Source of the DNA: Polytrichum commune
Lineage: Eukaryota > Streptophyta > Polytrichopsida > Polytrichales > Polytrichaceae
Direction of reading: 5' to 3'
NCBI GenBank assembly: GCA_950295325.1
Contig: OX485804.1
Coordinates: forward strand, 15,254,001 to 15,318,000
DNA length: 64,000 nt
Shown here: in pieces, positions 1 to 64,000 of the stretch
Position numbering within the stretch: the stretch's first letter is position 1
How the letters are laid out: every line of letters begins with the position of its first letter
Notes under the pieces: generated by a model
What the model was told of the DNA's origin: nothing
The model's database searches: none
What the model saw: only the letters and a program-made list of their open reading frames with translations
Position numbers and translations under genes: made by a program

Positions 1-72
1 AAAAAAGGTGCTGAAGATTAGAAGCTAGTATGTGGGTGTTAATTGGTTACTTTTCTTAACTAGACATGTGTA
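1..72. other. Flank left of the pogo-like element
   Basis: This is short AT-rich sequence with no gene. It ends in the TA dinucleotide (71-72) that serves as the left target-site duplication of the pogo-like element. Confidence 0.6.
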
Positions 73-1185
73 CAGTCTAACCTTGATAATGTCACCCTTG
101 TTAATAGAACACCTTGATATTGTCACCTAAAAGTTTGAAACCGATTTTCATAGTGTAAAACTCCCTCGTTATTATCCCTATCACCCTTGATAATGTCACT
201 ATTTTTTTTCAAAATCCGTAGTGTAAATGTGATAATATCAAGTATGGATGGATCGTATGGGTGGGCATGGGTTCGATATTATTGTTCATGGGTGAGCATG
301 GGCTAAAGCAAAGCATATTGGGGGTCATTGAATGAGCTCTCATTCAATGCTTTCGGCATAGTGGGATGCCTTGTGTAATTTCAAATTAGATGATCAAACC
401 ATTAGAAATTGTTGGAGAAAGTCCGCCATATTGCATGCAGAGTGGAATGCAGATATAAACAATCTTGATGAACGTATGAAGTCCAAAATGGAGGAAGCAA
501 CTTTGGAATTGGGTAGACTCATCGCCGCATTAAATTTGGGTTTGGATGTTGAAGGCAAGCATGTAGAAAAGCTTTGTCCTTTGGAGTACATAAACATGGA
601 AGGTGAAGATGATTTTGAGGTGGAATTTTCTACTGAGGAGCTTGTGCAACTAGTGCAAGATGGCGAACAAGTTCTTGATTCCATGGAAGTGGACCCATTG
701 ATTGTTGATAGCAGTGATGATGAGTCTAAAGTAGTGAAGCTAAGCGATGCACAAAAATATGCTAAAGATGTTTTGAGTTTTATGGCTAGCCAAGGTTCTC
801 AGATTTTCGGCACTCATGAGTTGTTAGAAATGGAAAAAATCCATGACAAACTCATTAGAATTGGTGTTGCACATTTAACATCAACAAAACAATGTGACAT
901 TAGAAGCTTCTTTGTCTCTAGTGAGAGGTCTTTACCTGATCTCAATGACACATTATGATGTGCTCTTGTTGTTATTCACAATTTTGAATTGGATTTTACA
1001 TTCAAAAACATTGAAGTCTCGTATTTGTTATTTTAAAAAAAAATTGTAATTATATTTTGATTTTCTACATATTTTTTGATAATATCACATTATGCACAAA
1101 ATGTGACATTATCAAGTATGTCACACCTTGTTTATATCATACTTTTTGGTGAAACGGAGGGTGTGACATTATCAAGGTTAGGGTG
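73..1185 (+). mobile_element. Non-autonomous pogo/Tigger-like DNA transposon (Tc1/mariner superfamily)
   Basis: The element is bounded by TA at 71-72 and 1186-1187. Its left end reads CAGTCTAACCTTGATAATGT. The reverse complement of its right end reads CACCCTAACCTTGATAATGT. These are terminal inverted repeats of at least 24 bp that begin with CA and sit on TA, as in pogo elements. Further copies of the GATAATGTCAC motif lie just inside both ends (about 181-199 and 1079-1135). The only coding content is the C-terminal part of a pogo-type transposase (362-958). The DNA-binding and DDE parts are missing, so the copy could move only with help in trans. Confidence 0.85.
362..958 (+). pseudogene. 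C-terminal fragment of pogo-like DDE transposase with PIP-box
   Basis: The frame opens after a stop at 359-361 and begins WDAL..., so the first true codons belong to the middle of a protein. The stretch IRNCWRKSAIL matches the TIxNCFxKxGI segment that follows the DDE domain of pogo/Tigger/Jerky transposases. The middle is acidic (EGEDDFEVEF, DSSDDES). The C-terminus contains QCDIRSFF, an exact Q-x-x-I-x-x-F-F PCNA-interaction box, which is a known feature of pogo transposase tails. There is no ATG near the beginning and no catalytic core, so this is a 5'-deleted transposase inside a short element. About 199 codons are open without a stop, which suggests a recent deletion derivative or constraint on the tail. 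Confidence 0.8.
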
Positions 1186-1187
1186 TA

Positions 1188-2153
1188 TTGGGATCAGTCT
1201 GTGGTTCATTGAAGATCAAACACCATAAAGAGATCGTTAAATAAGAGATCGGACTACGCCTTCATATCTTATTAACTACTCTAGCACACATAATTATAGT
1301 GAACATCCTATGTGACCTTATCCTCGGCACTTCCACCTTCACATACAATTCTTTTCTGGCCGTTGGATTGGGTCGGGAATCACCGTTTTCCGGTTAGCAA
1401 TTATGAATAACACACACAAATTACCATTTCAAGTCTCAGTATCTTTTTGCTTTCTTTCCTTTCGACCGAAGAGATCACACGTGTCCTCCGAGCTCTACTC
1501 TAGTGACCACTGAACTTAGAAGACTACCCATGTTTTGTGAGCACACTCCTATCTCACCGCAACATGTGTAATTTTGTGTCCGCTCTCAACCCTAAACCAC
1601 CCAAATACAGTAACAGGCGTCCAATTAAAACGAGCGACCACGTAAAGGCCCACGTAAGCTTCTTCGTACTCCCACATGCCCGAGTTGGCCACCATTGCCT
1701 TTTGCCGTGAACCGACTTGGACTGGCAGGTACTGTAAGTTAAAAACACAACCGACTTTGGACTGGCCGGCGTCAACGAGCCGAACTTAACTTAATTAAGG
1801 GTGGTCTGCGTGACAGAAGAAGCTTGGAAATTTATAATCGCCTGACATCAGAGGCGGATCATCACATCATAACTCCGCTTGTGAAGCTGTGCCGGCCTTG
1901 AAGTTGATGGAAGGAGAAGCACATTACAGTAGGAGTCGAACTTACTTAATTCAGTAGATGTAATTACTTGGGATTTGGGGAAGCAAGCTCGATCGATCCG
2001 TGCTGAGTCGAGTCGCGAGAGTCCTGTGCTGTTGATGATGCGATCCTCGCTTGATCGATGATCGGCCCTTCTTTTTAATGGCTCCGTAGGGTTTGACCCT
2101 CGAAAGTTCTAGATCATGATGACCATCCAATGTGGACCAAAATTGGGTCGTGA

Positions 2154-2207
<54 letters not shown>

Positions 2208-2347
2208 TTCGGTGCTGTGATACCTTGCTACCCGAGCTGCAGGTGGCTTCCTGTGGGTCCTTGATTTGAAACCCAGAGGATTGTTCCTGATTTTTATCAT
2301 CGGATTCCATAGACTCTGGTGTGGTTGAGGGGAGGTTGGTTGGCTAT
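1188..2347. other. Non-genic stretch with (CT)22 microsatellite
   Basis: No gene is recognised. Positions 1195-1320 belong to a degenerate dispersed repeat family (see findings). A (CT)22 run lies at 2159-2202. The Arg-Glu repeat frames read across it on the minus strand are microsatellite artefacts. Confidence 0.6.
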
Positions 2348-2349
2348 TA

Positions 2350-3091
2350 AGGTAGAGGGTGCTTAAACCAACATGTTAAGCTATTGCACATACATATGGC
2401 TATGTGGTTGATATATAAAATATATATTCATTTTAGCCTTTGGGCTAAACATAGGTATCGAGAAAGAAAATTTATTTGTAGTCTCAATTGAATATTTGAT
2501 GAATATTCAAAGTCAAAACTACTAGCTTCCTTAAACCCATCCATAGGCCCCGTGTATGGCAACCTTGCATATGATGAGGACCCCCACCTTCATTGCCTAG
2601 AACCAACACAACATAGTTGGGTACTGGACCCAAACTACATCAAAGCCCAAGTAGTAATGGTATGCAAAGCCACACGGCTACCTCCATGATCCCACCCGAT
2701 TTGCTTGCAAAACCATCACATTGCATCCCGCGAACCAACCCCCTTGCATCCTGGGAGCCAACCCCCTTGCATCCCGGGAAATGACCCTTTTGTGCTTTGT
2801 GGGCCTACCTCCTTGGCGTTGTGAATAGAATGGCTAGAATAGGCATTGACAAGCCACCCTAATCCCACCTTGAACCAACCCAAGATAGAGTGGAGCCCGT
2901 TACCTACCCTACATGGAGGTTGTGAAGGCCACTATGAGGTGGCACCACTAATGGCACCTAAAACCGTCACTCCGTGGGCCCAGACACTCTTACATTGCCG
3001 GGTACGGTTCAAGGTCGTAGAGTGTTGACAATTGGGAGGCGTTTATAGGTGTTCGTTTTGGATGGGGTGTTGGTTTAAGCACCCTCTACCT
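2350..3091. mobile_element. 742-bp non-autonomous TIR element with TA target duplication
   Basis: The left end AGGTAGAGGGTGCTTAAACC is repeated inverted at the right end, with the match continuing for about 25 bp. TA flanks both sides (2348-2349 and 3092-3093). No transposase remains inside. The interior holds three short tandem units of a CTTGCATCCCGGGA type around 2715-2780. A related left terminus is present at about 10829, where TA again precedes AGGTAGAGGGTGCT, so this is a small family in the window. TA target and TIR suggest the Tc1/mariner superfamily, but that is inferred from the target site only. Confidence 0.75.
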
Positions 3092-3093
3092 TA

Positions 3094-3362
3094 GGTTAGT
3101 AATGGCGATTGAGCACACAAGCACTCATGAATAGTATTTAGGCCAATGAACATTTTTGAGCATCCAAATCTACAAGTCTTGAGGTATAACTTCCCATCCC
3201 ATCACATGTAATAGGGTTATATGCAAAGTGATAACGCACTTCATAATAGACCTCACATACATTTTGTGCACACTGTTTGGAAACCCATACAAGAGAATAA
3301 CATGACGACTCCGATGTTAGCACGGCCATGAGTTGTGGTGTTCCTTCATCTTCAAGTTGGCA

Positions 3363-3365
<3 letters not shown>
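3094..3365. other. Short spacer without recognised content
   Basis: Nothing recognisable lies between the TIR element and the tail of the LINE. Confidence 0.5.
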
Positions 3366-3397
<32 letters not shown>

Positions 3398-4408
3398 CTG
3401 GTCCCGACTAGGGGGGCCGGAGTGAATAAAGTGTATGTTCGTAGGACATCCGTGGCCATACCCCAGGGTAGTGGCGTTGCATGTAATACTACTTCACCCT
3501 TTGCAGGGAGTAGACACTATGCTAGTAACTAGTGGTTTAACCGGGGGGGGGGGGGGGTGTGTTGGGTTCATAATTTTCAATTTTCTAATTTTCTAATTAT
3601 GATTTTGTAAGTCTGTGATGGGTTGTCTATTTTCTATCCGTCTTTTATGGATTTATATTGAGTGTGTGTATTGTATGGCGATTATATTGATTTGTTTAAA
3701 CGTGCTCCTAATTTGTGATGTAGGGAGTTTAAGCTTTGTCTCGAGTTCGTTCATCGAGGGGATGTGAGTTGTGGCTCTGGCACCTGATGCTAATACAATA
3801 AGTAGGGCTACGTTCCAACCTCTTGCTATTATATTGCTGATGAGTGGTTGATATTTTGTAACTTTCCGTTCTCTTGTTTCAGCAGAGAAATTGTCATTGC
3901 AGTATGTGAATTCAATGAATTGCATAGTAATTGTTGGTGTAGGTGCTTCTGGTGGTGGGGAGTTGTATGGGTGGCCTAAGATGCATATTATGTCGGGTTT
4001 GAGCCTAGCATTACAATGGCATCTTTGGGTGTCGCATGTGTATGGTAGTAACCATGTTGGTACTGTGTTTTCTTGGGGTAGTTCATTGTATGTGCTTGTA
4101 TTCATAAGTATGTAATGTCTTGTTACTTTGTTTGAGACAAGAAGCTTGCGTATTTCCCATACCGCTTTGTTATGTCTGTTTGTTATGAGCGCGTGGATGT
4201 GTTGTTGTTTACATTTTAGGAGTACATGTAGCCATGTGTCTGCTTCTAGTGAGTTACAAATAGGACATGTATGGGATGGATATGCGTTTCTACCAAAGAA
4301 GAGTTGTTTCCGAGCATGTCCCATATATTGTCCGGTTCGGAATTTTACTAGGCATGTTTTTTGTCTATCCGTGATGAAAAGTTGGCATAATCTTAAGTAT
4401 GTTTTCAA
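3366..4408 (-). mobile_element. 5'-truncated LINE (RLE type), 3' half
   Basis: The element runs on the minus strand. Its coding remnant (3653-4408) is followed by a 3' UTR of about 285 bp that ends in an (AAG)n/(CTT)n tail at 3366-3396. The last 30-60 bases before the tail share the motif GGGGCCGGCGTGAATGAAGT (written on the plus strand, with small differences) with two short, TSD-flanked insertions at 14195 and 22346. That identifies the shared end of the family. A 15-base G run lies at 3543-3557. The 5' boundary is only the end of the open frame; the truncation point was not identified. Confidence 0.7.
3653..4408 (-). pseudogene. LINE polymerase C-terminus: CCHC knuckle and restriction-like endonuclease
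   Basis: This 251-codon open frame begins with TTG and no true start, so it is the tail of a longer reverse-transcriptase polyprotein. It shows CPIC...H...C (C48, C51, H61, C66), the CCHC zinc knuckle placed after the RT domain in R2-like LINEs. This is followed by LKPDII (P138, D139) and FIEFTYCND (E166), with K182 and K185-Y near 186, which is the spacing of the PD-(D/E)xK restriction-like endonuclease domain. The frame is intact through this region. The RT and N-terminal DNA-binding parts are absent. Land plants mostly carry APE-type L1 and RTE LINEs, so an RLE-type tail is notable. The family assignment is from motifs and memory, without a search. Confidence 0.72.
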
Positions 4409-4825
4409 AATGGGGATTCACAAGGATTGCGTGGACTCCTTTTAGAGGTGAACATCTTGAATGGACACAAACAAACTGAGACACACCTATTTTCTTCAAA
4501 CTTAAAGCACATTTATAGGTTTTTGTACAGTTGATTGAAAACATTGAGTTCAATCAAATAATCTACCTTGTGATTGTGTGGATTGTAGTGATAGGGTGCA
4601 CCAAAACTTAAAATGCTAGGAAAATCACCCTTCCCAACATTCTTCAACTTTACGTGACGTTGCCTCAAAGTTCTCATGGGATCTTGATTAAGGCCAAAAA
4701 AAAAAGGTACATACACACACAATACAAATAGGTACAGGAAATGCAATTCTCTCACCTTAATTGTAGGTTCACTTTAATGGTGTCTGCACTCAGTATGAAG
4801 AATCGTTTCCAAGCTCCAAATGGAA
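4409..4825. other. Non-genic
   Basis: No recognisable gene or element was seen. Short open frames here do not resemble proteins. Confidence 0.5.
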
Positions 4826-5386
4826 TTTGTAGTCCACTTTTAGATTTACACCTTCGATTCTTTTCACATCAAGAAACATGTAATGTAGACGTGCCTAATT
4901 CGGTAACTTGTCTTAATTAGACATCTTTGTTTGAGTGGTATGTGGTTAGACCTGGTTCCAAGGACGACTATCAAAAAATACATGTTTAAAAGAGAATGGA
5001 CTTCAAAACATGATAACCATTCTAAGTTCAATAGTCAACATATTTGAGAGGACTTGTATGACCATTTGATGAGCATGAGAATCTTCACTTTGACAATGAA
5101 GTTTGTAGTTCACTTTTGGTTTTACAACTTCGATTCTTTTCACATCAAGAAACATGTAATGTAGATGTGCCTAATTTGGTAACTTGTCTTAATTGGACAC
5201 CTTTGTTTGAGTGGTATGTGGTTAGAGTTGGCTCCAAGAACGAATCCAAAAGATGCACGTTTAAAAGAGAATGGACTATGTGCTCAAAACATGATGACAT
5301 TTCTAAGCTCAATAGTCAACATTATCGACAAGACCTATATGACCATTTAATGAGCATGAGAATCTACACTTTGACAATGAATCAAG
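4826..5386 (+). repeat. Tandem duplication of a ~276-bp dispersed repeat
   Basis: Two adjacent copies (about 4826-5096 and 5102-5386) start TTTGTAGT(C/T)CACTTTT and share most of their sequence, including TTTGAGTGGTATGTGGTTAG and ATGAGCATGAGAATC. Divergence is moderate. The 118-codon frame at 5116 lies in the second copy but is broken by stops in the first, so I do not treat it as a gene. Fragments of the same family recur at 1195, 11690, 12025, 15010, 22250 and 23570. Confidence 0.75.
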
Positions 5387-6558
5387 TAGCGATATCAACT
5401 TTGAATATTATGGGGAAAGTAACTTTGACCTCAATAATAACCATCTTGACCAACCATGTGTTCATATCCTAGGAGAAGTGAACTAGTCGAAAATAGTAAC
5501 CATTTAGGACCCATCTACCTTATGCGAGTGTCACGGTCCACTTCGGATGATACCCGTCCCAAAGCACCAAATTGAGATTGTATTCCACTTTAGGTTTTCT
5601 AAATTCACTCCAATTCTTTTCAAATTAAAGACATGGGCATGCGAGTGTACGTCATGATAGAGTAAGCAATGTCTTAGAGGATTCCAAATGAAGCACATTG
5701 GTTGTCTTCCCTTGGCTAAAGTTTTGTAACACCCATTGGTGGGGGGGGGGGGAAGGGGTGAAAATACAAGGAACATTATATACCTCGGTGGTTTCTATTT
5801 AAAACCAAGTAGACCTTTAGATCAAAATAAGAGAGTCATCTTTAATCTAGCGAGACACAACTGAAATAAATCAACAACAAACTTGGGAGGATGCAAAGTC
5901 TCATTCTCCTTCAACGTCTTCTATAGTTAAATGTAGCATAATAACAAATGTGGACTCATGGTATGCTATAGCCGGGAAGATTGGTATGTAGGCCCATAAC
6001 CCCAATCGTGTGCACATTACTTCATCTTTTCTACCATAAAAACATGATTATTTTCCCAACATATTATTTACAATTGGGTTTCTTGGCAAATTATGGCCAT
6101 TCGGTGTCTACATCTATGCACTTCATTACATCACGTTGAAGCTATACGTAGAGTCTACTTCATCAAATGTTATGGTGTGTGTGAAACGCACGTACAAGTT
6201 TGATGATGAAAGTCTTCAATGAATGTGTTCATCAACTTTCTCACCGGATTCATATCTATACTATTAAATTACACATTGTCATGGGCAGCTGTCAAGCTGC
6301 TTGGCAATAAATACCACATTTTCATTCATATGCCCAATTGTTTTTAAAACATGGGAAGAAAAATAATAGGTGTTTCATCTTGCATTGGTCATGAGCAACT
6401 ACGATTTGGATGACATGACAACTCTCAAGTTTTGCAGGCGAAGTTTCGTGTCGAAAAAAATGATAAGATGTTTGAATGAGTCGTGATTCAAAACATAAAC
6501 CCTCATATTCTATAATAAGGTTTTAAATTATGCCGTTTGTGTTGCAATGGTTTTTGTT
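5387..6558. other. Non-genic, with poly-G tract
   Basis: No gene is recognised. A run of 12 or more G lies at about 5739-5752. Confidence 0.5.
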
Positions 6559-7762
6559 CTACGCCGTTTATGGTATTCACTGTCATGTACACTATTTGCG
6601 AAGGGCCTAAACTAGATACCTAGAGGTTTCAAAGTGTCACCTCCACTACTTGCCAATATGATATTATTCATCAAAACAACTGACTTTTTAAAGTGAAAAA
6701 AAATTACATTGTGACATTTAGAGTAGCAATTTGGGATACTTGAGATGATAGTTTTGCGTTTAGTATTCAAGGGGTAGATATCATTGAGCATATTAATGGC
6801 CAGTGTCATGTGTTGACATTCTAGTATGCAAGAGGAAGGTATTCTTAAGTGTATTGATGCCAAGTATCATTTTGTGTACACTTTAATCAATTTGTAGACC
6901 ATTGTGTAACATAGGCATACACCTCATACCATTATTGAACGTACTCATGCCAAAATATTAGTAAGCACACTTGAATGCCAAGTCCTAATGTGGCATTAAA
7001 GGCAAGGCCACTCACCCTGCCTTTGCATATGCAAATGCACTTTTACATCTGCAATGCACATGCGGATGCACATGCGGATGCAAGGAAGTTGCCCACTCAC
7101 CCGTGTGTAATTCAAACTTGTATGAAAAATGATGCGAGAAACCTCAAACTCCTTGCATATGTGAGAGATATGCAGGGAGGGCTACACATAATAAGACAAT
7201 TTTTTTTTTAAACCTTTGACCTACTACTTTTCTCTAGTATCAACTAGTTATAGATGAACCAGATGAGTTTGAGAAATAACCGGTTGAGGTTTGAGACTTT
7301 AGGAAAATTACTAACTACGGATGAACCAGATGAGTTTGAGAAACAGTTGGTTGAGGGTTCAGACTTCATGAATATTATTAGTTATAGACGAATGGGAAGA
7401 GTTTGAGGAATAAGCGGTCGAGGTTTGAGACTTCAAAAAATTAACCATCACAAACGAACTGGATGAGTTTAAAAAATAACCAATTGAAGTTCATGACTTC
7501 AGAAAATTACCAATCATTTTTAGAGGAATTTCAAAAGTTAGTATATGAAAATATTGCAAGATGAGTGGTAGTTTTGCATGGGTTTCCATCTGCATCTTGG
7601 ACGGAACCCACTTTTCATTCTTAGATGCAGATGCAATTCCAAGAATGTCCAGGCTTGCTCTAATGATGAAGTTGTTCGTCATTGGTGTAACCTACCATAT
7701 GCCTCAAAATATGATAAGTGAAACTATTACGCATGTGACACTAAATATTGCAAACGGTGTAG
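6559..7762. mobile_element. TIR element family A, copy 1 (with nested repeat B)
   Basis: The left terminus CTACGCCGTTTATGGTATTC and the right terminus (reverse complement CTACACCGTTTGCAATATTT) are imperfect inverted repeats of about 34 bp. The internal sequence closely matches the copies at 10118-10470 and 17251-17910, for example AAGGGCCTAA and GTATGCAAGAGGAA. Relative to the 17251 copy this one has extra sequence from about 7001 to 7661, which is a second repeat (B) inserted into it. No coding capacity remains. The best-preserved ends of this family begin with CACTA, so a CACTA-like origin is possible but unproven. Confidence 0.7.
7001..7661 (+). repeat. Dispersed repeat B, copy 1, containing a ~70-bp tandem array
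   Basis: It starts GGCAAGGCCACTCACCCTGC and ends near CAGGCTTGCTCT. The same start, end and interior occur inverted at 27667-28491. Positions 7253-7520 hold four tandem units of about 70 bp, built around GATGAGTTTGAGAAATAACC and GAAAATTAC. The 28-kb copy shows only one such unit, so copy number changed after the copies separated. Confidence 0.7.
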
Positions 7763-8062
7763 TATCTATATATATATATAAACATAAACGCTTATGGAAA
7801 AGGATCTAGACCGTAATAGTAATGTGACATGGAGAATTATGCCTTGTGAATGTGCTCTACATACCTACATGTGTTGGAATTCTGTTACTATTTGTAGATT
7901 GTGCCTAAAGAAGGCAGAATAGAAAGCCTGAGTTAGTGCCTACCAACTAGGCCCCTCCACATATTTATACATACATAGACTTAGAAAAAAATAAAAATAA
8001 AAATAAAAGCAAAAACTCTATCCACCTTTTACAAATCAACCTGTGCTGTGCGTGAGTCTATC
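7763..8062. other. Non-genic
   Basis: Nothing recognisable apart from a short (TA)n run at about 7769-7781, inside and beside the end of the preceding element. Confidence 0.5.
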
Positions 8063-8289
8063 CACTACACCATTTATTGTATTTAGTATCACTTATTGTT
8101 CGGAGTTATGTAGTGTTATAATTATTTATTAAGAATGTAATATTTTACCAAGAAAAGTGATTTATGTTCTATAATGTCCAAACAACGTCTTCAACTTTCG
8201 TCAATAAAAATTAAACTCATGAGTAAGAAGTAATTGCATCATGTATTTTCAAATAGTAAGTGACACTAAATTCCATAAACGGTGTATTG
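8063..8289. mobile_element. 227-bp MITE of TIR family A
   Basis: The left end CACTACACCATTTATTGTAT and the reverse complement of the right end CAATACACCGTTTATGGAAT form inverted repeats of about 38 bp with few mismatches. These ends match those of the longer family A elements at 6559 and 17251, so this is an internal-deletion derivative. An interior segment (ATAATTAT...AATGTAATATTT...TTATGTTCTATAATGTCC) recurs at 59697-59770. No clear target duplication is preserved. Confidence 0.75.
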
Positions 8290-8394
8290 GGAAGTAAATA
8301 TACATATGTATGTATTAAATATACAAGTATCTATGCAAGGATCTACCTAGTATGTACTATGACGCTTGCATTCAAGGGACGTTAGACCTCCCCC

Positions 8395-9640
8395 TACAAA
8401 CTTTTAGGGGGAGGTGGTGGATAGGGGTCAAAAAAGCACCCCAATTTTACATATATATCTATATATATATATATATATATAATCAATATTTTCCAAACCC
8501 AACTGAAAATTGCTACATGTCTTGCCCAACTTCCAAAAAGGCATTGCTTTGTATTTTTGAAGGACGCTTGTTCACACATCCCATATTGAGTGCATTTCAC
8601 CTTCAAGGTCCAAGATCCAATGTATATGTGCACTCTCACTTAGGAAGTAAGTAATCGATTGGGATTTCATTCCCAAAGTGAAACCATCAATAAAACATGT
8701 AATTAACTTAGAAGTAAAAAAAAACACTACAAAATCCTCACTATCATTGAGGTTATAATTTTTGTAACTTACCATTTGAAGGGGTCTTTGTCATTCTATA
8801 ATGAATCTTATGTGTAATTAATGTGTTGATTTTAGCATGTGTATTTTATGACAGATCAGGTTATGCCTTCTACCACAAGTATTCATACACATTCAAACTA
8901 GTTAAACGTGTTCAAATGTAGTCACGCATAGATAACAGTGATTGAAGGTAATTGAGCACAAGGCCTATGTTTCTACAAGTGTTCATACACATTGAAGCTG
9001 ATTAAACCTATTAAGTGCAAGTAATGTTAGAATTAATTAGGCTTAGTTAGTGTGGTAAGCATAATTTCTGATTTGATTAGGCTTGATTAGGCTTAATCAA
9101 TATTAATTAGGTTTGTCAAGCTCAATTAGGCTCAATATGCTTGATTACATTTAATCACGCTTAATTAGGTTGAATGTGTATGAATACTTGTGAAAGTAGA
9201 AAGTATTACCTAAAATATTATAAAATATACTACTAAAATCAACACATTGATTTAACTTTCACTTTAGAATGACAAAGACCTCTTCAAATCGTAAGTCATA
9301 GAAATTATAACCTCAATGCTAGCGAGGATTTTGTAACGTTTTTGACTTCCAAGTTAATTACATGTTTTATTGACGGGTTTCACTCCGGGAATGAAATCCC
9401 AATCAATTGCTTACTTCCTAAGTGGAAGTGCACATATACACTGGATCTTGGACCTTGAAGGTGAAGAAGACTCAATATGGGACAAGCAACTTTCAAGAAT
9501 GCAAGGACAATTCTTTTTTGTTTTTGCTTTTCTTTGGAAGATAGACAAGACAAACAACAATTTTCAGACGGATTCAAAAAAATCTCAAACTTTTTGTGGG
9601 GGGCTGCCCCAACTCCTATCCACCCCCCCCCCCCCCCCTT
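8395..9640. repeat. 1.25-kb foldback with ~500-bp inverted arms
   Basis: Sequence from about 8400 to 8935 is repeated in reverse complement from about 9640 down to 9150. Shared blocks include CACCTTCAAGGTCCAAGATC, AATAAAACATGTAATTAACT and AGTATTCATACACATTCAA. The loop (about 8935-9150) is rich in ATTAGGCTTGATT units. The right arm carries a 16-base C run (9623-9638) and the left arm a (TA)n run. The pairs of open frames seen on opposite strands here are mirror images of the arms, not genes. It could be a foldback transposon or two inverted copies of one element. Confidence 0.75.
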
Positions 9641-9784
9641 GCATTCCACATCACAAACTTGGATGCTTTTGAATATTTCAACACACATCAAAGTTATCCA
9701 TAAAATTTGAGACTCAGGGTCAAATATTGGGCTTACACCATAATTTTATTAGTATTGCATGAGATGTTTTTGTTGTTAAAAGCA

Positions 9785-9985
9785 GTGTGAGGAAAATTTC
9801 TGGGCATAATGATCGGTCAAGATCCTAGTGGTTTTCAAGTTCAACCGGTTACATGTTGTGATCTTTTGGTTTTTCTTCATGAACGTGAGGTGTATGTTCC
9901 ATAGATTCCTCTAAACCGATTGGTAATTTTCGTGAAGCCTTGAGCTTCGACTGCTTTTCTCTCAAACTAACCCACCGGTTTCATC
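9785..9985 (+). repeat. Dispersed repeat C, copy 1
   Basis: This segment shares blocks such as ATGTTCCATAGATTCCTCTA and AACCGGTTACAT with 16395-16590 (same strand) and 18950-19160 (opposite strand). Parts of it (TTTGAGAAATAACCGG in reverse) also occur in repeat B at 7253-7520 and 27820-27890. Confidence 0.65.
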
Positions 9986-10117
9986 TGCTAAGAGTGGTTG
10001 GTTAGGAGGCTGGAATAGGCACGAGTGCAAACTTGTCAGCCCATATCTATTGTAAAGCGCTTTGGATTTGGCACCTGAGGCAGGATTTGATCCTCATGGG
10101 AACAAATCTCACTAAGT
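9986..10117. other. Spacer
   Basis: Nothing recognisable. Confidence 0.5.
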
Positions 10118-10470
10118 ACTCCGTTTAGGGTATTGAGTGTCACGTACACTATTTTCAAAGGGCCTAAGCTAGGCGTCGTGAGGTCTTAAAGCGTCGCATC
10201 CGTGAATTTGTCAATATGATATTATTTGTCACCATAACTAACTTTTTTTGAGTGACACTTTATTTTTATTTAGACATTTAGCATAGTACATTGGCAAGCT
10301 TGAGATGATAATTTTGTATTTTAGTATGCAAGGGGAGATATCATTGAGCATACTGATGGCAAGTATCATGTGTCTACATTTCGGTATGCAAGAGGAAATA
10401 TGTTCTTGAGCATACGTACTAATAGCAAGTATCGTTTGTGTACACTTTAGTCAACTTGTAGACCATTATA
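10118..10470 (+). repeat. TIR family A fragment (left half)
   Basis: The left terminus TCCGTTTAGGGTATTGAGTG and about 350 bp of following sequence match the left half of the 17251-17910 copy. The right terminus is not present, so the copy is truncated near 10470. Confidence 0.65.
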
Positions 10471-10611
10471 TACATGAGATGATGTTCAAGGCGTTGGAAA
10501 CAAGCGGGGAACATGTTTTGAGCCTAACTCCTCGCATGATCGTTTATTTTGCGTTAGTGACCAATTGCAGGCTCCTTCATTTCACCTTGTGGAAGGCCGT
10601 TAGGACAGGGA

Positions 10612-10694
10612 GGGCGTACCAACCCATACATTGGTCCCTTGTTGGATGATTGTAGCCATGCCTCCAAGGCACTAGTGTATGGGTTGTTTCACCC
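10612..10694. mobile_element. 83-bp foldback MITE, copy 1
   Basis: This near-palindrome starts GGGCGTACCAACCCATACAT and ends with the imperfect reverse complement (GTATGGGTTGTTTCACCC). A second copy of exactly the same length lies at 15681-15763, which supports the boundaries. Confidence 0.65.
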
Positions 10695-13379
10695 TAGTCC
10701 ACTAGGACTTGCCTAAGCTTTTTTGAAAACCTGCACAATTCATGATAACCTAAGCATGATTCTAGTTGGGAAGCACCTCTTCATTTGTATCTTTATAGAT
10801 GGAAAAGGGTGTTGTGTCTAGGGATAAGGTAGAGGGTGCTAAAACCACTACTTTAAGCATTGGTTATGTTTCTTTTTAGAATTTGAAACGGGGTTCCAAC
10901 ACACCAAAATATGTCTTTGTTTGGATTATGTATGCCAAAATCATAGAAGTTTGAAGTTTCATTGGTAGATTACCCAAGTATGTTAGGGGAGCCTGATGTT
11001 GAGGTGATGAATATTCTCATAATCAATATGTACTTATTATGCAAGATTTTATAATGTTGAATTTAGGCACCCTCATTCTAGGCAACAAGAAGATATCAAT
11101 GACTGCAAGCTTTGCCACTTGATGATGCGAGTCAAAATTCATGCATGTTCCCAAGAACCGTGATTCTTTAGATTTTTTTTCTTGAAGCTATGCATAGCTT
11201 CAGAATGCTATATAGTAAATGAGACCTAAGTCACATGGCACAATATCCCAACCTAAATCATTACTCCCCCATGACCACTCTTCATTGGACATGAAGACAT
11301 TAAAGCCTTCTTTTTGGGTCACAAATCTTTTGGTCACGGTGCACCCACCACAATGACATTTCATGTGGATAGTCCATCCCTTTATGCACTATGATCATTG
11401 CACGAACATTCAATCCCAACTATGATAAGGTATGTGGGCCTAGTGTGGTTGCTCTTTTCAATTGGACACATGCATGTGAGTGGTATCACTACCAACATGT
11501 GAGTTCTAGGTAGTTGTCATGCATTGGTAAAAGAACAATGTGAATTCACTATTGTGGTAGATTTTCATAAATACTAATGACCCATGACAAGTTCTAGAGA
11601 TGCAAGACAATTGTCCATGACTCAAATTGCATGTAGTGTATACAACAAGGTTTGCAATTTTAAACGGACACCAAAATGACACACATTGCGTTGCGGTGAG
11701 ATCGGACTATGTGCTATAAATATAGACATCACATGAACTCAAATGCTCAACACAATCGGGAGGTTTTATAAAATCACTCCAAGAGAAGGATACATTTTGT
11801 TTCATTATTTATCTAGTTTTGCATCTAACCCCTGATTATGAAAATTGAAAAGATAATATACACGATTTGCAATTGCTAATTGAATAAAATAATCTCATGT
11901 TCGACCCAAGGCTCAAGTTTGCATTTTGGAGTTGGAAATGCTCACCATAGGGTCGCATACATGAGGTAGATAGGGGGTAGATGGGTCTTAAGTGGCTCAT
12001 TTTCTTCATCGGACCCCTAGATTTGATCAATATGTGGTTCGATGAGAATCAAAGAGCAAACAACACAAAGACACATGTTTAAAAGATATTGGACTACATC
12101 TTCAAATATTGATGAGTACTCTGCACTCAACAATGAACACAATTGGGAGAACCTATATATCCAATAAAAATTATAAAAAAGAACAAATGTGCACTTCCAA
12201 TAATCATAACTGATTCAAGGGAGGTCCGATTCTCGCAAATGTTTCATTGTAGATTGGTTAATGCAACACAAGTTTTGTTGTGTCAATCTAATTGGTAAAA
12301 ATTGGAGGACTTGAAAAATGAACTAGATAGCACCCACATATATACCAATGTGTTCCCACCCGATTCCCCATTGAGCAGTTGAAGGATTTTGGATATGGAT
12401 GGGCCCTCATTGGTAGGGACCCCAATGGTACTTTGTGCCAAGACCACCGGCCTGCTTTTGCATTGTGATTGGACACCTCGCTTTAAAAAGTGAGCCGCTC
12501 CTCAAGTTTGGTAAGCTTACTCTAGGCTCATGTACTTGTGCTTGACTTCTTGAGGAGACCTTGAATAGAGCACGCCTTCTATGTGCTTCAACACCAAAAA
12601 TTGGGGGGGGGGGGGAGTGGGGACCCATCATGAAGTTGTAAAGTCTTAAAGTTGTAGGAAATTATGGGCCTATAAAGGACACTTCTAACTCCACCAATAT
12701 TTTGGACCGTTGGATTGGGATCATGAAATGTCTAGTATGGAAAGCAAATGTGATACATGAGGATTACCATTTAAGTTGAAAAATGTTATAGAAGGTCAAA
12801 GTGAATATTTTTTTCCTTCAGCGATCCGTACATAGATTCAAATCCTCCCACTTGTGTTAACTAATAAATCTAGAATGATGTCTTTGTTTTGAGCACATAG
12901 TCTAGTTTCATCATAACACGTGTTTTTAGTTGTTTGTTCTTTACTACAACAAGCCTTGCCATCCATCACTTAAATAGAGGCATCTACACCCTTGCATAAG
13001 ACTAGTGTTTAATTAAGGCCCACATACATTACTTGTTGACATGAATCGTATTGTAAAACTTGACATGAATGAGATAACTATGATTATATTGAAGTTTTGG
13101 AAATAGAGTTTAGGAAATACGGACCTCATTTGGTCCTTAAAATGGATAATCCCCAAATTCTAGCATGTCTAGTTGTTTGAGACCAACATAAACATCAACA
13201 CATTAGCAAATCCAAATGTTCCCCACATCAAACACCAAAGTGCACTCATATCACACTCCACAAATACAATCTTGAACCTCAACAAATGGCTATCCAATTA
13301 ACACATTCACTTAAAATGGTTTGACCTATTTTGGGATGCATCATGGATCACTGACGCCCAACTTACACAAGTCCTCAAA
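10695..13379. other. 2.7 kb non-genic with decayed repeats
   Basis: No gene is recognised. A left terminus of the 2350-3091 family lies at about 10829, and fragments of the dispersed repeat with an AGATTGGACTATG core lie at 11690-11775 and 12025-12160. A 13-base G run lies at 12603-12615. Confidence 0.55.
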
Positions 13380-13413
13380 TTTAATTACAAAATACATATA
13401 GGAAAATATTGTG

Positions 13414-13449
<36 letters not shown>

Positions 13450-14160
13450 TAAAACAAGATATCTCACCACTCTATAACCTTTGCCTACTCAAACAAATGA
13501 CAAATGTCTATGCCTTCTCTCATGCTACACAAAGAAACACATAAACAACCTCTATACCAACTGCCATAATAAAGCCATACATGCACTAGGCAACACCCTT
13601 CTAGCATAACCTACCACAAGATACTTCACGCTTGTGAATGCATGCAAACTTGCATATCACTCACATGAGAACACCATCTCATCATGGCTATTCCCTTGTG
13701 TATGCTACCTCCCAAGATGCAAATGCTTGGCAAAACTTAGATCATATATACTCAACATTCTAGGAGCCCCCACCAATGGCCATACCCATGTTCTCACCAC
13801 ACCCCTGTTCTCACCACACCCTAATCTAAAAGTCCAAATCTTCAAATTGTCATACTGCAACAACAATTCCCCTTAGAAGCCAAATCAAGAAAAATAGATA
13901 AATACGCCATACTCCACCCGTTACTAACCCAACAAAGTTGGCAAGTCCCCCCCCCCCCCCCCCCAATCATTACCATAGGCATACAAGGCACCATCCATAC
14001 CTCAACCACCAAAAGCCTAACGGACCTCAACATTCCAGAACATAAGATCCACTAACTCATGGAATCCTTCTCACAAATCTCCACAAGATACCTTGCACAC
14101 ATAATCCTTAACAAAAGAAAACTAGAATAGAAACAACCCCCAATCCCACTTGACTAATAA
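13380..14160 (+). pseudogene. Decayed RLE-type LINE 3' half, copy 2
   Basis: On the plus strand the stretch HNKAIHALGNTLLA, the later ENTISSWLFPC and CKCLAKLRSYILNILG, and FKLSYCNNN correspond in order to the protein encoded at 3653-4408 (HNKAVWEIRKLL, ENTVPTWLLPYTC, CHCNARLKPDIICILG, FIEFTYCND). Several in-frame stops, an internal (TA)n insertion (13416-13446) and an 18-base C run (13947-13964) show decay. The PD of the endonuclease motif is lost (LRSYI replaces LKPDI). No start or RT domain is present. Confidence 0.7.
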
Positions 14161-14194
14161 AACATAAACCCCCCTCTCACCACACCCCATCATA

Positions 14195-14283
14195 GATAGA
14201 TAGATAGATAGAAACTCCGGTCCCAATTAAGGGGCCGGCGTGAATGAAGTGTCCGTTCGTATTGTCAAATGACCCGATGCCCG
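14195..14283 (-). mobile_element. 89-bp retroposed LINE 3'-end (SINE-like) with 12-bp TSD
   Basis: It is flanked by perfect direct repeats CACCCCATCATA at 14183-14194 and 14284-14295. The insert has a (GATA)n run at its left edge, which is a (TATC)n 3' tail if read on the minus strand. Next come GAAACTCCGGTCCC and GGGGCCGGCGTGAATGAAGT, shared with the 3' end of the LINE at 3366. A tail plus a long TSD is the mark of target-primed reverse transcription. It is either an extremely 5'-truncated LINE or a SINE that borrows the LINE 3' end. Confidence 0.85.
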
Positions 14284-14295
14284 CACCCCATCATA

Positions 14296-15680
14296 CATAT
14301 ACTTAGTTATAACTACTAACCTATGGTCCACCTGCCCAAAATAAGTACTAAGCTCTCTCTCCCCCATGGTCACATGAACTAGGGTAAGAGAGGGTGAATG
14401 GACATCGCATGTGTGTAAAAAAAACTATTGACGTTCCTTTTTCTTTTTCTTACATCCCCACATCAAAGATGTGTTATTTCTTGAGTTGGAGACCTACTTA
14501 TTTGAACAACATGAAATAAGTTATTGTGAAGGGTGAAACCTTAGACTACATATATGTGGTTGGAGTAGAGATCAATTTCATTGATCTTACCGGATCATTC
14601 TGAAAGTAATTCTCTTTGAATAAAGCAAAATACACCATTCAAGATGAACCAAAATACAAGAAGCTTTACTTTGATGGGCTAAAAATAAGATTCTTGATGA
14701 GTTGGTGGAAAAAGGGAGAAGCATTGTACAACTAACCTTCTTACTTTATTTGTTACCCCCCCAAAAAAAACAAAAAATTCTAAGAGTCCCACCTCTCATA
14801 CATATGGATGTGATCCGGTGATGGCGCCTCACACCTTCTTGATTTGTGATAATACTCAACATACTCTTGGAAATGCTGTTATAGAACACATCTTCAAAAT
14901 GCGGTATCTCCCATGGCTCCAAACGTCAAATTATGATGCCATGTAAGTATTTTGGCATAAAAATACAAAGGACATATCCAACTCGTCCATATCAAACTAG
15001 ACCCACATTTGAGTGGTAGGTATATTTTGGAAAGGTTTAGTTAAGATTGAACATCATAAAGACATGTGTTACAATGAGATTGGATTGTGTGTTCATATCA
15101 TATCAACTATTCACGGTTCACTTGTTAACATAATTACGAGGGCCTACGTATCACTTAAAAGAAAAAGATATCTTCATATCGACTTCCTATTTTGCATATG
15201 AACTTAGGCCCAATTCACATGGGGAGCCAAGTCCCACTCAAGTTAGCAAGTCCCAACTTTTCAGCTTCAAGAAACCAAAAAAATTGGTTAATTATCATTG
15301 AAGGCGGATCTTGATTGTTTCATGCATAAATAATTCTTGGACTTGTGTTGAGTGTTGGGTCTAGCCTTTTGTCTCACGTCCAAAAACAACTGTCATGTGG
15401 GCATATGTGTCATGTCATACATTGGACTTAGGATCGGGGATCCCATGTGAAGTGGTAAGTCCCAACTTCCATGCTCTCAACGGTTGAGATTGCACATATT
15501 GACCTTGAGTGACTTGAGACTCATGACTTCGGACCCCGTGTGAATTGACCCTTCATGATTAATGCGACTTGAAATGAGAATGTGCGTGCTTCACATTTGC
15601 TACGTGGATGAGACAATTCCCAACTGGATCCAACAGTTAAACTTACGTTTGGAGTTGGCAGTGCCCACAATATAGGGCTG
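14296..15680. other. Non-genic
   Basis: No gene is recognised. A fragment of the dispersed repeat (GAACATCATAAAGACATGTG) lies at about 15010-15150. Confidence 0.5.
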
Positions 15681-15763
15681 GGGCGAACCAACCCATACAC
15701 TGGTTTCTTGGAGGCAAGGGTTCAGGCATCCAACAAGGAACGAGTGTATGAGTTGGTTCACCC
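15681..15763. mobile_element. 83-bp foldback MITE, copy 2
   Basis: It starts GGGCGAACCAACCCATACAC and ends GTGTATGAGTTGGTTCACCC, its near reverse complement. It has the same length and ends as the copy at 10612-10694. Confidence 0.75.
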
Positions 15764-16394
15764 AAATTAAAAGCTACAGTATAAGCTCCGTTAAGTTACT
15801 TCAAGAGTTGTAAAACGCATCATTCAAAGTCCCTTCCTGTAAAAGGGTTCATCGTACACTGCATGCACATGGGCCTGGTGATAAATTCCCAGGAATGTGG
15901 AATGCTTGTCATGTTTCATTGCAGGATGAGAATCAAGTGCACTTCATGGCACGGCTCATCTCATCACACTTTAAGGGGTGTGGGCCTCATCAGCAGTGTT
16001 CCAGGTTGAAGTCTTCAATGCCCTTCAAACGCCATTTAGCCCTTCAAAATATACCTCCCTCAAAACAACCCTTCAAAATGCAACCCCAAATTGAGAATGA
16101 AGACGTCACCTCAAGTCCTCGATATAATCTGCCCGCAACAAGAACCAACATGCATAGGGCATTGTCACTACAAGAAGTGGAGTTAGATGGTTGATTCTTA
16201 ATTCTTCACATTGTACTGGAAACATGTACCATATGTTTCATGTACAAGTTTAATATGAGTTTTGTGTTTCATTCCTATATTCTTGGATTGACGTCTTGGA
16301 TTTGAACCAATTCTTCAGCTCAAGGGTTGAAATTTGATAGCCCTTCAGAATGAAACTCATGTGAGGGCTTCAATCTTGAACACTACTCATCAGT
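15764..16394. other. Non-genic
   Basis: The longest frame (99 codons at 15895) shows no recognisable motif and reads through TTCA-rich sequence. I do not call a gene. Confidence 0.5.
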
Positions 16395-16590
16395 CTCCGG
16401 GGAGATTTTTGGGTAGGATAATCGGCCAAGATCCTCGTGTTTCCAAGTCCAACCAGTTACATGGTCTTTCAGTTTTTCTTTATTGATTTGAGGCATGTTC
16501 CATAGATTCCTCTAAATTGGTTGGCAATTTTCCTAAAGTCTTGAACTTCAACCGGTTACCTCTCAAACTCAATTGGTTCATTTGTAACCA
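16395..16590 (+). repeat. Dispersed repeat C, copy 2
   Basis: It matches 9785-9985 on the same strand and 18950-19160 in reverse complement. It begins near CCGGGGAGATTTTTGGG, which is shared exactly with the inverted copy. Confidence 0.7.
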
Positions 16591-17250
16591 CATCATTTTG
16601 TCTAATTAATGTGGGTTATCATTCAAAGTTACGTGTTGCTATAACTTTTTACTGAAATTATCATTTTTGTATCAATTGAGTTATATTCTCCAATGTGCAT
16701 ACTAACTATTATTTGGGTAAAGAATTATACTTTGAGATAAAAGTTGAAGTAAATGTAACTCCAAATGGTAGCCCACACTAATTAGACAAAACAATGTAGC
16801 GGCCGGTTATCCATGTTCATTGGGCCTTACACGGTCACTCTTTTTAACCCTAACTTCCGAAGCAATCATTTTTTTTATAACAAATTCATACCCTACATTG
16901 ACCCCATCTACCTCATTCATCTGCAAGCGAAATGACTATAAACATCAAGCCAATATGGATATCTATCCGTAGATACTTAATCATCATAATTTGTCCATGA
17001 AGATTTGACAACCAATATCAAATGAAATGCATTCAAAATGACCCTTTCATAGGCTTGGGAAGTTAGTGGTTAATTGATTTTTAAAGAAAATTAAAATTAA
17101 TTTTTTAAAATTAATTTTAAATGAACACCAAGAAAATCGGTGTCACAATAAGTTTGAATTTATAACACAACATCATTTAACATGAGGCCGACTTTGATAC
17201 CAAGAACTATCATTTATTTACACCACATAGCTCTTGAACTTCAATCTAAC
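16591..17250. other. Non-genic
   Basis: AT-rich sequence with no recognisable gene or element. Confidence 0.5.
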
Positions 17251-17910
17251 CACTACATCATTTATGGTATTTAGTGTCACATACATTATTTGCGAAGGGC
17301 CTAAACTAGATGCCTCGAGGTTTCAAAGTGTCACGCCCATCAATTGTTGATATGATTCCATTCACCAACATAAATAACTTCTTCAAGGGAAAAAAACATC
17401 TTCATTATGACATTTAGAGTAGCACATTGGGATATGTTAGATGACAGTCTTGTGTATTACTCCCTCCGTCCCAAAATTATTGTCCTACTCCCCGGAGTTT
17501 AATATCCCAAAATGTTTGTCTGACAAACATTTTGGGATATTAAACTCCGGGGAGTAGGACAATAACTTTGGGACGGAGGGAGTAGTATGCAAGGGAAAGA
17601 TATTTGAGCTTACCAATGGCAAGTGTCGTGCATTTACATTTTAATATGCAAAAGGAAGATATTCTTGAGCATACTAATGGCAAGTGTCATTTGTGTACAC
17701 TTCACTCAACTTGTAGACCATTGTGGAACATAGTCATCCACCTCATAACACTATTGAACATACTCATGCCAAGATATTTGTAACCGCACTCGAACGCAAA
17801 GTGTCGTGAGGCGACGCTTATGGTGAAGTTGTCGATCATCAATTTAACCTAGCATACACTTCAAAGTGACACTATTTCGCATGTGACATTGAATACCATA
17901 AACGGTGTAA
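17251..17910. mobile_element. TIR element family A, copy with both ends
   Basis: The left end CACTACATCATTTATGGTAT and the reverse complement of the right end CATTACACCGTTTATGGTAT are inverted repeats over about 34 bp. After removing the nested Stowaway MITE (17460-17582) the element is about 535 bp and aligns through most of its length with 6559-7762. It has no coding capacity. Confidence 0.75.
17460..17582. mobile_element. Stowaway MITE
   Basis: It begins CTCCCTCCGTCCCAAAATTA and ends with the reverse complement ...GGGACGGAGGGAG. It is bounded by TA at 17458-17459 and 17583-17584. The whole 123 bp folds into a nearly perfect hairpin. The CTCCCTCCGTCCC terminus and TA target are diagnostic of plant Stowaway elements (Tc1/mariner). 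Confidence 0.95.
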
Positions 17911-18030
17911 TGGGAGGATATGTGAAATAATATGGCAAGGAAATGCCGTGTCCCATCAACTTTGAAGTCCATTTGACGCCATTGCAGCATTGATACCACC
18001 CCAACATAACATCATTTGTTGCTTCCCACA
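17911..18030. other. Spacer
   Basis: Nothing recognisable. Confidence 0.4.
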
Positions 18031-18360
18031 ACTCCAATCATAGACTTGCCATTGCAATTGGCCGGTGGTCAACTATCCTAGTCCCTGGAGATAATAGACA
18101 ATGCCGCTTTTGCTTTTGCAATGTAGCTGAAACCGAGGCACACTTTGTGTTGGAGTGTCTCCAATACTACTTCGTTAGGGATAGGTTTCCTTCCCTATTT
18201 CCCCCAAAATGCAATACTAGGCAGTTGTAAGTCTTTTTCCAATTGGACCGTCAAGTTGATATTAGCTTCTATCTCGTGGAGGCCATTGTACTCAAGTTGA
18301 TATTAGCTTCTACTCTGGTCACTTCATCACGGATCACATGTTAGCCTTTTTGACACCATC
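18031..18360 (+). pseudogene. LINE C-terminal zinc-knuckle fragment
   Basis: The frame reads HRLAIAIGRW, then CRFCFC...ETEAHFVLEC and RDRFPSLFPP. This is the C-x2-C ... H-x4-C motif with ETExHFxLxC that closes many plant L1-type reverse transcriptases. An in-frame TAA follows at about 18228, after which homology-like sequence seems to continue. No RT domain is present. It is a short, dead fragment of a LINE lineage different from the one at 3366. Confidence 0.65.
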
Positions 18361-18949
18361 CCAGTGCACTTTTGAGTCCCACAAGCCTTTAGATTGGCTT
18401 CTCAAACTTCAAAATCAATTTCATTTCATCAGAAGAATAATGTTGTGTATGTGCTCGAAACACAAACACCGCATCAAGTTCGATCGCTGACGTGTCTGAA
18501 ACGATCCATGACATGATTGCATAAAGGAAAAAAATTAATCTTCACTGTGATATCTTATAATTTTGCATCTCTACCCCAATCTTCAAAGTTGAAATGACAA
18601 TTTTTGTGATTTGCAATTGCTAAGTGGATGAAACAGATTCCGGCCCAATCCAACAGTGAGTTATGCATGTGGAGATGGAAGTGCCCACAATATTCCGGGC
18701 CCATACCCTAGTCCTATATACCTTAGCTAGTACTGATGTCTAAGTTTAATGAGTGCATCAGGTGTTACAAATAGCGTGCAGATGCATTGATGTCCATTGC
18801 AGTTCACAAAAAAACAGGAACTATTAGATTCTGACACTTGAGTTATTACATGAAAGACGTTGTCCGCTTCCCAGATACTATCATTCTCACCATCTTAAAG
18901 CAACCCAAAAAGTGATGTGATAATTAGCAATAACAATGGAAGACCTATA
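18361..18949. other. Non-genic
   Basis: Nothing recognisable. Confidence 0.4.
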
Positions 18950-19160
18950 ATTGGGGAGAACCGGCAGTTGCGTACAGATGAACCGGTTAAGTTTGAGAAA
19001 TAACCGGTTGAAGTTCAAGACTGCAGGAAAATTACAGATCATTTTAGAGGAATTTATAGAAGAATATACCCCAATTTAACAAAGGAAAACCGAAGGATGT
19101 CAACATGTAACCAGTCGAACTTGCAAACACTAGGATCTCAATTGATTATGCCCAAAAATC
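18950..19160 (-). repeat. Dispersed repeat C, copy 3 (inverted)
   Basis: Its reverse complement starts CCGGGGAGATTTTTGGGCAT and continues with blocks shared with 16395-16590 and 9785-9985 (TTCCTCTAAA, CTTGAACTTCAACCGGTTA). Confidence 0.7.
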
Positions 19161-20929
19161 TCCCCGGTTATTGTGGAAGACCGCACTTAACACACTACTA
19201 GGAAAGATTTCCCTTCATTGTGGTCCACAATATGTGGGGTTGGTGGAGCATAGGTTTTTTCAATTGCATGTTGGCTCAACAAGTGTGGCGACTATGTGGC
19301 CAACATCATGTGGCGACTCTTTGTCAAAAGAGTTTAACCTTGGCCCTTGCAATGCCTCTTTGATCAGCCTCTCGGCAAATCGTTGAAACCTTGTAGTCGA
19401 ATTTGGTTTTTCTTGAGGAGCGGTGTAAGCCACTTTTTTTTACCATAGCCTGGCCAAAGTGGGCAATTTTTCAAATTTTGGTGGCTTTCATCTTGTGTTT
19501 GGTAGTTCGAATTTCATCCATAGTAGGATCATATGGCTATTGCCGGGATGAGTTGGTTATTGCTTGTAACCACCTTCTCCCTCTTCCTGACTCAATGAAG
19601 GAGGAGGTTAGCCAAAGAATAAGCAAGCTATTTACATACGTAGTATTAGGCATAGTCTCAACATAGCAAAACAATAGGCATTTTGAACCCCGAATCTCAA
19701 CTATTGAGGTATGTGGTATAGTTGATAGGATTGATCCCAAGTGAGTCTTGAGGATAGATATAGGTTCATTAAGCCAAGTGATTCACACTCTTAATTTTCT
19801 TATTAAATTTTGACATGAGAATGAATGAGTATGTCTTTTTTGCAATTATCTTTGTGTGTAAAATGTTGATGGTTGAACAATATGATTCGAAGTAAGTAAA
19901 GTTGTGGAATGTGTAGGAGAGGAGGCTGTAAGCATTGAGTTATAGGAGTGAATGCATGTCGCTATAAGCAAAGTAATTAGAGTATGCTAAAAACGAACTT
20001 GAGTGTAACTTAGTTTATTAAAGGCAATAATCCAAGAAAGAAAGGGAAAGACTAAGTGGTAGGTTTGAAGATAAGATGTCAATAGAGATTGAATAGAATG
20101 GAAGTTGTGATTAAAAACGTTATCATGAAATCAATGGCATGGAGGGCATTGTCGTGTTGAGGAGGAATTGAGAAGTTAAAGGCTAAGAGAGTTGATTTTG
20201 AAAGTTGATTAGGGAAATCTTGGCAATAGCCTTGGAGGCGGGTTTACTGTAAGATCTTGAGATGCAAGAAGGATAAAGAAAGGAAGATAGAGTTTTTGGC
20301 AATAAGCAAGGGAGCATGATCACCTAGCCTATGAGAGAAAGTGAAGCCTAATTGCTGAGAAAGGCAATAACCTTTGAAAACCAAAGGAAGTTAGTTGAGA
20401 ACCTTAAGATGAAGAATCAATAAGCTCAAGAAGGGTAATGGCCTAGTAGAGATTGAATATTGATATGACTAGTAGTAGGTTGAGAGGAAGCTAACTCCCA
20501 CAGGGACAGAGAAAGTTAATAGCCTAGTGAGGGCGAAAGAATTTAATGAAGCCTTGGATGGGCACATGTGAGATTAGAGAGAGTTGGAAGGCCATAGCCA
20601 AGCCTTAGGCTGAGAGATGGTCGTGCGAATGATGGACATTACCATAGGGTAAGTATATCGCTACATAGCCTAGCATGTCTACTGCACCTTGTCAAAGCTT
20701 GCAACGAATCTACATGGAGAAATGACAAGGCATAAAGTTACTTTGAGCAAGCAATAGGCTACCAAAGACATTACCTTGGTAGAAAGAAGAACTTTCCCTA
20801 CCGGAGTAAGTTTGTATCCAATGACCTTCATTTGAGCACACAATACAACCTAAATCATATAATAAAGGATATAGCCTACCTTGTTGATGTGTTATTAGTG
20901 TATTAACATGTGTGGCTCATTGAAGACTA
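19161..20929. other. 1.8 kb non-genic, possible LTR-retrotransposon debris
   Basis: No protein motif is recognised. The composition from about 19900 to 20900 (purine-rich, AAGG and GAGAAAG rich) and its position just before an LTR-like segment suggest retrotransposon UTR or LTR debris, but I cannot place boundaries. Confidence 0.4.
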
Positions 20930-21290
20930 TGCAGTCACTCAAAAGATGTTACCCTGGACATTGTCGTGACTATGAGTCATTGACTACTTGCCAAACTTTT
21001 GAGCTTACTGACTAAAAAAATGATGGAATTGGAATGATAGGAGTCCACACATGTAGGATAGAACCACACATGAATGAGAAAACAACAAGGAATTATAAGA
21101 GTGTGAATTAAAATTTTATTAAGGAGGAATAAAGGAGTAAAAGACATAGATTGTTGTTAGAAACCCTTAATCCAATGTGACATCAATCCTTATGGACACT
21201 AGCTCAGCCTTCCCTAGGACCTTGTACCTTGGTTTGTTTTCCTTGGGTTGGTTTAAGTGATAGCAAAGACCGAACTACAAATAGTCTTCC
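20930..21290 (+). repeat. LTR fragment (Ty3/gypsy-like), copy 1
   Basis: It shares long blocks with two places at the right end of the window. Positions 20930-21120 match 58540-58740 (ACTATGAGTCATTGAC, GAGTCCACA, AGAGAAAAC-type). Positions 21115-21285 match 61912-62075 (TAGAAACCCTTAATCCAATG, CCTTGGTTTGTTT, AGTGATAGCAAA). At 62075 this sequence is followed by a PBS-like motif, which marks it as the 3' end of an LTR. Here it instead abuts a LINE fragment. Confidence 0.65.
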
Positions 21291-21294
21291 ATGG

Positions 21295-21560
21295 ATTATT
21301 TGGTGTCAACGGAATGATATGGTTTTTGATGCCCTTCAATGGCTAGTTGAGTAAACTCACCAAGTTGTGTGGGGCTCCTTGATTGACTATGGTTAGCTTG
21401 AGTGGCAACCGACTCTCACTAATTTGGAAAAAGCTCCGGATGGTGCTTATGAAGAGGCACTTCATGAATTTGATTTGGTTTGTTTGTGTGAAAGGACTTA
21501 TTATTGTAATTTGTAGCAATTTGATAGTTACTTGGAAGGTTAGGCCGCGGATAGGCATTA
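21295..21560 (+). pseudogene. LINE C-terminal fragment
   Basis: Frame pieces WIIWCQRNDMVFDALQW, VVWGSLIDYG and LEWQPTLTNLEKAPDGAYEE resemble the extreme C-terminus of plant LINE reverse transcriptases (the W-x-R-N-x-x-x-F segment after the zinc knuckle). Two or more in-frame stops (about 21353, 21388) interrupt it. It lies directly next to the LTR fragment. Confidence 0.55.
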
Positions 21561-22332
21561 TTTCTTGAAAGTCCTCTTGGTTGTTTTGTTTTTCCGAGGA
21601 GGTTGTATATTATTCCTTTGCAATTCATTTGTGCCAATTTGTGCCAAAATGAAATAAAGACATTAACCAGTAACTTCCTAAGAGACCCAATTGGGCTTAT
21701 GATTGACTCTCAAGGCAAATTCATCCAAAAATAAGGTGCGAGGAAGGTCACATTGGGTGTCATTGTATTCCTCATGAAATTATCTTGTTGATCGCGATGT
21801 ACCCATTCCAATATAATAAGATATTTGTTCACAATAAAATTTTAAAGTCAAGAATGAACTTATTTTTCCCCCTTTGTTGTTACATTACTATAAAAAATAA
21901 TTTAATATTATTTTGATTGATTTTTTCTTCTTAATTCAAAGTGTATATTTATTCTTAACGTAATCTTGAAACTTTGGACTGTAATTTTATTGCATATATT
22001 TATCACAATTTCTTGAAGTTAAATTATTCTAAATTAATTATAAGCAAATCATGAAAATCACTAATATTGCTACTGTACTGATGTGATCTTAAGTCATTAG
22101 AAACAACCTTTCTTTAAGATGCAATGAAAGTTAAGGTCAGATGATCTGACAAAACCAAAATACGCTTCAAGAGATTAAGTTAACACATGTGCCATGTTGT
22201 GGGCCATATGTGGACACTTATGATATCTTAATTGGACACCTACTTGTATTTGAGTGATATTTAGCAAGGTAAACATTCAAAAGATGATTGTTATGATGAG
22301 ATTGGACTATGTGTTCAAAATGTAGACAATGT
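21561..22332. other. Non-genic
   Basis: AT-rich with no recognised gene. Part of the dispersed repeat with the AGATTGGACTATGTG core lies at about 22250-22330. Confidence 0.5.
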
Positions 22333-22345
22333 TTTAGGTTAAATA

Positions 22346-22409
22346 GATAGATAGATAGAAACTCCAATCCCTTTTTAGCAAGGGGCCGGCGTGAATAAAG
22401 TGTCTGTTC
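22346..22409 (-). mobile_element. 64-bp retroposed LINE 3'-end (SINE-like) with 13-bp TSD
   Basis: Perfect direct repeats TTTAGGTTAAATA flank it at 22333-22345 and 22410-22422. The insert consists of (GATA)n followed by GAAACTCCAATCCC and GGGGCCGGCGTGAATAAAGT. It is a shorter copy of the unit at 14195-14283, with the same tail orientation. Confidence 0.85.
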
Positions 22410-22422
22410 TTTAGGTTAAATA

Positions 22423-24799
22423 CTTAATATAAGTTGGAGGGTCTATGTAATCGTTGGAAGAGAAAGAGAGTTGACGTCAGTCGCACAAACAATCACCCCA
22501 AGGGTGGTGAACCACGCGGAGTAAGAGATAACAGTTGATCATGGGGGGTGGTTAACATTTATTATGCCTTCTCCATGGAAATAAAACTTACAGAAAGTAA
22601 ACCACTATCACTACACCAAACAGTCCTAATATCGTGGGCCACTTTAATTTTATAGAGCCCGCGCTAATTCTCATGATGGAAATTAATGTGGGTCATTAAA
22701 TTTCAACCCATACTAATTTTCTAGAAGAAAATTAGCGTGGGCCACATTAATGGTTTTTTCCCCTAGATAACGCATGTGGGTGCTTATTTTATTTTGTGCT
22801 ACTTTCATCTGATAACTAACACTCAAAACGTTGGTCGAAATTCTTCATGAAAACTCAAAGGAAGACCTGGGGTCTTCAACCCACATTAATTCCATCTTAC
22901 TTTTCCACCCACATTAACATGACTATTTAGTGCACATACCATAACCAACATAACATTACTCAACGATGCACATTCATTATGTGGGCCCTGGGAATACAAT
23001 TATGGACTGTGAAACTATGCCATGAAAACTCATATTTAGATTGAATATCCCATGGTTATATTGCCATGGCCCACAACACTGAGTAATGTTACGATAACTC
23101 GAGGACTAGAAGGACATGTGTTGACACGAAGACCCATTTTAGTCAAGGCTCATCAAATCGTACGTTCTAAAACCTTTCAACTTTAAGGTGGAGAGGGATG
23201 GGGGCGCTGACATGTACTAGCTTCAAGTGACAGGTCACAGGGCGGAGTGGCACAAGTGGACACTCATGCTGGCCGGAAATAGTTACCTTACAATCGACAA
23301 ACTTAGTCAGCCTCCCTTACTTTTTCCGTAGTACAGCACAACTGTTTAAAAATTGTTGACATCAAAAGAAGAAACAAGAAAGAAGAAAGAAGAAGAAGAA
23401 GAAGAAGAAGAAGAAGCCGAGGGTGTTTCCGCTCATACAAGAGGAGAATAGTCCCAACTTGACTTATGAAGATATTATGTGGACCTTATGTGGTCACTCT
23501 TCTTGATCGAACACCTGATATAAGGGATGCGGATCTTCTCTCTGGTTACATTTTCGTACCTGGAGACTTAGGTTTGAATGGTGTGCGGTTAGGTGAGGAT
23601 TGAAGAATAAACATCATAAAGACATGTGGTTGAAAGAGACTGTGCACTATGTTTCCAAATCTTATTGACTACTCCACACTCAACAGTGAATACGATTGGT
23701 AGGATCTGTATATTCGGTTGAGGAATCAACACATATGCACTTGCACCGATAACCAGAACGAAATAAGGAGTTCGATTCGGATATGGTTTTTGTTGATGTT
23801 TCATCATGGATTTGGGAGGCCACGACTGCAAATATAATGGCTACTAAGTGGAGATGACTTACTGTTGAGTATGATGCAAAGCTCCAAGGAGTGAAGGTAG
23901 GCATACCCAAAATCGACACAAATTTAAAAACCAACGCCGTCTGCCACTGTCTGAAATTTGAAAGCCTGACATGTGGTGCATAACTTATCTAGTGTTGGTT
24001 TAAGGTATATGCTAGAATGTCCACACATACAAACACATGTGTCTGGAAATGACATGGTAGATCAGAAGAATAGTTTCCTGGTCACGTAAGAAAATGACTA
24101 CCAAGCATGTGTAATTAGCCTTTGTATGATGCTGATAACAAATGGATGGAGAGCATGCCAATTGAAAGTTGCAGGTCCATGTCAGACCAGTTTTCATTGT
24201 GATCCTATTTTACCATCAATTAGATGAAATCAATGGAACTAATTTAAGAATAGGTATTCTACAGTAGACTCTACAAAATCCCACTCCCAAATGATATGGT
24301 AGCAATCTGTGGCAAAAGTATTTACAAGTAGCAAAACATATGCTTTTGTGTCAAACCAAAGAGCAAGATATGACAATCAAGTGCTACATGACAAGTCTTG
24401 TAACATAGGGTAAAAATTAAGTGAAGCAGTTCATAATCTTTGTTTCTGTCACTTAATATTGCAATCATGTTGAGGCTGAGTTTGAGGTCAGGGTGGGAAT
24501 GTCTCCAACCTCAACCTATATTGACATCCAATATTGTAGCATTGGGGTATTGAGGTCTGGGTTGAGGTTGGGGTGGCCTTCCTCTTAGCTATTATTGTCA
24601 GCATATACTCAAGAACAAAATTGATCCACATTAATGCTAAGCCCAAAGATTATCATACCCACAACCACAATCTGCTAGACCACCTGTGATGATAAGTTTA
24701 GTACAATGCTCTCAGTCATATCAAGAAACTGAGTTCAAGGGGGAATAATTCCCTGCAGAAAGCCTTCTGTATCTGTGTGAGTAGGTGTCTCTTTGGAAC
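22423..24799. other. 2.4 kb non-genic
   Basis: No gene is recognised. About 22600-23100 starts with CACTACACCAAACAG and contains several GTGGGCC/GGCCCAC and AGTAATGTTA/TAACATTACT inverted pairs. It may be a decayed TIR element, but I cannot define its right end. A (GAA)n run occupies about 23377-23416, and the dispersed repeat recurs at 23570-23715. Confidence 0.45.
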
Positions 24800-25893
24800 T
24801 GAGGATGACTTTCTACATATATTTGGTTCACCCCACCTGGCATAAAACTCTATAATTGAGTTTGCAGTTATAAGAATGTAGCAGCACCATTGGAGTTAGT
24901 CATGAGGTCTGGAAAGTGCCAAATTGAAAGAATACACAATTCACACAAGCATACCCCAAGATTTGTAATGAAGCCCCTGAGTTGGAGACTTTACATTCTC
25001 TATTTACTGCATGAAAATCACCTCCAAGCGAGAATCACCAAAACTAAGACTGCAAGAAGACCAGAAGTGCATGCAATGTTTGCGGTCTGGCTTGTCAAAA
25101 GACTCATCAGATGTCATATGCCTGAAGATTTTTATGACATATGTTGATACCTCATTAAGTGCAATCAATTGTTCAGACTCGTAAATCTGGAGTTTTGCTC
25201 ATAAAAAAAGAGTCAGACACTGACAAAATCATCAGTAGGACTAACTTCAAGGAGATTGCATAACTATCAGTCAAATTGGCAAAAGAATACAACTTACACA
25301 CTTTAAGAGAGACGTGTCACTGTTGGAAGATACTATCATTAAATCATTTGATTTCAGTACGTCTGTTGAAAGAATATGCAACAGGAGACAAAAGGGAAGG
25401 CCTGCCTGTGAACACAGCAATTCTAATAAGCCCCAATCCACAAGCAGTCTGGAATCACCTTGGCATCAGCACCCTTAACCTCCTTGCCAAATTCAATGCA
25501 GACTGAATGAAAGGCTTGTCCTATGCTATCAATTTCATCATTATCATTTTGTGAGAAGAATTGGCATAATGACCACTTCATAGTGCACCTAAATGAACTG
25601 AGAGGTCAGGCTTGCCCTCATCTGGTTCTTTGGAGGACTCCAGATTCCAAAACAAACCCCGCAAAAACCTGTGTCCTCAAAAAGCCATACTCATGTTTGG
25701 CAACTTCTGGAGGATCCAGAGAGAATCATCAGTTACAGAATTAATGAGCGCATCAGTAACCATCGGAGAGGCAGAAGTTAGAACAAAAATCTCCGACCAA
25801 AACAACTCACATTGTCCGTTCAATAACCTTCTTCTGCACAACCAATTGGTGGCCCTGCCCAGGAATAGGTGTAGGGATTTCCAATTGCCTTCA
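24800..25893. other. Downstream region of the small Ala-rich gene, no coding assignment
   Basis: Several short frames exist on both strands (for example 24890, 25276, 25612), but none shows a family motif. Part of this stretch may be 3' UTR of the minus-strand gene at 25894-26073. No clear poly(A) signal could be fixed. Confidence 0.35.
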
Positions 25894-26073
25894 TTACTGA
25901 TTATCTGCCTTCTTCCTCGATCCTGTGGCAGCCGCTGCCGCTGCTGCCATAGCTGCTCCTGCTGCCCCCATCTTCAAACCCCCTGCTGCCTTGAAAACAG
26001 TCGCCATTTTGGCCGCAGCTGCTAGTCCCGCAGCAGCTGCCGCTCGCAATACAACTGTAGGCTTGATTGCCAT
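25894..26073 (-). CDS. Small Ala-rich protein (59 aa), probable membrane or organelle protein
   Basis: The ATG at 26073 opens a 59-codon frame beginning MAIKPTVVLR. It has two hydrophobic, Ala/Gly-rich stretches (about residues 11-21 and 36-50) separated by KMATVFKAAGGLKMG, and a polar end GSRKKADNQ. The pattern resembles a small plant family with an N-terminus like MAVKPTVALRA and a similar Ala/Gly body, but that is from memory and unverified. Just upstream on the minus strand lies a good splice acceptor (CAATTATTGCAG, exon starting at 26096) 23 bases before the ATG, so the gene probably has a 5' UTR intron. The opposite strand is also open here, but only because the sequence is GC-rich and Ala-coding both ways. 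Function is unknown. Confidence 0.5.
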   Translation of the reverse strand: MAIKPTVVLRAAAAAGLAAAAKMATVFKAAGGLKMGAAGAAMAAAAAAATGSRKKADNQ

Positions 26074-26850
26074 AGCCAAATCTTGTCAACAAAGATCTGC
26101 AATAATTGCAAACCATCAAGAGTGAATGCAAGTTCATTTCATGATCCAACAAGACAGGTACTGATCCGAACCTACTGAAGTCAATTACGATCCTAATAAC
26201 CCCAAAAGGTGACCATGAAATGAAGGCCAAAGTATTGTGCATTATTCGACCACTCCATAGCTGAATCTTTTTGCCAAAGATCTCCAGTAGGGGCGAACAC
26301 TCAAGATATGATAACCGGTTCACCTCATAATCCAACAAAACGGGATCTCATACGAGCTATTGAACTCAATTATGCTCCTACTAAACCCAGTAGATGTACA
26401 TGAACAAAGGACAACTATTGTGCAGTGATCAAACACGCCATGACCAAATTTTCTCGCCAAAGATCCGCATTAAGGGCGAGCACTCAGGATATGATAACAT
26501 TTTCATTCCAAGTTACAACAAATCCGACCTAATGAACTCCATTATGCTCCTAATAACCCCTGAAGATGCACATGAAACAAGAGCACAGTATCGTGGATTG
26601 ATCAAACATGACACAGCCAAATCTTGTAGCCAAAAATCTGCAATAGGGGCGAGCACTCAAAATTTGATAACCGAATCATTTTTATGATCCAACGGAAACG
26701 GGAACTCGTCCGACCTGATGACCTCGATTATGCTCTTAATGACCCCAGAAGATGTAACGAAACAAACAAAGGGCACAATATCGTGCATTATTCAAATACG
26801 CCATTGCTGAATCTTCTCTTAAAGATCTGCAATTGCAAAATATTATGCAT
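26068..26850 (-). repeat. Five-fold tandem array copying the splice-acceptor and start region
   Basis: An anchor (A)AAGATC(T/C) with surrounding sequence recurs at 26091, 26276, 26459, 26633 and 26821, giving periods of 185, 183, 174 and 188 bp. The first member is the real exon start of the 59-aa gene. Read on the minus strand, each upstream unit carries a relic of the acceptor (for example TATTGCAGATTTTTGG and CAATTGCAGATCTTT) and of the AGATTTGGCTATGG start context. The array therefore arose by tandem amplification of the exon's 5' edge inside the preceding intron. Confidence 0.75.
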
Positions 26851-27440
26851 TGATTAAACCACGTGCAGATATGACAAGGCGATCCAAACAACCAAATGCG
26901 AGGTCCTTCCTACCTAGCTCTTCAATTATCCTTGAAAATATGACTACCGCCACTTCACATCATATACACATCATGCTTATTCGCTTTAGGAAAGCTCAAA
27001 ACAAAGCATCACCGCAAGGTCAAACAAATGCAAACAGGAAACCCTAATTCGCGGAACCTTCGAGGTTGGATAAGGCATTTGTGCAGGAAATGCCAGCACA
27101 CACGAATCGAAGCACAGTAAATTTTCGGCTACACGAAACTTAGCAGAATCCACAAAGCCGAGTCTGCGACAATGAAATCTGCCAGCACATCAAAGAAAGC
27201 AACAAACCCTAATTGGAGGTAAAATGTGAGCATAGATATGATGGCATTCGCGTGAGGGATTTGAGCGTACATTCTTATGCAGTCAGTAGAGAGGATTAAG
27301 CTCCCCGCAGATGTCGACGGGAGATCGAAGATTGGAGTGGTCGGCAACGGCAGGGCTCCGAGACTCGAAATGTGCGTGAGATTGGTCTGCATTTGGTCGA
27401 GAGGCGAGGCAAAACACCTTTTATGTAATTAAATTTTACA
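26851..27440 (-). promoter_or_regulatory. Probable 5' UTR exon and promoter side of the Ala-rich gene
   Basis: On the minus strand this stretch is less AT-rich than its surroundings and contains two TTAGGGTTT motifs (AAACCCTAA at about 27040 and 27206 on the plus strand), a telo-box element common in plant housekeeping promoters and leaders. The 87-codon frame at 27129-27392 has no recognised motif and is more likely leader sequence than protein. The transcription start could not be fixed. Confidence 0.35.
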
Positions 27441-27666
27441 CAAACACTTAATTTAGTTAGTTAGGCATACTTCACCTGCACAAACCCCCAGTCCTGAAGA
27501 GCTTGCCCCATTCCCGCAAGGACTTCCTTCTTCCCTTCTACGCCATCAGCTTCATCCATCCCCGCCATCGTCTTCATCCATCCCGCCATCATATTCATCC
27601 ATCCTCCCCGCCCTTCGTGTGTGAAGGGGAGGACATACATGTTTGACAACGCCAATTTGCCGTGCG
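27441..27666. other. Spacer with CATCC repeats
   Basis: Short imperfect TTCATCCATCC(C/T)GCCATC repeats lie at about 27550-27605. The 96-codon minus frame across them is a repeat artefact. Confidence 0.4.
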
Positions 27667-28491
27667 AAGAGCAAGCCCAATCATTCCTGGAGTTGCATTT
27701 GCATCTAGAAATGAAAAGTGGCCTCCGTCCAAAATGTACATGCAGGCCCAAGCAAAATTGTCACTCATCCTGCATTGCTTTCTTCACTAATTTTAGAATG
27801 TCATGTAAAATGATTAGTAGTTTTTTGAAGTCATGGACTTCAATTGGTTATTTCTCAAACTCATCCATGCTTCGCGTGTAACTAGAAATTTTTCCTAGTT
27901 TACCCCAAACCTCAACTACACTAAATATGATATTTAGTGTTTGATTAGATTTAGTGTTTTACCACCCTACTATGCTCAACACTAATTTTCAATTCTTTGA
28001 TAATTAGTGTTAGACATAAATGCGCCGCCGCCGCTTTCCTTGTTGCCATCTCTTTCCTAGAAACAATCAATCGCCTTCCTTGTTGCCACCTCTTTCCTAC
28101 TAAACACTAAATTCGTGCATGTAACTTTCACATATTACCATAGATGATATTTAGTGTTTGAGTTTACATTTAATGTTACTTACTTTCATAGGGTTAGTGA
28201 TATTTAGTGTATCTAACACTAAATATCATATTTAGTGTAGTTATTTCTTTATCATTCACTAGGACCCTACCATATTGAGTTGTCTTTAGTGAAAGTCGCC
28301 ATAAAGTTGATTGCCCTTAGATGAAAGCAGGTTCCATGCATATCTCGACGAAATGCAAGGGGTTATGCATTTCTTGAATTATTTTTCATCCAAATTTAAC
28401 AGATTGCAAGGTGAATGGGCCACTTCCCTACATCTACATCTGCAATGCGGATGTAAAAATGCAAATGCAAATGCAGGGTGAGTGGCCTTGC
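27667..28491 (-). repeat. Dispersed repeat B, copy 2 (inverted), with nested MITE
   Basis: On the minus strand it starts GGCAAGGCCACTCACCCTGC and ends near GGGCTTGCTCT, as at 7001-7661. Internal blocks such as GATGAGTTTGAGAAATAACC also match. The extra length relative to copy 1 is explained mainly by the MITE at 27914-28242. Confidence 0.65.
27914..28242. mobile_element. 329-bp MITE with self-complementary ends
   Basis: Both termini read AACTACACTAAATATGATAT into the element, continuing to TTTAGTGTT. Each terminus is itself palindromic (ACACTAAATAT then ATATTTAGTGT). Additional TTTAGTGT motifs are scattered inside. A related terminus (ACACTAAATATGATATTTAG) occurs at about 55688. There is no coding capacity and the target duplication is unclear. 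Confidence 0.7.
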
Positions 28492-29253
28492 CCTGAGGGT
28501 GCCAATCTTTTGCGTGCCCAAGTGGAGATCTTCGCCCAGGTGGTAGAACAGATGAATGGATGAGCCGCATGGATGAGTTTGTGTCGGGAAGAACAAGTAA
28601 TTATGGATGAATGGAGGGAGGATGGGGGGTTAGATGATGGGGCGAGGACATTGTCGACCAAGGAGTTCATGCCAATTGACTAAAGAATCTGATAGCCAAG
28701 GCCAAGAGCAAGGATTCTAGTTGCCAATAAGAGGAGAAGCTAGAGGTGGAGAGACACAAAGAGAAAGGCGGCATGTACATGGAGATGAGATCGAGGAGTG
28801 GAGTTGGCAGTAGGCGGGTTTGGAGAGATTAGAGAAGCGACTAAAGGTATGAGATGAAATAGATTACAACATGAATAAATATCAAAGCGAGGAGACCAGG
28901 CAGTAGCATTCACGTCGACGCTTTGTTTCCATCGCCGTTGTTGGTTGTCCTTACAAAATGCTTATCATCTTCACTAAGGTTGTCGCTTTGCTCATCATTG
29001 AGTTACTAGTTTGCATCTTAGGATTGATTGCGTTCTAGGATTGATTGCATTCATCTAACTTAGGATCCGGGATCTTGTTCATGTTGTGTTTTTGTTTGTC
29101 ATATGGAGATTTGTGGCTCATTGTAGTTTATATTCCGTTGTTTTCCTTCAAGTGCATCGGCATTGACATGTGATCTAGAGTGGTTGCGAAAAGCACTAAT
29201 CTCCTAATTAAGAGTCCTTCTCTGGCACTCTTTCCAGCAGGAACATATCTAAA
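28492..29253. other. Non-genic
   Basis: Nothing recognisable. Confidence 0.45.
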
Positions 29254-30203
29254 TACCATAGGTTCATAGCTGGTCCGACACTAAATAATTAAAAAAAAAA
29301 AGTCGAAATTTTTGGAATACTATTGGCATTTTTTGCCGAATATAAAATTAATTAATTTTTAAAATTGCCGAAAAGTAAGAAATTTTTACTTCTCACTAGA
29401 GTTTTACTTACAATGGAAGCATATGTGAATTTTGAAAGAGAGAAGGTGCTCCTTTTGTAATCAAGCTCACTAAGTGTACATTAGTCCACAAAGAATATGG
29501 GTTAAGAAGTAGCAAGACTCTAGGTGAGGCTTTTCAAATGTGTTGTACACAAAATTTTGGAGTCCAATTGAGCATAGAAGATGAAGTTTTATAGAATTTT
29601 GTCCAACTAACAAAAGTTGAGAAATTAATCCTTCTTCCACCTCCAACAAGTTTTGTGTCAAAATAAGTCTTTATGCAAAAGATATGGACAAAACATTGCA
29701 GCCGTGTAAAGATCAAAAAATTAAAATGCGTTCATAACAAAATTTTGGAGCTCATTTGTGCATAGAAGATCAACTTTTTTGGAATTTTGTTGGTCTAAGA
29801 AAAGTTTAGAAATCAAGTAATCTTTCACCTCCAACAAATTTTATGTCATTTGAAGAATCTATGCAAAAGTTATGCGTGTTATAAAAATGAAGTCTAACTC
29901 GGTGCTTCACCTCAAAGTTTACATGTCCCATATGCATTGTTGAACACAACTCCACTCTACTTGCATAAAGCACAAAGCATTCTCAACTCTTCACTCACAT
30001 CTTACTTGTCATTCAATGCAAGAGAGATGTACAAGATATAAGCTTAAATAGAAAATTAAAAATGAATTTAAGCTGAATTTTAAAAATTAAAAGAGAAAAT
30101 TGCCAAAAATATGAATATATTGTTTTTAGGTGCCGAACCTACTTTTTGAAATTTAATTAATTATTCGGCTAACATGTGTCGAACCAGCTATGAACCTACG
30201 GTA
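29254..30203. mobile_element. 950-bp non-autonomous TIR element
   Basis: The left end TACCATAGGTTCATAGCTGG and the reverse complement of the right end TACCGTAGGTTCATAGCTGG are inverted repeats of about 28 bp, followed on both sides by AATAATTAA. The terminal TA on each side may be a TA target duplication. The interior has two imperfect direct repeats about 185 bp apart (CAAAATTTTGGAG...GCATAGAAGAT at 29550 and 29735). No coding capacity is seen. A 3' fragment of the same family sits inside the CACTA element at 48341-48393. Confidence 0.75.
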
Positions 30204-32151
30204 ATAGTATTTTTTTTGGTGCAACATAACCAAAACATGGCAAAGAGATATCATGTAGGTTTTATCATTAGCAAAGAGATATTGCTTCATATTCACGGTT
30301 TAGTTTCAACTTTTGAGAAGATCCTCTCGAGACTTCTTCTAGCCGTTTGATGTGTATATGTTGGTTGTGCAATGCATTGTTCACCATTTGTCATCCTCTA
30401 TCAATTGTTTTTTATTTTTTTCTAGAGGCCGGACGTGTTCACTTGGTGAATAGAACCTCCTCTTGCAATTTTGGTCACGACTTTGAGATAGATATAATTG
30501 CGGACTATGTAAGAGCAAGCATGAATGAAGAGCATCTTCGGTTGGGTTGTATCCTAAGTAACATGCTACAATTATCCAAGGAGTATAAGGGAAATGGAGT
30601 CGCCTTAATCGGACTCTTCTTAGACGAGGACCGAAGAACATTCAATTTTGGGGCATCTCCAACATCAATGCAAATTGTTTTTTTTTGTCATGTAGCAAAA
30701 TAGGCTTTGTTTTCTTCCAATCCAACCATGCGGATGTGGACTAGACCAACATATACATAGTCTGAAAATTTGAAGTCAATCATACCACAGTTACTAGGTT
30801 AGCTTGACATATTGGACATGGCCTTCATCCAAGGGGCAACTAGAGAAAATGTTCTTAATTTTATTTTTTTGGATTTGTGACCATTTTGGTCATGCCACAA
30901 ATTCTAGAAAGTTGGCAACTTTTCCATAATACATCATGTGGATGACAAATGAGCTACTCCCAAAAATTTGGGTTTTTTTGAGCAAAATTGGATGAAGTAT
31001 CGTCAAATGGGAGCAAACAACATGTGCACCAAGTTTTCTTCAAATTCATCCAGTTAAGTTGTGCACAACCGTCACCTTGTCTTAAGAGGGAAAACAAAAA
31101 AAAAGACGCCCAAATTGGACATTACATGTGAAAACTATTGGCTCTTAAATTGGCTCCTAAATTTGAGCATGCGAGGATCTACTAGAGGCTTTGGGGCATT
31201 CGTATGCAACTCGGTTTATTCGACATGGAGTAGATATTTTTGATGAAATAAGGATCTAAGATTGCTCCATTTTCACCCACATTAAAATGACAAGAGATTA
31301 TGGATCACATCAATGACCGGTTTAGTATAAGGTTGCAAGCATGGTAAAGTGGACCAAAGAATGCTCTAGTATACTAAAACCATGTTTTATTTGGTCAAGG
31401 GCCTGAAAATAATAGCAAAGTGTCGTTTAAATTGGATTTGTTTTCACGATGACTTTAAATACACAAGTGTAGAATATAAAGATGAGATCTTCAAATCTTA
31501 TTATTAAAAGTGATGCTCAAAAGCAAATGGTTGAATCTAGTTTTGGACGTAAAGTTCATAACTTTAAATATTTAGAAGTTGGATTTTTTTGTAAATTCCT
31601 TTAATTCATTTTATTTTTGAGGTCCTCATCACAAAACTTTATTAAAAAAACCATCAATTTAATGTGATTTTATTATATTACAAAAAAAATAGATAGTTAC
31701 TTGTTCAATATCACCTACTTGCACGTCACTTGCATTGTCTCTTAAAATATGTAGGCTTTTCTTAAAAAAAAATTTGTCATCATAAATTGCTAGGCTTTGT
31801 AGATTGATATTTTCTTTAAAATGTCTATGAACTTTTTTCTTCACAAAATTTAAAAGTTAGTGCAAAGTTTTAAATCATTTTCACCTAAACCTAGGCAAGG
31901 ATCAAAAGTTGTCTACTTTATCGTGCTTGCATCCATAAGATATTAATGTTAGTTTCATACTATTATATGTGGTTAATTGCAAAGCCAATAAATGATGTGT
32001 AGCTCACATCATGTCTTTCATAATAAGAAGTTAATGGGTGATATTCTTGGTGAGAATTGCTCTTTGTGTTGGTAAAACCTGTTCTTGCCTCATAAATATT
32101 TAACAAGTTTGTTTGAAACATGTTGTAGCTTAGTTGGAGGAGATTAAGGTG
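30204..32151. other. 1.9 kb non-genic between two elements
   Basis: No gene is recognised. The 118-codon frame at 30347-30703 has no motif that I know. Sequence left of the MULE ends in the target site GGTTAGGCAT (32152-32161). Confidence 0.5.
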
Positions 32152-32161
32152 GGTTAGGCAT

Positions 32162-32214
32162 GGGGAGTGCTATCTTATGAGCGGTGAGCGATGAGCGGTA
32201 ATTTATGAGCAGTG
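32162..32214 (+). repeat. Left terminal inverted repeat of the MULE
   Basis: It contains CTATCTTATGAGCGGTGAGC and further GAGCGAT, GAGCGGT and GAGCAGT units. Its reverse complement is at 54210-54273. Confidence 0.85.
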
Positions 32215-32694
32215 AGGAAGATGAAAATTTTGGTAATAGGGCCACCAATATCCTATAACCGTGGAATTGTGGCCTTAAAAATGATGATTTTAGGGTTTAG
32301 TAATAAGAGGGTTGAGAAGGATAAACAACATGAAGTCCAAATATTTATTCATCACTAGTAGCACTAGACATGAAACTATCTTTTGCCTCGTCATCTATAT
32401 ATATTCGAGCACCTTTGCATTGCGAATTGATTTTGGAACTATAGCAAGATTCTTCATTTGGATCCGAATCTTCGATATTCAACATTGCAATTGCAACATT
32501 CACGGCATATGATGGGAGACGTGGGCTACGGCTTGGACTTCGTAGGAATTGTCTATGTGCCCAAAACGGGAGACATGTCCTCTTTCCAATCATATTCCTG
32601 AAATCAAATCGATGTAAATAATGTGAAGAAATAAAAATGAACCAATGAATTGAATGAAACGAATGAATTGAATAAAAATTTATTGTATCAAAAC

Positions 32695-35600
32695 TTACTC
32701 ACACTCAAATTCAAGCATCTCCTCATCCGAGAGGTCATCATCTTCTTTTGTGAGATCTTGTATATTCTCCTTAGATGACCCCTCTTTCAAAACATTTTCC
32801 AAAAGTGGTTTCAATATGTGCTCAAACATGTCATTATCACCCTCAAATGCAAGAAGATGTCTGCCACATGCGCGTGTTGCTAGGATAGAAACTCCAGTGG
32901 AACATGTCAAATCAACAACGCGTCCATTCGATGGTGTAAACAATTCAATAAGATCTTGAAAAAAACGCGGCGATTTTTGATATGGCCCCCTCCAAGGTCT
33001 TCCCGATTTTTGAAGAAGCACGTTTTTTTCATCCACAAAATTGAAAAGCAAGCTTTTACTTTTCAATCCAGTGCCAAAAAAATGGAGTTTGGTTGTCTCG
33101 TGGATTTTATGGTAGTAAAATCCCTTACCAAGACATGAGCCATAAATGCCGGAGTCTACAAAAAAATATAAATTGTATTAAAACTATATACAATGCAAAT
33201 AACACCAAAATAATTAAATAGAAACAATTGTGATGTGTTATACTTACGGTGTACGTTGGAGACTCCGGATCCTTGAACACTGTGTACGAATTGAGGCAAA
33301 TAAAAATCCTAAGAACTTTCATGTTGCCGTTGTGTAAGGTTGAATTCAAAACCTTCTTCGTTTGCATATCGATAGCAGAAAATACTATGAGGACGCCATC
33401 ATCAGACAAGGTGGACTTGCACAAGGACATTGTTGCAACCATCCAGTTCTTGTCATATTTATTCTAAAGAGGAATTTCAGCAGGTCTATTGGAGAGGTTG
33501 AAGTCAAGACCGTCCGGAAATTGCAGAAAAACCAAGTCAATGGCAAATGGAGTCGGACTTCCCATGACATGAAATTCGCGATTGTCTTTGAACTGAAATA
33601 CCACAACATATCACAATATAAGACATAAAATAAAATCCAAATGAAAGTAAGAATATTACAGAAAATACAAAATGAAGATTACTTACATTTTTAAGAAATG
33701 CCCGCCATTGGATCCACTCAGGAGGGCCTACTTCAACCCCTTCAGACTTGTTCTTGACAGCAGTAGATCGAGCAAAAGAGAGCGTGAGAAAGTTCTTCAG
33801 TATGAATAACTTTTTTCTCAAAACATTCGTTGGCGCACGATGAATAGCGTCATAGGTGCTGGAGTAATGTAATTCCAATACATCGCACCCGGATTTTGAA
33901 CTTTCGCCTCCAAGTGTATTCTTATCCAAATCATTGGAAAAAACAAGCAATTCTTCATGTTGTGAAATTTCCGATTGACCTTGTATTTTGGTTTCAGGAA
34001 TATATTTTCTCTTACGACGTTTTGTTTCTTTTGGTTCTGGCTCTCGAAGTTTAAGCTGCACAATTTGTGCTTGCAAAATTGCAGTATCACGAGGATCTAC
34101 ATTTTTGGCATCATTTATGTGACGGATTGTCTTCTCACTTGACGGACATGCATCCTTAGGTCAATCAAGATACCAACCACAATCCTCATAGTGTGGGAGC
34201 GACCAATCCAAACAAATCTCTGTAGTGAACATGCATGAGTCTTCCGCACCAGTGTCACGCCGATTTGGAAAAAAACGAGGTTCCCCTATAACGCATTTGT
34301 GCGGAATCAAAACATATCGGAAATACCTACACACAAAAATATTATGAGCCAAATATTGAATGAAAAGTAAAATGTAATGAAAAAATATCAAGAAATAGTA
34401 AAGAGTAAGTTGTACCTGTATAGAACACGCTTCATAGCAAGATCAATATTCGGTTGCTCATCCCAAACGTTGTGTTTTTTTAGTTTTCCGCTTTTGAATT
34501 TACGATAGAATATTGAATTGAAAGCCGCAAACTTCCAGGTTTGGATATATTCGGAGAGAGTAGGCACATCTGCAGGCAATTGAAGAGGAGATGAAATAAT
34601 ACTTTGAAGCTCTTCAATAGTTTTTTTCTCTAACTGTGCCCAATATGTAGACTTTGATAACCAATCATCAAGTGCAAAATTAGAGAGGGGTGATTTCGGG
34701 AAATGCAATGCATCTTTGTCAAATCTATTGCCATTCCAAAGCTTGAGCCATTCGACTTTGACATCTGGATCCACATTACTAACAACAACACGATGAAGTT
34801 TCTCTTGTAACATTTCAGGCACCGAAAATGAATCCCAATGGTGCTTAACTTCTTCAAGAAAAGCAGGGGTGAGGTTGATGTCAGCAATCGCTAGTTGTTT
34901 TGTAAAACTAGAAGACAACATTGCACGTTTTTTGTTGACAGCTGCGGATATTGCTTTAGAAACTCCTTCTGAAGTTCGTTCAAGAGGATGGGTTTCATTG
35001 TAAAGGTTGAGAACAATATCGCTAGCCTCGGCAAGTTCTTGCTGAAAAATCAAACAAAATACAAAATTAATAAGTACATATAGATGTGATGTAAATGAAA
35101 GATAAATAAACATTAAAAACATAGTAGGAAATGCTAGAAAATTTACACTATACATGTAATCAAGAAAAATTGGCCGCGTCAAAGAATACCAAGTTTCGAC
35201 GGACTTCTCCTCACATCGCTTATAACTTCTAGGATCCAGTTGTTTTTTAAAAGAAGTCAAAGGCATTGTGCCAATACTTTGCATCCGATACAAAGTATGC
35301 ACCAAATTGGTAGAAACGTGAGAGTTTTCTGTTGACCTGAAAAAATATTGAATTCATGAATTTAGGATGATATAATTCAAATAACAAAATACAAACCAGA
35401 ATAAATGAAAATAAAGAAGTAAGAGCATTACTTGTTGATGTCGTGCATAGCAGTCAACAAAGTTGGAATGTCATTAAGCTCGGGCGCCAAAATGATGGAA
35501 TCTACAAAGACATGACGCTCGTAATCTTCGGTATGCAAGCGGTCAATATAACTTTTCTAAGCAAAAAATTTGTGATTACCATCCCATATGAAGAACATCT

Positions 35601-36154
35601 TGTTCTTGTATGATGTAAATGAAGGATCGGCATCTAATTCAGTTTCAAACACCGCATTAGCTTGAGCCCAATTTGGGCTCCAAGATGCACGAACCTCGTC
35701 ATCCACAAATTGAAAATTTCCCTTAGAGTCGGTAGCCGATAGATAAAACACACGGTTACCATCACGATAACCATTGAAAAAGTCAGCCTCCAATTTAGTG
35801 ATGTCGCTTTTCAAAGCAGGACGCACAATAGGCATTGGAACCATGCGACATAAGGGTACACGCAAACGAGATTTCGGTCGAGCACGGATTGAGGAAATTG
35901 TTGAAGTGGAATTAACCTTTCGCTTGTCCGTAAGCTCCCATACTTTCTGTTGATAGGTTTTATTATCACCATCGTTGTCTTCATCGGAGTCAAAATCATT
36001 GATGGGTTATTGTAATTTTTTTTTTCTTATTGTTATTGTGAAGGTTTGATGAGATATCTTGATCATGATGAACTTGTTTGGATGGACGATCTTGAGTTGA
36101 GGTTTTTGTGGAATCATCATCCGTGGAAAGAGGAACTGATTTCTCCACATCCAT
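32695..36154 (-). pseudogene. ParB-like / DNA methyltransferase-like fusion gene, six main exons, inactivated
   Basis: The exons on the minus strand are 36154-35432 (its 5' boundary is uncertain), 35336-35147, 35041-34416, 34326-33687, 33592-33248 and about 33130-32695. Introns begin GT (GTAATG, GTAAAT, GTACAA, GTAAGT, GTAAGT) and end CAG or TAG, with matching phases. The first exon holds RPALKSDITKLEADFFNGY and WDGNHKFFA, which resemble the ParB/sulfiredoxin fold (GxHRxxA). The last exon holds GRPWRGPYQKSPRFFQDLIE and VVDLTCSTGV...AFEGD, which resemble motif X and motif I of beta-class (motif IV before I) DNA methyltransferases. AIDLVFLQFP sits where DPPY would be. In-frame stops occur at 36007, 35557, 34161 and 33464, with one frame change near 33065, so the copy is dead. 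The element context suggests an accessory transposon gene. Function is inferred. Confidence 0.7.
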
Positions 36155-36189
36155 TGTTTGGTCATAAATACAAACAATGACATAAATCT

Positions 36190-36690
36190 TAGAAATCTTC
36201 TTGATGTAGTATCTTCTGAAGATATTTGATTACATAAGAGAACATGCTTAAAGGTGTAGAGAAAAAACAGTACCTGTACCAATAGCAATACCAACACCAA
36301 CAGTAGAAGAACAACACAAAACAGGATAGCACCACGTCCAGCCAAACGAACAGCAACACGAGCTCCAGCAGTAGGAACAGGAACAACAGCACCAATAGCA
36401 CCAACAACAGCAGGAACAGCAACAACACCAATACCAGCAGCAGCCCCAACACCAGCAACAGCAGCACCAACAGCAGCAACAACAACACCACCAATAGCAG
36501 CAGCAGCACAAACAACAACAATAAGAACAATAGATTAGTATCTGAACTAATACCACCTAAACCAATAGGAACAACACTAGAAGTAGTGGCAACACATGAG
36601 CAAAAACAAGAGAAGAAGAGCAGCAATAGCAGCAGCCACCACAACAACAAAGAACCACCAACAAGAGGAAGAATGACCAAAAAACAATTT
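36190..36690. repeat. Imperfect (ACA/GCA/CCA)n trinucleotide tract
   Basis: About 350 bp is made of CAACA, CAGCA and CCAACA units. Long Leu/Val/Cys-rich frames on the minus strand and Thr/Ala/Pro-rich frames on the plus strand come from this composition. I do not regard them as genes. Confidence 0.75.
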
Positions 36691-36760
36691 AAGGTGTAAC
36701 TTTGGTAGTTTAAGTACTGTGTGATTAGGGTACCAGCTTACCCTAAACAACTAGGGTAGA

Positions 36761-38026
36761 CCCTGTGCGTTAACGCACAAGGTCTATGCCCCTAACTTTG
36801 AGGCCTACCAAAGTTGCGGGTATAAACCCTGTGCGTTAACGCATAGGGTCTACGCGCCTAGCTTTGAGGCCTACCAAAGTTGCGGGCGTAGACCCTGTGC
36901 GTTAGCGCACAGGGTCTATGCACCTGACTACATATGTATGAAAGTTGCTAGCGTAGACCCTGTGCGTTAACGCACAGGGTCTATACCAAAGGTTTGAATT
37001 GTCTGGAATTGGTAGATTTGCCAAAACTTGTAAAATCTATAAATAATACTAATCTTGTCCGAAAAAAACAAAATATTGTAAATTATCTAAATCTCCGTGG
37101 CTACAACTTTCTCTAATATTTTTTTTGTGTTTGATATCGTTTTCTTTACTCATTCTTCTATCTATTTCATTATTTTGGCCACCTCATAGATTTTGGATTT
37201 CTGGGCACAAAAAAACATTTCACTATTTTTGGTCATTTTTTAGCTCCTATCACATACTACATGAATATCTCAGTAGGCATATTGCTCATTTTTTACATTC
37301 TAACCCCATTTTGAACAAATTTTTAGTTTCAACACTTTACATGACGTTCTCAATTTATACAATAGCTATTTGTTTTATTTTTAGACATTCTAAATCGCTG
37401 GTACATACCCTGTGCGTTAACGCACAGGGTATTCCATCCTAAATTTTAACCTTCTAAGTCACTGCCTAATACCCTGTGCGTTAACGCACAGGGTTTTCCT
37501 CCTAACTCTTTACTTTCTAAGTCGCTCCCTAATACCCTGTGCGTTAACGCACAGGGTTTTCCCTCCTAACTTTTAGGGTATCTAAGTCGCTCCCTAATAC
37601 CTTGTGCATTAACGCACAGGGTATTCCATCCTAAATTTTAACTTTCTAAGTCGCTCGTACATACCCTGTGCGTTAACGCACAGGGTTTTCCATCCTAACT
37701 TTTAAGGTATCTAAGTCGCTCCCTAATACCCTGTGCGTTAACGCACATGGTATTCCATCCTAGATTTTAACCTTCTAAGTCGCTTCCATATACCCTGTGC
37801 GTTAACGCACAGGGTATATGGGAGCGACTTAGAAACCCTAAACAACCCTGTGCGTTAACGCACAGGGTATTAGGTTGCGACTCACAAACCCTAAACCACC
37901 GTGTGCATTAACGCATAGGGTATTAGGGAGCAACTTACACAGCGTAAACAACCCCGTGCGTTAACGCACAAGGTATTAGGGAGCGACTTAGAAAGCGTAA
38001 ACAACCCTGTGCGTTAACGCACAGGG
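36761..38026. repeat. Array of 15 copies of a 22-bp palindrome
   Basis: The unit is CCCTGTGCGTT followed by its own reverse complement, with GTTAAC at its centre and usually one more paired A/T outside. Copies start at 36761, 36827, 36893, 36958, 37408, 37472, 37535, 37600, 37664, 37729, 37793, 37846, 37899, 37952 and 38005. Most are perfect and the others have one to four changes. Spacing is 64-66 bp in the first group of four, about 63-65 bp for the next seven and about 53 bp for the last four. Linkers are also repeated (CTAAGTCGCTCCCTAATA), and their orientation flips around the copy at 37793. Between the two main groups (36980-37407) lies AT-rich unique sequence. The array lies between the divergent genes of the MULE, so it may be a set of protein-binding sites. 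Confidence 0.9.
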
Positions 38027-38156
38027 TTTTCCGTCCTATCTTTTAAGCTTTCTAACTCGTTGTTAGAAATGCTTTTCGGGTGGGCCGCCGATATTCCAAG
38101 GATTCACTGCTCTCATACCATCGACAAATGTATAAAAGTGTAAGAAAAAATGGTAT

Positions 38157-38280
38157 AGACATCCACCTATGGATGCGAGTTGTCTAAGGAGACTGATGTT
38201 TCGGTCTGCTCCAACTTGGGTTCGAATCTAGTTGGTTGCATTGACTGGTGCTATCCCCTAATGAGCTAGTGGTTAGACAA
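38157..38280 (+). mobile_element. SINE with tRNA-Leu-like head, 5' part (split by the CACTA)
   Basis: Sequence GATGCGAGTTGTCTAAGG (A-box region) and GGGTTCGAATCT (B box, 38218-38229) resemble the split RNA polymerase III promoter of a tRNA-Leu. The tRNA-like head is followed by TTGACTGGTGCTATCCC, shared with the second copy at 53593-53776. The SINE breaks off at 38280, where the CACTA starts, and resumes at 48940. Confidence 0.8.
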
Positions 38281-41200
38281 CACTATAAGAAAATCCTGTT
38301 TTTTGTGACGTAAAAAAAAACGGGAGTGCGCGTTCACTTTGACATGGAGGTTCTTCTCTTGGACGTTACCTAAAATCCGTCATGTCAGACAGGAGAAAAA
38401 CGCGTCGTGGACATGCGAAAACATGGGGAATTTCAGCACGTTTTTATGTGACGTCACATAAAACATGGTGTTCCATAGTGTCCACGTGAAGACACGTGGA
38501 CGCCACCGGCATGCCACGCAAGCATGTTTTTTGCGGGCAGTGCCACGTCGGCACGCTTTTTTTTCCGCCCCCTCGGTGACGTGGATGGCCTCGTGGACCC
38601 TCTTGAGATGACGTGGAATGCGATTAAAAACTGATGTGGCATTCGCTGTTGCTGACGTGGACATTGCATTATGTGGTGATGTGTGCTGTTACCGACGTCC
38701 TCTGCGATACGAAAATGTCACATGAGACATTTTCCTCGACGTATGCATGTATTTTTTGGGTGTTTTCGGGGTGACTTTTAGTTTTCTTGGACATCCTTTT
38801 TGACAGTGGGATGTTATGTGTGACATCAAATGGGGCATTACAAATTATGGGGATGTCCTCTGGCCAAAACCACAGCTTGTTTGGGAGTGATGATGCCGTT
38901 TTCAAGCTTAGCCCGCCTTGACGTGGCTGATTGCCTCAAATTCTCAAACACATTACTGACATCAAGTTGTTTGGCTATTAGCAGGACCAAATATCAGATG
39001 CACGTCACTTATACCATCTACGAGAACAAACACTGACGTCAACTGTTCCACCAGACAGTCGGAACAGACACAAAGAACGCGTGGAACAAATGTACACCAA
39101 TGCTTTCCAATTCCGTAAATGCAACGTTTTCATTGATACAACATATTGCAACCAAGAGGCTGCATTTACACATCAATCGCTAGTTGCCCAAAAACTTAAA
39201 CATTGTCCATGATCGAGGCATCCATGTCTATAGTCGCGAGTCTACACCTCCACGACTAAGTGGATAATTCATGAGCACTCGAATGGAGAGCCGCGTCGTT
39301 ATTGAGAACGTCCACTCATTTCTTCTTTTGTATCTGTGCCTTCGTACTAGTCCCCACCTGCCCCATTCCACCACCATTCACAAAACCGCATGAATTACAT
39401 TAGTGGTCATCCGAACATGAAATGGACTCACACGAACGACGTGACTATATTCGAGTGCTCCACACTCCTCCTGCAATCATGCAAGCAATGTAGGCATGCA
39501 AACACTAGTTCCCTCACCTTCGCAAGATTTTGGGGAGGTTTAGGCAAACCAACCGCTTTTGGTGCACCGAGTTTGGCCATTGAGGATTTCGCTTGTGCGC
39601 TTCTACCCGCACGGCGGGGTCGGCCACCTGACTCCTCCGGTACGGGCACCTCATCCTGTAATAGCATTTCGCATTAGTATTCGGAGGTTTCAAATTATGG
39701 TCGTTCTGTTCTGCGATAATTCAAACTGTCAAGGCAAACGTCCAGCCTAATGTACATGTTGACATCCTCAATGACACCACGAAGAACATGCCAGACAAAT
39801 ACATGAAGGTATAATTTTTTAAACGGCGATGAGAGGGTTTCCAGTATGTCTAATATGGGTGGGTGTTACTTGATGTTACCTGATCCAGAGATGCAATCTT
39901 TTCAGGCACGTCCGCATTGCCGGATATCTCAGGGTGTCCTTCCTCGACGTCTTCCATAGCTTGCACTGGCACTTCCTCGTTGGTGGGTTCTACAGGGTCA
40001 TCAATTACAGGTGTCTGTGTCGTTTTTTTCGGCATTTCGAGAATGTCCTCAATTATAGACGCGATAATGGTTTCAGAGCTGGGAGGCACTGCTTCTACGT
40101 TTGTGACTGCATCAATCGCAGCATCCTCGGAGACGTCGCTCGGGACAGGAATCGCGGACACCACACGCATGTCTGCACCGCCCACCGCGCTGATAACTGG
40201 GGTGGGAGCTTATTTCTGTGCCACCATCACCAGATCCTCCGTCGTTGACGTCAATGCCGAAATATCGAGCATCTTCGCAGACGATGAAGGCTCCGTCATG
40301 CTATCAATGTTAGTCGGATGTTTCTGACTCTGATTCTGAAGAATCATTCGCATCATGTCCTCCATGCGCTTGTTTGAGGCTGCCACATTCTCTCCAAGGC
40401 GTGTGACGCTGCCCTCCAAATCCGTCACTTGAGTGCGCATCGACTCCATTTCCGAGCCATGATCGGGACGCGCTCGGCGCTTTTCCTCCTGTATGCGTTG
40501 GTACTCTTTGGCAACCTCGGCGTCAACCTCCGCATCGTACGGTGCCCTGTTCTTCAACATCGCCTGCATGGCACATTAAAGTCATTACGGATGAAAGGGG
40601 ACGTCAACAACAATGCGTTCCAACAGGTGCAGGTCCCGTGACGCCTTTGGAAGTGCCATGATTAACATCGAACATCAACTCAAACAACTAGAGTTACATT
40701 GCCGGCTCATCGGACGTCTAAGTAAACGTGTTGGATGACATCTGTTGTCGACATTGACATTGTAGGGGATAAGGGCCATCACAGATTTATAAAGATAATT
40801 GCAATATTGTCAGCCATGTCAACATAGACATAGTGGCACTCTTACCAGACAGGAGACGATCTCCCTTTCAATAGCTTTCAGTTGAGCTGTGGTCGATCCT
40901 TTCCCTTTTGAAATTGAGCGCATGTGCTGAGACTTCAAATGCGCAGCCTCGGTGGCGCACATACCTACAAGTGTTTTCCAATGCTCTGCATCCACATCGG
41001 CTAGTTTACCCGCATTGTTGTCTATGAGCTGGTTTAACCTCCACCGGGTGTTGATGAGTACCTTTGTTATAATAGGCCGCATTCACTTCTCGCACACTTT
41101 GTCACAATGCCCGCACATCTCCCAGTCTGCATGCCGGACATACACGTCAATGCCATCACATTCACTTCACAAGCGACCAACACTGGGTGCCCACACTACA

Positions 41201-42200
41201 CCCACGTTAGAAAGGGTACAAACTAGTATGTCACCACAAGAGAGAAAATTGATATCATCGACGTCCCTATGGACGTTGATAGCGATTGTCGAGCGTTTCA
41301 GTACACATGTCCACAAAAACGCACGGACGTCCTGTTCGGCATCCACTCACAGATTGTCAGCATAACAACTATGTGCTAAATACATGTCCACCCTGACGTC
41401 AGCGAGAATGTTATGCCTGCCTACATAGACATACACCCTGTTGCTCATGTCCAGAATGATGTTTGGTTGCACTTAAAATGTCAGATTCGGGTTTCACATC
41501 GCAAATTAACGCGACACATGCATGCCAAAAAATTGATGTGCAAACCTTACCTGTGTATAGGCGTTTGAATAATCGCTTCCTCTCGTGCCGTGGCTGGCCT
41601 TCCCATCTTGTCGTGGGATCCAGGTCCTTTGCATACTTCTTGATGTCGGCGCACAGGACAGCCTTCATGGCGCCAAAAGGTTGCCCTTGCGCATCCAGCT
41701 CCACACGTTTCTTCAAGGCAGTGCTCCCCCCTCCCTTACGTGTTGGTAGTGGATGTGATGTTTCAATCCCATCACTATTCTCCTGATCGCCGTCTGATTC
41801 CGTGCCCGAGTTGGTTGGGTATCCTCGGCTACAACAACCACATTCCACAATCAAGGAATTTCCAGGTGCACACATATGCGACTGCCCACTGAGCTTGAGC
41901 AGCCACATTGCAACCAATTACTGCCCCTATGAATCATACACGCAGTCAAGAGCATGGTCGAGCAACTTCAGAGTTCAGGAAGATTACCAATCACGATGTT
42001 CAAGCTGGTTGAGTGTGAGAAATGGCCATCTGAGGGTTCAGAGTACAAAAAAACTACCCGTCACACGTGAATTGGTTGAGTGAAAGAAATAACAACCTGG
42101 ATGTTGAGACTTTCTATTGTCACCCATTAATATATGGACCACAACAACGTGGTCTAATGTTTGAGTCGTCCTACCTAAACCATCTTGAAATGGGTTCTTA

Positions 42201-42367
42201 AAGACTGCAGATTTGTTTTCTTGGTTTTCCAGCTGCAATTTCAAGACTTTGGGGGCATGTTATATACCGCTGGAAAGATATTTTCAATACCTTTCCAACG
42301 GTATATAACATGCCCCCAAATTCTTAAAATTTCAGCTGTAAAACCCACAAAACAAATCTGCAGTCTT
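42201..42367. mobile_element. Tourist-like MITE nested in the CACTA
   Basis: The 167-bp element begins AAGACTGCAGATTTGTTTTC and ends with the near reverse complement. TTA flanks both sides (42198-42200 and 42368-42370), the TSD of PIF/Harbinger elements. Its arms are about 80 bp and nearly perfect, with a central GGGGGCATGTTATATACCG/GGTATATAACATGCCCCC hairpin. It lies in an intron of the TNPA-like gene. Confidence 0.85.
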
Positions 42368-42484
42368 TTAGTGACTGCAGATCAGGGTGGTCAAAAGCTC
42401 ATGGTCCCATAACCGTCGTCAAAACCCCAAGTTGCAGGTATAAAGGAAAAAATTCATGGAGCTCCAGGGAGCTGGAGCGTGGCG

Positions 42485-42515
42485 TGGTTTGTGTTTGTGT
42501 TTGTGTCTCTGTCTC

Positions 42516-42546
<31 letters not shown>
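42485..42546. repeat. Compound GTGTTT/TGTCTC/GTTGTC microsatellite
   Basis: A run of TTTGTG, TCTCTG and TCGTTG units in the TNPA-like gene. The Asn/Asp-repeat frame on the minus strand comes from it. Confidence 0.7.
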
Positions 42547-42547
<1 letters not shown>

Positions 42548-43543
42548 CTACATTGATCCAAAATTGTGCATTCTTCTGCCCAATTGAACTGGTCGAACAG
42601 GCGCGGACATCGCGACGATGAAGACTGGTTGTGCTCTACGCTAGCATCAACACCAGGAGGAGGAGAAAGACCCACTTACCTCCAGGATTGCTCCGGCACG
42701 TCCTCAGCCGCATCCTCCTCCGATGATGATACCTCGATTATGCGGCGGCGTCTTGCCGGGGGTGAGCCACGCCTCCCAGCCACATGCCGCGGGTCCTCTC
42801 TGGCCTTGGATCGCCGCTCTCCAGCTGCGCGCCTATGTTCTACCAATGTTGCTGGACACATCTCCTTGCGCTTCCCAGTGCGATCCCGTGTCCGCAGCAT
42901 CTTGGACACCCAAAAGCAACATAGCGCGTCGGAAAAGCAACACAAGGGCGTGGGAAGGCAGCGCAGCGCCGTAGGGAAAGCAACACATCGGCGTTGCAGC
43001 AGACACCACAATGGAGACTAGCGAACGTAGGTAAGAGGATCTATGCACCTCGGCATCGGAGAAGACCTATGGCCGACTGTGACCCTATGCCCAACCCACT
43101 GGAGGCCATACATGCACCTAAAACCGGGGGCTGCCGCGTGTCCGCATGCGGGCTTCCCAGTGCCAGTGGCCGAGAGCGGCGAAAAATTTCGCCGCACAGC
43201 AAAATTTGAACTTGACCGTGACCTAAATTGTGATGCGTGCATATGAGATGGAAGATTTACCTGTTTTGGAACTGGGTTGATAGCGATGCTCGATGACTCA
43301 GTGGGTGTTGTGAAATTTTCACTCCCAAAGAAGTTGAGCAAGCGTGAGCAGCGGCGACGGTGTGCACGTTGGGTTCTTTGAATTGTGTTGGGTTTTTGGG
43401 ATGGCATCATTGCATTCAACCACCAAAGTGGACAACACTGCAGTGGCCTCGGAGTCATCCGCATCCACCCTTTGCGGATGTTGTGATGTGTCTATAAAAC
43501 GGACAACCCTACCAGGCTTTCGTGTTGAACGCGACACCGCCAT

Positions 43544-44150
43544 GCTGCTAAGGGATGTTCAAGCAATGAGCGTACAAAGGTGAAGCCGCAACACTTAGGG
43601 TTTAGAGAATGTCGGCGAGCCTTCTCAGGGTCCTCTGGGGCATCCACTGCCTGGAATACCCTCTGGGACACGTGGGAAAATGTCAGTTACATTGTTTTTT
43701 TACTGGCGTCGTAGATACCAGTGTTTTCTTGGACGTCATGTAAGACACCCAATGCGACATGTGCTTAATTCGAACACTGTGCGCTCCCCATTGTGTGCGG
43801 GAATGAAAGATCCAGGTCATCGATGTGACCATTGTGGTTTCGATGTTCTGCAACAGTCAAATCCCTCACATGAGTGTGTATGGAACACACTGCCGTGTAG
43901 TGTGTGACCTTCATTTTGGTGTCCAGGAAGATGTCACAATTGACGCCGACAGATCAACAGCAATGTCCCCATGGACATTCTCAGTGACATCCACCCTGGA
44001 AGAGACACTCCGCATAGTGTCAACGAATGGTGTCCTCTGTTTATATCAATGCTCATGCGCAACACGACCACGCGGAGACCTTGCGGAAGCGCTGCACGGT
44101 GTGTAACATCGGCCCAGTGAGGTAACATCTTCCAATTCGGGACACGCAAC
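43544..44150. promoter_or_regulatory. Intergenic region between the two divergent CACTA genes
   Basis: About 600 bp separates the ATG of the TNPA-like gene (43543, minus) from that of TNP2 (44151, plus), so it should hold both promoters. It contains several ACGTCA/TGACGT-like and TGTCCA motifs also seen near the element ends. I could not identify a convincing TATA box. Confidence 0.4.
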
Positions 44151-47100
44151 ATGGGTTCGGCTGTGCGTCGTGGTGCAACCATTCGTTTGACGGACGATGG
44201 ACGCACACTTTGTCACGTGCCAATAGGGGATTTGATACTTCACACGGAGCTCCGCGTGGCGACAGAGAACAATGTGCACACATTTAGATGTCCTTGCAAA
44301 GACTGCAAGGGTGGACGCAGAAAAACCATACAAGTTATACGGCAACACCACGCGGCAGTTGGCCGTGATCCATTTCTAACCAAGTCTTTACTAGGCGGTG
44401 ACCCCGTCGATGGATACCCACCGTCTGGAATGTGGGTGGAGGACGTCTGTTGTGACAACGACGTTGTAGAAGACATCCCTTCGAACACATTACCTGAACC
44501 CGTGGACGCCGACAACGGGGCACTTCCCCCACCCCTCCTGGATGAATTCCATGAAGTTGAACGTCAGGTGCTGGAGGCACTGGGCAGAGGGGATGCACTC
44601 CACGAAGAGGCCGTAGCTGAAGGACGTTTGCATATGGAGAACGAGGAAGACGGCGACATCGAAGATGAATTGGATGATTTGTATACGGAAGCCACGACTC
44701 CAGTGTACCCGGGTTCAAAAATGAGTGTTGTGTCCGCCACGATCATCATAATGAACATGTGCTCGGTGTTCCGTGTGAGCAATACATTTACCGATGAGTT
44801 GTTCCGATTTTTGTCTGGAGACTTGTTACCAATGCCCAACAAGTTGCCCAAAACTCATTATGCGGCTCGGAAGAGCATCCGTCGACTTGGATTGACCTAC
44901 AACAATATCCATGCATGTCCCAATGGTTGTATTCTATATGACGAAGAATATGCAAATCATGATTTATGTCCCAAGTGCACGGCGCGACGATGGCTGGATG
45001 GCAGCAACAACATTCCCGCAAGAGTAATCCGTCACTTTCCCCTAATTCCTAGGTTGAAACGGATGTGGCGCTCGTCTGAGATAGCGCGTTTATTGACAGG
45101 TCACACCAAACACGTCAGCAGTGATGACATCATGCGTTCTGTGGTTGACAGCCCTGCATGGAAGCACATCAACAACGACGTCGCGTTTGGCAACTTTGGG
45201 CGTGACGATAGGAACATGAGACTGACTCTCGCTTTGGACGGAGTGAATCCTTTTAAACTAAACAACACCAACTGGTCGACGTGGCCGGTATTGATTTTGA
45301 TTTACAATTTCGAGCCATGGTTGGTGACCAAAAAGTTTTTTATCTCGTTGTGTATATTGATTTCCGGGAAGAAGTCGCCGTCCTCTTCAAACATTGATGT
45401 GTTTATACGACCGCTTTTGAAGGAGCTACAAGAGCTTTGGCATGGTGTTGAGGCTTTAGATTTCTCCCAACCACAAGGGAGTCGCACTTTCACTTTGCGT
45501 GCCATACTTATGTGGACCATTTCCGATTTTCCCGCTTTCGGCCTCATTTCTGGTCTTATTTGTAAGGGCTACAAGGGGTGCCCTTGTTGTGGACCAAACA
45601 CCGATGCGAGGATGGCAAAAACCGGAGACATGCTTCCAAATCGGAGCATTAGGGGCACCAAAATTGTTTACGGCGGCATTCGTCGTTATTTATCCCGTCA
45701 CCATCCGTATCGCCGGAATAGGAGATTCAATGGGGAGGAAGAGGAACGTCCTAGGCCAAAACCGATGTTGGGGGATGATATCATTCGATACGCAGCTTGG
45801 TGCGATTCATACCTACAGATGGGCGGGAGAGAGAACGGACCCAACGATCCTATGCATGTCACAGGCGTCAAAAGACTTAGTGCGTTGTTCGAGCTGGAAT
45901 ACTGGCAGGTGATTCCCGTATAACAATTAATGTTTGCACATCCTGTCCACAGATGTTGAAGTGGACATCGCGACGTCCGTCTCAGTCACGTAGTTTGTAA
46001 TGATGTCCACCAAGACATCTGACCTGACGCTTCAGGCCATGATGATTACCAGCTTTGCTCATACGGATAGATGAGGCATGCATGTGTCCATGAAAGTGCT
46101 GGCAATGTGTCTGAAATTGCCCATGTGTCTTGTGCAGCACCTGCTAGAGCGTCACATCCTCGATGTTATGCATTGTGAGAAGAATTTGTGCGAGAACTTG
46201 TTGAAGACATTGTTTGGAATGAATGATAGTCATGGAAGCAGGGTCGACGCGGAGGACCTGGGAATACGCGAAGAGATATGGTTGTAACCCCCGCGGCGGC
46301 CACAGGATGGGTACTATATGCCGCACGCTCCCTATGTTTTTAGGCCACATGAACGCGCGGAGTTTGTTGCAATCGTCTCCAATATTCGCACCCCCACAAA
46401 CTACGTGGGTAGCATTCACAAGCGCCTAGCGGATGGGAAATTGCAGTACATGAAAACGCACGACTACCATGTTCTCATGCAACAGGCAAGTCAAGAAGGA
46501 CACCCTCGGGGATGTCAATGTTGTAATACAATGTATCAATGTGTCATAGGAGTATAGGCACACACCGCATGATGTCTATTGAGACCTCATTCCAAACATG
46601 GTTGACGCGTCAACATCCTGGGGGACGTTATCCTCAAACTGTTCTCGCACTTCATGTTCTTCATGACGCTCCTAGATGTTCTGTCTGATGTCCAGGGAGG
46701 CGCGACACAATCGTTCTCTGACTTTCTAAATACATGTCTTCCAGATTCTTCCAGATTCTTCCAGTGGCTATACGCAACCTATTGGATGAAAGCGTGCGCG
46801 TAGCTATTATCAAACTGAGTAGAGTGTTTCAGAGACTATGCGCCAAGGAGGTGAAGAGAGGCGACAAGGAGGGCACAATGTTGGATGTGATGATGGCGAC
46901 GTGTGTCATGGAGAAGGAGTTCCCTCCCACATTTATGAATGTCATGACGCATCTTCCCATCCATTTGGTGGAGCAGTTGTACACGTGCGGTCCAGTGCAT
47001 TGTCGATGGATGTATCCCATAGAACGGTACATGAAAACGTTGAAAGATTACGTTCGAACATTTGCACATCCGGAGGGTAGCATAGCGGAAGGTTATCAAA

Positions 47101-48041
47101 TGGACGACACGCTTGGTTTTTGCACGGAGTACATGCATCAGTACAGAGGAACTACACATCGTGTATGGGACGCTGAAGAGGATGCAACCATGAACGATGA
47201 GATTCTCCGTTGCAACTCACAACAAAAGCGAAAGATGTCCGACGAATTCCGCAACTATGCGCACGCTTTTGTTTTGGACAATGCGTCGTCATTGGAGCGT
47301 TGCAGAGAGTTAGTGGAACCCATACTTACTTTACTTCAAGCCTCGATGATATATACTGTCACCCAATGCAAAATACCTGTGCCATGTCAACTGTGACATG
47401 CAGCAGTGCATGAGGATGTGTTGGACATGATGTCCCAAATAACATTCTTTCTGAGATATACGCGTCACATGTGATATTGCAGATGATGGCCATCACACTT
47501 TTGCATCACCTTTATATACATGCAAGGGCCATTTCTAACCACAATTTAATGGCACACAACCTTGTGCAGGGAGTTTATGGCAGCTAGAGTTTCGCGTTGG
47601 AAAGAGAGGGAGGCCTTTCGGAAAATGTGTCGCCGCCGGCATCCAACTTTGGCAGTGCGGTATCCGTTGGAACTACACGATCTTCCTCCCTTTGCAACAT
47701 GGTTGACGTCGCGTCTGTCACGTCAGCGTTCCTCCGGCGAAGTTGTGGACGTCGATGTTGCGCAATACGCACAACCTCCCGAGCGATATGCAATCTCACA
47801 CCGGAAAATGTATGCGTTTGGCATGCACTTCCGAGTACGAGGTGCTGAGGGTGGCCTCGTCACGCGCGATTCATGTGTGGTGGCCTCATTTACACGACAA
47901 ATACCATGGGGCTTGAGAAATGGGCGACCCATAGAGACAACCGAGGAGTATGTGGGCTACATCGACGTGTCCGCGGAGACGTCCTTTGTGTTCAAACAGA
48001 CGGATGGTCATAATTTTCTAGGCACGAAGATTTTCCAGTAG
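44151..48041 (+). pseudogene. TNP2-family transposase of the CACTA element (probably inactivated)
   Basis: Exon 1 (44151-45908) starts at ATG 44151. It encodes a Cys motif FRCPCKDC (C47, C49, C52) typical of the transposon-associated N-terminal domain, and then the TNP2 core: CPNGCILYDEEYANHDLCPKC-type zinc region, LALDGVNPF with catalytic-type D363, WPVLILIYN, IDVFIRPLLKELQELW, WTISDFPAFG and GCPCC. The junction CAG-GTGATT to exon 2 (46138-46485; LLERHILDVMHCEKN) is phase 0. Exon 2 ends at CAG-GCAAGT, a GC-type donor. Exon 3 (46755 to about 47310) carries a DUF4218-like stretch (HLPIHLVEQLYTCG, YPIERYMKTLKDYVR). Exon 4 (47570-48041) carries the C-terminal HRKMYAFGMHFRV region. A TAA at 46285 interrupts exon 2, and the exon 3-4 junction is unresolved, so the copy is probably not functional. 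The original role was the CACTA cut-and-paste transposase. Confidence 0.82.
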
Positions 48042-48049
48042 CAGTTGCT

Positions 48050-48340
48050 CGTCTATATGTGGAATGTGGCCACGAGATCCAACGTGGACACTCCCACGTT
48101 TGGCGCATGTATTTTTGGAATTGTGAGAGCAATGAAGTGCCATATTTTGCTTGTAAAAGTCTTCCCTTGATTTCCTCGTGTCTAAATGTACAAATATATA
48201 ACCTTTGAAATCCTTTGAAATCAAAATTAACATATGACAAACTAAATTATAAACAAGTGAATGAGAAAACATTCTTTTTGTAGCAAAACTTGAAATTTCA
48301 TAATTTTTCTATTTTAATCCAAAGGGCATTTTTCCACTTT
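48050..48340. other. Subterminal non-coding part of the CACTA
   Basis: AT-rich, with no gene. Confidence 0.4.
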
Positions 48341-48393
48341 AATTAATTATTCGGCTAACATGTGTTGAACCAGCTATATATGAACCTACGGTA
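48341..48393 (+). repeat. 3'-end fragment of the 29254-30203 TIR family inside the CACTA
   Basis: AATTAATTATTCGGCTAACA, ACCAGCTATATATGAACCTA and CGGTA match the right end of the element at 29254-30203, with a 4-bp TATA insertion. The left terminus is absent. Confidence 0.75.
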
Positions 48394-48939
48394 TGCAATT
48401 GTGGTCCCGCATGTCTACCTTATGGCAATTAGAGAATGACTCAACCACCCCCGTGTTTTTTGGCTCATCCGCTATAAATATTTGAACGGAATTCGGGAGA
48501 ATAACATGCATGCCAAGAACCATATTGATGCACCGTGAGAAATTTATGTGGCATTCCCTCAAATTTTTGGGAACAAGTTTGTCTTTTATAGCCAACCACA
48601 CATAGTTGAACATTCTCCAACCTTTTTTTTCCCGGGCAGCACTTTAAGTCTGCCCGCCGCAACTTTATACATGCCGTGGATAGACCTGTGGGGATGACGT
48701 GGCGTTAGCGGCCTTACAAACGGCCTGACGCAGGACGTCAGCATGTTTTAAATGACATCCACAAGAACATGGCTATCCTTCCTGACATCGCCATGTCCTG
48801 GCCCATGATTTGTCATGTTTCACGCAACGTCCAATAAAATCTGCAATTCTGTGGGCGTTTATTGCCGAACATAGTGACATCTCGGAAGACATCACTCGTT
48901 TCCCCAAAACGACCCCAAAAACGCGGGTTTTTTATAGTG

Positions 48940-49003
48940 CAGGAAATACAGTAGGTTGGATACATAGAAGGTTTTCCTACGCAAGTGTGCATAGATCCTT
49001 CTA
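48940..49003 (+). mobile_element. SINE, 3' part (continuation after the CACTA)
   Basis: Starting CAGGAAATACAG, this 64-bp segment aligns with the part of the 53593-53776 SINE that is missing at 38280 (CCTACGCAAGTGTGCATAGA against CTACGCGGATGTGCGTAGAA). The two parts add up to 188 bp, close to the 184 bp of the uninterrupted copy. Confidence 0.8.
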
Positions 49004-49091
49004 AATAATTTTTTTGTTAAATTGACTACTTTGAACAAACTAAAGCATATGCCCAATAATATCGTTGATTTACGTTGAGCTGACTTACGTT

Positions 49092-49358
49092 TTTGTTTGT
49101 TGTCTTCTTTGAACTCGTCTTCATTTCCGACTCCGATATACGATCGTCTAATTGTGCACCTTCATCACCCTCTATCATATCAAAATCCAGTGCTTTCACA
49201 GTTTCTAATATCGTATTCAACATGTTTCTTTTCCCTTCCTTGTTTGCATTCATCTTTCCTACACTCAGGCCGAACCTCTTTTTCTCAGAAGTAAAATACA
49301 AAGCTTTCCTACGCCTTCTCTTCGGCCTCACGGGTGTTCTCTCTACATCCTCCACCAT
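49092..49358 (-). pseudogene. Probable first exon of the ParB-methyltransferase-like gene
   Basis: The ATG at 49358 starts an 89-codon frame with a basic patch (RPKRRRRK) and an acidic/Ser-rich tail, ending at a textbook donor (AAAAAC then GTAAGT at 49091). The exon ends in phase 0. Phase-0 acceptors are available just before the frame that continues at 36154, so an intron of about 13 kb would now span the palindrome array, the SINE and the CACTA; before those insertions it would have been about 2 kb. The basic patch could be a nuclear-localisation signal. Linkage to the downstream exons is inferred from strand, phase and position within the element. Confidence 0.45.
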
Positions 49359-49771
49359 CGTTGGTATCTATAATGTGTCCTCCATCAGTCCACTATCATT
49401 TATTCTTCCAATGTGTCTATCCCACATAAATCCGGCGTATATTACGATCATTCATGTTGCAATTGACGTCCAATGAACGAAATATTTCAACGCGTCTTTC
49501 ATTTTGTTTCTATTTTTATTATAGGGTCCAAAAGTTTCTTACACCCTAGCCTTGCTGTTTTGTATGTATCTTGCTTGTAAATATTCTCTAACTATTATTG
49601 TGATATGTTTACTTCCATATTATTAAATGCTATGGTATCACACGCTTTCATCACCATCCATTATTGTATCACGCGTTTTTAATTTCATTCACTTCATCAC
49701 ACACCTCTATATAAAAACAACATTCACCCAAAATTTTGTGATGTCTTGTTCAATTCATCTTTCCATTTTCC
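49359..49771. promoter_or_regulatory. Bidirectional promoter region of the MULE genes
   Basis: These 413 bp separate the putative ATG of the ParB-methyltransferase-like gene (49358, minus) from that of the transposase (49772, plus). A good TATA box, TATATAAAA at 49708-49716, lies about 55 bp before the transposase ATG. Confidence 0.55.
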
Positions 49772-52700
49772 ATGGCTACCATTAGAGCTCATGGATCTTT
49801 TGTTCCCTTCATTTTGCCACTTCAAGATGATGGTCATGTGAGTGTTTCAGAGGATTTACTTAGTTTGAGATTCAACCTCCAGATAGGCTCCATGTATTTA
49901 GAGCAACATATGTACTCTGCAGATGGAGAGGTATATGAAACGATTTTGGTTCAAAAAACCAGAACAGATGTTGGTTTTATGTGGATCTTAGGACCTGGTT
50001 CATATAGGGTGATAGGTCTTTCTGAGTCTCAGATGCAAGCTTCTACTGTCATATTGACAAACGAATCCGGTACATCCACAGTTCAAATTCCCTCTACCGC
50101 ACATGTTAAGATAGAACCCCTTGATGATAGTGTGTTTGTGCTATCGGATTCAGAAGATGACATTTGTGCATCTGTTGATCTTTCAAACACATCGCCGTTT
50201 CCATTTGAAGGTGTTCATTCTACTCCTTCGCAACTTCCTATACATGTATCAAAATCTCCTTGCGGTCTTATGTACAAGAGGGTGGTTCCCCTCATCTTAC
50301 CCTCTTAACGTCCTCCACTATACCCTTCACCTTCATCTACAGGGTTGACTATAGTTGATGCCTTGAAGCTGACAAAGTCAAGAAAAAGATCAAAGTCAGA
50401 TCTCGCATCCATTGATTTTGATAGTATAGATGTTCGTGATGTCAAGTACTTACCATCTTCTTTTAATGGTGATATTTTGTTTCTCTTACCCCCTGTGGCA
50501 CTTAAAGTTCCAAGTACGTATGGCCGCTCAATGGACGGCATGGACAAGATGTGCGACGGTCACCCTTGGTGCACCACCAAAACCACCAATATCCAAAATG
50601 ATTTTGGATTGTCCTTCCGGCGCTCTACTTGTGCTGGTCATCTCCAATGTCCTAATGACTACTGTGATTACATGAATCGCAATGGGGGCCTCCGGAACAA
50701 CACTGAATGGGCCGGTTCAACTCCTCTCCCATTTGTTGTGCGTAATATTCCTCCCACTAGGTCCACTGTCGAGTGTAAGGTATGTCGTTCTATACCTGTG
50801 TGCATTGCTTTATGTCATGCTCGAATCATATACATCCACTCCACATCTGTTGGAATGTCCAGGGCTTGCATTCATATTGGTGTATATGATCACCCTGTGG
50901 CCAATGGCACATGCCGTGAGTCATTGGACATGGCATATCAGTGCGTTGCAAATGAAGTATTGAAAACACCCATAGCCAAAAATTCAGCCATAGTTATGGC
51001 AGCAAGCAAACAATTCTTGGCCGATTACCTTCTCAAATCTCCTGCAAATGTCGAAGGCCATCACTTAGTTGGTTCATCCCTAGAGGTCGTCATGGACAAA
51101 TTCAGCACTCTTGCGTCTCCGAATTGTCGTAACTTTGTATCTGGATCAAAGCGTTTTTTGCGTAGTGGAATGAGAACTATGGATAGTATTATGGAACTCA
51201 AAAACCACTTTGCTTTCAAGTTCGTCCATGGTAGTCGCTTTCCAGGGCAGTCAAAGGACAAAGTGTTTGTTTTCAAGATGTCTGTAGACCTTCCAGGTAG
51301 TGGTATGGAGCTTGTGAAGAGGATGCAAGTCGGTGGGGACATGGAGAATTCATGAATTGTATTTGACCATGTCAAATGTTTGAAGGACTGGACGACCTTG
51401 GCTTGCCATGTGTACGACAGTCGATACTGTAAAGTGTTGACTATTGTGTGTTGTGATATGCAATCTGAAGATGGTGCAACACAAATTCTCTTTTGGGAAA
51501 ATTTGAATGCTGTCATGGCAAAAAATGGTGTACCAAACGTAAACTTCAAAGGGTTCATGGCTGATAGTGCTCAAGCTAATTGGAATGCGGTGAGGGCAAT
51601 TTACGGGGATGGTGATCCAAGTCTACCCATGGTTGCACGTGAGCGTACATGTCTTTTCCATTGGTCTGCAAGCTTGGATAAGGTGACCCAAAAGTATATC
51701 AAACCATCCTTGCAATTTCAATACAAACAAATATGCAAGGATTACAAAGACGCGAAAACAATGGACGACGCTGAGACTAAGTACCATGTGATTCGTTCTT
51801 GGTGGTTGTCATCTGGAGCTGCCTCGGAAGAAGGCATCCTTGGCCTTTCAGAGTGGTTAAGATTTTGGCACTTTCGTTATAGACAATGGGATGGTCATAT
51901 GCTACTTGTAAGTACATATTAAACTTCATTATTCACTATCATTCAATATCTTGCCACTGATATATAATATATCTTATGTTTTTCTTATCCTTCTATTTGT
52001 GTGTTGTTCATAGGATATGACAATAGAAGAGCGTGCGGAAATGCCAACATGCAACGTTGCAGAGACTGTACACAACAAGTGGCTCCAACAGTCCGGCAAC
52101 AAGATGACTTGTTTATATGAAGCTACGGTGGACGACATGATCCGTGCCTTCATGCAAATTGAAAATTATCAGACATGGTTGAAAGGGGGGTATGATGGTA
52201 AAGGTCCTGATTCGGCATCCTTGAAACTCAAAGCGGCTGCCAGGTGTGGAGATCCAAAAATGTTGGCCGATGCCATGAAGTCTTATCCAGGGGCAGAAGA
52301 CGTCAACACTAGAGATTGTGCATTGGAAGGGTCAGAGCTCTTTGGTTCCACCAAATGCAAACTCAACCTACCACCGGGTGCTGATTGTGACTCTCATCGA
52401 CCCGACAAAGTGAACTATTTCATTCCTCGTCCTAACACCCGAGCAACTCGTCAACGCATAGAGGAATCGTTGAGTTCTGCAATTCATGGTGTGGCTCATA
52501 CTACATCCGTGTTAGAGACAGATTGTCTTGTTTCCAAGTGGCACATTGCAAGATTACCACCCAACTCAGCCAAACGATGTTGGGCACTGCAGGCCATCAC
52601 AGGGATTATGTGCAATGCCAAAGTCGGGACTGGGAAACATGGCACACCTGCTCCAACATACAAAAGGCTCAGGAAGGAATTTCGCTCTCCCAACAATGTG

Positions 52701-53381
52701 GAGTATGAATTTTGATTTTGCCCTGACGACATCAAACGTTGTGTGAGTGGCAGTAAGAAGAAATATGTGTTGGACTGGCCTATAGTACCCAACACGTGGC
52801 CGGTGAAGATAGGTACCAATCTATCGCAAGAGGAGGTTTTGGCACTTGAAGATGTTGGGTTTCAACTAGAGCAGAGGGAGGCATTGTCCCCTCATCGTTG
52901 GCTTTCAACAATCGCAACTCTCCCCATCCCTCATTCGCATTTTTCTATGCCACCAAACCCGGACGCCCACCCTACATTCAGGTTTGGGAAGACAGTGCGT
53001 TGTAATCCAACAGCACCGCTAGCGGATCACAAAAACAAATGGGAGAGCGCCGGACTCATGGAGGGTTACTATGTGGTTGGGGTCACTGCCATTCCATATC
53101 CGGGCTTTGGAGTGATAATCAACATTGTCTCCAAGCAGGATATCACCTATCATGTCACAATTGGCGACATCCCGCATTGCACATGCCCGGATTTCACGAA
53201 AATGTCCTCTCATACATTGGGAAAGAAAGGAAAATGGGTGTATTATAAACATCTTTATTATGTGTTTAGATTTTTGTGCATGGTGGATTACGAGAGTGAC
53301 AAGTTCATTCATGCACCTACATATACCTATAACGAGGTCATGCGACTACTTGAACTTGCTGGTATTGTAGAGTGTGAATAG
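49772..53381 (+). pseudogene. Mutator-like element transposase, inactivated
   Basis: Exon 1 starts at ATG 49772 (MATIRAHGSF). A short intron probably ends at 50341 (CATCTACAG). Exon 2 reaches 51907 (donor GTAAGT) and exon 3 runs from 52014 (acceptor TTCATAG) to the TAG at 53379-53381. The protein shows an N-terminal Cys/His-rich zinc region (HPWCTTKTTNIQND, HLQCPNDYCDY, CKVC...C), then the MULE DDE core (VYDSRY, QSEDGATQ, FKGFMADSAQANWNAV, TCLFHW) and a C-terminal SWIM-type finger (HCTCPDF...YYKHLYYVF). Two in-frame TGA codons (51353 and 52713) interrupt it where related proteins, as I recall them, have Trp. The third SWIM ligand is Tyr (53244) instead of Cys. It is divergent from the ParB-methyltransferase-like gene in the same element. 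Confidence 0.8.
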
Positions 53382-53592
53382 TATTGCAAATGGTCTATTA
53401 AGTACCATATATTTGAATGTCAAAATATGACATGTTTTGGTTTGGATTTTTATAATAAAAATCAGCAATGGGCTGGAAGTATTTCAAATGATTTAGTAAC
53501 TTCATTTCTATTTAGACTACAACCCAACCGTGAGCGGTTTGATTGATTGACATGGATAAATAATAACAAGTTTCTAAAAATAAAAAATAATT

Positions 53593-53776
53593 GAGAAGAT
53601 TCTACGCACATCCGCGTAGTAACGTCTTCTTGGTATCCGCCTATAGATTATTCCTGCTTTATCACTAGCTCAATTTGGGATAGCACCAGTCAATGTAACC
53701 AACCGGATTCGAACCCGGGTTGATACAGACCTAATACCAGTCTCTTACACAACTCGCATCCACAGGCGGATGTCTC
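53593..53776 (-). mobile_element. SINE with tRNA-Leu-like head, intact copy
   Basis: On the minus strand it reads GAGACATCCGCC, GGATGCGAGTTGTGTAAG (A-box region), GGGTTCGAATCC (B box, 53704-53715), TTGACTGGTGCTATCCC and GGATGTGCGTAGAATCTTCTC. It is the uninterrupted relative of the SINE split by the CACTA. It lies inside the MULE, between two copies of a duplicated 3' transposase segment. Confidence 0.82.
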
Positions 53777-53885
53777 AAAACCTAGTAGTTACCTACATAT
53801 TGACTATTTCTAATATCTAATTTCCTTTCATTTGTAGATTCTGGGCCTTAACTCAACCCGTGAGCAGTTTGAGTGGCTCACAATT

Positions 53886-54090
53886 ATGGCACCTACATGT
53901 ACGTATAATGAGGTTATGCACCTACTTGAGCTTGATGGTGTTGTGGAATGTGAGTAGTTGTGCAAGTGTTGGTTGTAACTACATGTATAAGGATGTCAAT
54001 AAATGACATGTATTGGTTTGGATTATTATAATAAAAATCAGCAATGAATTGAAAGTGTTTTAAATGATCCATGGAAATAGGGCCCTTTCA
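53886..54090 (+). repeat. Partial duplication of the MULE transposase 3' end
   Basis: GCACCTACATGTACGTATAA through GTGGAATGTGAGTAG repeats the last 23 codons of the transposase plus about 120 bp of 3' UTR (53311-53480), with about 15-20% divergence. It encodes APTCTYNEVMHLLELDGVVECE against APTYTYNEVMRLLELAGIVECE. The SINE sits between the two copies. Confidence 0.8.
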
Positions 54091-54209
54091 CTTGTGCTTC
54101 ATTTAAAATATTGGCAATTTACAATTGAAAATATGCAATTAATTTGTCAAAATTTTGGTTGTGTACCCTAAACCCGTGTGTCTTTACTAAATTTGGAATC
54201 ATTGCTCAT

Positions 54210-54273
54210 ATGTTACTGCTCATTGCTCATGTGTTACTGCTCACCGCTCACCGCTCATAAGATAGCTTCCCTC
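54210..54273 (-). repeat. Right terminal inverted repeat of the MULE
   Basis: Read on the minus strand it gives CTATCTTATGAGCGGTGAGC followed by repeated GAGCGGT/GAGCAGTAACA units, matching the left end. Confidence 0.85.
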
Positions 54274-54283
54274 GGTTAGGCAT

Positions 54284-56289
54284 TAATATATTGCGCCTCA
54301 ATTGGTAATCTAGAACGGTCACTCTTGTGGATCTTGGGAGAAGGAAGGAATCTCTTAATTTGTTAATTTGTAAGAATCTCTTAATATGTTTGTAGAGTCC
54401 AACATTTTCCCTCTCCAACTTAGCCCATATTAGTGTAAAGCAAATATGTGATTCAGTCTTAGTCTTGCCAACAGAAATGAGAGGTTGCACATGATGAATA
54501 ATGGACGAGGTGTGATACGAAGAGGTGATTTGATTGAAGGGCTCAAGAAAAAGGCTTGAGTGTGAAGCTTTTGTGGTGATATACCTATTTTGTAAGTTTT
54601 GAGTTTCATGGTTGTGTTGTCTGTCACAATGGCGGTGAATGTTTATTTTTTAGGAATTTTTAAAGACTTTGGTTCTTGTGAGTGTGCTATCAATTTCCAG
54701 TAGACATGTGGAAATGTGTTTGCGTTTGCCATTTTTGTGTGGTGACTTTTTCTTGTGGCTTTATTGAAACCTCATGTAGGTTATGCTAAATTTGCTCTTT
54801 TCTCTATGAGGTTCGTAGTTAGGGAGCATAGTCAGCTTTGGGCAAGTTGGCAAGTTGTATTGACCTCTCGCACGGAATATTTTTATCTTATCCTATCCTA
54901 TGAAAGCCACAAAGAAGAAACTGATTTTTAGACCTTCTAAAAAGAAAATGCTACGAGCCAATATTTTTCAAAGAAGTAGGGTCGTGTCTTTCATAAATTC
55001 AATAGTGCCATTGACCGTCTCTCAATGTTGATATGTGAAACTCGATTATTTCAAGAAACAACTAATGACATGGTATGGCTATTTGTGTTTGTCTATACAC
55101 ATGATGTTTGTCTATCTACTCAACTACCATGATGCCATTGGATAAACAAGATGTGGGTGTGGTTATCCAAGTGAACTTAGAAACACGCTTGGTAAATGTT
55201 GTTCTTGAGTGGAAACGTTTGTTTTTGACGAGCATGAAGTTTATTTAATATTGCGAAGTCACATGCCCACATGTCCACAGTCACATGTTGTGAAGGGCAT
55301 GTAAATTAGTCATGTGGTTTGGTTGTATTTCAATCATGGGAATGCATATAGATTGTTAGTGTTAAGAGTCCTCTATACATACCTTGTTGTCCAAGTTGCT
55401 TGTATGGAAGTTTTGGGAATATTGATGTGTTATTTTGTGAGTGTTTGGTTCTTTGGTGTTCTTTGGTTCTTCGATTCAGACTGAATGTGGGGAATATCTG
55501 GGAATACTACATAGAATATTTTTAGTCCCACATAACATTGTTATGGATCTAAATAATGTTATGTCCGACTACGAAGGTTCTATAATATAATCAATGATCC
55601 CATGGATTCACATACATACAATTTTTTTACCCTCGACTCTTGTGTGTGCAAGTGGAGATACCTACCACTTGTTCTGGTCATGCATAATTACACTAAATAT
55701 GATATTTAGTGTCATATGGTATTTTATGTCACCATGGTAACTTTTTGCAAGACACCCCTTAGGAATAAGTGAACAAATGTTGTCATGGATGATGGATGAG
55801 TTCATCCATTGGCCAAAACCCTACCTTCTCTTGTCAACAACTTGTGATGAAATATTGTCATGGGTGATTGAAATCTGAATGTAAAAACACTTGGTAAGTG
55901 ACAGTAATTGCAATACTCTAAATCTATCATCCCCCCAAATTTTTCACGAGGGATGACAAATAAAGTTGGGTTATCATTTAGTGTTGGTGATACTATACGG
56001 CAACTTAAAACTAGTATCAAGCAAGACAATTAAAATCGGTGACACTACAACGATTGATTAAATATGTGTGTTTCCTAGATTTGGGGTCTCAAATTTAGCC
56101 ATTGTGTTCATTTGTGTGTGTCGGTGTTAACTTGAGCAAGCTGACAAGAGTAGGGTTGGTCTCCATTTAAGCCAGTCATGAATTTTGATCGGACAATCCC
56201 CAGACACCCAAACTTGAAATTATTTGTGGACAGGCAGGCCCACTCCCACATTATTATTATTATTATTATTATTATGCCCAGTTGATGAC
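54284..56289. other. 2 kb non-genic
   Basis: No gene is recognised. About 55685-55712 carries a palindromic terminus of the 27914-28242 MITE family, and (ATT)n lies at about 56252-56275. Confidence 0.5.
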
Positions 56290-57916
56290 AACCTGATGGT
56301 GCGAGTCTTGAAGGAGTTTGAGGGCCACTTCACACCCGAGACTGACAGCCTGTGACCATTACACTTCAAGCACTCTCATTGGTGGAAAAGTCGGACGAGT
56401 GTCGTCAACTGGATAAGATCATTAGCATGCCCATTGTCCAACCCGGTGGTCAATCCACAACAACAAGCTAGAGACAACATGAGGGGAGCTAGGCCACAAG
56501 GTGGACCACCGAATGAGCTTAGACCACCGAACTTGTATTATGACCATGGGAGTGCAAGGCAAACTTTTCATCCTCCGGCGGGATTGCAAACGACGAATGG
56601 ATACATTCCAATTCAGAGTAAGCAAGGGGTTTCACAGAATTTCAACAATGGGAGGCAAGTTCCTCCCACGGATCCGGGTCCGTCCAATTCTCAGGATGTC
56701 AGGTTCACGGAGGGTGTAATGAAGTCACATCATGATGAGTCTCTTCCTTTTCAAATGGGTGTTGGCGAGGAACAAAGTCAATGGCCTTCACACACCAATG
56801 TTATCACCTATGAGTTAAGGAGTTTAGATGATGAGGTCATTCATGAGGCACCGGCATTGGCGGTTACCACTAGGGCTATAAGAGGAAGTCTTCCACATGA
56901 GAAAGAAGTAGAGGCACCAGAGGAGGATTCTTCGGGAGAGGCTCCTCAATTGTCAAACTTAGAGAAGGTAGCTAGGACAACCTGAAGAGCCACTGAGGCA
57001 CTAGAGAGAAAGAATGTGATTCTCCAAGATAGGGAGAGGCCTAATGTCATTCATGATTTAGGGGGTAGTGAGATGGGAGAATGAGAAGGACCGGGAATTC
57101 CCTTGGATGAATTTGATGGTGTTGGCAGTGCAAGGGTGAAGAAACCGAATGACTATGATTTATAGGCCGATCTTAGCTCACTTAAGGCCGACATCACCTT
57201 CGGACAGTTGTTGGAAATATCACCCATGGCTCGTAAAACTCTCAAGGAAGGAATGCAGGTGAATAAAAGGACTAGGAAGGTGAAGACTAGGGTGGCCGCT
57301 AGAATTCAATTGCAAGGAGGAGGGCGTGATGTCGAGGCAATTGAAATTGAGGTTATGGTGGTGGACAAAGTGGTTCCGAATGTGTTAGTGGATGGAGGTA
57401 GTGGTCTAAAACATCTTGCCGGAACACACCATAAAGAGGTTGGGTCTTAGTCTTACGGGTCCATCACCTTTCATCATCAACATGGCGAATCAAACTCCGG
57501 CTGTGCCCTTGGGATTGATTAAGGATTGTAGGATTAGCACTGGGGGGGAAGAGTATGTAGTCACTTTTCATGTCATCAAGATGCACTCCAACAAAGATAC
57601 ATTTCCCATCTTGTTAGGTAGGCCATGGTTGAGAATGTCGGAGGCTATAGTGGAGTGGAGAGGAGCCAAGCCTTCCATCACTTATGGTCCGAAGGATAAT
57701 AGGGTCAAGGTTTCCATAGGGTCATTAGATGGTTGGGTGATAAATGAAATTGCCTCATCCTCGGAGGATGAACTTGATGACAAAGAAGACGACAAGGATG
57801 GTGAGGAATTGGTAGGAGTGGTCCACTCGGATGGCCATGGAAAAATCATAGATTCAGGATCAGGTGGCTTAGGTCCTAGTTTCTATCATCATGGGGACGA
57901 TGGGAAGTATGCATAG
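56290..57916 (+). pseudogene. Ty3/gypsy-like gag-protease region, decayed
   Basis: Open segments at 56434-56985, 57208-57450 and 57416-57916 belong to one broken polyprotein. The clearest part is the retropepsin-like domain: VPNVLVDGGSGL (active-site D-G-G in place of D-T/S-G) is followed, after a frameshift at about 57405-57416, by EHTIKRLGL, FIINMANQT and ILLGRPWLRM (the ILGRPWL signature). Upstream are low-complexity Pro/Gln/Gly-rich gag-like sequence and in-frame stops at about 56983, 57082 and 57163. Reverse transcriptase, RNase H and integrase are not found downstream, so it is truncated. No LTR pair is visible around it. Confidence 0.75.
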
Positions 57917-58379
57917 TGGTTGAAGGATTATCCCGAGTCAGAGTTTGATGTGATGGTGACGTCTCACCATGCATATTTGAACTCGAGGTCCACTGAAATT
58001 TGATTGTTGTTGTTTCCATTTCAAAGTGAATGAGAGTTTTTTTGTAAGAGCAATGGCTATAAATATAATTTTCAGCAAGTAAATTGTGAAGAGCATGAAT
58101 AAGTTGATTGAAGATTGTCATCGTCAAAGTTGACTGTAAGTGATTTGGTTCTTGGCGATAGTCCATGGAAGATAAAGATTTAGTGAAGAACTCGAAGAGG
58201 AATATCTATCAAAACAAAAGGTTGAATAATTCCATGACAATGACAAATGTCATAAGAGCAATCATGTTAAAGTTATTAAGAAACTCTCTATAAACAATAG
58301 TTATTTTGATGTTCATCATTTCAAATCACATAACAAAGGTTATAGCCTAACTTGGTTATGCATTGCTTGTGATAACACA
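57917..58379. other. Non-genic
   Basis: Nothing recognisable. Confidence 0.4.
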
Positions 58380-58742
58380 TGTGGAGGATTCTTGAACTCA
58401 ATTGCCCCGAATACCTAAAGATGAAGGTGGTAATTACAATTCTTGAAGACTTGCATGAGGATTGTAAGTTGATTAAAATAACTTAATTGTGAGATTATTG
58501 CAAGCATCCTTCATGGCAAACAAAGACTATGCAATTATTCAAACAATACCTTGGACTTTGTCCTAACTATGAGTCATTGACAAGTTGCCAAGCTATTGAG
58601 CTTCACGATTGAAGTACATAATGAAATTAGAGTAAAAAGAGTCCACATATAGGACAGAAACACACACGATAGAGAAAACGAGAGGTGAGAGAAGAAGACG
58701 AGAGGTGAGAGAAGAAGTCGAGAGAAATGTGTGAATTCATTA
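58380..58742 (+). repeat. LTR fragment copy 2, left part (interrupted)
   Basis: It matches 20870-21115 (ACTATGAGTCATTGAC, GAGCTT, AGAGTCCACA, GTGTGAATT). The match stops at about 58742. The continuation seen in copy 1 is found at 61912-62080, so about 3.17 kb is inserted between. Confidence 0.55.
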
Positions 58743-58879
58743 TGCATAGAAATGTATGAATTCGGATTTTCCTGATTTTCTTAAAGAACTATACATAAGA
58801 AGGGTTACTCATTGGCGACATGTTCCCAACAAATTACTTCTCAGTGTCACAACTGTCACAATGTTATACTGATTTTCAG

Positions 58880-59002
58880 GACTGTTTCACTGCCGAGTTA
58901 CATGACAGTTACTGGCGGTTCAATAAAATTCACTCGTATGGTTCTGAATTGGATCCACCTTCTCTACTTGAACCAAAATATTCTGAACTCAAGTCAACTT
59001 GA
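58880..59002 (+). CDS. Possible terminal exon of an unidentified gene (40 aa)
   Basis: A good acceptor (ATACTGATTTTCAG) is followed in frame by DCFTAELHDSYWRFNKIHSY and SELDPPSLLEPKYSELKST, then TGA at 59000-59002. The residue pattern is protein-like and unlike the surrounding DNA, but I do not recognise the family. No upstream exon is found: sequence before 58750 is LTR. It therefore looks like the last exon and 3' flank of a gene captured in the inserted segment. Confidence 0.35.
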   Translation, partial: DCFTAELHDSYWRFNKIHSYGSELDPPSLLEPKYSELKST

Positions 59003-61911
59003 GTAGGGCATGGAGAGCTGATGTTTCTAAGCTGGCTTTATTACTGGAAGATTGCTCGTTTGGAGGCAAATGGAGCCTATTTCTTTTTCCAATTTCTTTT
59101 CTTGGAATTTTTAATTATATATTGTAAGTGGTGAAAGTACGACACGGCCTGGCATATACTAATTTTGTTGCAGATGCTGGATTTCAGTTTGGTACTGGCT
59201 CTATTTCATGAGCAATGGAACTTGAATTTCTAAATATGCAACTACCAGGTCTTCATAACGTGCACTCTTAACTGTAAGCACCATTGACGATTTTATTCAA
59301 TTAGTGAAGGAGTAAGCCTGAGCTTCCATCACCATTTTGTCGTCTAAGGAAATATGAAACAGTGGAATAATTCAGTTAGTACTTTGCATGCTATAGTGAA
59401 TCAATACCTTGTACTAATCTGGGTCCAATACATATTGCTTCTACCATCCATCGCGCAACTTTCAGGCTAAGTAGTCAACATAATTGGGGCAGACGTAGAA
59501 GACCATGTAATGAGCACAAGAATTTTCACTTTGAAAGTTAACAAGATATTCATGTGAGCGTTAAAACCTATGATGAAAAGTTGCTACAGCCTTGGTTTAG
59601 ATATGCTAATCATCTTGTACTAACGGTGTATTTCATATTCTGTCTCAGAAAGCTACTGTGTATTTGGAGTGCTATAATTATCTTGTGTATTTGGAATACT
59701 ATAATTATCTAGTGAGAATGTAATATTTCACCAAGCAAAGTCATTTATGTTCTATAATGTCCCAACAACCTATTGCAGTTCCTTCCAAGAATTTTGGCCG
59801 GCATAATTGCAGTTAACTTGGGTTGTCTGTGTGTCTGTGCATGAGACATAGAAGGCTTTGTAACTTGTGAAAACTGCAGATGGTGAGTTCAGTTGGGACT
59901 GTATAGTTTTTTTATAAACAAAGCACAACCACAAGAAAGAAAAAGTTGGGAAGACAAAGAAGCTCACAATAATATAAGAATACAAGTCTCCTTTAGGGGC
60001 ACAAGTCGCTCCTGACACCACACTCAAATCTAAGTTGTAAAAAGAACTCAGATTTCTAATTCTTATTTGCATTTGACTTTAATCTAGTAATCTACTCAGA
60101 AGGAAGGGTTGTGTTTGACAGAGTGTTCTTTTCATGCTTTCACCTACTAGAACTTGAGGTTGCATAGAATCTCCGACAGAGAACCAATCCCTAATTTATG
60201 TCTCCATCTGAGGAGACCTAAAGATGCACAGAAAGTAAACTGCAATGAAAGACCTACTATAACATAACTTTGAGGGAAACCTTGGCTACCATTTCAGCAT
60301 CCTTGCTACCATTTCCTGCTGGTTTGATTCGACCTTTAAAGACTGCCAACACCTTCCAATAAATAATTCAAGAAAGACCAAATCAAATCTTAAGGGGAGA
60401 TAATGCAACATATATTCTTAGAAACATAACAATTAGCTTGTGAAGCGTCCACTCTTCGCTGCAGAAAGGGCTTTCAGACTATGACTCCCAATTTGAAAAC
60501 TCATGCTGCTGCAGCTCAATATTTCATGTTCAGTTCCACATCAGACCACAGTAGGAGACGTTCCAGGACGAAGGATACGCTACAACTCTGCCTCAGCAAT
60601 TTTCTGACTTAGACCCAACCCTAGAAGATGAATGATTCCAGCACTCCGAAAGATTCGGTATTTGGAAGTATTGAAGGACTAGAATCTGAAACACCGACAT
60701 CGTTAAGGATGTGCACATGATTTTCTGTGAAAACCCTAAACGCTTTGATGTGCATATACTTTCACTTGCAGAAACGAATTCGCAATTAAGTTTCTGTCAA
60801 ATTTGATGTTGAAAGTCCAGTGTTGACGAAAATCTGAACGTCTGCGCTGAGATATCTAATTACATCCTGAACGCAAGTCTGATGTAAATCTACATCCTTA
60901 TGCATCCATAACCTTCTCTAGAATGTACTCATTCTGATGTAGTGTATGACATTATCGCAAGCTGAGACACAGAAATGGACTCTATTTAACTCAACAAACG
61001 ACCTTCAATCCGAAGGCCTTAATCTCTACGCCATAGCCTGGTTAATCAAGAAAAAACCTAAACCCAATCCTGCAATCATAATGCAACAACGACCACTTCG
61101 CATTTGTAGCACTTACACTTAACCCGAAGCAGATCTCAACTTTCGCTCCTGCTAATCCACATTCTCTCACAAAGTTGCTTGCATTAATTGCTCAACATCC
61201 AAACTTCAAAGTACTTTGCTTATCTTCCCATCATACACCTCATTCTCACTCCCTCCACTGCAGCACTGCTCCCAATCCAGCGTTCGGCCATCCAGCAAGA
61301 TGCAACCTAAACCCTAGAACATCCTTCATCTTTTACTTCGATATGGCCGCAACAAGACTCCAATGCAAGAATAATATTGAAATACAAGCGAGAAATGAGT
61401 TCTTCGAGAGTCTCTTCAAACCCCACAGGACTCCACAAGATATCGCATGCAATCAGACATTGATTGCCAAGCTACAGAGACCAGCATTACAAATTCAGAT
61501 TTCTCAAACCAAGAGTAACTTATTAAGATCGAAGGCCTTTGATCGGGACTGATGAAAAGGAGCGTCCCATTTGGTCAGAAGTTCGAAGTTGTCGCCAAAC
61601 CCTAAACGGCAAACCAAGAGCAATGGCGTATTGAACTCCTCTCACAAATCTGTAACTCGCGACATAGCGAACAGGAGACGAGCCTCGTCTTCTTACAGAA
61701 ATAGGAAAGCAACGACGCCTTGAATTCAACGTCGCCTTGAATCCATTGCCAAAAGCTCCGGTTAAGTTTCACTTCAAAATCGACGGCAGACATGAAAAAG
61801 TTCTGAATCGGACGGACATAAATGGAAATGTGACGTAGCCTCACGAGAGGGCTCGAATCCATTCCATGGGCTCATATACTTCTTCTCGACAAAAAGGAAC
61901 CATAAGAGCAT
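59003..61911. other. Inserted gene-like DNA without resolved coding sequence
   Basis: The stretch has less transposon-like sequence than its surroundings, several AAACCCTAA/AACCCTAG motifs (about 60741, 61308 and 61599) and mid-size frames (61175-61552 plus, 61602-61862 minus) that I cannot assign. A block at 59697-59770 matches the interior of the 8063-8289 MITE. It may be the 5' region of a gene on the minus strand. Confidence 0.35.
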
Positions 61912-62080
61912 GACATATTAAGAAGGAATGGAGGAGCAAAAAACCAAGATTATTATTAGAAACTTCAATCCAACGTGACATTAATCCCTATAGACATTAG
62001 CTCGTTCTTCCCTAAGACCTAGTACCTTGGTTTGTTTCCTTAGGTTAGTTTTAAGTGATAGCAAAAACCTAATTACATTT
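61912..62080 (+). repeat. LTR fragment copy 2, right part, ending at a PBS-like site
   Basis: It matches 21115-21285 (TAGAAAC, AATCCAACGTGACATTAATC, CCTTGGTTTGTTTCCTTAGG, AGTGATAGCAAA). It is followed at 62081 by TGGTGCCGCTTCCCC, which resembles the TGGCGCCGTTGCCGG-type primer-binding site of Tat/Athila-like gypsy elements. Confidence 0.6.
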
Positions 62081-62199
62081 TGGTGCCGCTTCCCCAACTT
62101 CCCCATCTCCTCAAGTTCTCCTTAGATCTAACATTCAAGCTCATCCATTTTTTCCACCTTTTACCCCACATGTAAACCCAAATCAATTACAAAGACTTA

Positions 62200-62390
62200 A
62201 CATAACAACTTATCCAATACCCATGATAAATAGTGTAGTTAAGCATCCTCATTTCCATGGTAGATGGGGCATAGACCTTGATGTCCACATCAAGAAATTC
62301 AAAATTGCATGCGCCACAAATAATGTCCCTCCTTATAAGCAAATGAAAGTATTTGCAACTACTTTGTAAAAGAACAAATTTTTATGGTAT
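62200..62390 (+). pseudogene. Decayed gag fragment after the PBS
   Basis: A frame reads HPHFHGRWGIDLDVHIKKF and KIACATNNVPPYKQMKVFAT, then a stop and FLWYS. The pattern F-x-G...D-x-x-x-H-I-x-x-F...W-Y is that of the plant retrotransposon gag domain. It is short and stop-containing, and homology fades by about 62400. Confidence 0.5.
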
Positions 62391-62696
62391 TCTTGTCGCG
62401 CAACTTTGTTTATTTGGATGCACTCATACATACATTCTTATTATATCTTAGACCCTTGGGGTTGAAAATGGTTTAATAGCAATGTTGAGGTCACCTTCGA
62501 ACCCTCAGCCTTAGACGGTGTAACCCGCTGCTGACCGGTTTACACAGACATTGCGCCCACCTAAAATTAGCTCGCTCCTCAATTCCGTTCCTTGAAGGTG
62601 GTTTGTTTACTCATCAATTCAAAAGCTCAATATGATGTTAGATCTCTAATAAGATATACTCATGCATAGTCTCCTTAGTATGATACTTCCTCTTTG

Positions 62697-63000
62697 GAGT
62701 TAATCTCTACTGAGACGGTGTCCTAGTTTTCAAGTTTATGTTCCTTTAAAACCTTAAGTAAGGTTGGTATTTTGTAAATCTCTAAGAAGAAAAGTGTCCT
62801 AGACTTCTAAGCTTATGTTCCCCGAAATCCTAATGTCGAGGTTAAGTGTTATAGAGGAAATTCCTTCTTATACAATATCAAGTTCTTATCGCATAGTGTT
62901 TCGAAAATGATGTTTCTTCTTAATAAATCTCCAAGGAGAAAGTGCTCTAAGTTTCCAAGGTTATGTTCCCCTAAAGCCTAATGTCAAGGTTAAGTGTACT
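62697..63000 (+). repeat. Tandem repeats with TTATGTTCCCC cores
   Basis: Three imperfect units, around 62697, 62782 and 62926, share AGTGTCCTAG-, AAGCTTATGTTCC- and CTAATGTCAAGGTTAAGTG-type blocks. Confidence 0.65.
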
Positions 63001-63075
63001 TAGGGGAACTTCATTCCTACATACAATAATATCTTTCATGGTTTGAATGATTAAAACCTTCCTTACCTTCTCCAA

Positions 63076-63250
63076 GTATTTTTCGAACGTTCCTGTTGAG
63101 AGAGTTTATAGTTTTCAAGCATACTCTCTCACTAAAGGAATATTGGGAGAATTCTCTCTCTCAAAGTATTTCACGAATGTTCCCTTGAGAGAGTTTACAA
63201 CTTCCAAGCATACTCTCTTACTAAAGGAACCTCACGAGAATTCTCTAATT
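63076..63250 (+). repeat. Two tandem ~85-bp repeats
   Basis: CAAGCATACTCTCTCACTAA is repeated as CAAGCATACTCTCTTACTAA about 85 bp further on, with GAGAATTCTCT and TTGAGAGAGTTTA in both. The 73-codon frame at 63047 is this repeat. Confidence 0.7.
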
Positions 63251-64000
63251 CCTCCAACGTCCCTTTGAGAATCCTTGCCTAAGCACTTATTACGAGGAAA
63301 GCATGCTCCCTTGCAATTATAATTTCTCTTAAGTCGGACATACTTGAGGTCATGGAATTCTCTCAACTCTATTAGCCTCAAGTGCCCGCCATCAAGTTCA
63401 TGAGTGGATTCAATCTTCGAGGTGCTTGGATGATATTTATCAATATTCCGGGAGGGATCTTAAGATAGAATATTCGGTAATTAATGCCAATTCTCAAGTT
63501 ATTACCTTGAGCCTTCTTGGCCTAAGGCGTGGAGCCTCTCCCTAGTGCATATCTAAAGTAATTCCGAATCTTTAGCTAAGGCCGGCCTTTATACCAGAAT
63601 ATCCTTCTTAGGCCTCAAATCCCTTAGGTGGTATGAGGGGGGGGGGGGGGGGGTTTGATGACGAGGCCACAACTTAGAATCCCCTAAATCAATTCCTTGC
63701 TTGCCGTCTTATTGATTAGATTTGTTAAGTCCTATCGAGTAAGCTAATCAAGGTAACTCAAGACCGATAGTGTGGAAGGTAATGATAAGTATTTTTACTT
63801 AGGTGTCAACTTCGGCTTGAGGCCTCATGCCCCTCTCTTCCAATGAGTTCTACCCAAGTGATTTGATTTTTGTAGCTTTATATTTCCTTTACCTCAAAAC
63901 ACTTGCTAAGTTCGGGGTAACTTTACCGGATGCCATGCGTAATTCGAATTGCTATGTGAAAACCTCAAGTTTGTCGCAACGCAATTGCTTCTCCTTTAAA
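63251..64000. other. Non-genic right end with poly-G tract
   Basis: No gene is recognised. A 17-base G run lies at 63637-63653. Confidence 0.5.

Follow-up and report, generated by a model that had tools for sequence, protein, structure and literature searches.

The question raised by this locus is whether a gene with ParB-like and methyltransferase-like motifs belongs to a plant transposon as its second gene, as had been proposed from the sequence alone, and, if so, what its product might do there. In the 64-kb stretch of Polytrichum commune DNA that we analyzed (the window; features are collected in Table 1), the proposed perfect flanking repeats are present: the 10-bp GGTTAGGCAT occurs exactly twice, directly flanking 32162-54273, and two or more copies of it anywhere in the window arose in 1 of 100 shuffles. 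The inverted ends match as well (48 nt, 88% complementary, 32169-32216 vs. 54219-54266), and the same ends were found in other copies of the family. We compared seven of these (E1-E7), picked for long open frames from 116 transposase-bearing places; the five in which both ends were found (E1, E4, E5, E6, and E7) have 10-bp duplications differing in sequence from copy to copy, and the right end of E2 and E3 was not found within the stretch fetched. Based on the shuffles and the duplications in other copies, a chance origin of the flanking repeats was ruled out. The interval 32162-54273 is a single transposon, and its layout of two divergent genes with introns is present in the window copy and in the copies compared.

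Table 1. Features of the element and its borders, in positions of the window.
Feature	Position	Strand	Evidence
Left target-site duplication copy, 10 bp, GGTTAGGCAT	32152..32161	.	Exact repeat; other copies compared
Left terminal inverted repeat, GAGCGGTGAGC-like units	32162..32216	+	Inverted-repeat pair; other copies
Accessory gene, exons 2-8, decayed (in-frame stops, damaged acceptor)	32345..36163	-	Exon ends by eye vs. intact copy E5
Accessory tail exon	32345-32597	-	Comparison with E5
Accessory methyltransferase-like exons	about 33248-33592 and 32699-33155	-	Comparison with E5
Accessory helical middle exons	about 33687-35336	-	Comparison with E5
Accessory ParB-like domain exon	about 35432-36163	-	Comparison with E5
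Palindrome array, 14-15 copies of CCTGTGCGTTAACGCACAGG, between transposase and accessory genes	36757..38025	.	Repeat and pattern search
Nested insertion, approximate limits, outside element proper	38030..49071	.	No E1/E3/E5 counterpart of ~37.8-49.07 kb
CACTA/EnSpm-type transposase ORF in nested insertion	44121-45923	+	Profile match
CACTA/EnSpm-type transposase ORF in nested insertion	46722-47396	+	Profile match
Probable accessory first coding exon, basic, RPKRRRR	49089..49358	-	Inferred from E5
Transposase-like gene, decayed, intron near 51.9-52.0 kb	49772..53381	+	ORFs, alignment with other copies
Right terminal inverted repeat	54219..54273	-	Inverted-repeat pair; other copies
Right target-site duplication copy, 10 bp, GGTTAGGCAT	54274..54283	.	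Exact repeat

The length between the ends is 11.6-11.9 kb in those five copies and 22.1 kb in the window copy because the latter holds ~11 kb (roughly 38.0-49.07 kb) with CACTA-type ORFs that is absent from E1, E3, and E5; a domain search of the ORFs of this nested insertion identified Transposase_21 (E = 4.6e-62) and DUF4218 (E = 1.7e-32). The window copy is a decayed member of a high-copy family, with stops within both genes, and function has therefore to be judged from other copies. LEAFY-type matches at three places in the genome put the host among the streptophytes; one of them reads GLDYLFDLYEQC, its Asp probably being the residue typical of mosses.

Assignment of the element to the Mutator-like elements (MULEs) stood only in part. 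Its target-site duplication is of the Mutator type (9-11 bp), being 10 bp in the window, in five of the seven other copies and in a further element, C6, and terminal inverted repeats of the Mutator type are present, but a Pfam search of the transposase returned no match to the MULE domain PF10551 and a match to SWIM (PF04434) only under the 19.6-bit cut-off (12.7-13 bits, E = 0.076-0.094). The nearest PF10551 place to any of the 116 window-type transposases was 21.7 kb off, among the best 150 places scored, and hhalign of the transposase against genomic MULEs gave 0.1%, the profiles being very thin. The MULE label is based on the 10-bp duplication, the inverted repeats and transposase motifs which, recognized by eye, we take to be of MULE type, and it is not supported by Pfam. 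The dN/dS of the transposase is 0.35 over eight copies, seven of them picked for open frames (stop counts per copy in this alignment include gapped codons, which pairwise counts exclude).

The motifs by which the accessory gene had been recognized, GNHK and DLTCSTG, are real and are located in two different exons. In E5 the accessory protein has 1074 residues with the probable first exon left out; that exon ends AAG/GTAAGT in phase 0, the next exon (GACCAATCAATGG) being in frame, and its use would place both the nested insertion and the array of palindromes in the intron after it. A methyltransferase exon lies within 10 kb of 72 of the 116 transposase matches and is divergent in 70 of these 72, the chance of one within 25 kb being about 0.017 per transposase; this linkage rules out an accident of one copy. 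An accessory gene of any family lies within 25 kb of 91 of the 116 transposases (80 W-type and 11 F4-like), a count that drew on 71 of 150 accessory matches, so that the 25 without one are an upper bound; as the protein searches scored the best candidates only, all copy counts are to be read as "at least". The two genes thus occur together between the inverted repeats, as the sequence-only reading had supposed, and the accessory gene is not found mainly outside such elements, although among the matches listed 65 of 141 methyltransferase loci lie more than 25 kb from any window-type transposase scored. Across six accessory exons dN/dS is 0.08-0.42 (eight copies, seven picked for open frames): the accessory gene is under purifying selection, and the proposal of a ParB-like and methyltransferase-like protein as the transposon's second gene is supported by the linkage.

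Searches by sequence identified no ParB homologs to the N-terminal domain: the ParB_N profile (PF02195) did not match it, the genome's own ParB_N matches being on small contigs only; tblastn against phages and plasmids and a search of PDB sequences returned no match; and hhalign against ParB gave a probability of 2%. An earlier structure model, on a poorer alignment, had a pLDDT of 37. The second model (A2) reached a pLDDT of 85.9 and a pTM of 0.83, and its first 24 Foldseek rows were all ParB, Noc, PadC, or sulfiredoxin entries, the best E-value being 0.019 and none falling below 0.001. VIA-align matched it to Caulobacter ParB over 93 residues (rmsd 2.1) with a Z of 8.4, just over the 7-8 that it gives as the usual top score of a model lacking any clear match. 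It is this second model only that predicts a ParB/sulfiredoxin (Srx) fold for the domain.

For the C-terminal domain, PF01555 scored 32.5 bits against a cut-off of 26.7 on the spliced domain of lineage D1, one of four such domains, those of W, F3a, and F4 scoring below. The F4 domain matched phrog_3008 (1.1e-8), hhalign against 13 phage enzymes gave a probability of 98.2 (E = 5.6e-14, 71 columns around motifs X and I), a PDB sequence match to the DpnA methyltransferase had an E-value of 4.5e-8, and 35 of 636 phage records matched at least 80% of the D1 domain. The motif order is IV-X-I, as in beta-class methyltransferases, and judging from these matches the domain is homologous to the beta-class N6/N4 amino DNA methyltransferases. 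Its motif IV reads DLPEG (D1, F4), DIPEG (D85), DVPDN (F3), DYPDG (X), or QFPDG (W), and the catalytic [DNS]PP[YFW] is absent from every lineage read (W, D1, D85, F3a, F4, and X); 17 of 18 phage relatives have it, the remaining one having DLPY. Motif I has another residue in place of its first glycine in W, D1, F4, and X; F3 keeps the glycine. Because motif IV is non-canonical in every lineage read, we demoted an active methyltransferase as the main reading; the domain is more likely a SAM-/DNA-binding or dimerization module than a methylase.

Palindromes of ~20 bp and 9-NN-9 form, mostly family-specific, lie upstream of the ParB-like exon. Clusters of at least three were found in 20 of 25 upstream regions from nine lineages, picked across identity bands and not at random; the stretch read held no array in the other five (F3b, D65a, D65b, D63, and Wsw_C5). 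The 20 control stretches, comprising 14 overlapping windows and six shorter 3.3-kb loci, held at most three palindromes each, a number reached in two and exceeded in none; the F4 region has only three copies, a count also seen in those two controls, and the F3d palindromes are imperfect. Genome-wide there are 490 exact sites of the W type, 1310 of the D type, and 143 of the X type, with 0 each for the reversed-pattern control. Of 11 W-type clusters built from the first 50 sites of that type, ten have a W-type ParB exon no more than 1.7 kb away; among the clusters listed, two of five D-type ones lie away from any D-type ParB match and 23 of 26 X-type ones away from a window-type transposase. 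The D and D72 types occur both upstream of and inside the accessory gene, and TTTGGGTCGNNCGACCCAAA occurs in the upstream region and the transposase intron in all seven E copies. Identity is 79-98% within palindromes vs. 30-80% in their flanks, a comparison biased by the picking of sites by match; E5 has one palindrome in unlike sequence contexts, and array spacing is regular (32, 64, and about 105 bp). Candidate target motifs include CCTGTGCGTTAACGCACAGG, GGTGGCCGTTAACGGCCACC, and TTTGGGTCGATCGACCCAAA. A listing-level survey of the open-access literature turned up no account of such arrays beside transposon-borne ParB-methyltransferase genes, and it is the mostly family-specific arrays beside the ParB-like exon that are new here.

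The window family's ends recur in the C6 element, which is bordered by a 10-bp duplication of its own. The right 4.1 kb of C6 (the transposase half) is 93% identical in DNA to E5, but its ParB is 41% identical, and it carries 11 copies of GGTGGCCGTTAACGGCCACC but no palindrome of the W types. Elements whose transposases are closely related have exchanged gene and array. That the transposase itself uses the palindromes as fixed sites is disfavored, because C6 combines the family's ends and a close transposase with other palindromes; the swap speaks only against that reading, and the palindromes possibly swap as passengers because they adjoin the accessory gene.

The view that such a combination had not been described proved wrong. 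In Ectocarpus, the element Sola1-1_Ec32 encodes, on the strand opposite the transposase, a 1104-residue protein that combines ParB-like with N4C/N6A methyltransferase domains; its authors state that transposons of green and red algae have been reported to carry similar proteins, citing Iyer 2011 and Petroll 2025 (PMC12477816). As described there, the algal elements are likewise large DNA transposons with an accessory gene of about 1100 residues opposite the transposase and both domains, as in the moss (1074 residues in E5, 70/72 divergent); they differ in being Sola1 in Ectocarpus and giant EnSpm with accessory genes in red algae, and those passages mention neither palindrome arrays nor cassette exchange. 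A word search of a Mutator-evolution paper (PMC6446971) found no mention of ParB, methyltransferase, or accessory. Fungal DNA transposons with TET/JBP genes (PMC12730594) also carry a DNA-modification-type protein, but that protein oxidizes 5mC and is not of the ParB-methyltransferase type. In VANDAL elements of Arabidopsis, the VANC accessory protein goes with short tandem-array motifs in non-coding parts and introns that differ between related families, according to passages of PMC5735166 and PMC10398659; family-specific arrays in non-coding parts are found here in 20 of 25 regions and in the gene interior. The VANC21 motif given in PMC5735166 is a 9-base non-palindrome (YAGTATTAY), whereas the moss sites are palindromes of about 20 bp, and the ParB-fold and methyltransferase-like protein is likened to VANC by arrangement. 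Because of the palindrome arrays, the VANDAL analogy drawn from the sequence alone is stronger than first supposed.

A predicted ParB/Srx fold placed before further domains, together with clustered palindromic sites, also resembles ParB-parS systems and phage ParB-methyltransferase fusions; viral contigs L055-L057 encode such ParB-N and methyltransferase fusions (the ParB part recognized by eye, relatives being annotated). Unlike ParB-parS systems, in which parS is a 16-bp site, the moss genes sit in a nuclear transposon, with no sequence-level ParB match, 9-NN-9 sites, and an altered motif IV.

We lean towards the accessory protein being a VANC-like self-recognition factor on parS-like sites, a reading that we consider somewhat probable. 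On this reading, large MULE-like elements would have a self-recognition cassette placed divergently to the transposase gene and made up of the ParB-fold and methyltransferase-like gene and a 9-NN-9 array, mostly upstream of the ParB exon and also in other non-coding parts; the protein would bind the palindromes, most likely as a dimer, and coat the element from the array sites, keeping host silencing away from that element alone in the manner of VANC in VANDALs; a further role in controlling the promoter region that both genes share is possible. More tentatively, and with some doubt, we speculate that this is a nuclear partition-like system, in which a ParB-fold clamp with a catalytically changed methyltransferase-derived domain would load on parS-like arrays, spread in a CTP-dependent manner, and protect its own family alone against host silencing, gene and array being an exchangeable specificity cassette that gives families sharing one transposase new, mutually blind identities. 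The palindromes could instead be operators in the control region common to both genes, through which the accessory protein represses or tunes the transposase gene, silencing being uninvolved; their position between two divergent genes and the presence among the structural matches of KorB, whose entry title is transcriptional repressor, fit this, but same-type palindromes at the transposase intron and inside the accessory gene are off promoters, and we think such autoregulation unlikely.

Alternatively, the protein could be an active N6A/N4C methyltransferase whose mark on the palindromes or on the element as a whole, and not binding as such, keeps the element active or guides the transposase. 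This would agree with the beta-class homology (the PF01555, hhalign, and DpnA matches) and with a role of such kind proposed by the Ectocarpus authors for their own protein (PMC12477816). We consider it quite improbable given the altered motif IV in all lineages read, against its canonical form in nearly all phage relatives, and the replaced motif I glycine in four lineages. Least credible to us is neutral growth of the arrays by slippage, as minisatellites or as repeats that form hairpins, with some other role for the accessory gene: their regular spacing shows tandem growth and five regions lack them, but the 9-NN-9 form is near-perfect per family and exceeds its flanks in identity (at sites picked by match), one palindrome recurs in unlike E5 contexts, and no control had a cluster above three.

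The algal passages of PMC12477816 name no target for their ParB-methyltransferase proteins; in the moss, candidate targets are visible in the DNA, family-specific and changing with the gene on a near-constant transposase background, and a single protein with a single short DNA would suffice for a direct test of transposon self-recognition. If the self-recognition reading is true, the VANC-like strategy would have been invented a second time, here from ParB and methyltransferase domains of bacterial type, and the elements would provide many natural protein-motif pairs for learning specificity determinants.

The interval 32162-54273 of the window is one DNA transposon, its ends being inverted repeats of GAGCGGTGAGC-like units, with GGTTAGGCAT abutting both sides and occurring at no third place in the window; the perfect 10-bp flanking repeats and matching inverted ends described in the sequence-only reading thus stand. 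Its Mutator-like assignment held in part: the duplication and the inverted ends agree with it, but the window-type transposase matched no Pfam MULE domain, and because of this we leave MULE membership unassigned. A 301-base left-end query scored 40 places with ≥97% identity in the genome (461 candidates), and seven other copies (E1–E7) were picked for long open frames. All five copies with both ends found (E1, E4, E5, E6, and E7) have 10-bp duplications of differing sequence; no right end was present in the stretches fetched for E2 and E3. These five measure 11.6–11.9 kb end to end versus 22.1 kb for the window copy, the extra length being due to ~38.0–49.07 kb of the window, a region with CACTA-type transposase ORFs and without counterpart in E1, E3, and E5. 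Both genes of the window copy are interrupted by stops; in E4, E5, and E6 (three of the eight copies) zero stops were counted in the measured exons of both. Across the eight copies dN/dS was 0.08–0.42 for the six main exons of the second, accessory gene and 0.35 for the transposase.

Scored genome matches numbered at least 150 for the methyltransferase exon, at least 116 for the transposase, and at least 150 for the ParB-like exon. After merging, a methyltransferase locus lay ≤10 kb from 72 of 116 scored transposases (chance expectation within 25 kb, ~0.017 locus per transposase) and 70 of these 72 pairs were divergent, so the two genes do occur together in other copies. Of the 141 merged, scored methyltransferase loci, 126 lay ≤25 kb from a ParB exon and 76 ≤25 kb from a scored transposase of the window type.

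The E5 accessory gene has seven exons with GT-AG borders encoding 1074 residues. Upstream of these, all eight copies have another open frame, which encodes RPKRRRR and ends at an in-phase GTAAGT donor (dN/dS 0.50; in the window copy 24 bases are gapped); should this be exon 1, the palindrome array would sit in intron 1. The following exon is occupied by the ParB-like domain, in which 20 positions, including the G, N, and W of the GNHR..AW region, are invariant across 19 sequences from several families. Pfam, tblastn, PDB sequence, and hhalign searches left this domain unplaced. With a second structure prediction (pLDDT 85.9, pTM 0.83; trimmed, more diverse alignment), rows 1–24 of the Foldseek output were all ParB, Noc, PadC, or sulfiredoxin entries, the best E-value being 0.019 and none below 0.001, and VIA-align gave a Z of 8.4 to Caulobacter ParB (93 residues, 2.1 Å), near the tool's typical value of 7–8 for no clear match. 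Because the Foldseek list is unanimous we accept a predicted ParB/sulfiredoxin fold, in agreement with the ParB-like motifs (GNHK...) noted earlier. A Phage_tube_C Pfam match in two of the 19 members of the ParB-like exon alignment (best E-value 4.2e-4) was unexpected and is probably due to chance, and Pfam ParB_N matches were confined to small contigs (C10, C12, and C23) that seem to be bacterial contamination in the assembly.

The C-terminal part of the accessory protein is, on sequence comparison, homologous to beta-class amino methyltransferases. Against PF01555, the D1 copy of lineage D scored 32.5 bits, above the 26.7 cut-off, and the window-type lineage W, F3a, and F4 scored below it (17.4, 21.8, and 21.6, respectively); phage families matched the domain at 1.1e-8, and hhalign gave a probability of 98.2% across 71 columns at motifs X and I, its two controls reaching 0.4% and 0.0%. 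A canonical motif IV was absent from all five lineages read, unlike the phage relatives ([DNS]PP[YFW] in 17 of 18, DLPY in one), and we therefore name the domain methyltransferase-like, the term also used in the sequence-only reading. The combination, of which the sequence-only reading knew no description in a plant MULE, is already described on transposons: according to passages of PMC12477816, the Ectocarpus transposon Sola1-1_Ec32 carries a ParB-like and methyltransferase gene, as the window element does, and so do green and red algal transposons, which makes the pairing one of a known kind. The host of the window element is a plant, in which LEAFY-type genes were found, and probably a moss.

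With D1 and F4 as ParB queries, more relatives were found, ~120 of the best 150 scored being 51–55% identical to F4 (counted by hand from the list), and nine lineage representatives (W, D, F3a, F3d, F4, F5, X, Wsw_C4, and Wsw_C2) had pairwise identities of ≤65%. The D1 and F5 copies are also divergent in layout, and by eye their transposases look similar to the window type. The D1 element has, besides its divergent accessory gene, a seeming second one 3' of the transposase with middle and methyltransferase-like parts, and an integrase-like LTR retrotransposon ORF was seen by eye near the D1 accessory gene.

Features, motifs, and palindromes of the accessory gene lineages
Feature	Lineage or copy	Motif or sequence	Position	Strand	Remark
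CACTA/EnSpm-type transposase ORFs (Transposase_21, DUF4218)	window copy		window 44121-47396		nested in element, beside palindrome array
Second accessory-like gene	D1		L018:4544-5011 and 6098-6600 (C4 near 45.968 Mb)	+	seeming
LTR retrotransposon ORF	D1		L017 ~1066-1829	+	by eye
Motif IV	D1, F4	DLPEG
Motif IV	D85	DIPEG			D relative
Motif IV	F3	DVPDN
Motif IV	X	DYPDG
Motif IV	W	QFPDG
Palindromes	W type	CCTGTGCGTTAACGCACAGG and TTTGGGTCGNNCGACCCAAA
Palindrome	D type	GTGTCTCGGNNCCGAGACAC
Palindrome	D72a	GGGGTTCGG			variant
Palindrome	F3a	ATCCCACGGATCCGTGGGAT
Palindrome	F3c	CCACGGGTGTTCACCCGTGG
Palindrome	F4	AATTCTGCANNTGCAGAATT
Palindromes	F5	AGGCCTCGGATCCGAGGCCT			plus four of F3c type
Palindrome	X type	GGTGGCCGTTAACGGCCACC
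Palindrome	Wsw_C4	GCATCTCGGATCCGAGATGC
Palindrome	Wsw_C2	GGGTTTCGGTACCGAAACCC

Arrays of ~20-bp palindromes, with two 9-base arms around two free bases, lie 5' of the ParB-like exon. Clusters of ≥3 occurred in 20 of 25 chosen upstream regions, those of F3d being imperfect and those of F4 numbering three only; no cluster above 3 arose when the first 19 regions were shuffled, and 20 control stretches had a maximum of 3, from one AT repeat in two overlapping windows. The stretches read upstream of F3b, D65a, D65b, D63, and Wsw_C5 (L020, L025, L026, L029, and L070) held no array, and these have either another geometry, arrays further off, or different control. Exact genome counts were 490 for the W pattern, 1310 for D, and 143 for X, with 0 for each reversed pattern. 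For each pattern, the first 50 listed sites were viewed as clusters: of the 11 W-type clusters, 10 were ≤1.7 kb from a W-type ParB exon (the eleventh was 17 kb off); of five D-type clusters, three were at D-type ParB; and none of the 26 X-type clusters was ≤25 kb from W-type ParB. Since the arrays are tandem repeats (spacing 32, 64, about 105 bp and longer), copy number alone is little proof; what carries weight is a clean palindrome at the same position in one separate family after another.

W-type accessory genes stand by 80 of the 116 window-type transposases and F4-like genes by 11 (11/11 divergent), and at most 25 have neither (71 of 150 scored F4-search relatives compared). One of these 25, on contig C6, was read end to end; its ends are those of the window family, a 10-bp duplication of its own (GCAATACAAC) flanks it, and its right 4.1 kb is 93% identical to E5 DNA. 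Toward the accessory gene this identity drops to 85%, then to 71–75%, and then stops, ~170 left-end bases excepted. Its ParB shares 41% identity with that of W, motif IV of the methyltransferase-like part is the X form, and the palindromes in its array belong to the X type, those of the W type being absent from the element. X-type palindromes also lie ~3 kb from three more of the 25 (C1:46511111, C1:65023648, and C3:34399897). The same ends and a close right part joined to another ParB and other palindromes argue against the palindromes being fixed transposase sites, which we disfavour. Such exchange is compatible with palindromes that are passengers of the neighbouring accessory gene; against this, palindrome subtypes of the same element recur in separate non-coding parts. 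A matching subtype is at the transposase intron in seven of seven E copies, and D85 and D72a have matching subtypes inside their accessory genes; the E-copy subtype is absent from this intron in the window copy and C6 (whole-element counts, one degenerate and none, respectively). Searches of open PMC papers listed none that reports palindrome arrays specific to a family or an exchange of such cassettes.

Combined with an array of palindromic sites, a ParB-fold protein that has additional domains has the build of a dimer that binds DNA site-specifically and would load where its sites cluster. PMC5735166 and PMC10398659 describe Arabidopsis VANC as binding short tandem-array motifs in non-coding parts of its own VANDAL family and causing DNA methylation to be lost throughout elements, with targets that change between families, to which the family-dependent palindrome arrays seen here are alike. 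By this analogy we infer binding, spreading, and anti-silencing, and propose that the accessory protein does a VANC-like job: a ParB-clamp protein would load at the palindrome array of its own family, spread out from these sites, which would explain element-wide protection, and keep its own element free of silencing, as VANC does. The main rivals to this VANC-like role are self-methylation and simple autoregulation by the accessory protein.

At C1:461704-482718 a W-type element seems interrupted: 13 D-like palindromes, all with a TA centre, follow one another in ~138-bp steps (468609–471928). The stretch that holds them had no D-type ParB match and could be an element of a different family nested there. 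Of the 26 X-type clusters listed, 23 were remote from scored window-type transposases; they comprise one to six palindromes, often at 210-bp distances, and may point to additional families or to short derived elements.

Follow-up and report, generated by a model that had tools for sequence, protein, structure and literature searches.

What are the palindromes found between a pair of divergent genes in a degraded transposon of Polytrichum commune, and which protein, if any, do they serve? The window examined here, the whole 64,000-nucleotide stretch of DNA that was analysed, contains 15 matches to the 22-bp palindrome CCCTGTGCGTTAACGCACAGGG at up to three mismatches, all of them within 36761-38026, as compared to none in 100 dinucleotide shuffles of the window. 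This agrees with the initial annotation, which had counted 15 copies at the same place. Its statement that most copies are perfect needs rewording, as eight of the 15 are perfect and 11 of 330 bases are changed across the window copies. The regular spacing of 53-66 bp that it described holds for steps of 63-66 or 53 bp, but a single 450-bp step (36958 to 37408) divides the array, separating sub-array A from sub-array B (Table 1). Likewise, the motif GTTAAC, described as present in each copy, is intact in 12 of the 15 and altered in the other three. The reversal of linker orientation at 37793 was confirmed; the palindrome at this position is common to two sub-arrays, being the last of B and the first of C. 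Three linker types surround the one CCCTGTGCGTTAACGCACAGGG core, and in some copies the symmetry extends beyond 22 bp; it reaches 30 bp in the sub-array A copy at 36954 and covers 36 bp at 37786-37821. The amount of core change (3.3%) is probably no more than decay after insertion could leave, and the perfection of the window cores alone therefore proves nothing.

MULEs typically have terminal inverted repeats and are flanked by target duplications of about 9-11 bp. Both are found here, with 48-bp inverted repeats just inside a 10-bp direct repeat, GGTTAGGCAT, that is present on both flanks, so that 32162-54273 reads as one insertion. The array is thus housed in a Mutator-like element, spanning about 32162-54273, that is degraded and split by a CACTA transposon, the right end of which is a two-mismatch match to the terminal motif only. 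Without the CACTA insert about 3 kb, array included, would separate the two divergent start regions, and the position originally given for the array, between divergent genes of such an element, is correct. The GNHR/ParB-like gene was resolved by eye into seven exons from splice consensus, with a start codon probably near 36154. The transposase has DDE-like motifs by eye and a SWIM zinc finger below threshold (E 0.094), with no match to a Pfam MULE transposase domain in the pieces scanned, and at least 150 relatives in the genome protein search. The element copy in the window is dead.

Table 1 Features of the element and of the palindrome array (positions in the window)
Feature	Coordinates	Strand	Remarks
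Left flanking direct repeat GGTTAGGCAT (target-site duplication)	32152..32161	.	Read from flanks
Left terminal inverted repeat	32169..32216	+	48 bp, 42/48 identical to right one
GNHR/ParB-like + methyltransferase-like gene	32345..36154	-	Broken: in-frame stops, probable frame change near 36012
Sub-array A	36761..36979	.	4 palindromes, 65-66 bp spacing
Sub-array B	37408..37814	.	7 palindromes, 63-65 bp spacing
Sub-array C	37793..38026	.	5 palindromes, 53 bp spacing, linkers reversed
Nested CACTA element	38281..48939	+	tnp2 transposase 44151-45923, DUF4218 46734-47396
MULE-type transposase gene	49742..53378	+	Broken: in-frame stops, frame change
Right terminal inverted repeat	54219..54266	-	48 bp, 88% identical to left
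Right flanking direct repeat GGTTAGGCAT	54274..54283	.	Read from flanks

Several further features of the window were recorded. A small open frame with SESEMKTSS lies on the opposite strand just upstream of the transposase, both in the window (49029-49367, minus strand) and in locus L081 (599-910, plus strand); present in two transposase lineages, it is possibly a third gene or exon. An AAC/CAG-rich microsatellite at 36376-36530, between the array and the gene, is perhaps part of a 5' leader. An inverted pair of 72 bp, 83% alike (38200-38271 and 53663-53734), has tRNA-like boxes by eye and may represent SINE copies. Outside the element there are three copies (27918, 28216 and 55690) of ACACTAAATATNATATTTAGTGT, a 23-bp inverted repeat with a one-base centre, and open frames at 56356-57913 (plus strand) that by eye resemble LTR retrotransposon gag and protease.

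A total of 444 exact copies of CCCTGTGCGTTAACGCACAGGG were found in the genome (407.8 Mb in 64 contigs), with none for the reversed control. The 50 listed sites are all on contig C1, and 45 of them fall within the 6 kb upstream of a ParB-like exon, the exons having been located by an independent protein search, of which 60 of 150 listed places were used in the distance test. Upstream windows of this kind make up 0.18% of C1. The remaining five sites (C1:461703-462638) are 17-18 kb upstream of the ParB-like exon at C1:479565 and are separated from it by an array of a different dyad (C1:468608-471946), perhaps a nested element. All of the best 30 gene loci, the window's among them, have CCCTGTGCGTTAACGCACAGGG (one mismatch allowed) in the 1.5 kb 5' of the gene, and none has it in the 1.5 kb 3' of it. 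The searched exon is free of stops at 19 of these 30 loci, a check that covered this exon alone, and the palindrome is present at all 19. Searching the 408 Mb genome for the motif GNHRxxAW gave 549 places versus 2 controls. A divergent transposase was found within 25 kb of 93 of 128 ParB-like exons (median 5.2 kb); one exon has a transposase in another orientation and 34 are without a listed one. The pairing covered these 128 ParB-like places and 18 distant ones, with the few remaining rows left out, and the lists represent lower bounds, 150 candidates out of 1,212 to 1,837 having been scored per genome protein search.

These distributions tie the palindrome to the element and to its ParB-like gene. 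The initial annotation had named two outcomes that would speak against such a tie, namely a widespread satellite unrelated to the element and absence of the palindrome from intact copies. As far as tested, neither was observed, given the 45 of 50 listed sites at the gene and the 19 loci with a stop-free searched exon. An unrelated satellite was rejected as an explanation, the listed copies being clustered 5' of the gene. Neither viral nor prokaryote contigs yielded the palindrome when scanned.

Conservation within the sites was examined next to that of their surroundings. Where the left half of CCCTGTGCGTTAACGCACAGGG is exact, conservation across the right half is 93-98% at every base (189 reads at 31 loci, counting both strands and thus perfect sites twice). 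The next three bases outside the half-site are conserved at 95, 74 and 95%, and bases 4-11 at 40-59%; further-out linker bases are again conserved in places (82%, 95%), which points to some constraint on the linkers or to recent shared descent. The TTAA centre of CCCTGTGCGTTAACGCACAGGG is as fixed as its arms. In GTTTGGGTCGnnCGACCCAAAC, a second palindrome carried by sister copies of the window's element, conservation is 44% and 53% at the two central bases and 89-98% in the right arm, and the centres are free in several other dyad types. An alignment of the single proximal site in 19 copies gave a minor fraction of 0.005 versus 0.058, with 42 of 675 windows equally conserved, and a 146-site profile is biased, its sites having been picked by similarity to the palindrome. 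A role of the palindromes as DNA cruciforms or RNA hairpins, which perfect 11-bp arms in eight of the 15 window copies would allow, is extremely unlikely and was rejected, because the arm letters themselves, beyond pairing alone, are conserved within arrays.

The same 5' region holds different palindromes in other branches of the family. Most of the gene copies read at 42-43% identity have dyads of their own there, including GTGTCTCGGnnCCGAGACAC, GGGTTCGGnnCCGAACCC, GTGTTTCGGGCCCGAAACAC, AGGCCTCGGATCCGAGGCCT and GGTTTCGGnnCCGAAACC, with a common core TCGGnnCCGA and varying outer bases, and a third clade of ParB-like exons has the dyad GGCATCTCGGATCCGAGATGCC. Two or more exact dyads of one kind occur in the 5' stretch of 53 of 66 distinct gene loci (50 of 66 without the widespread GTTTGGGTCG dyad), as compared to 0 of 350 simulated loci under a similar criterion; the 66 loci are best matches and family copies, neither random nor independent, with four duplicates left out. 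Among the other 13 loci, three have at least two one-mismatch dyads and three a single dyad, and at 7 of the 66 there was no dyad in the 5' stretch read. One dyad of the 42-43% clade, GTGTCTCGGnnCCGAGACAC, has 997 copies genome-wide (control 0). Its 50 listed sites comprise 36 within 6 kb of a listed clade exon (21 on the 5' and 15 on the 3' side), 13 in the cluster C1:468608-471946 and one alone. The 14 sites away from a listed exon, the 15 on the 3' side and the seven loci without a dyad weigh against the arrays as sites of the ParB-like protein. Further dyads, TGAAGCCGGGGCTTCA and GTTTCGGnnCCGAAAC, are found 3' of the first exon in this clade (L061, L064-L070, L073-L076), in DNA that probably represents introns. 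As element and dyad descend together, some tracking of the gene tree by the dyads is to be expected.

Two alternatives bear directly on this pattern. Tandem arrays grow by slippage and the 3.3% core divergence in the window is probably within reach of post-insertion decay, both of which would suit a neutral satellite, produced by tandem duplication without function. We consider this highly improbable, since the linkers have diverged and the cores have not (identity between units of sub-arrays A and B is 93% for the core and 51% for the linker), three linker types accompany one core, and repeated dyads recur across the family at the loci counted above. A host transcription factor, insulator or replication protein could also occupy the sites, given that dyads can serve any dimer and that GTTTGGGTCG dyads were found at many other places. 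Binding by such a factor is improbable in view of the 45 of 50 listed CCCTGTGCGTTAACGCACAGGG sites at the ParB-like gene and of a dyad sequence that shifts with the subfamily, unlike a fixed host specificity.

The element's own transposase was also considered as the binder, acting in transposition or autoregulation. The dyad TTGTGCGnnnnCGCACAA, with 54 occurrences in all (control 0), is the main evidence in its favour: of the 50 listed sites, 34 are found 2.5-3.8 kb upstream of a total of nine transposases that are 82-90% identical to that of the window; in no case is a ParB-like exon listed near the dyads, and for eight of the nine there is none within 25 kb. The other 16 listed sites include four at listed ParB-like genes and 12 near neither gene. 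The occurrence of TTGTGCGnnnnCGCACAA at transposases without a listed ParB-like exon favoured the transposase; however, the GNHR motif search placed a divergent GNHR motif at C1:9413354, near the transposase at C1:9420135, and another at C1:33360829, near a dyad cluster (C1:33356729-33356953) that has no listed transposase. For the other of the two transposases of the TTGTGCGnnnnCGCACAA lineage on C1 (C1:9652560) there was no GNHR place among those listed. In light of the GNHR places near TTGTGCGnnnnCGCACAA dyads, the ParB-like gene remains the better candidate, albeit an unproven one. MULE transposases are known to bind at element ends. The palindromes discussed here are internal, which also argues against the transposase, and we regard it as an unlikely binder. 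Of four other transposase loci with no partner listed, L082 has an array of a TTGTGCG dyad and L079-L081 have no repeated dyad within 2.4 kb; the motif search gave a GNHR place 5.9 kb from the L081 transposase.

Dyad arrays are not exclusive to the GNHR gene, as indicated by GTTTGGGTCGnnCGACCCAAAC, which is mostly far from GNHR genes. It has 9,231 copies genome-wide, of which 100 are listed. For 17 of these the nearest listed GNHR place is no more than 6 kb away, for the other 83 it is more distant, and raising the limit to 20 kb brings the 17 to 22. The GTTTGGGTCGnnCGACCCAAAC array may belong to the protein of another transposon. Its arrays have various periods (e.g. C1:616088-626110 and C1:1180627-1190831) and make up another dyad-array system in the same genome.

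The identity of the candidate protein was assessed by profile and motif comparisons. Its GNHR exon is highly conserved, GNHR and other residues being invariant in 36 sequences, and contains a GNHRxxA box. A protein search with the exon alignment returned 544 proteins at E 1 or better, with a Pfam domain in none of the 120 listed, and the entire broken gene of the window, used as query, gave no relatives at E 0.001. The 'ParB-like' label of the initial annotation is a weak one: it is favoured by the GNHRxxA box and by a ParB-like PHROG that matched 14 of 36 exon members (best E 0.088), and opposed by the lack of a ParB match for the exon in Pfam or PDB and by a negative hhalign comparison with the Bacillus Spo0J profile, which is shallow. 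The suggestion that the array resembles centromere sites found no support in the analysis.

The initial annotation had further proposed that the palindromes may be methylation sites, a claim that the data do not support. The C-terminus of the gene is methyltransferase-like (N6_N4_Mtase E 0.084, below cut-off, with the motif order read by eye), and a similar protein of Ectocarpus has been proposed by the authors of its study to bind and modify its own element (PMC12477816), so the array could in principle be a substrate of this domain. In place of [DNS]PP[YFW], however, the window copy and L045 have QFPDG and L048 has DLPEG, and no Pfam methylase was detected in the pieces of L045 and L048 scanned. 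The free central bases of several subfamily dyads also leave no fixed central target base. We therefore rejected methylation as the role of the sites and rate modification of the array by this domain as very unlikely.

Taken together, the palindromes probably are dyad-symmetric sites bound by a dimer of a DNA-binding protein that the element itself encodes. Base-specific half-sites, free centres in several subfamilies, tandem multiplication and subfamily-specific sequence are what would be expected of a dimeric protein acting on its own element. From the arrangement of the sequences, the divergently transcribed GNHR/ParB-like protein is, by a narrow preference, the predicted binder. Under this model, a dimer of the element's own ParB-like protein would bind the palindromes, the many bound sites would load it onto the element, and the loaded protein may then prevent silencing of the shared promoter region or keep it active, much as VANC acts on VANDAL elements. 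Protein and targets would co-evolve, subfamily by subfamily, as in VANDAL/VANC. Anti-silencing as the purpose of binding, suggested by this analogy, is a tentative proposal. More doubtful still is the broader idea that a partition-type spreading complex has been reused for self-recognition and anti-silencing, with a ParB-like protein acting on diversifying arrays in a very large transposon family. The palindromes and proteins occur in divergent sets within one genome, such that specificity could be read by swap experiments.

The proposed system resembles bacterial ParB-parS in its palindromic sites, and one half-site of the 42-43% clade, GTTTC, resembles a parS half. It differs from it in having no recognised ParA, no segregation context, no match to the Spo0J profile and a different half-site spacing. 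ParB-methyltransferase fusions are reported as frequent in phages (PMC12704722). An accessory gene of the Ectocarpus transposon Sola1-1_Ec32 combines ParB-like and N4C/N6A methyltransferase domains, and its protein has been proposed to bind its own element, with no target sites given in the passages on it (PMC12477816). That transposon belongs to another superfamily and another host, and is likened to the present element by description and not by sequence. A literature search that covered few subscription papers found no account of a gene of this type in a MULE or alongside palindrome arrays.

The closest parallel is with the VANDAL elements of Arabidopsis, where VANC binds short motifs in noncoding tandem repeats and removes silencing, the motifs differing between related families (PMC5735166, PMC10398659). 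As there, a MULE-type element carries a non-transposase gene and short, family-specific tandem motifs in noncoding DNA that change between subfamilies, their role as targets being putative in the moss. The VANC motifs quoted are 8-9 bases and the term 'palindrom' is absent from both main texts (PMC5735166, PMC10398659), in contrast to the palindromes of about 18-22 bp found here, and the candidate protein is GNHR/ParB-like and methyltransferase-like; no relevant Pfam match for the VANC comparison was present in the element ORFs scanned. VANC removes DNA methylation, and the likeness drawn here is one of sequence arrangement. If the proposed reading is correct, the moss elements would represent a second, apparently unrelated solution to the problem that VANC solves, that of marking an element's own copies amid host silencing, and they would suggest in concrete terms what sort of targets the ParB-methyltransferase transposon genes reported from algae may have.
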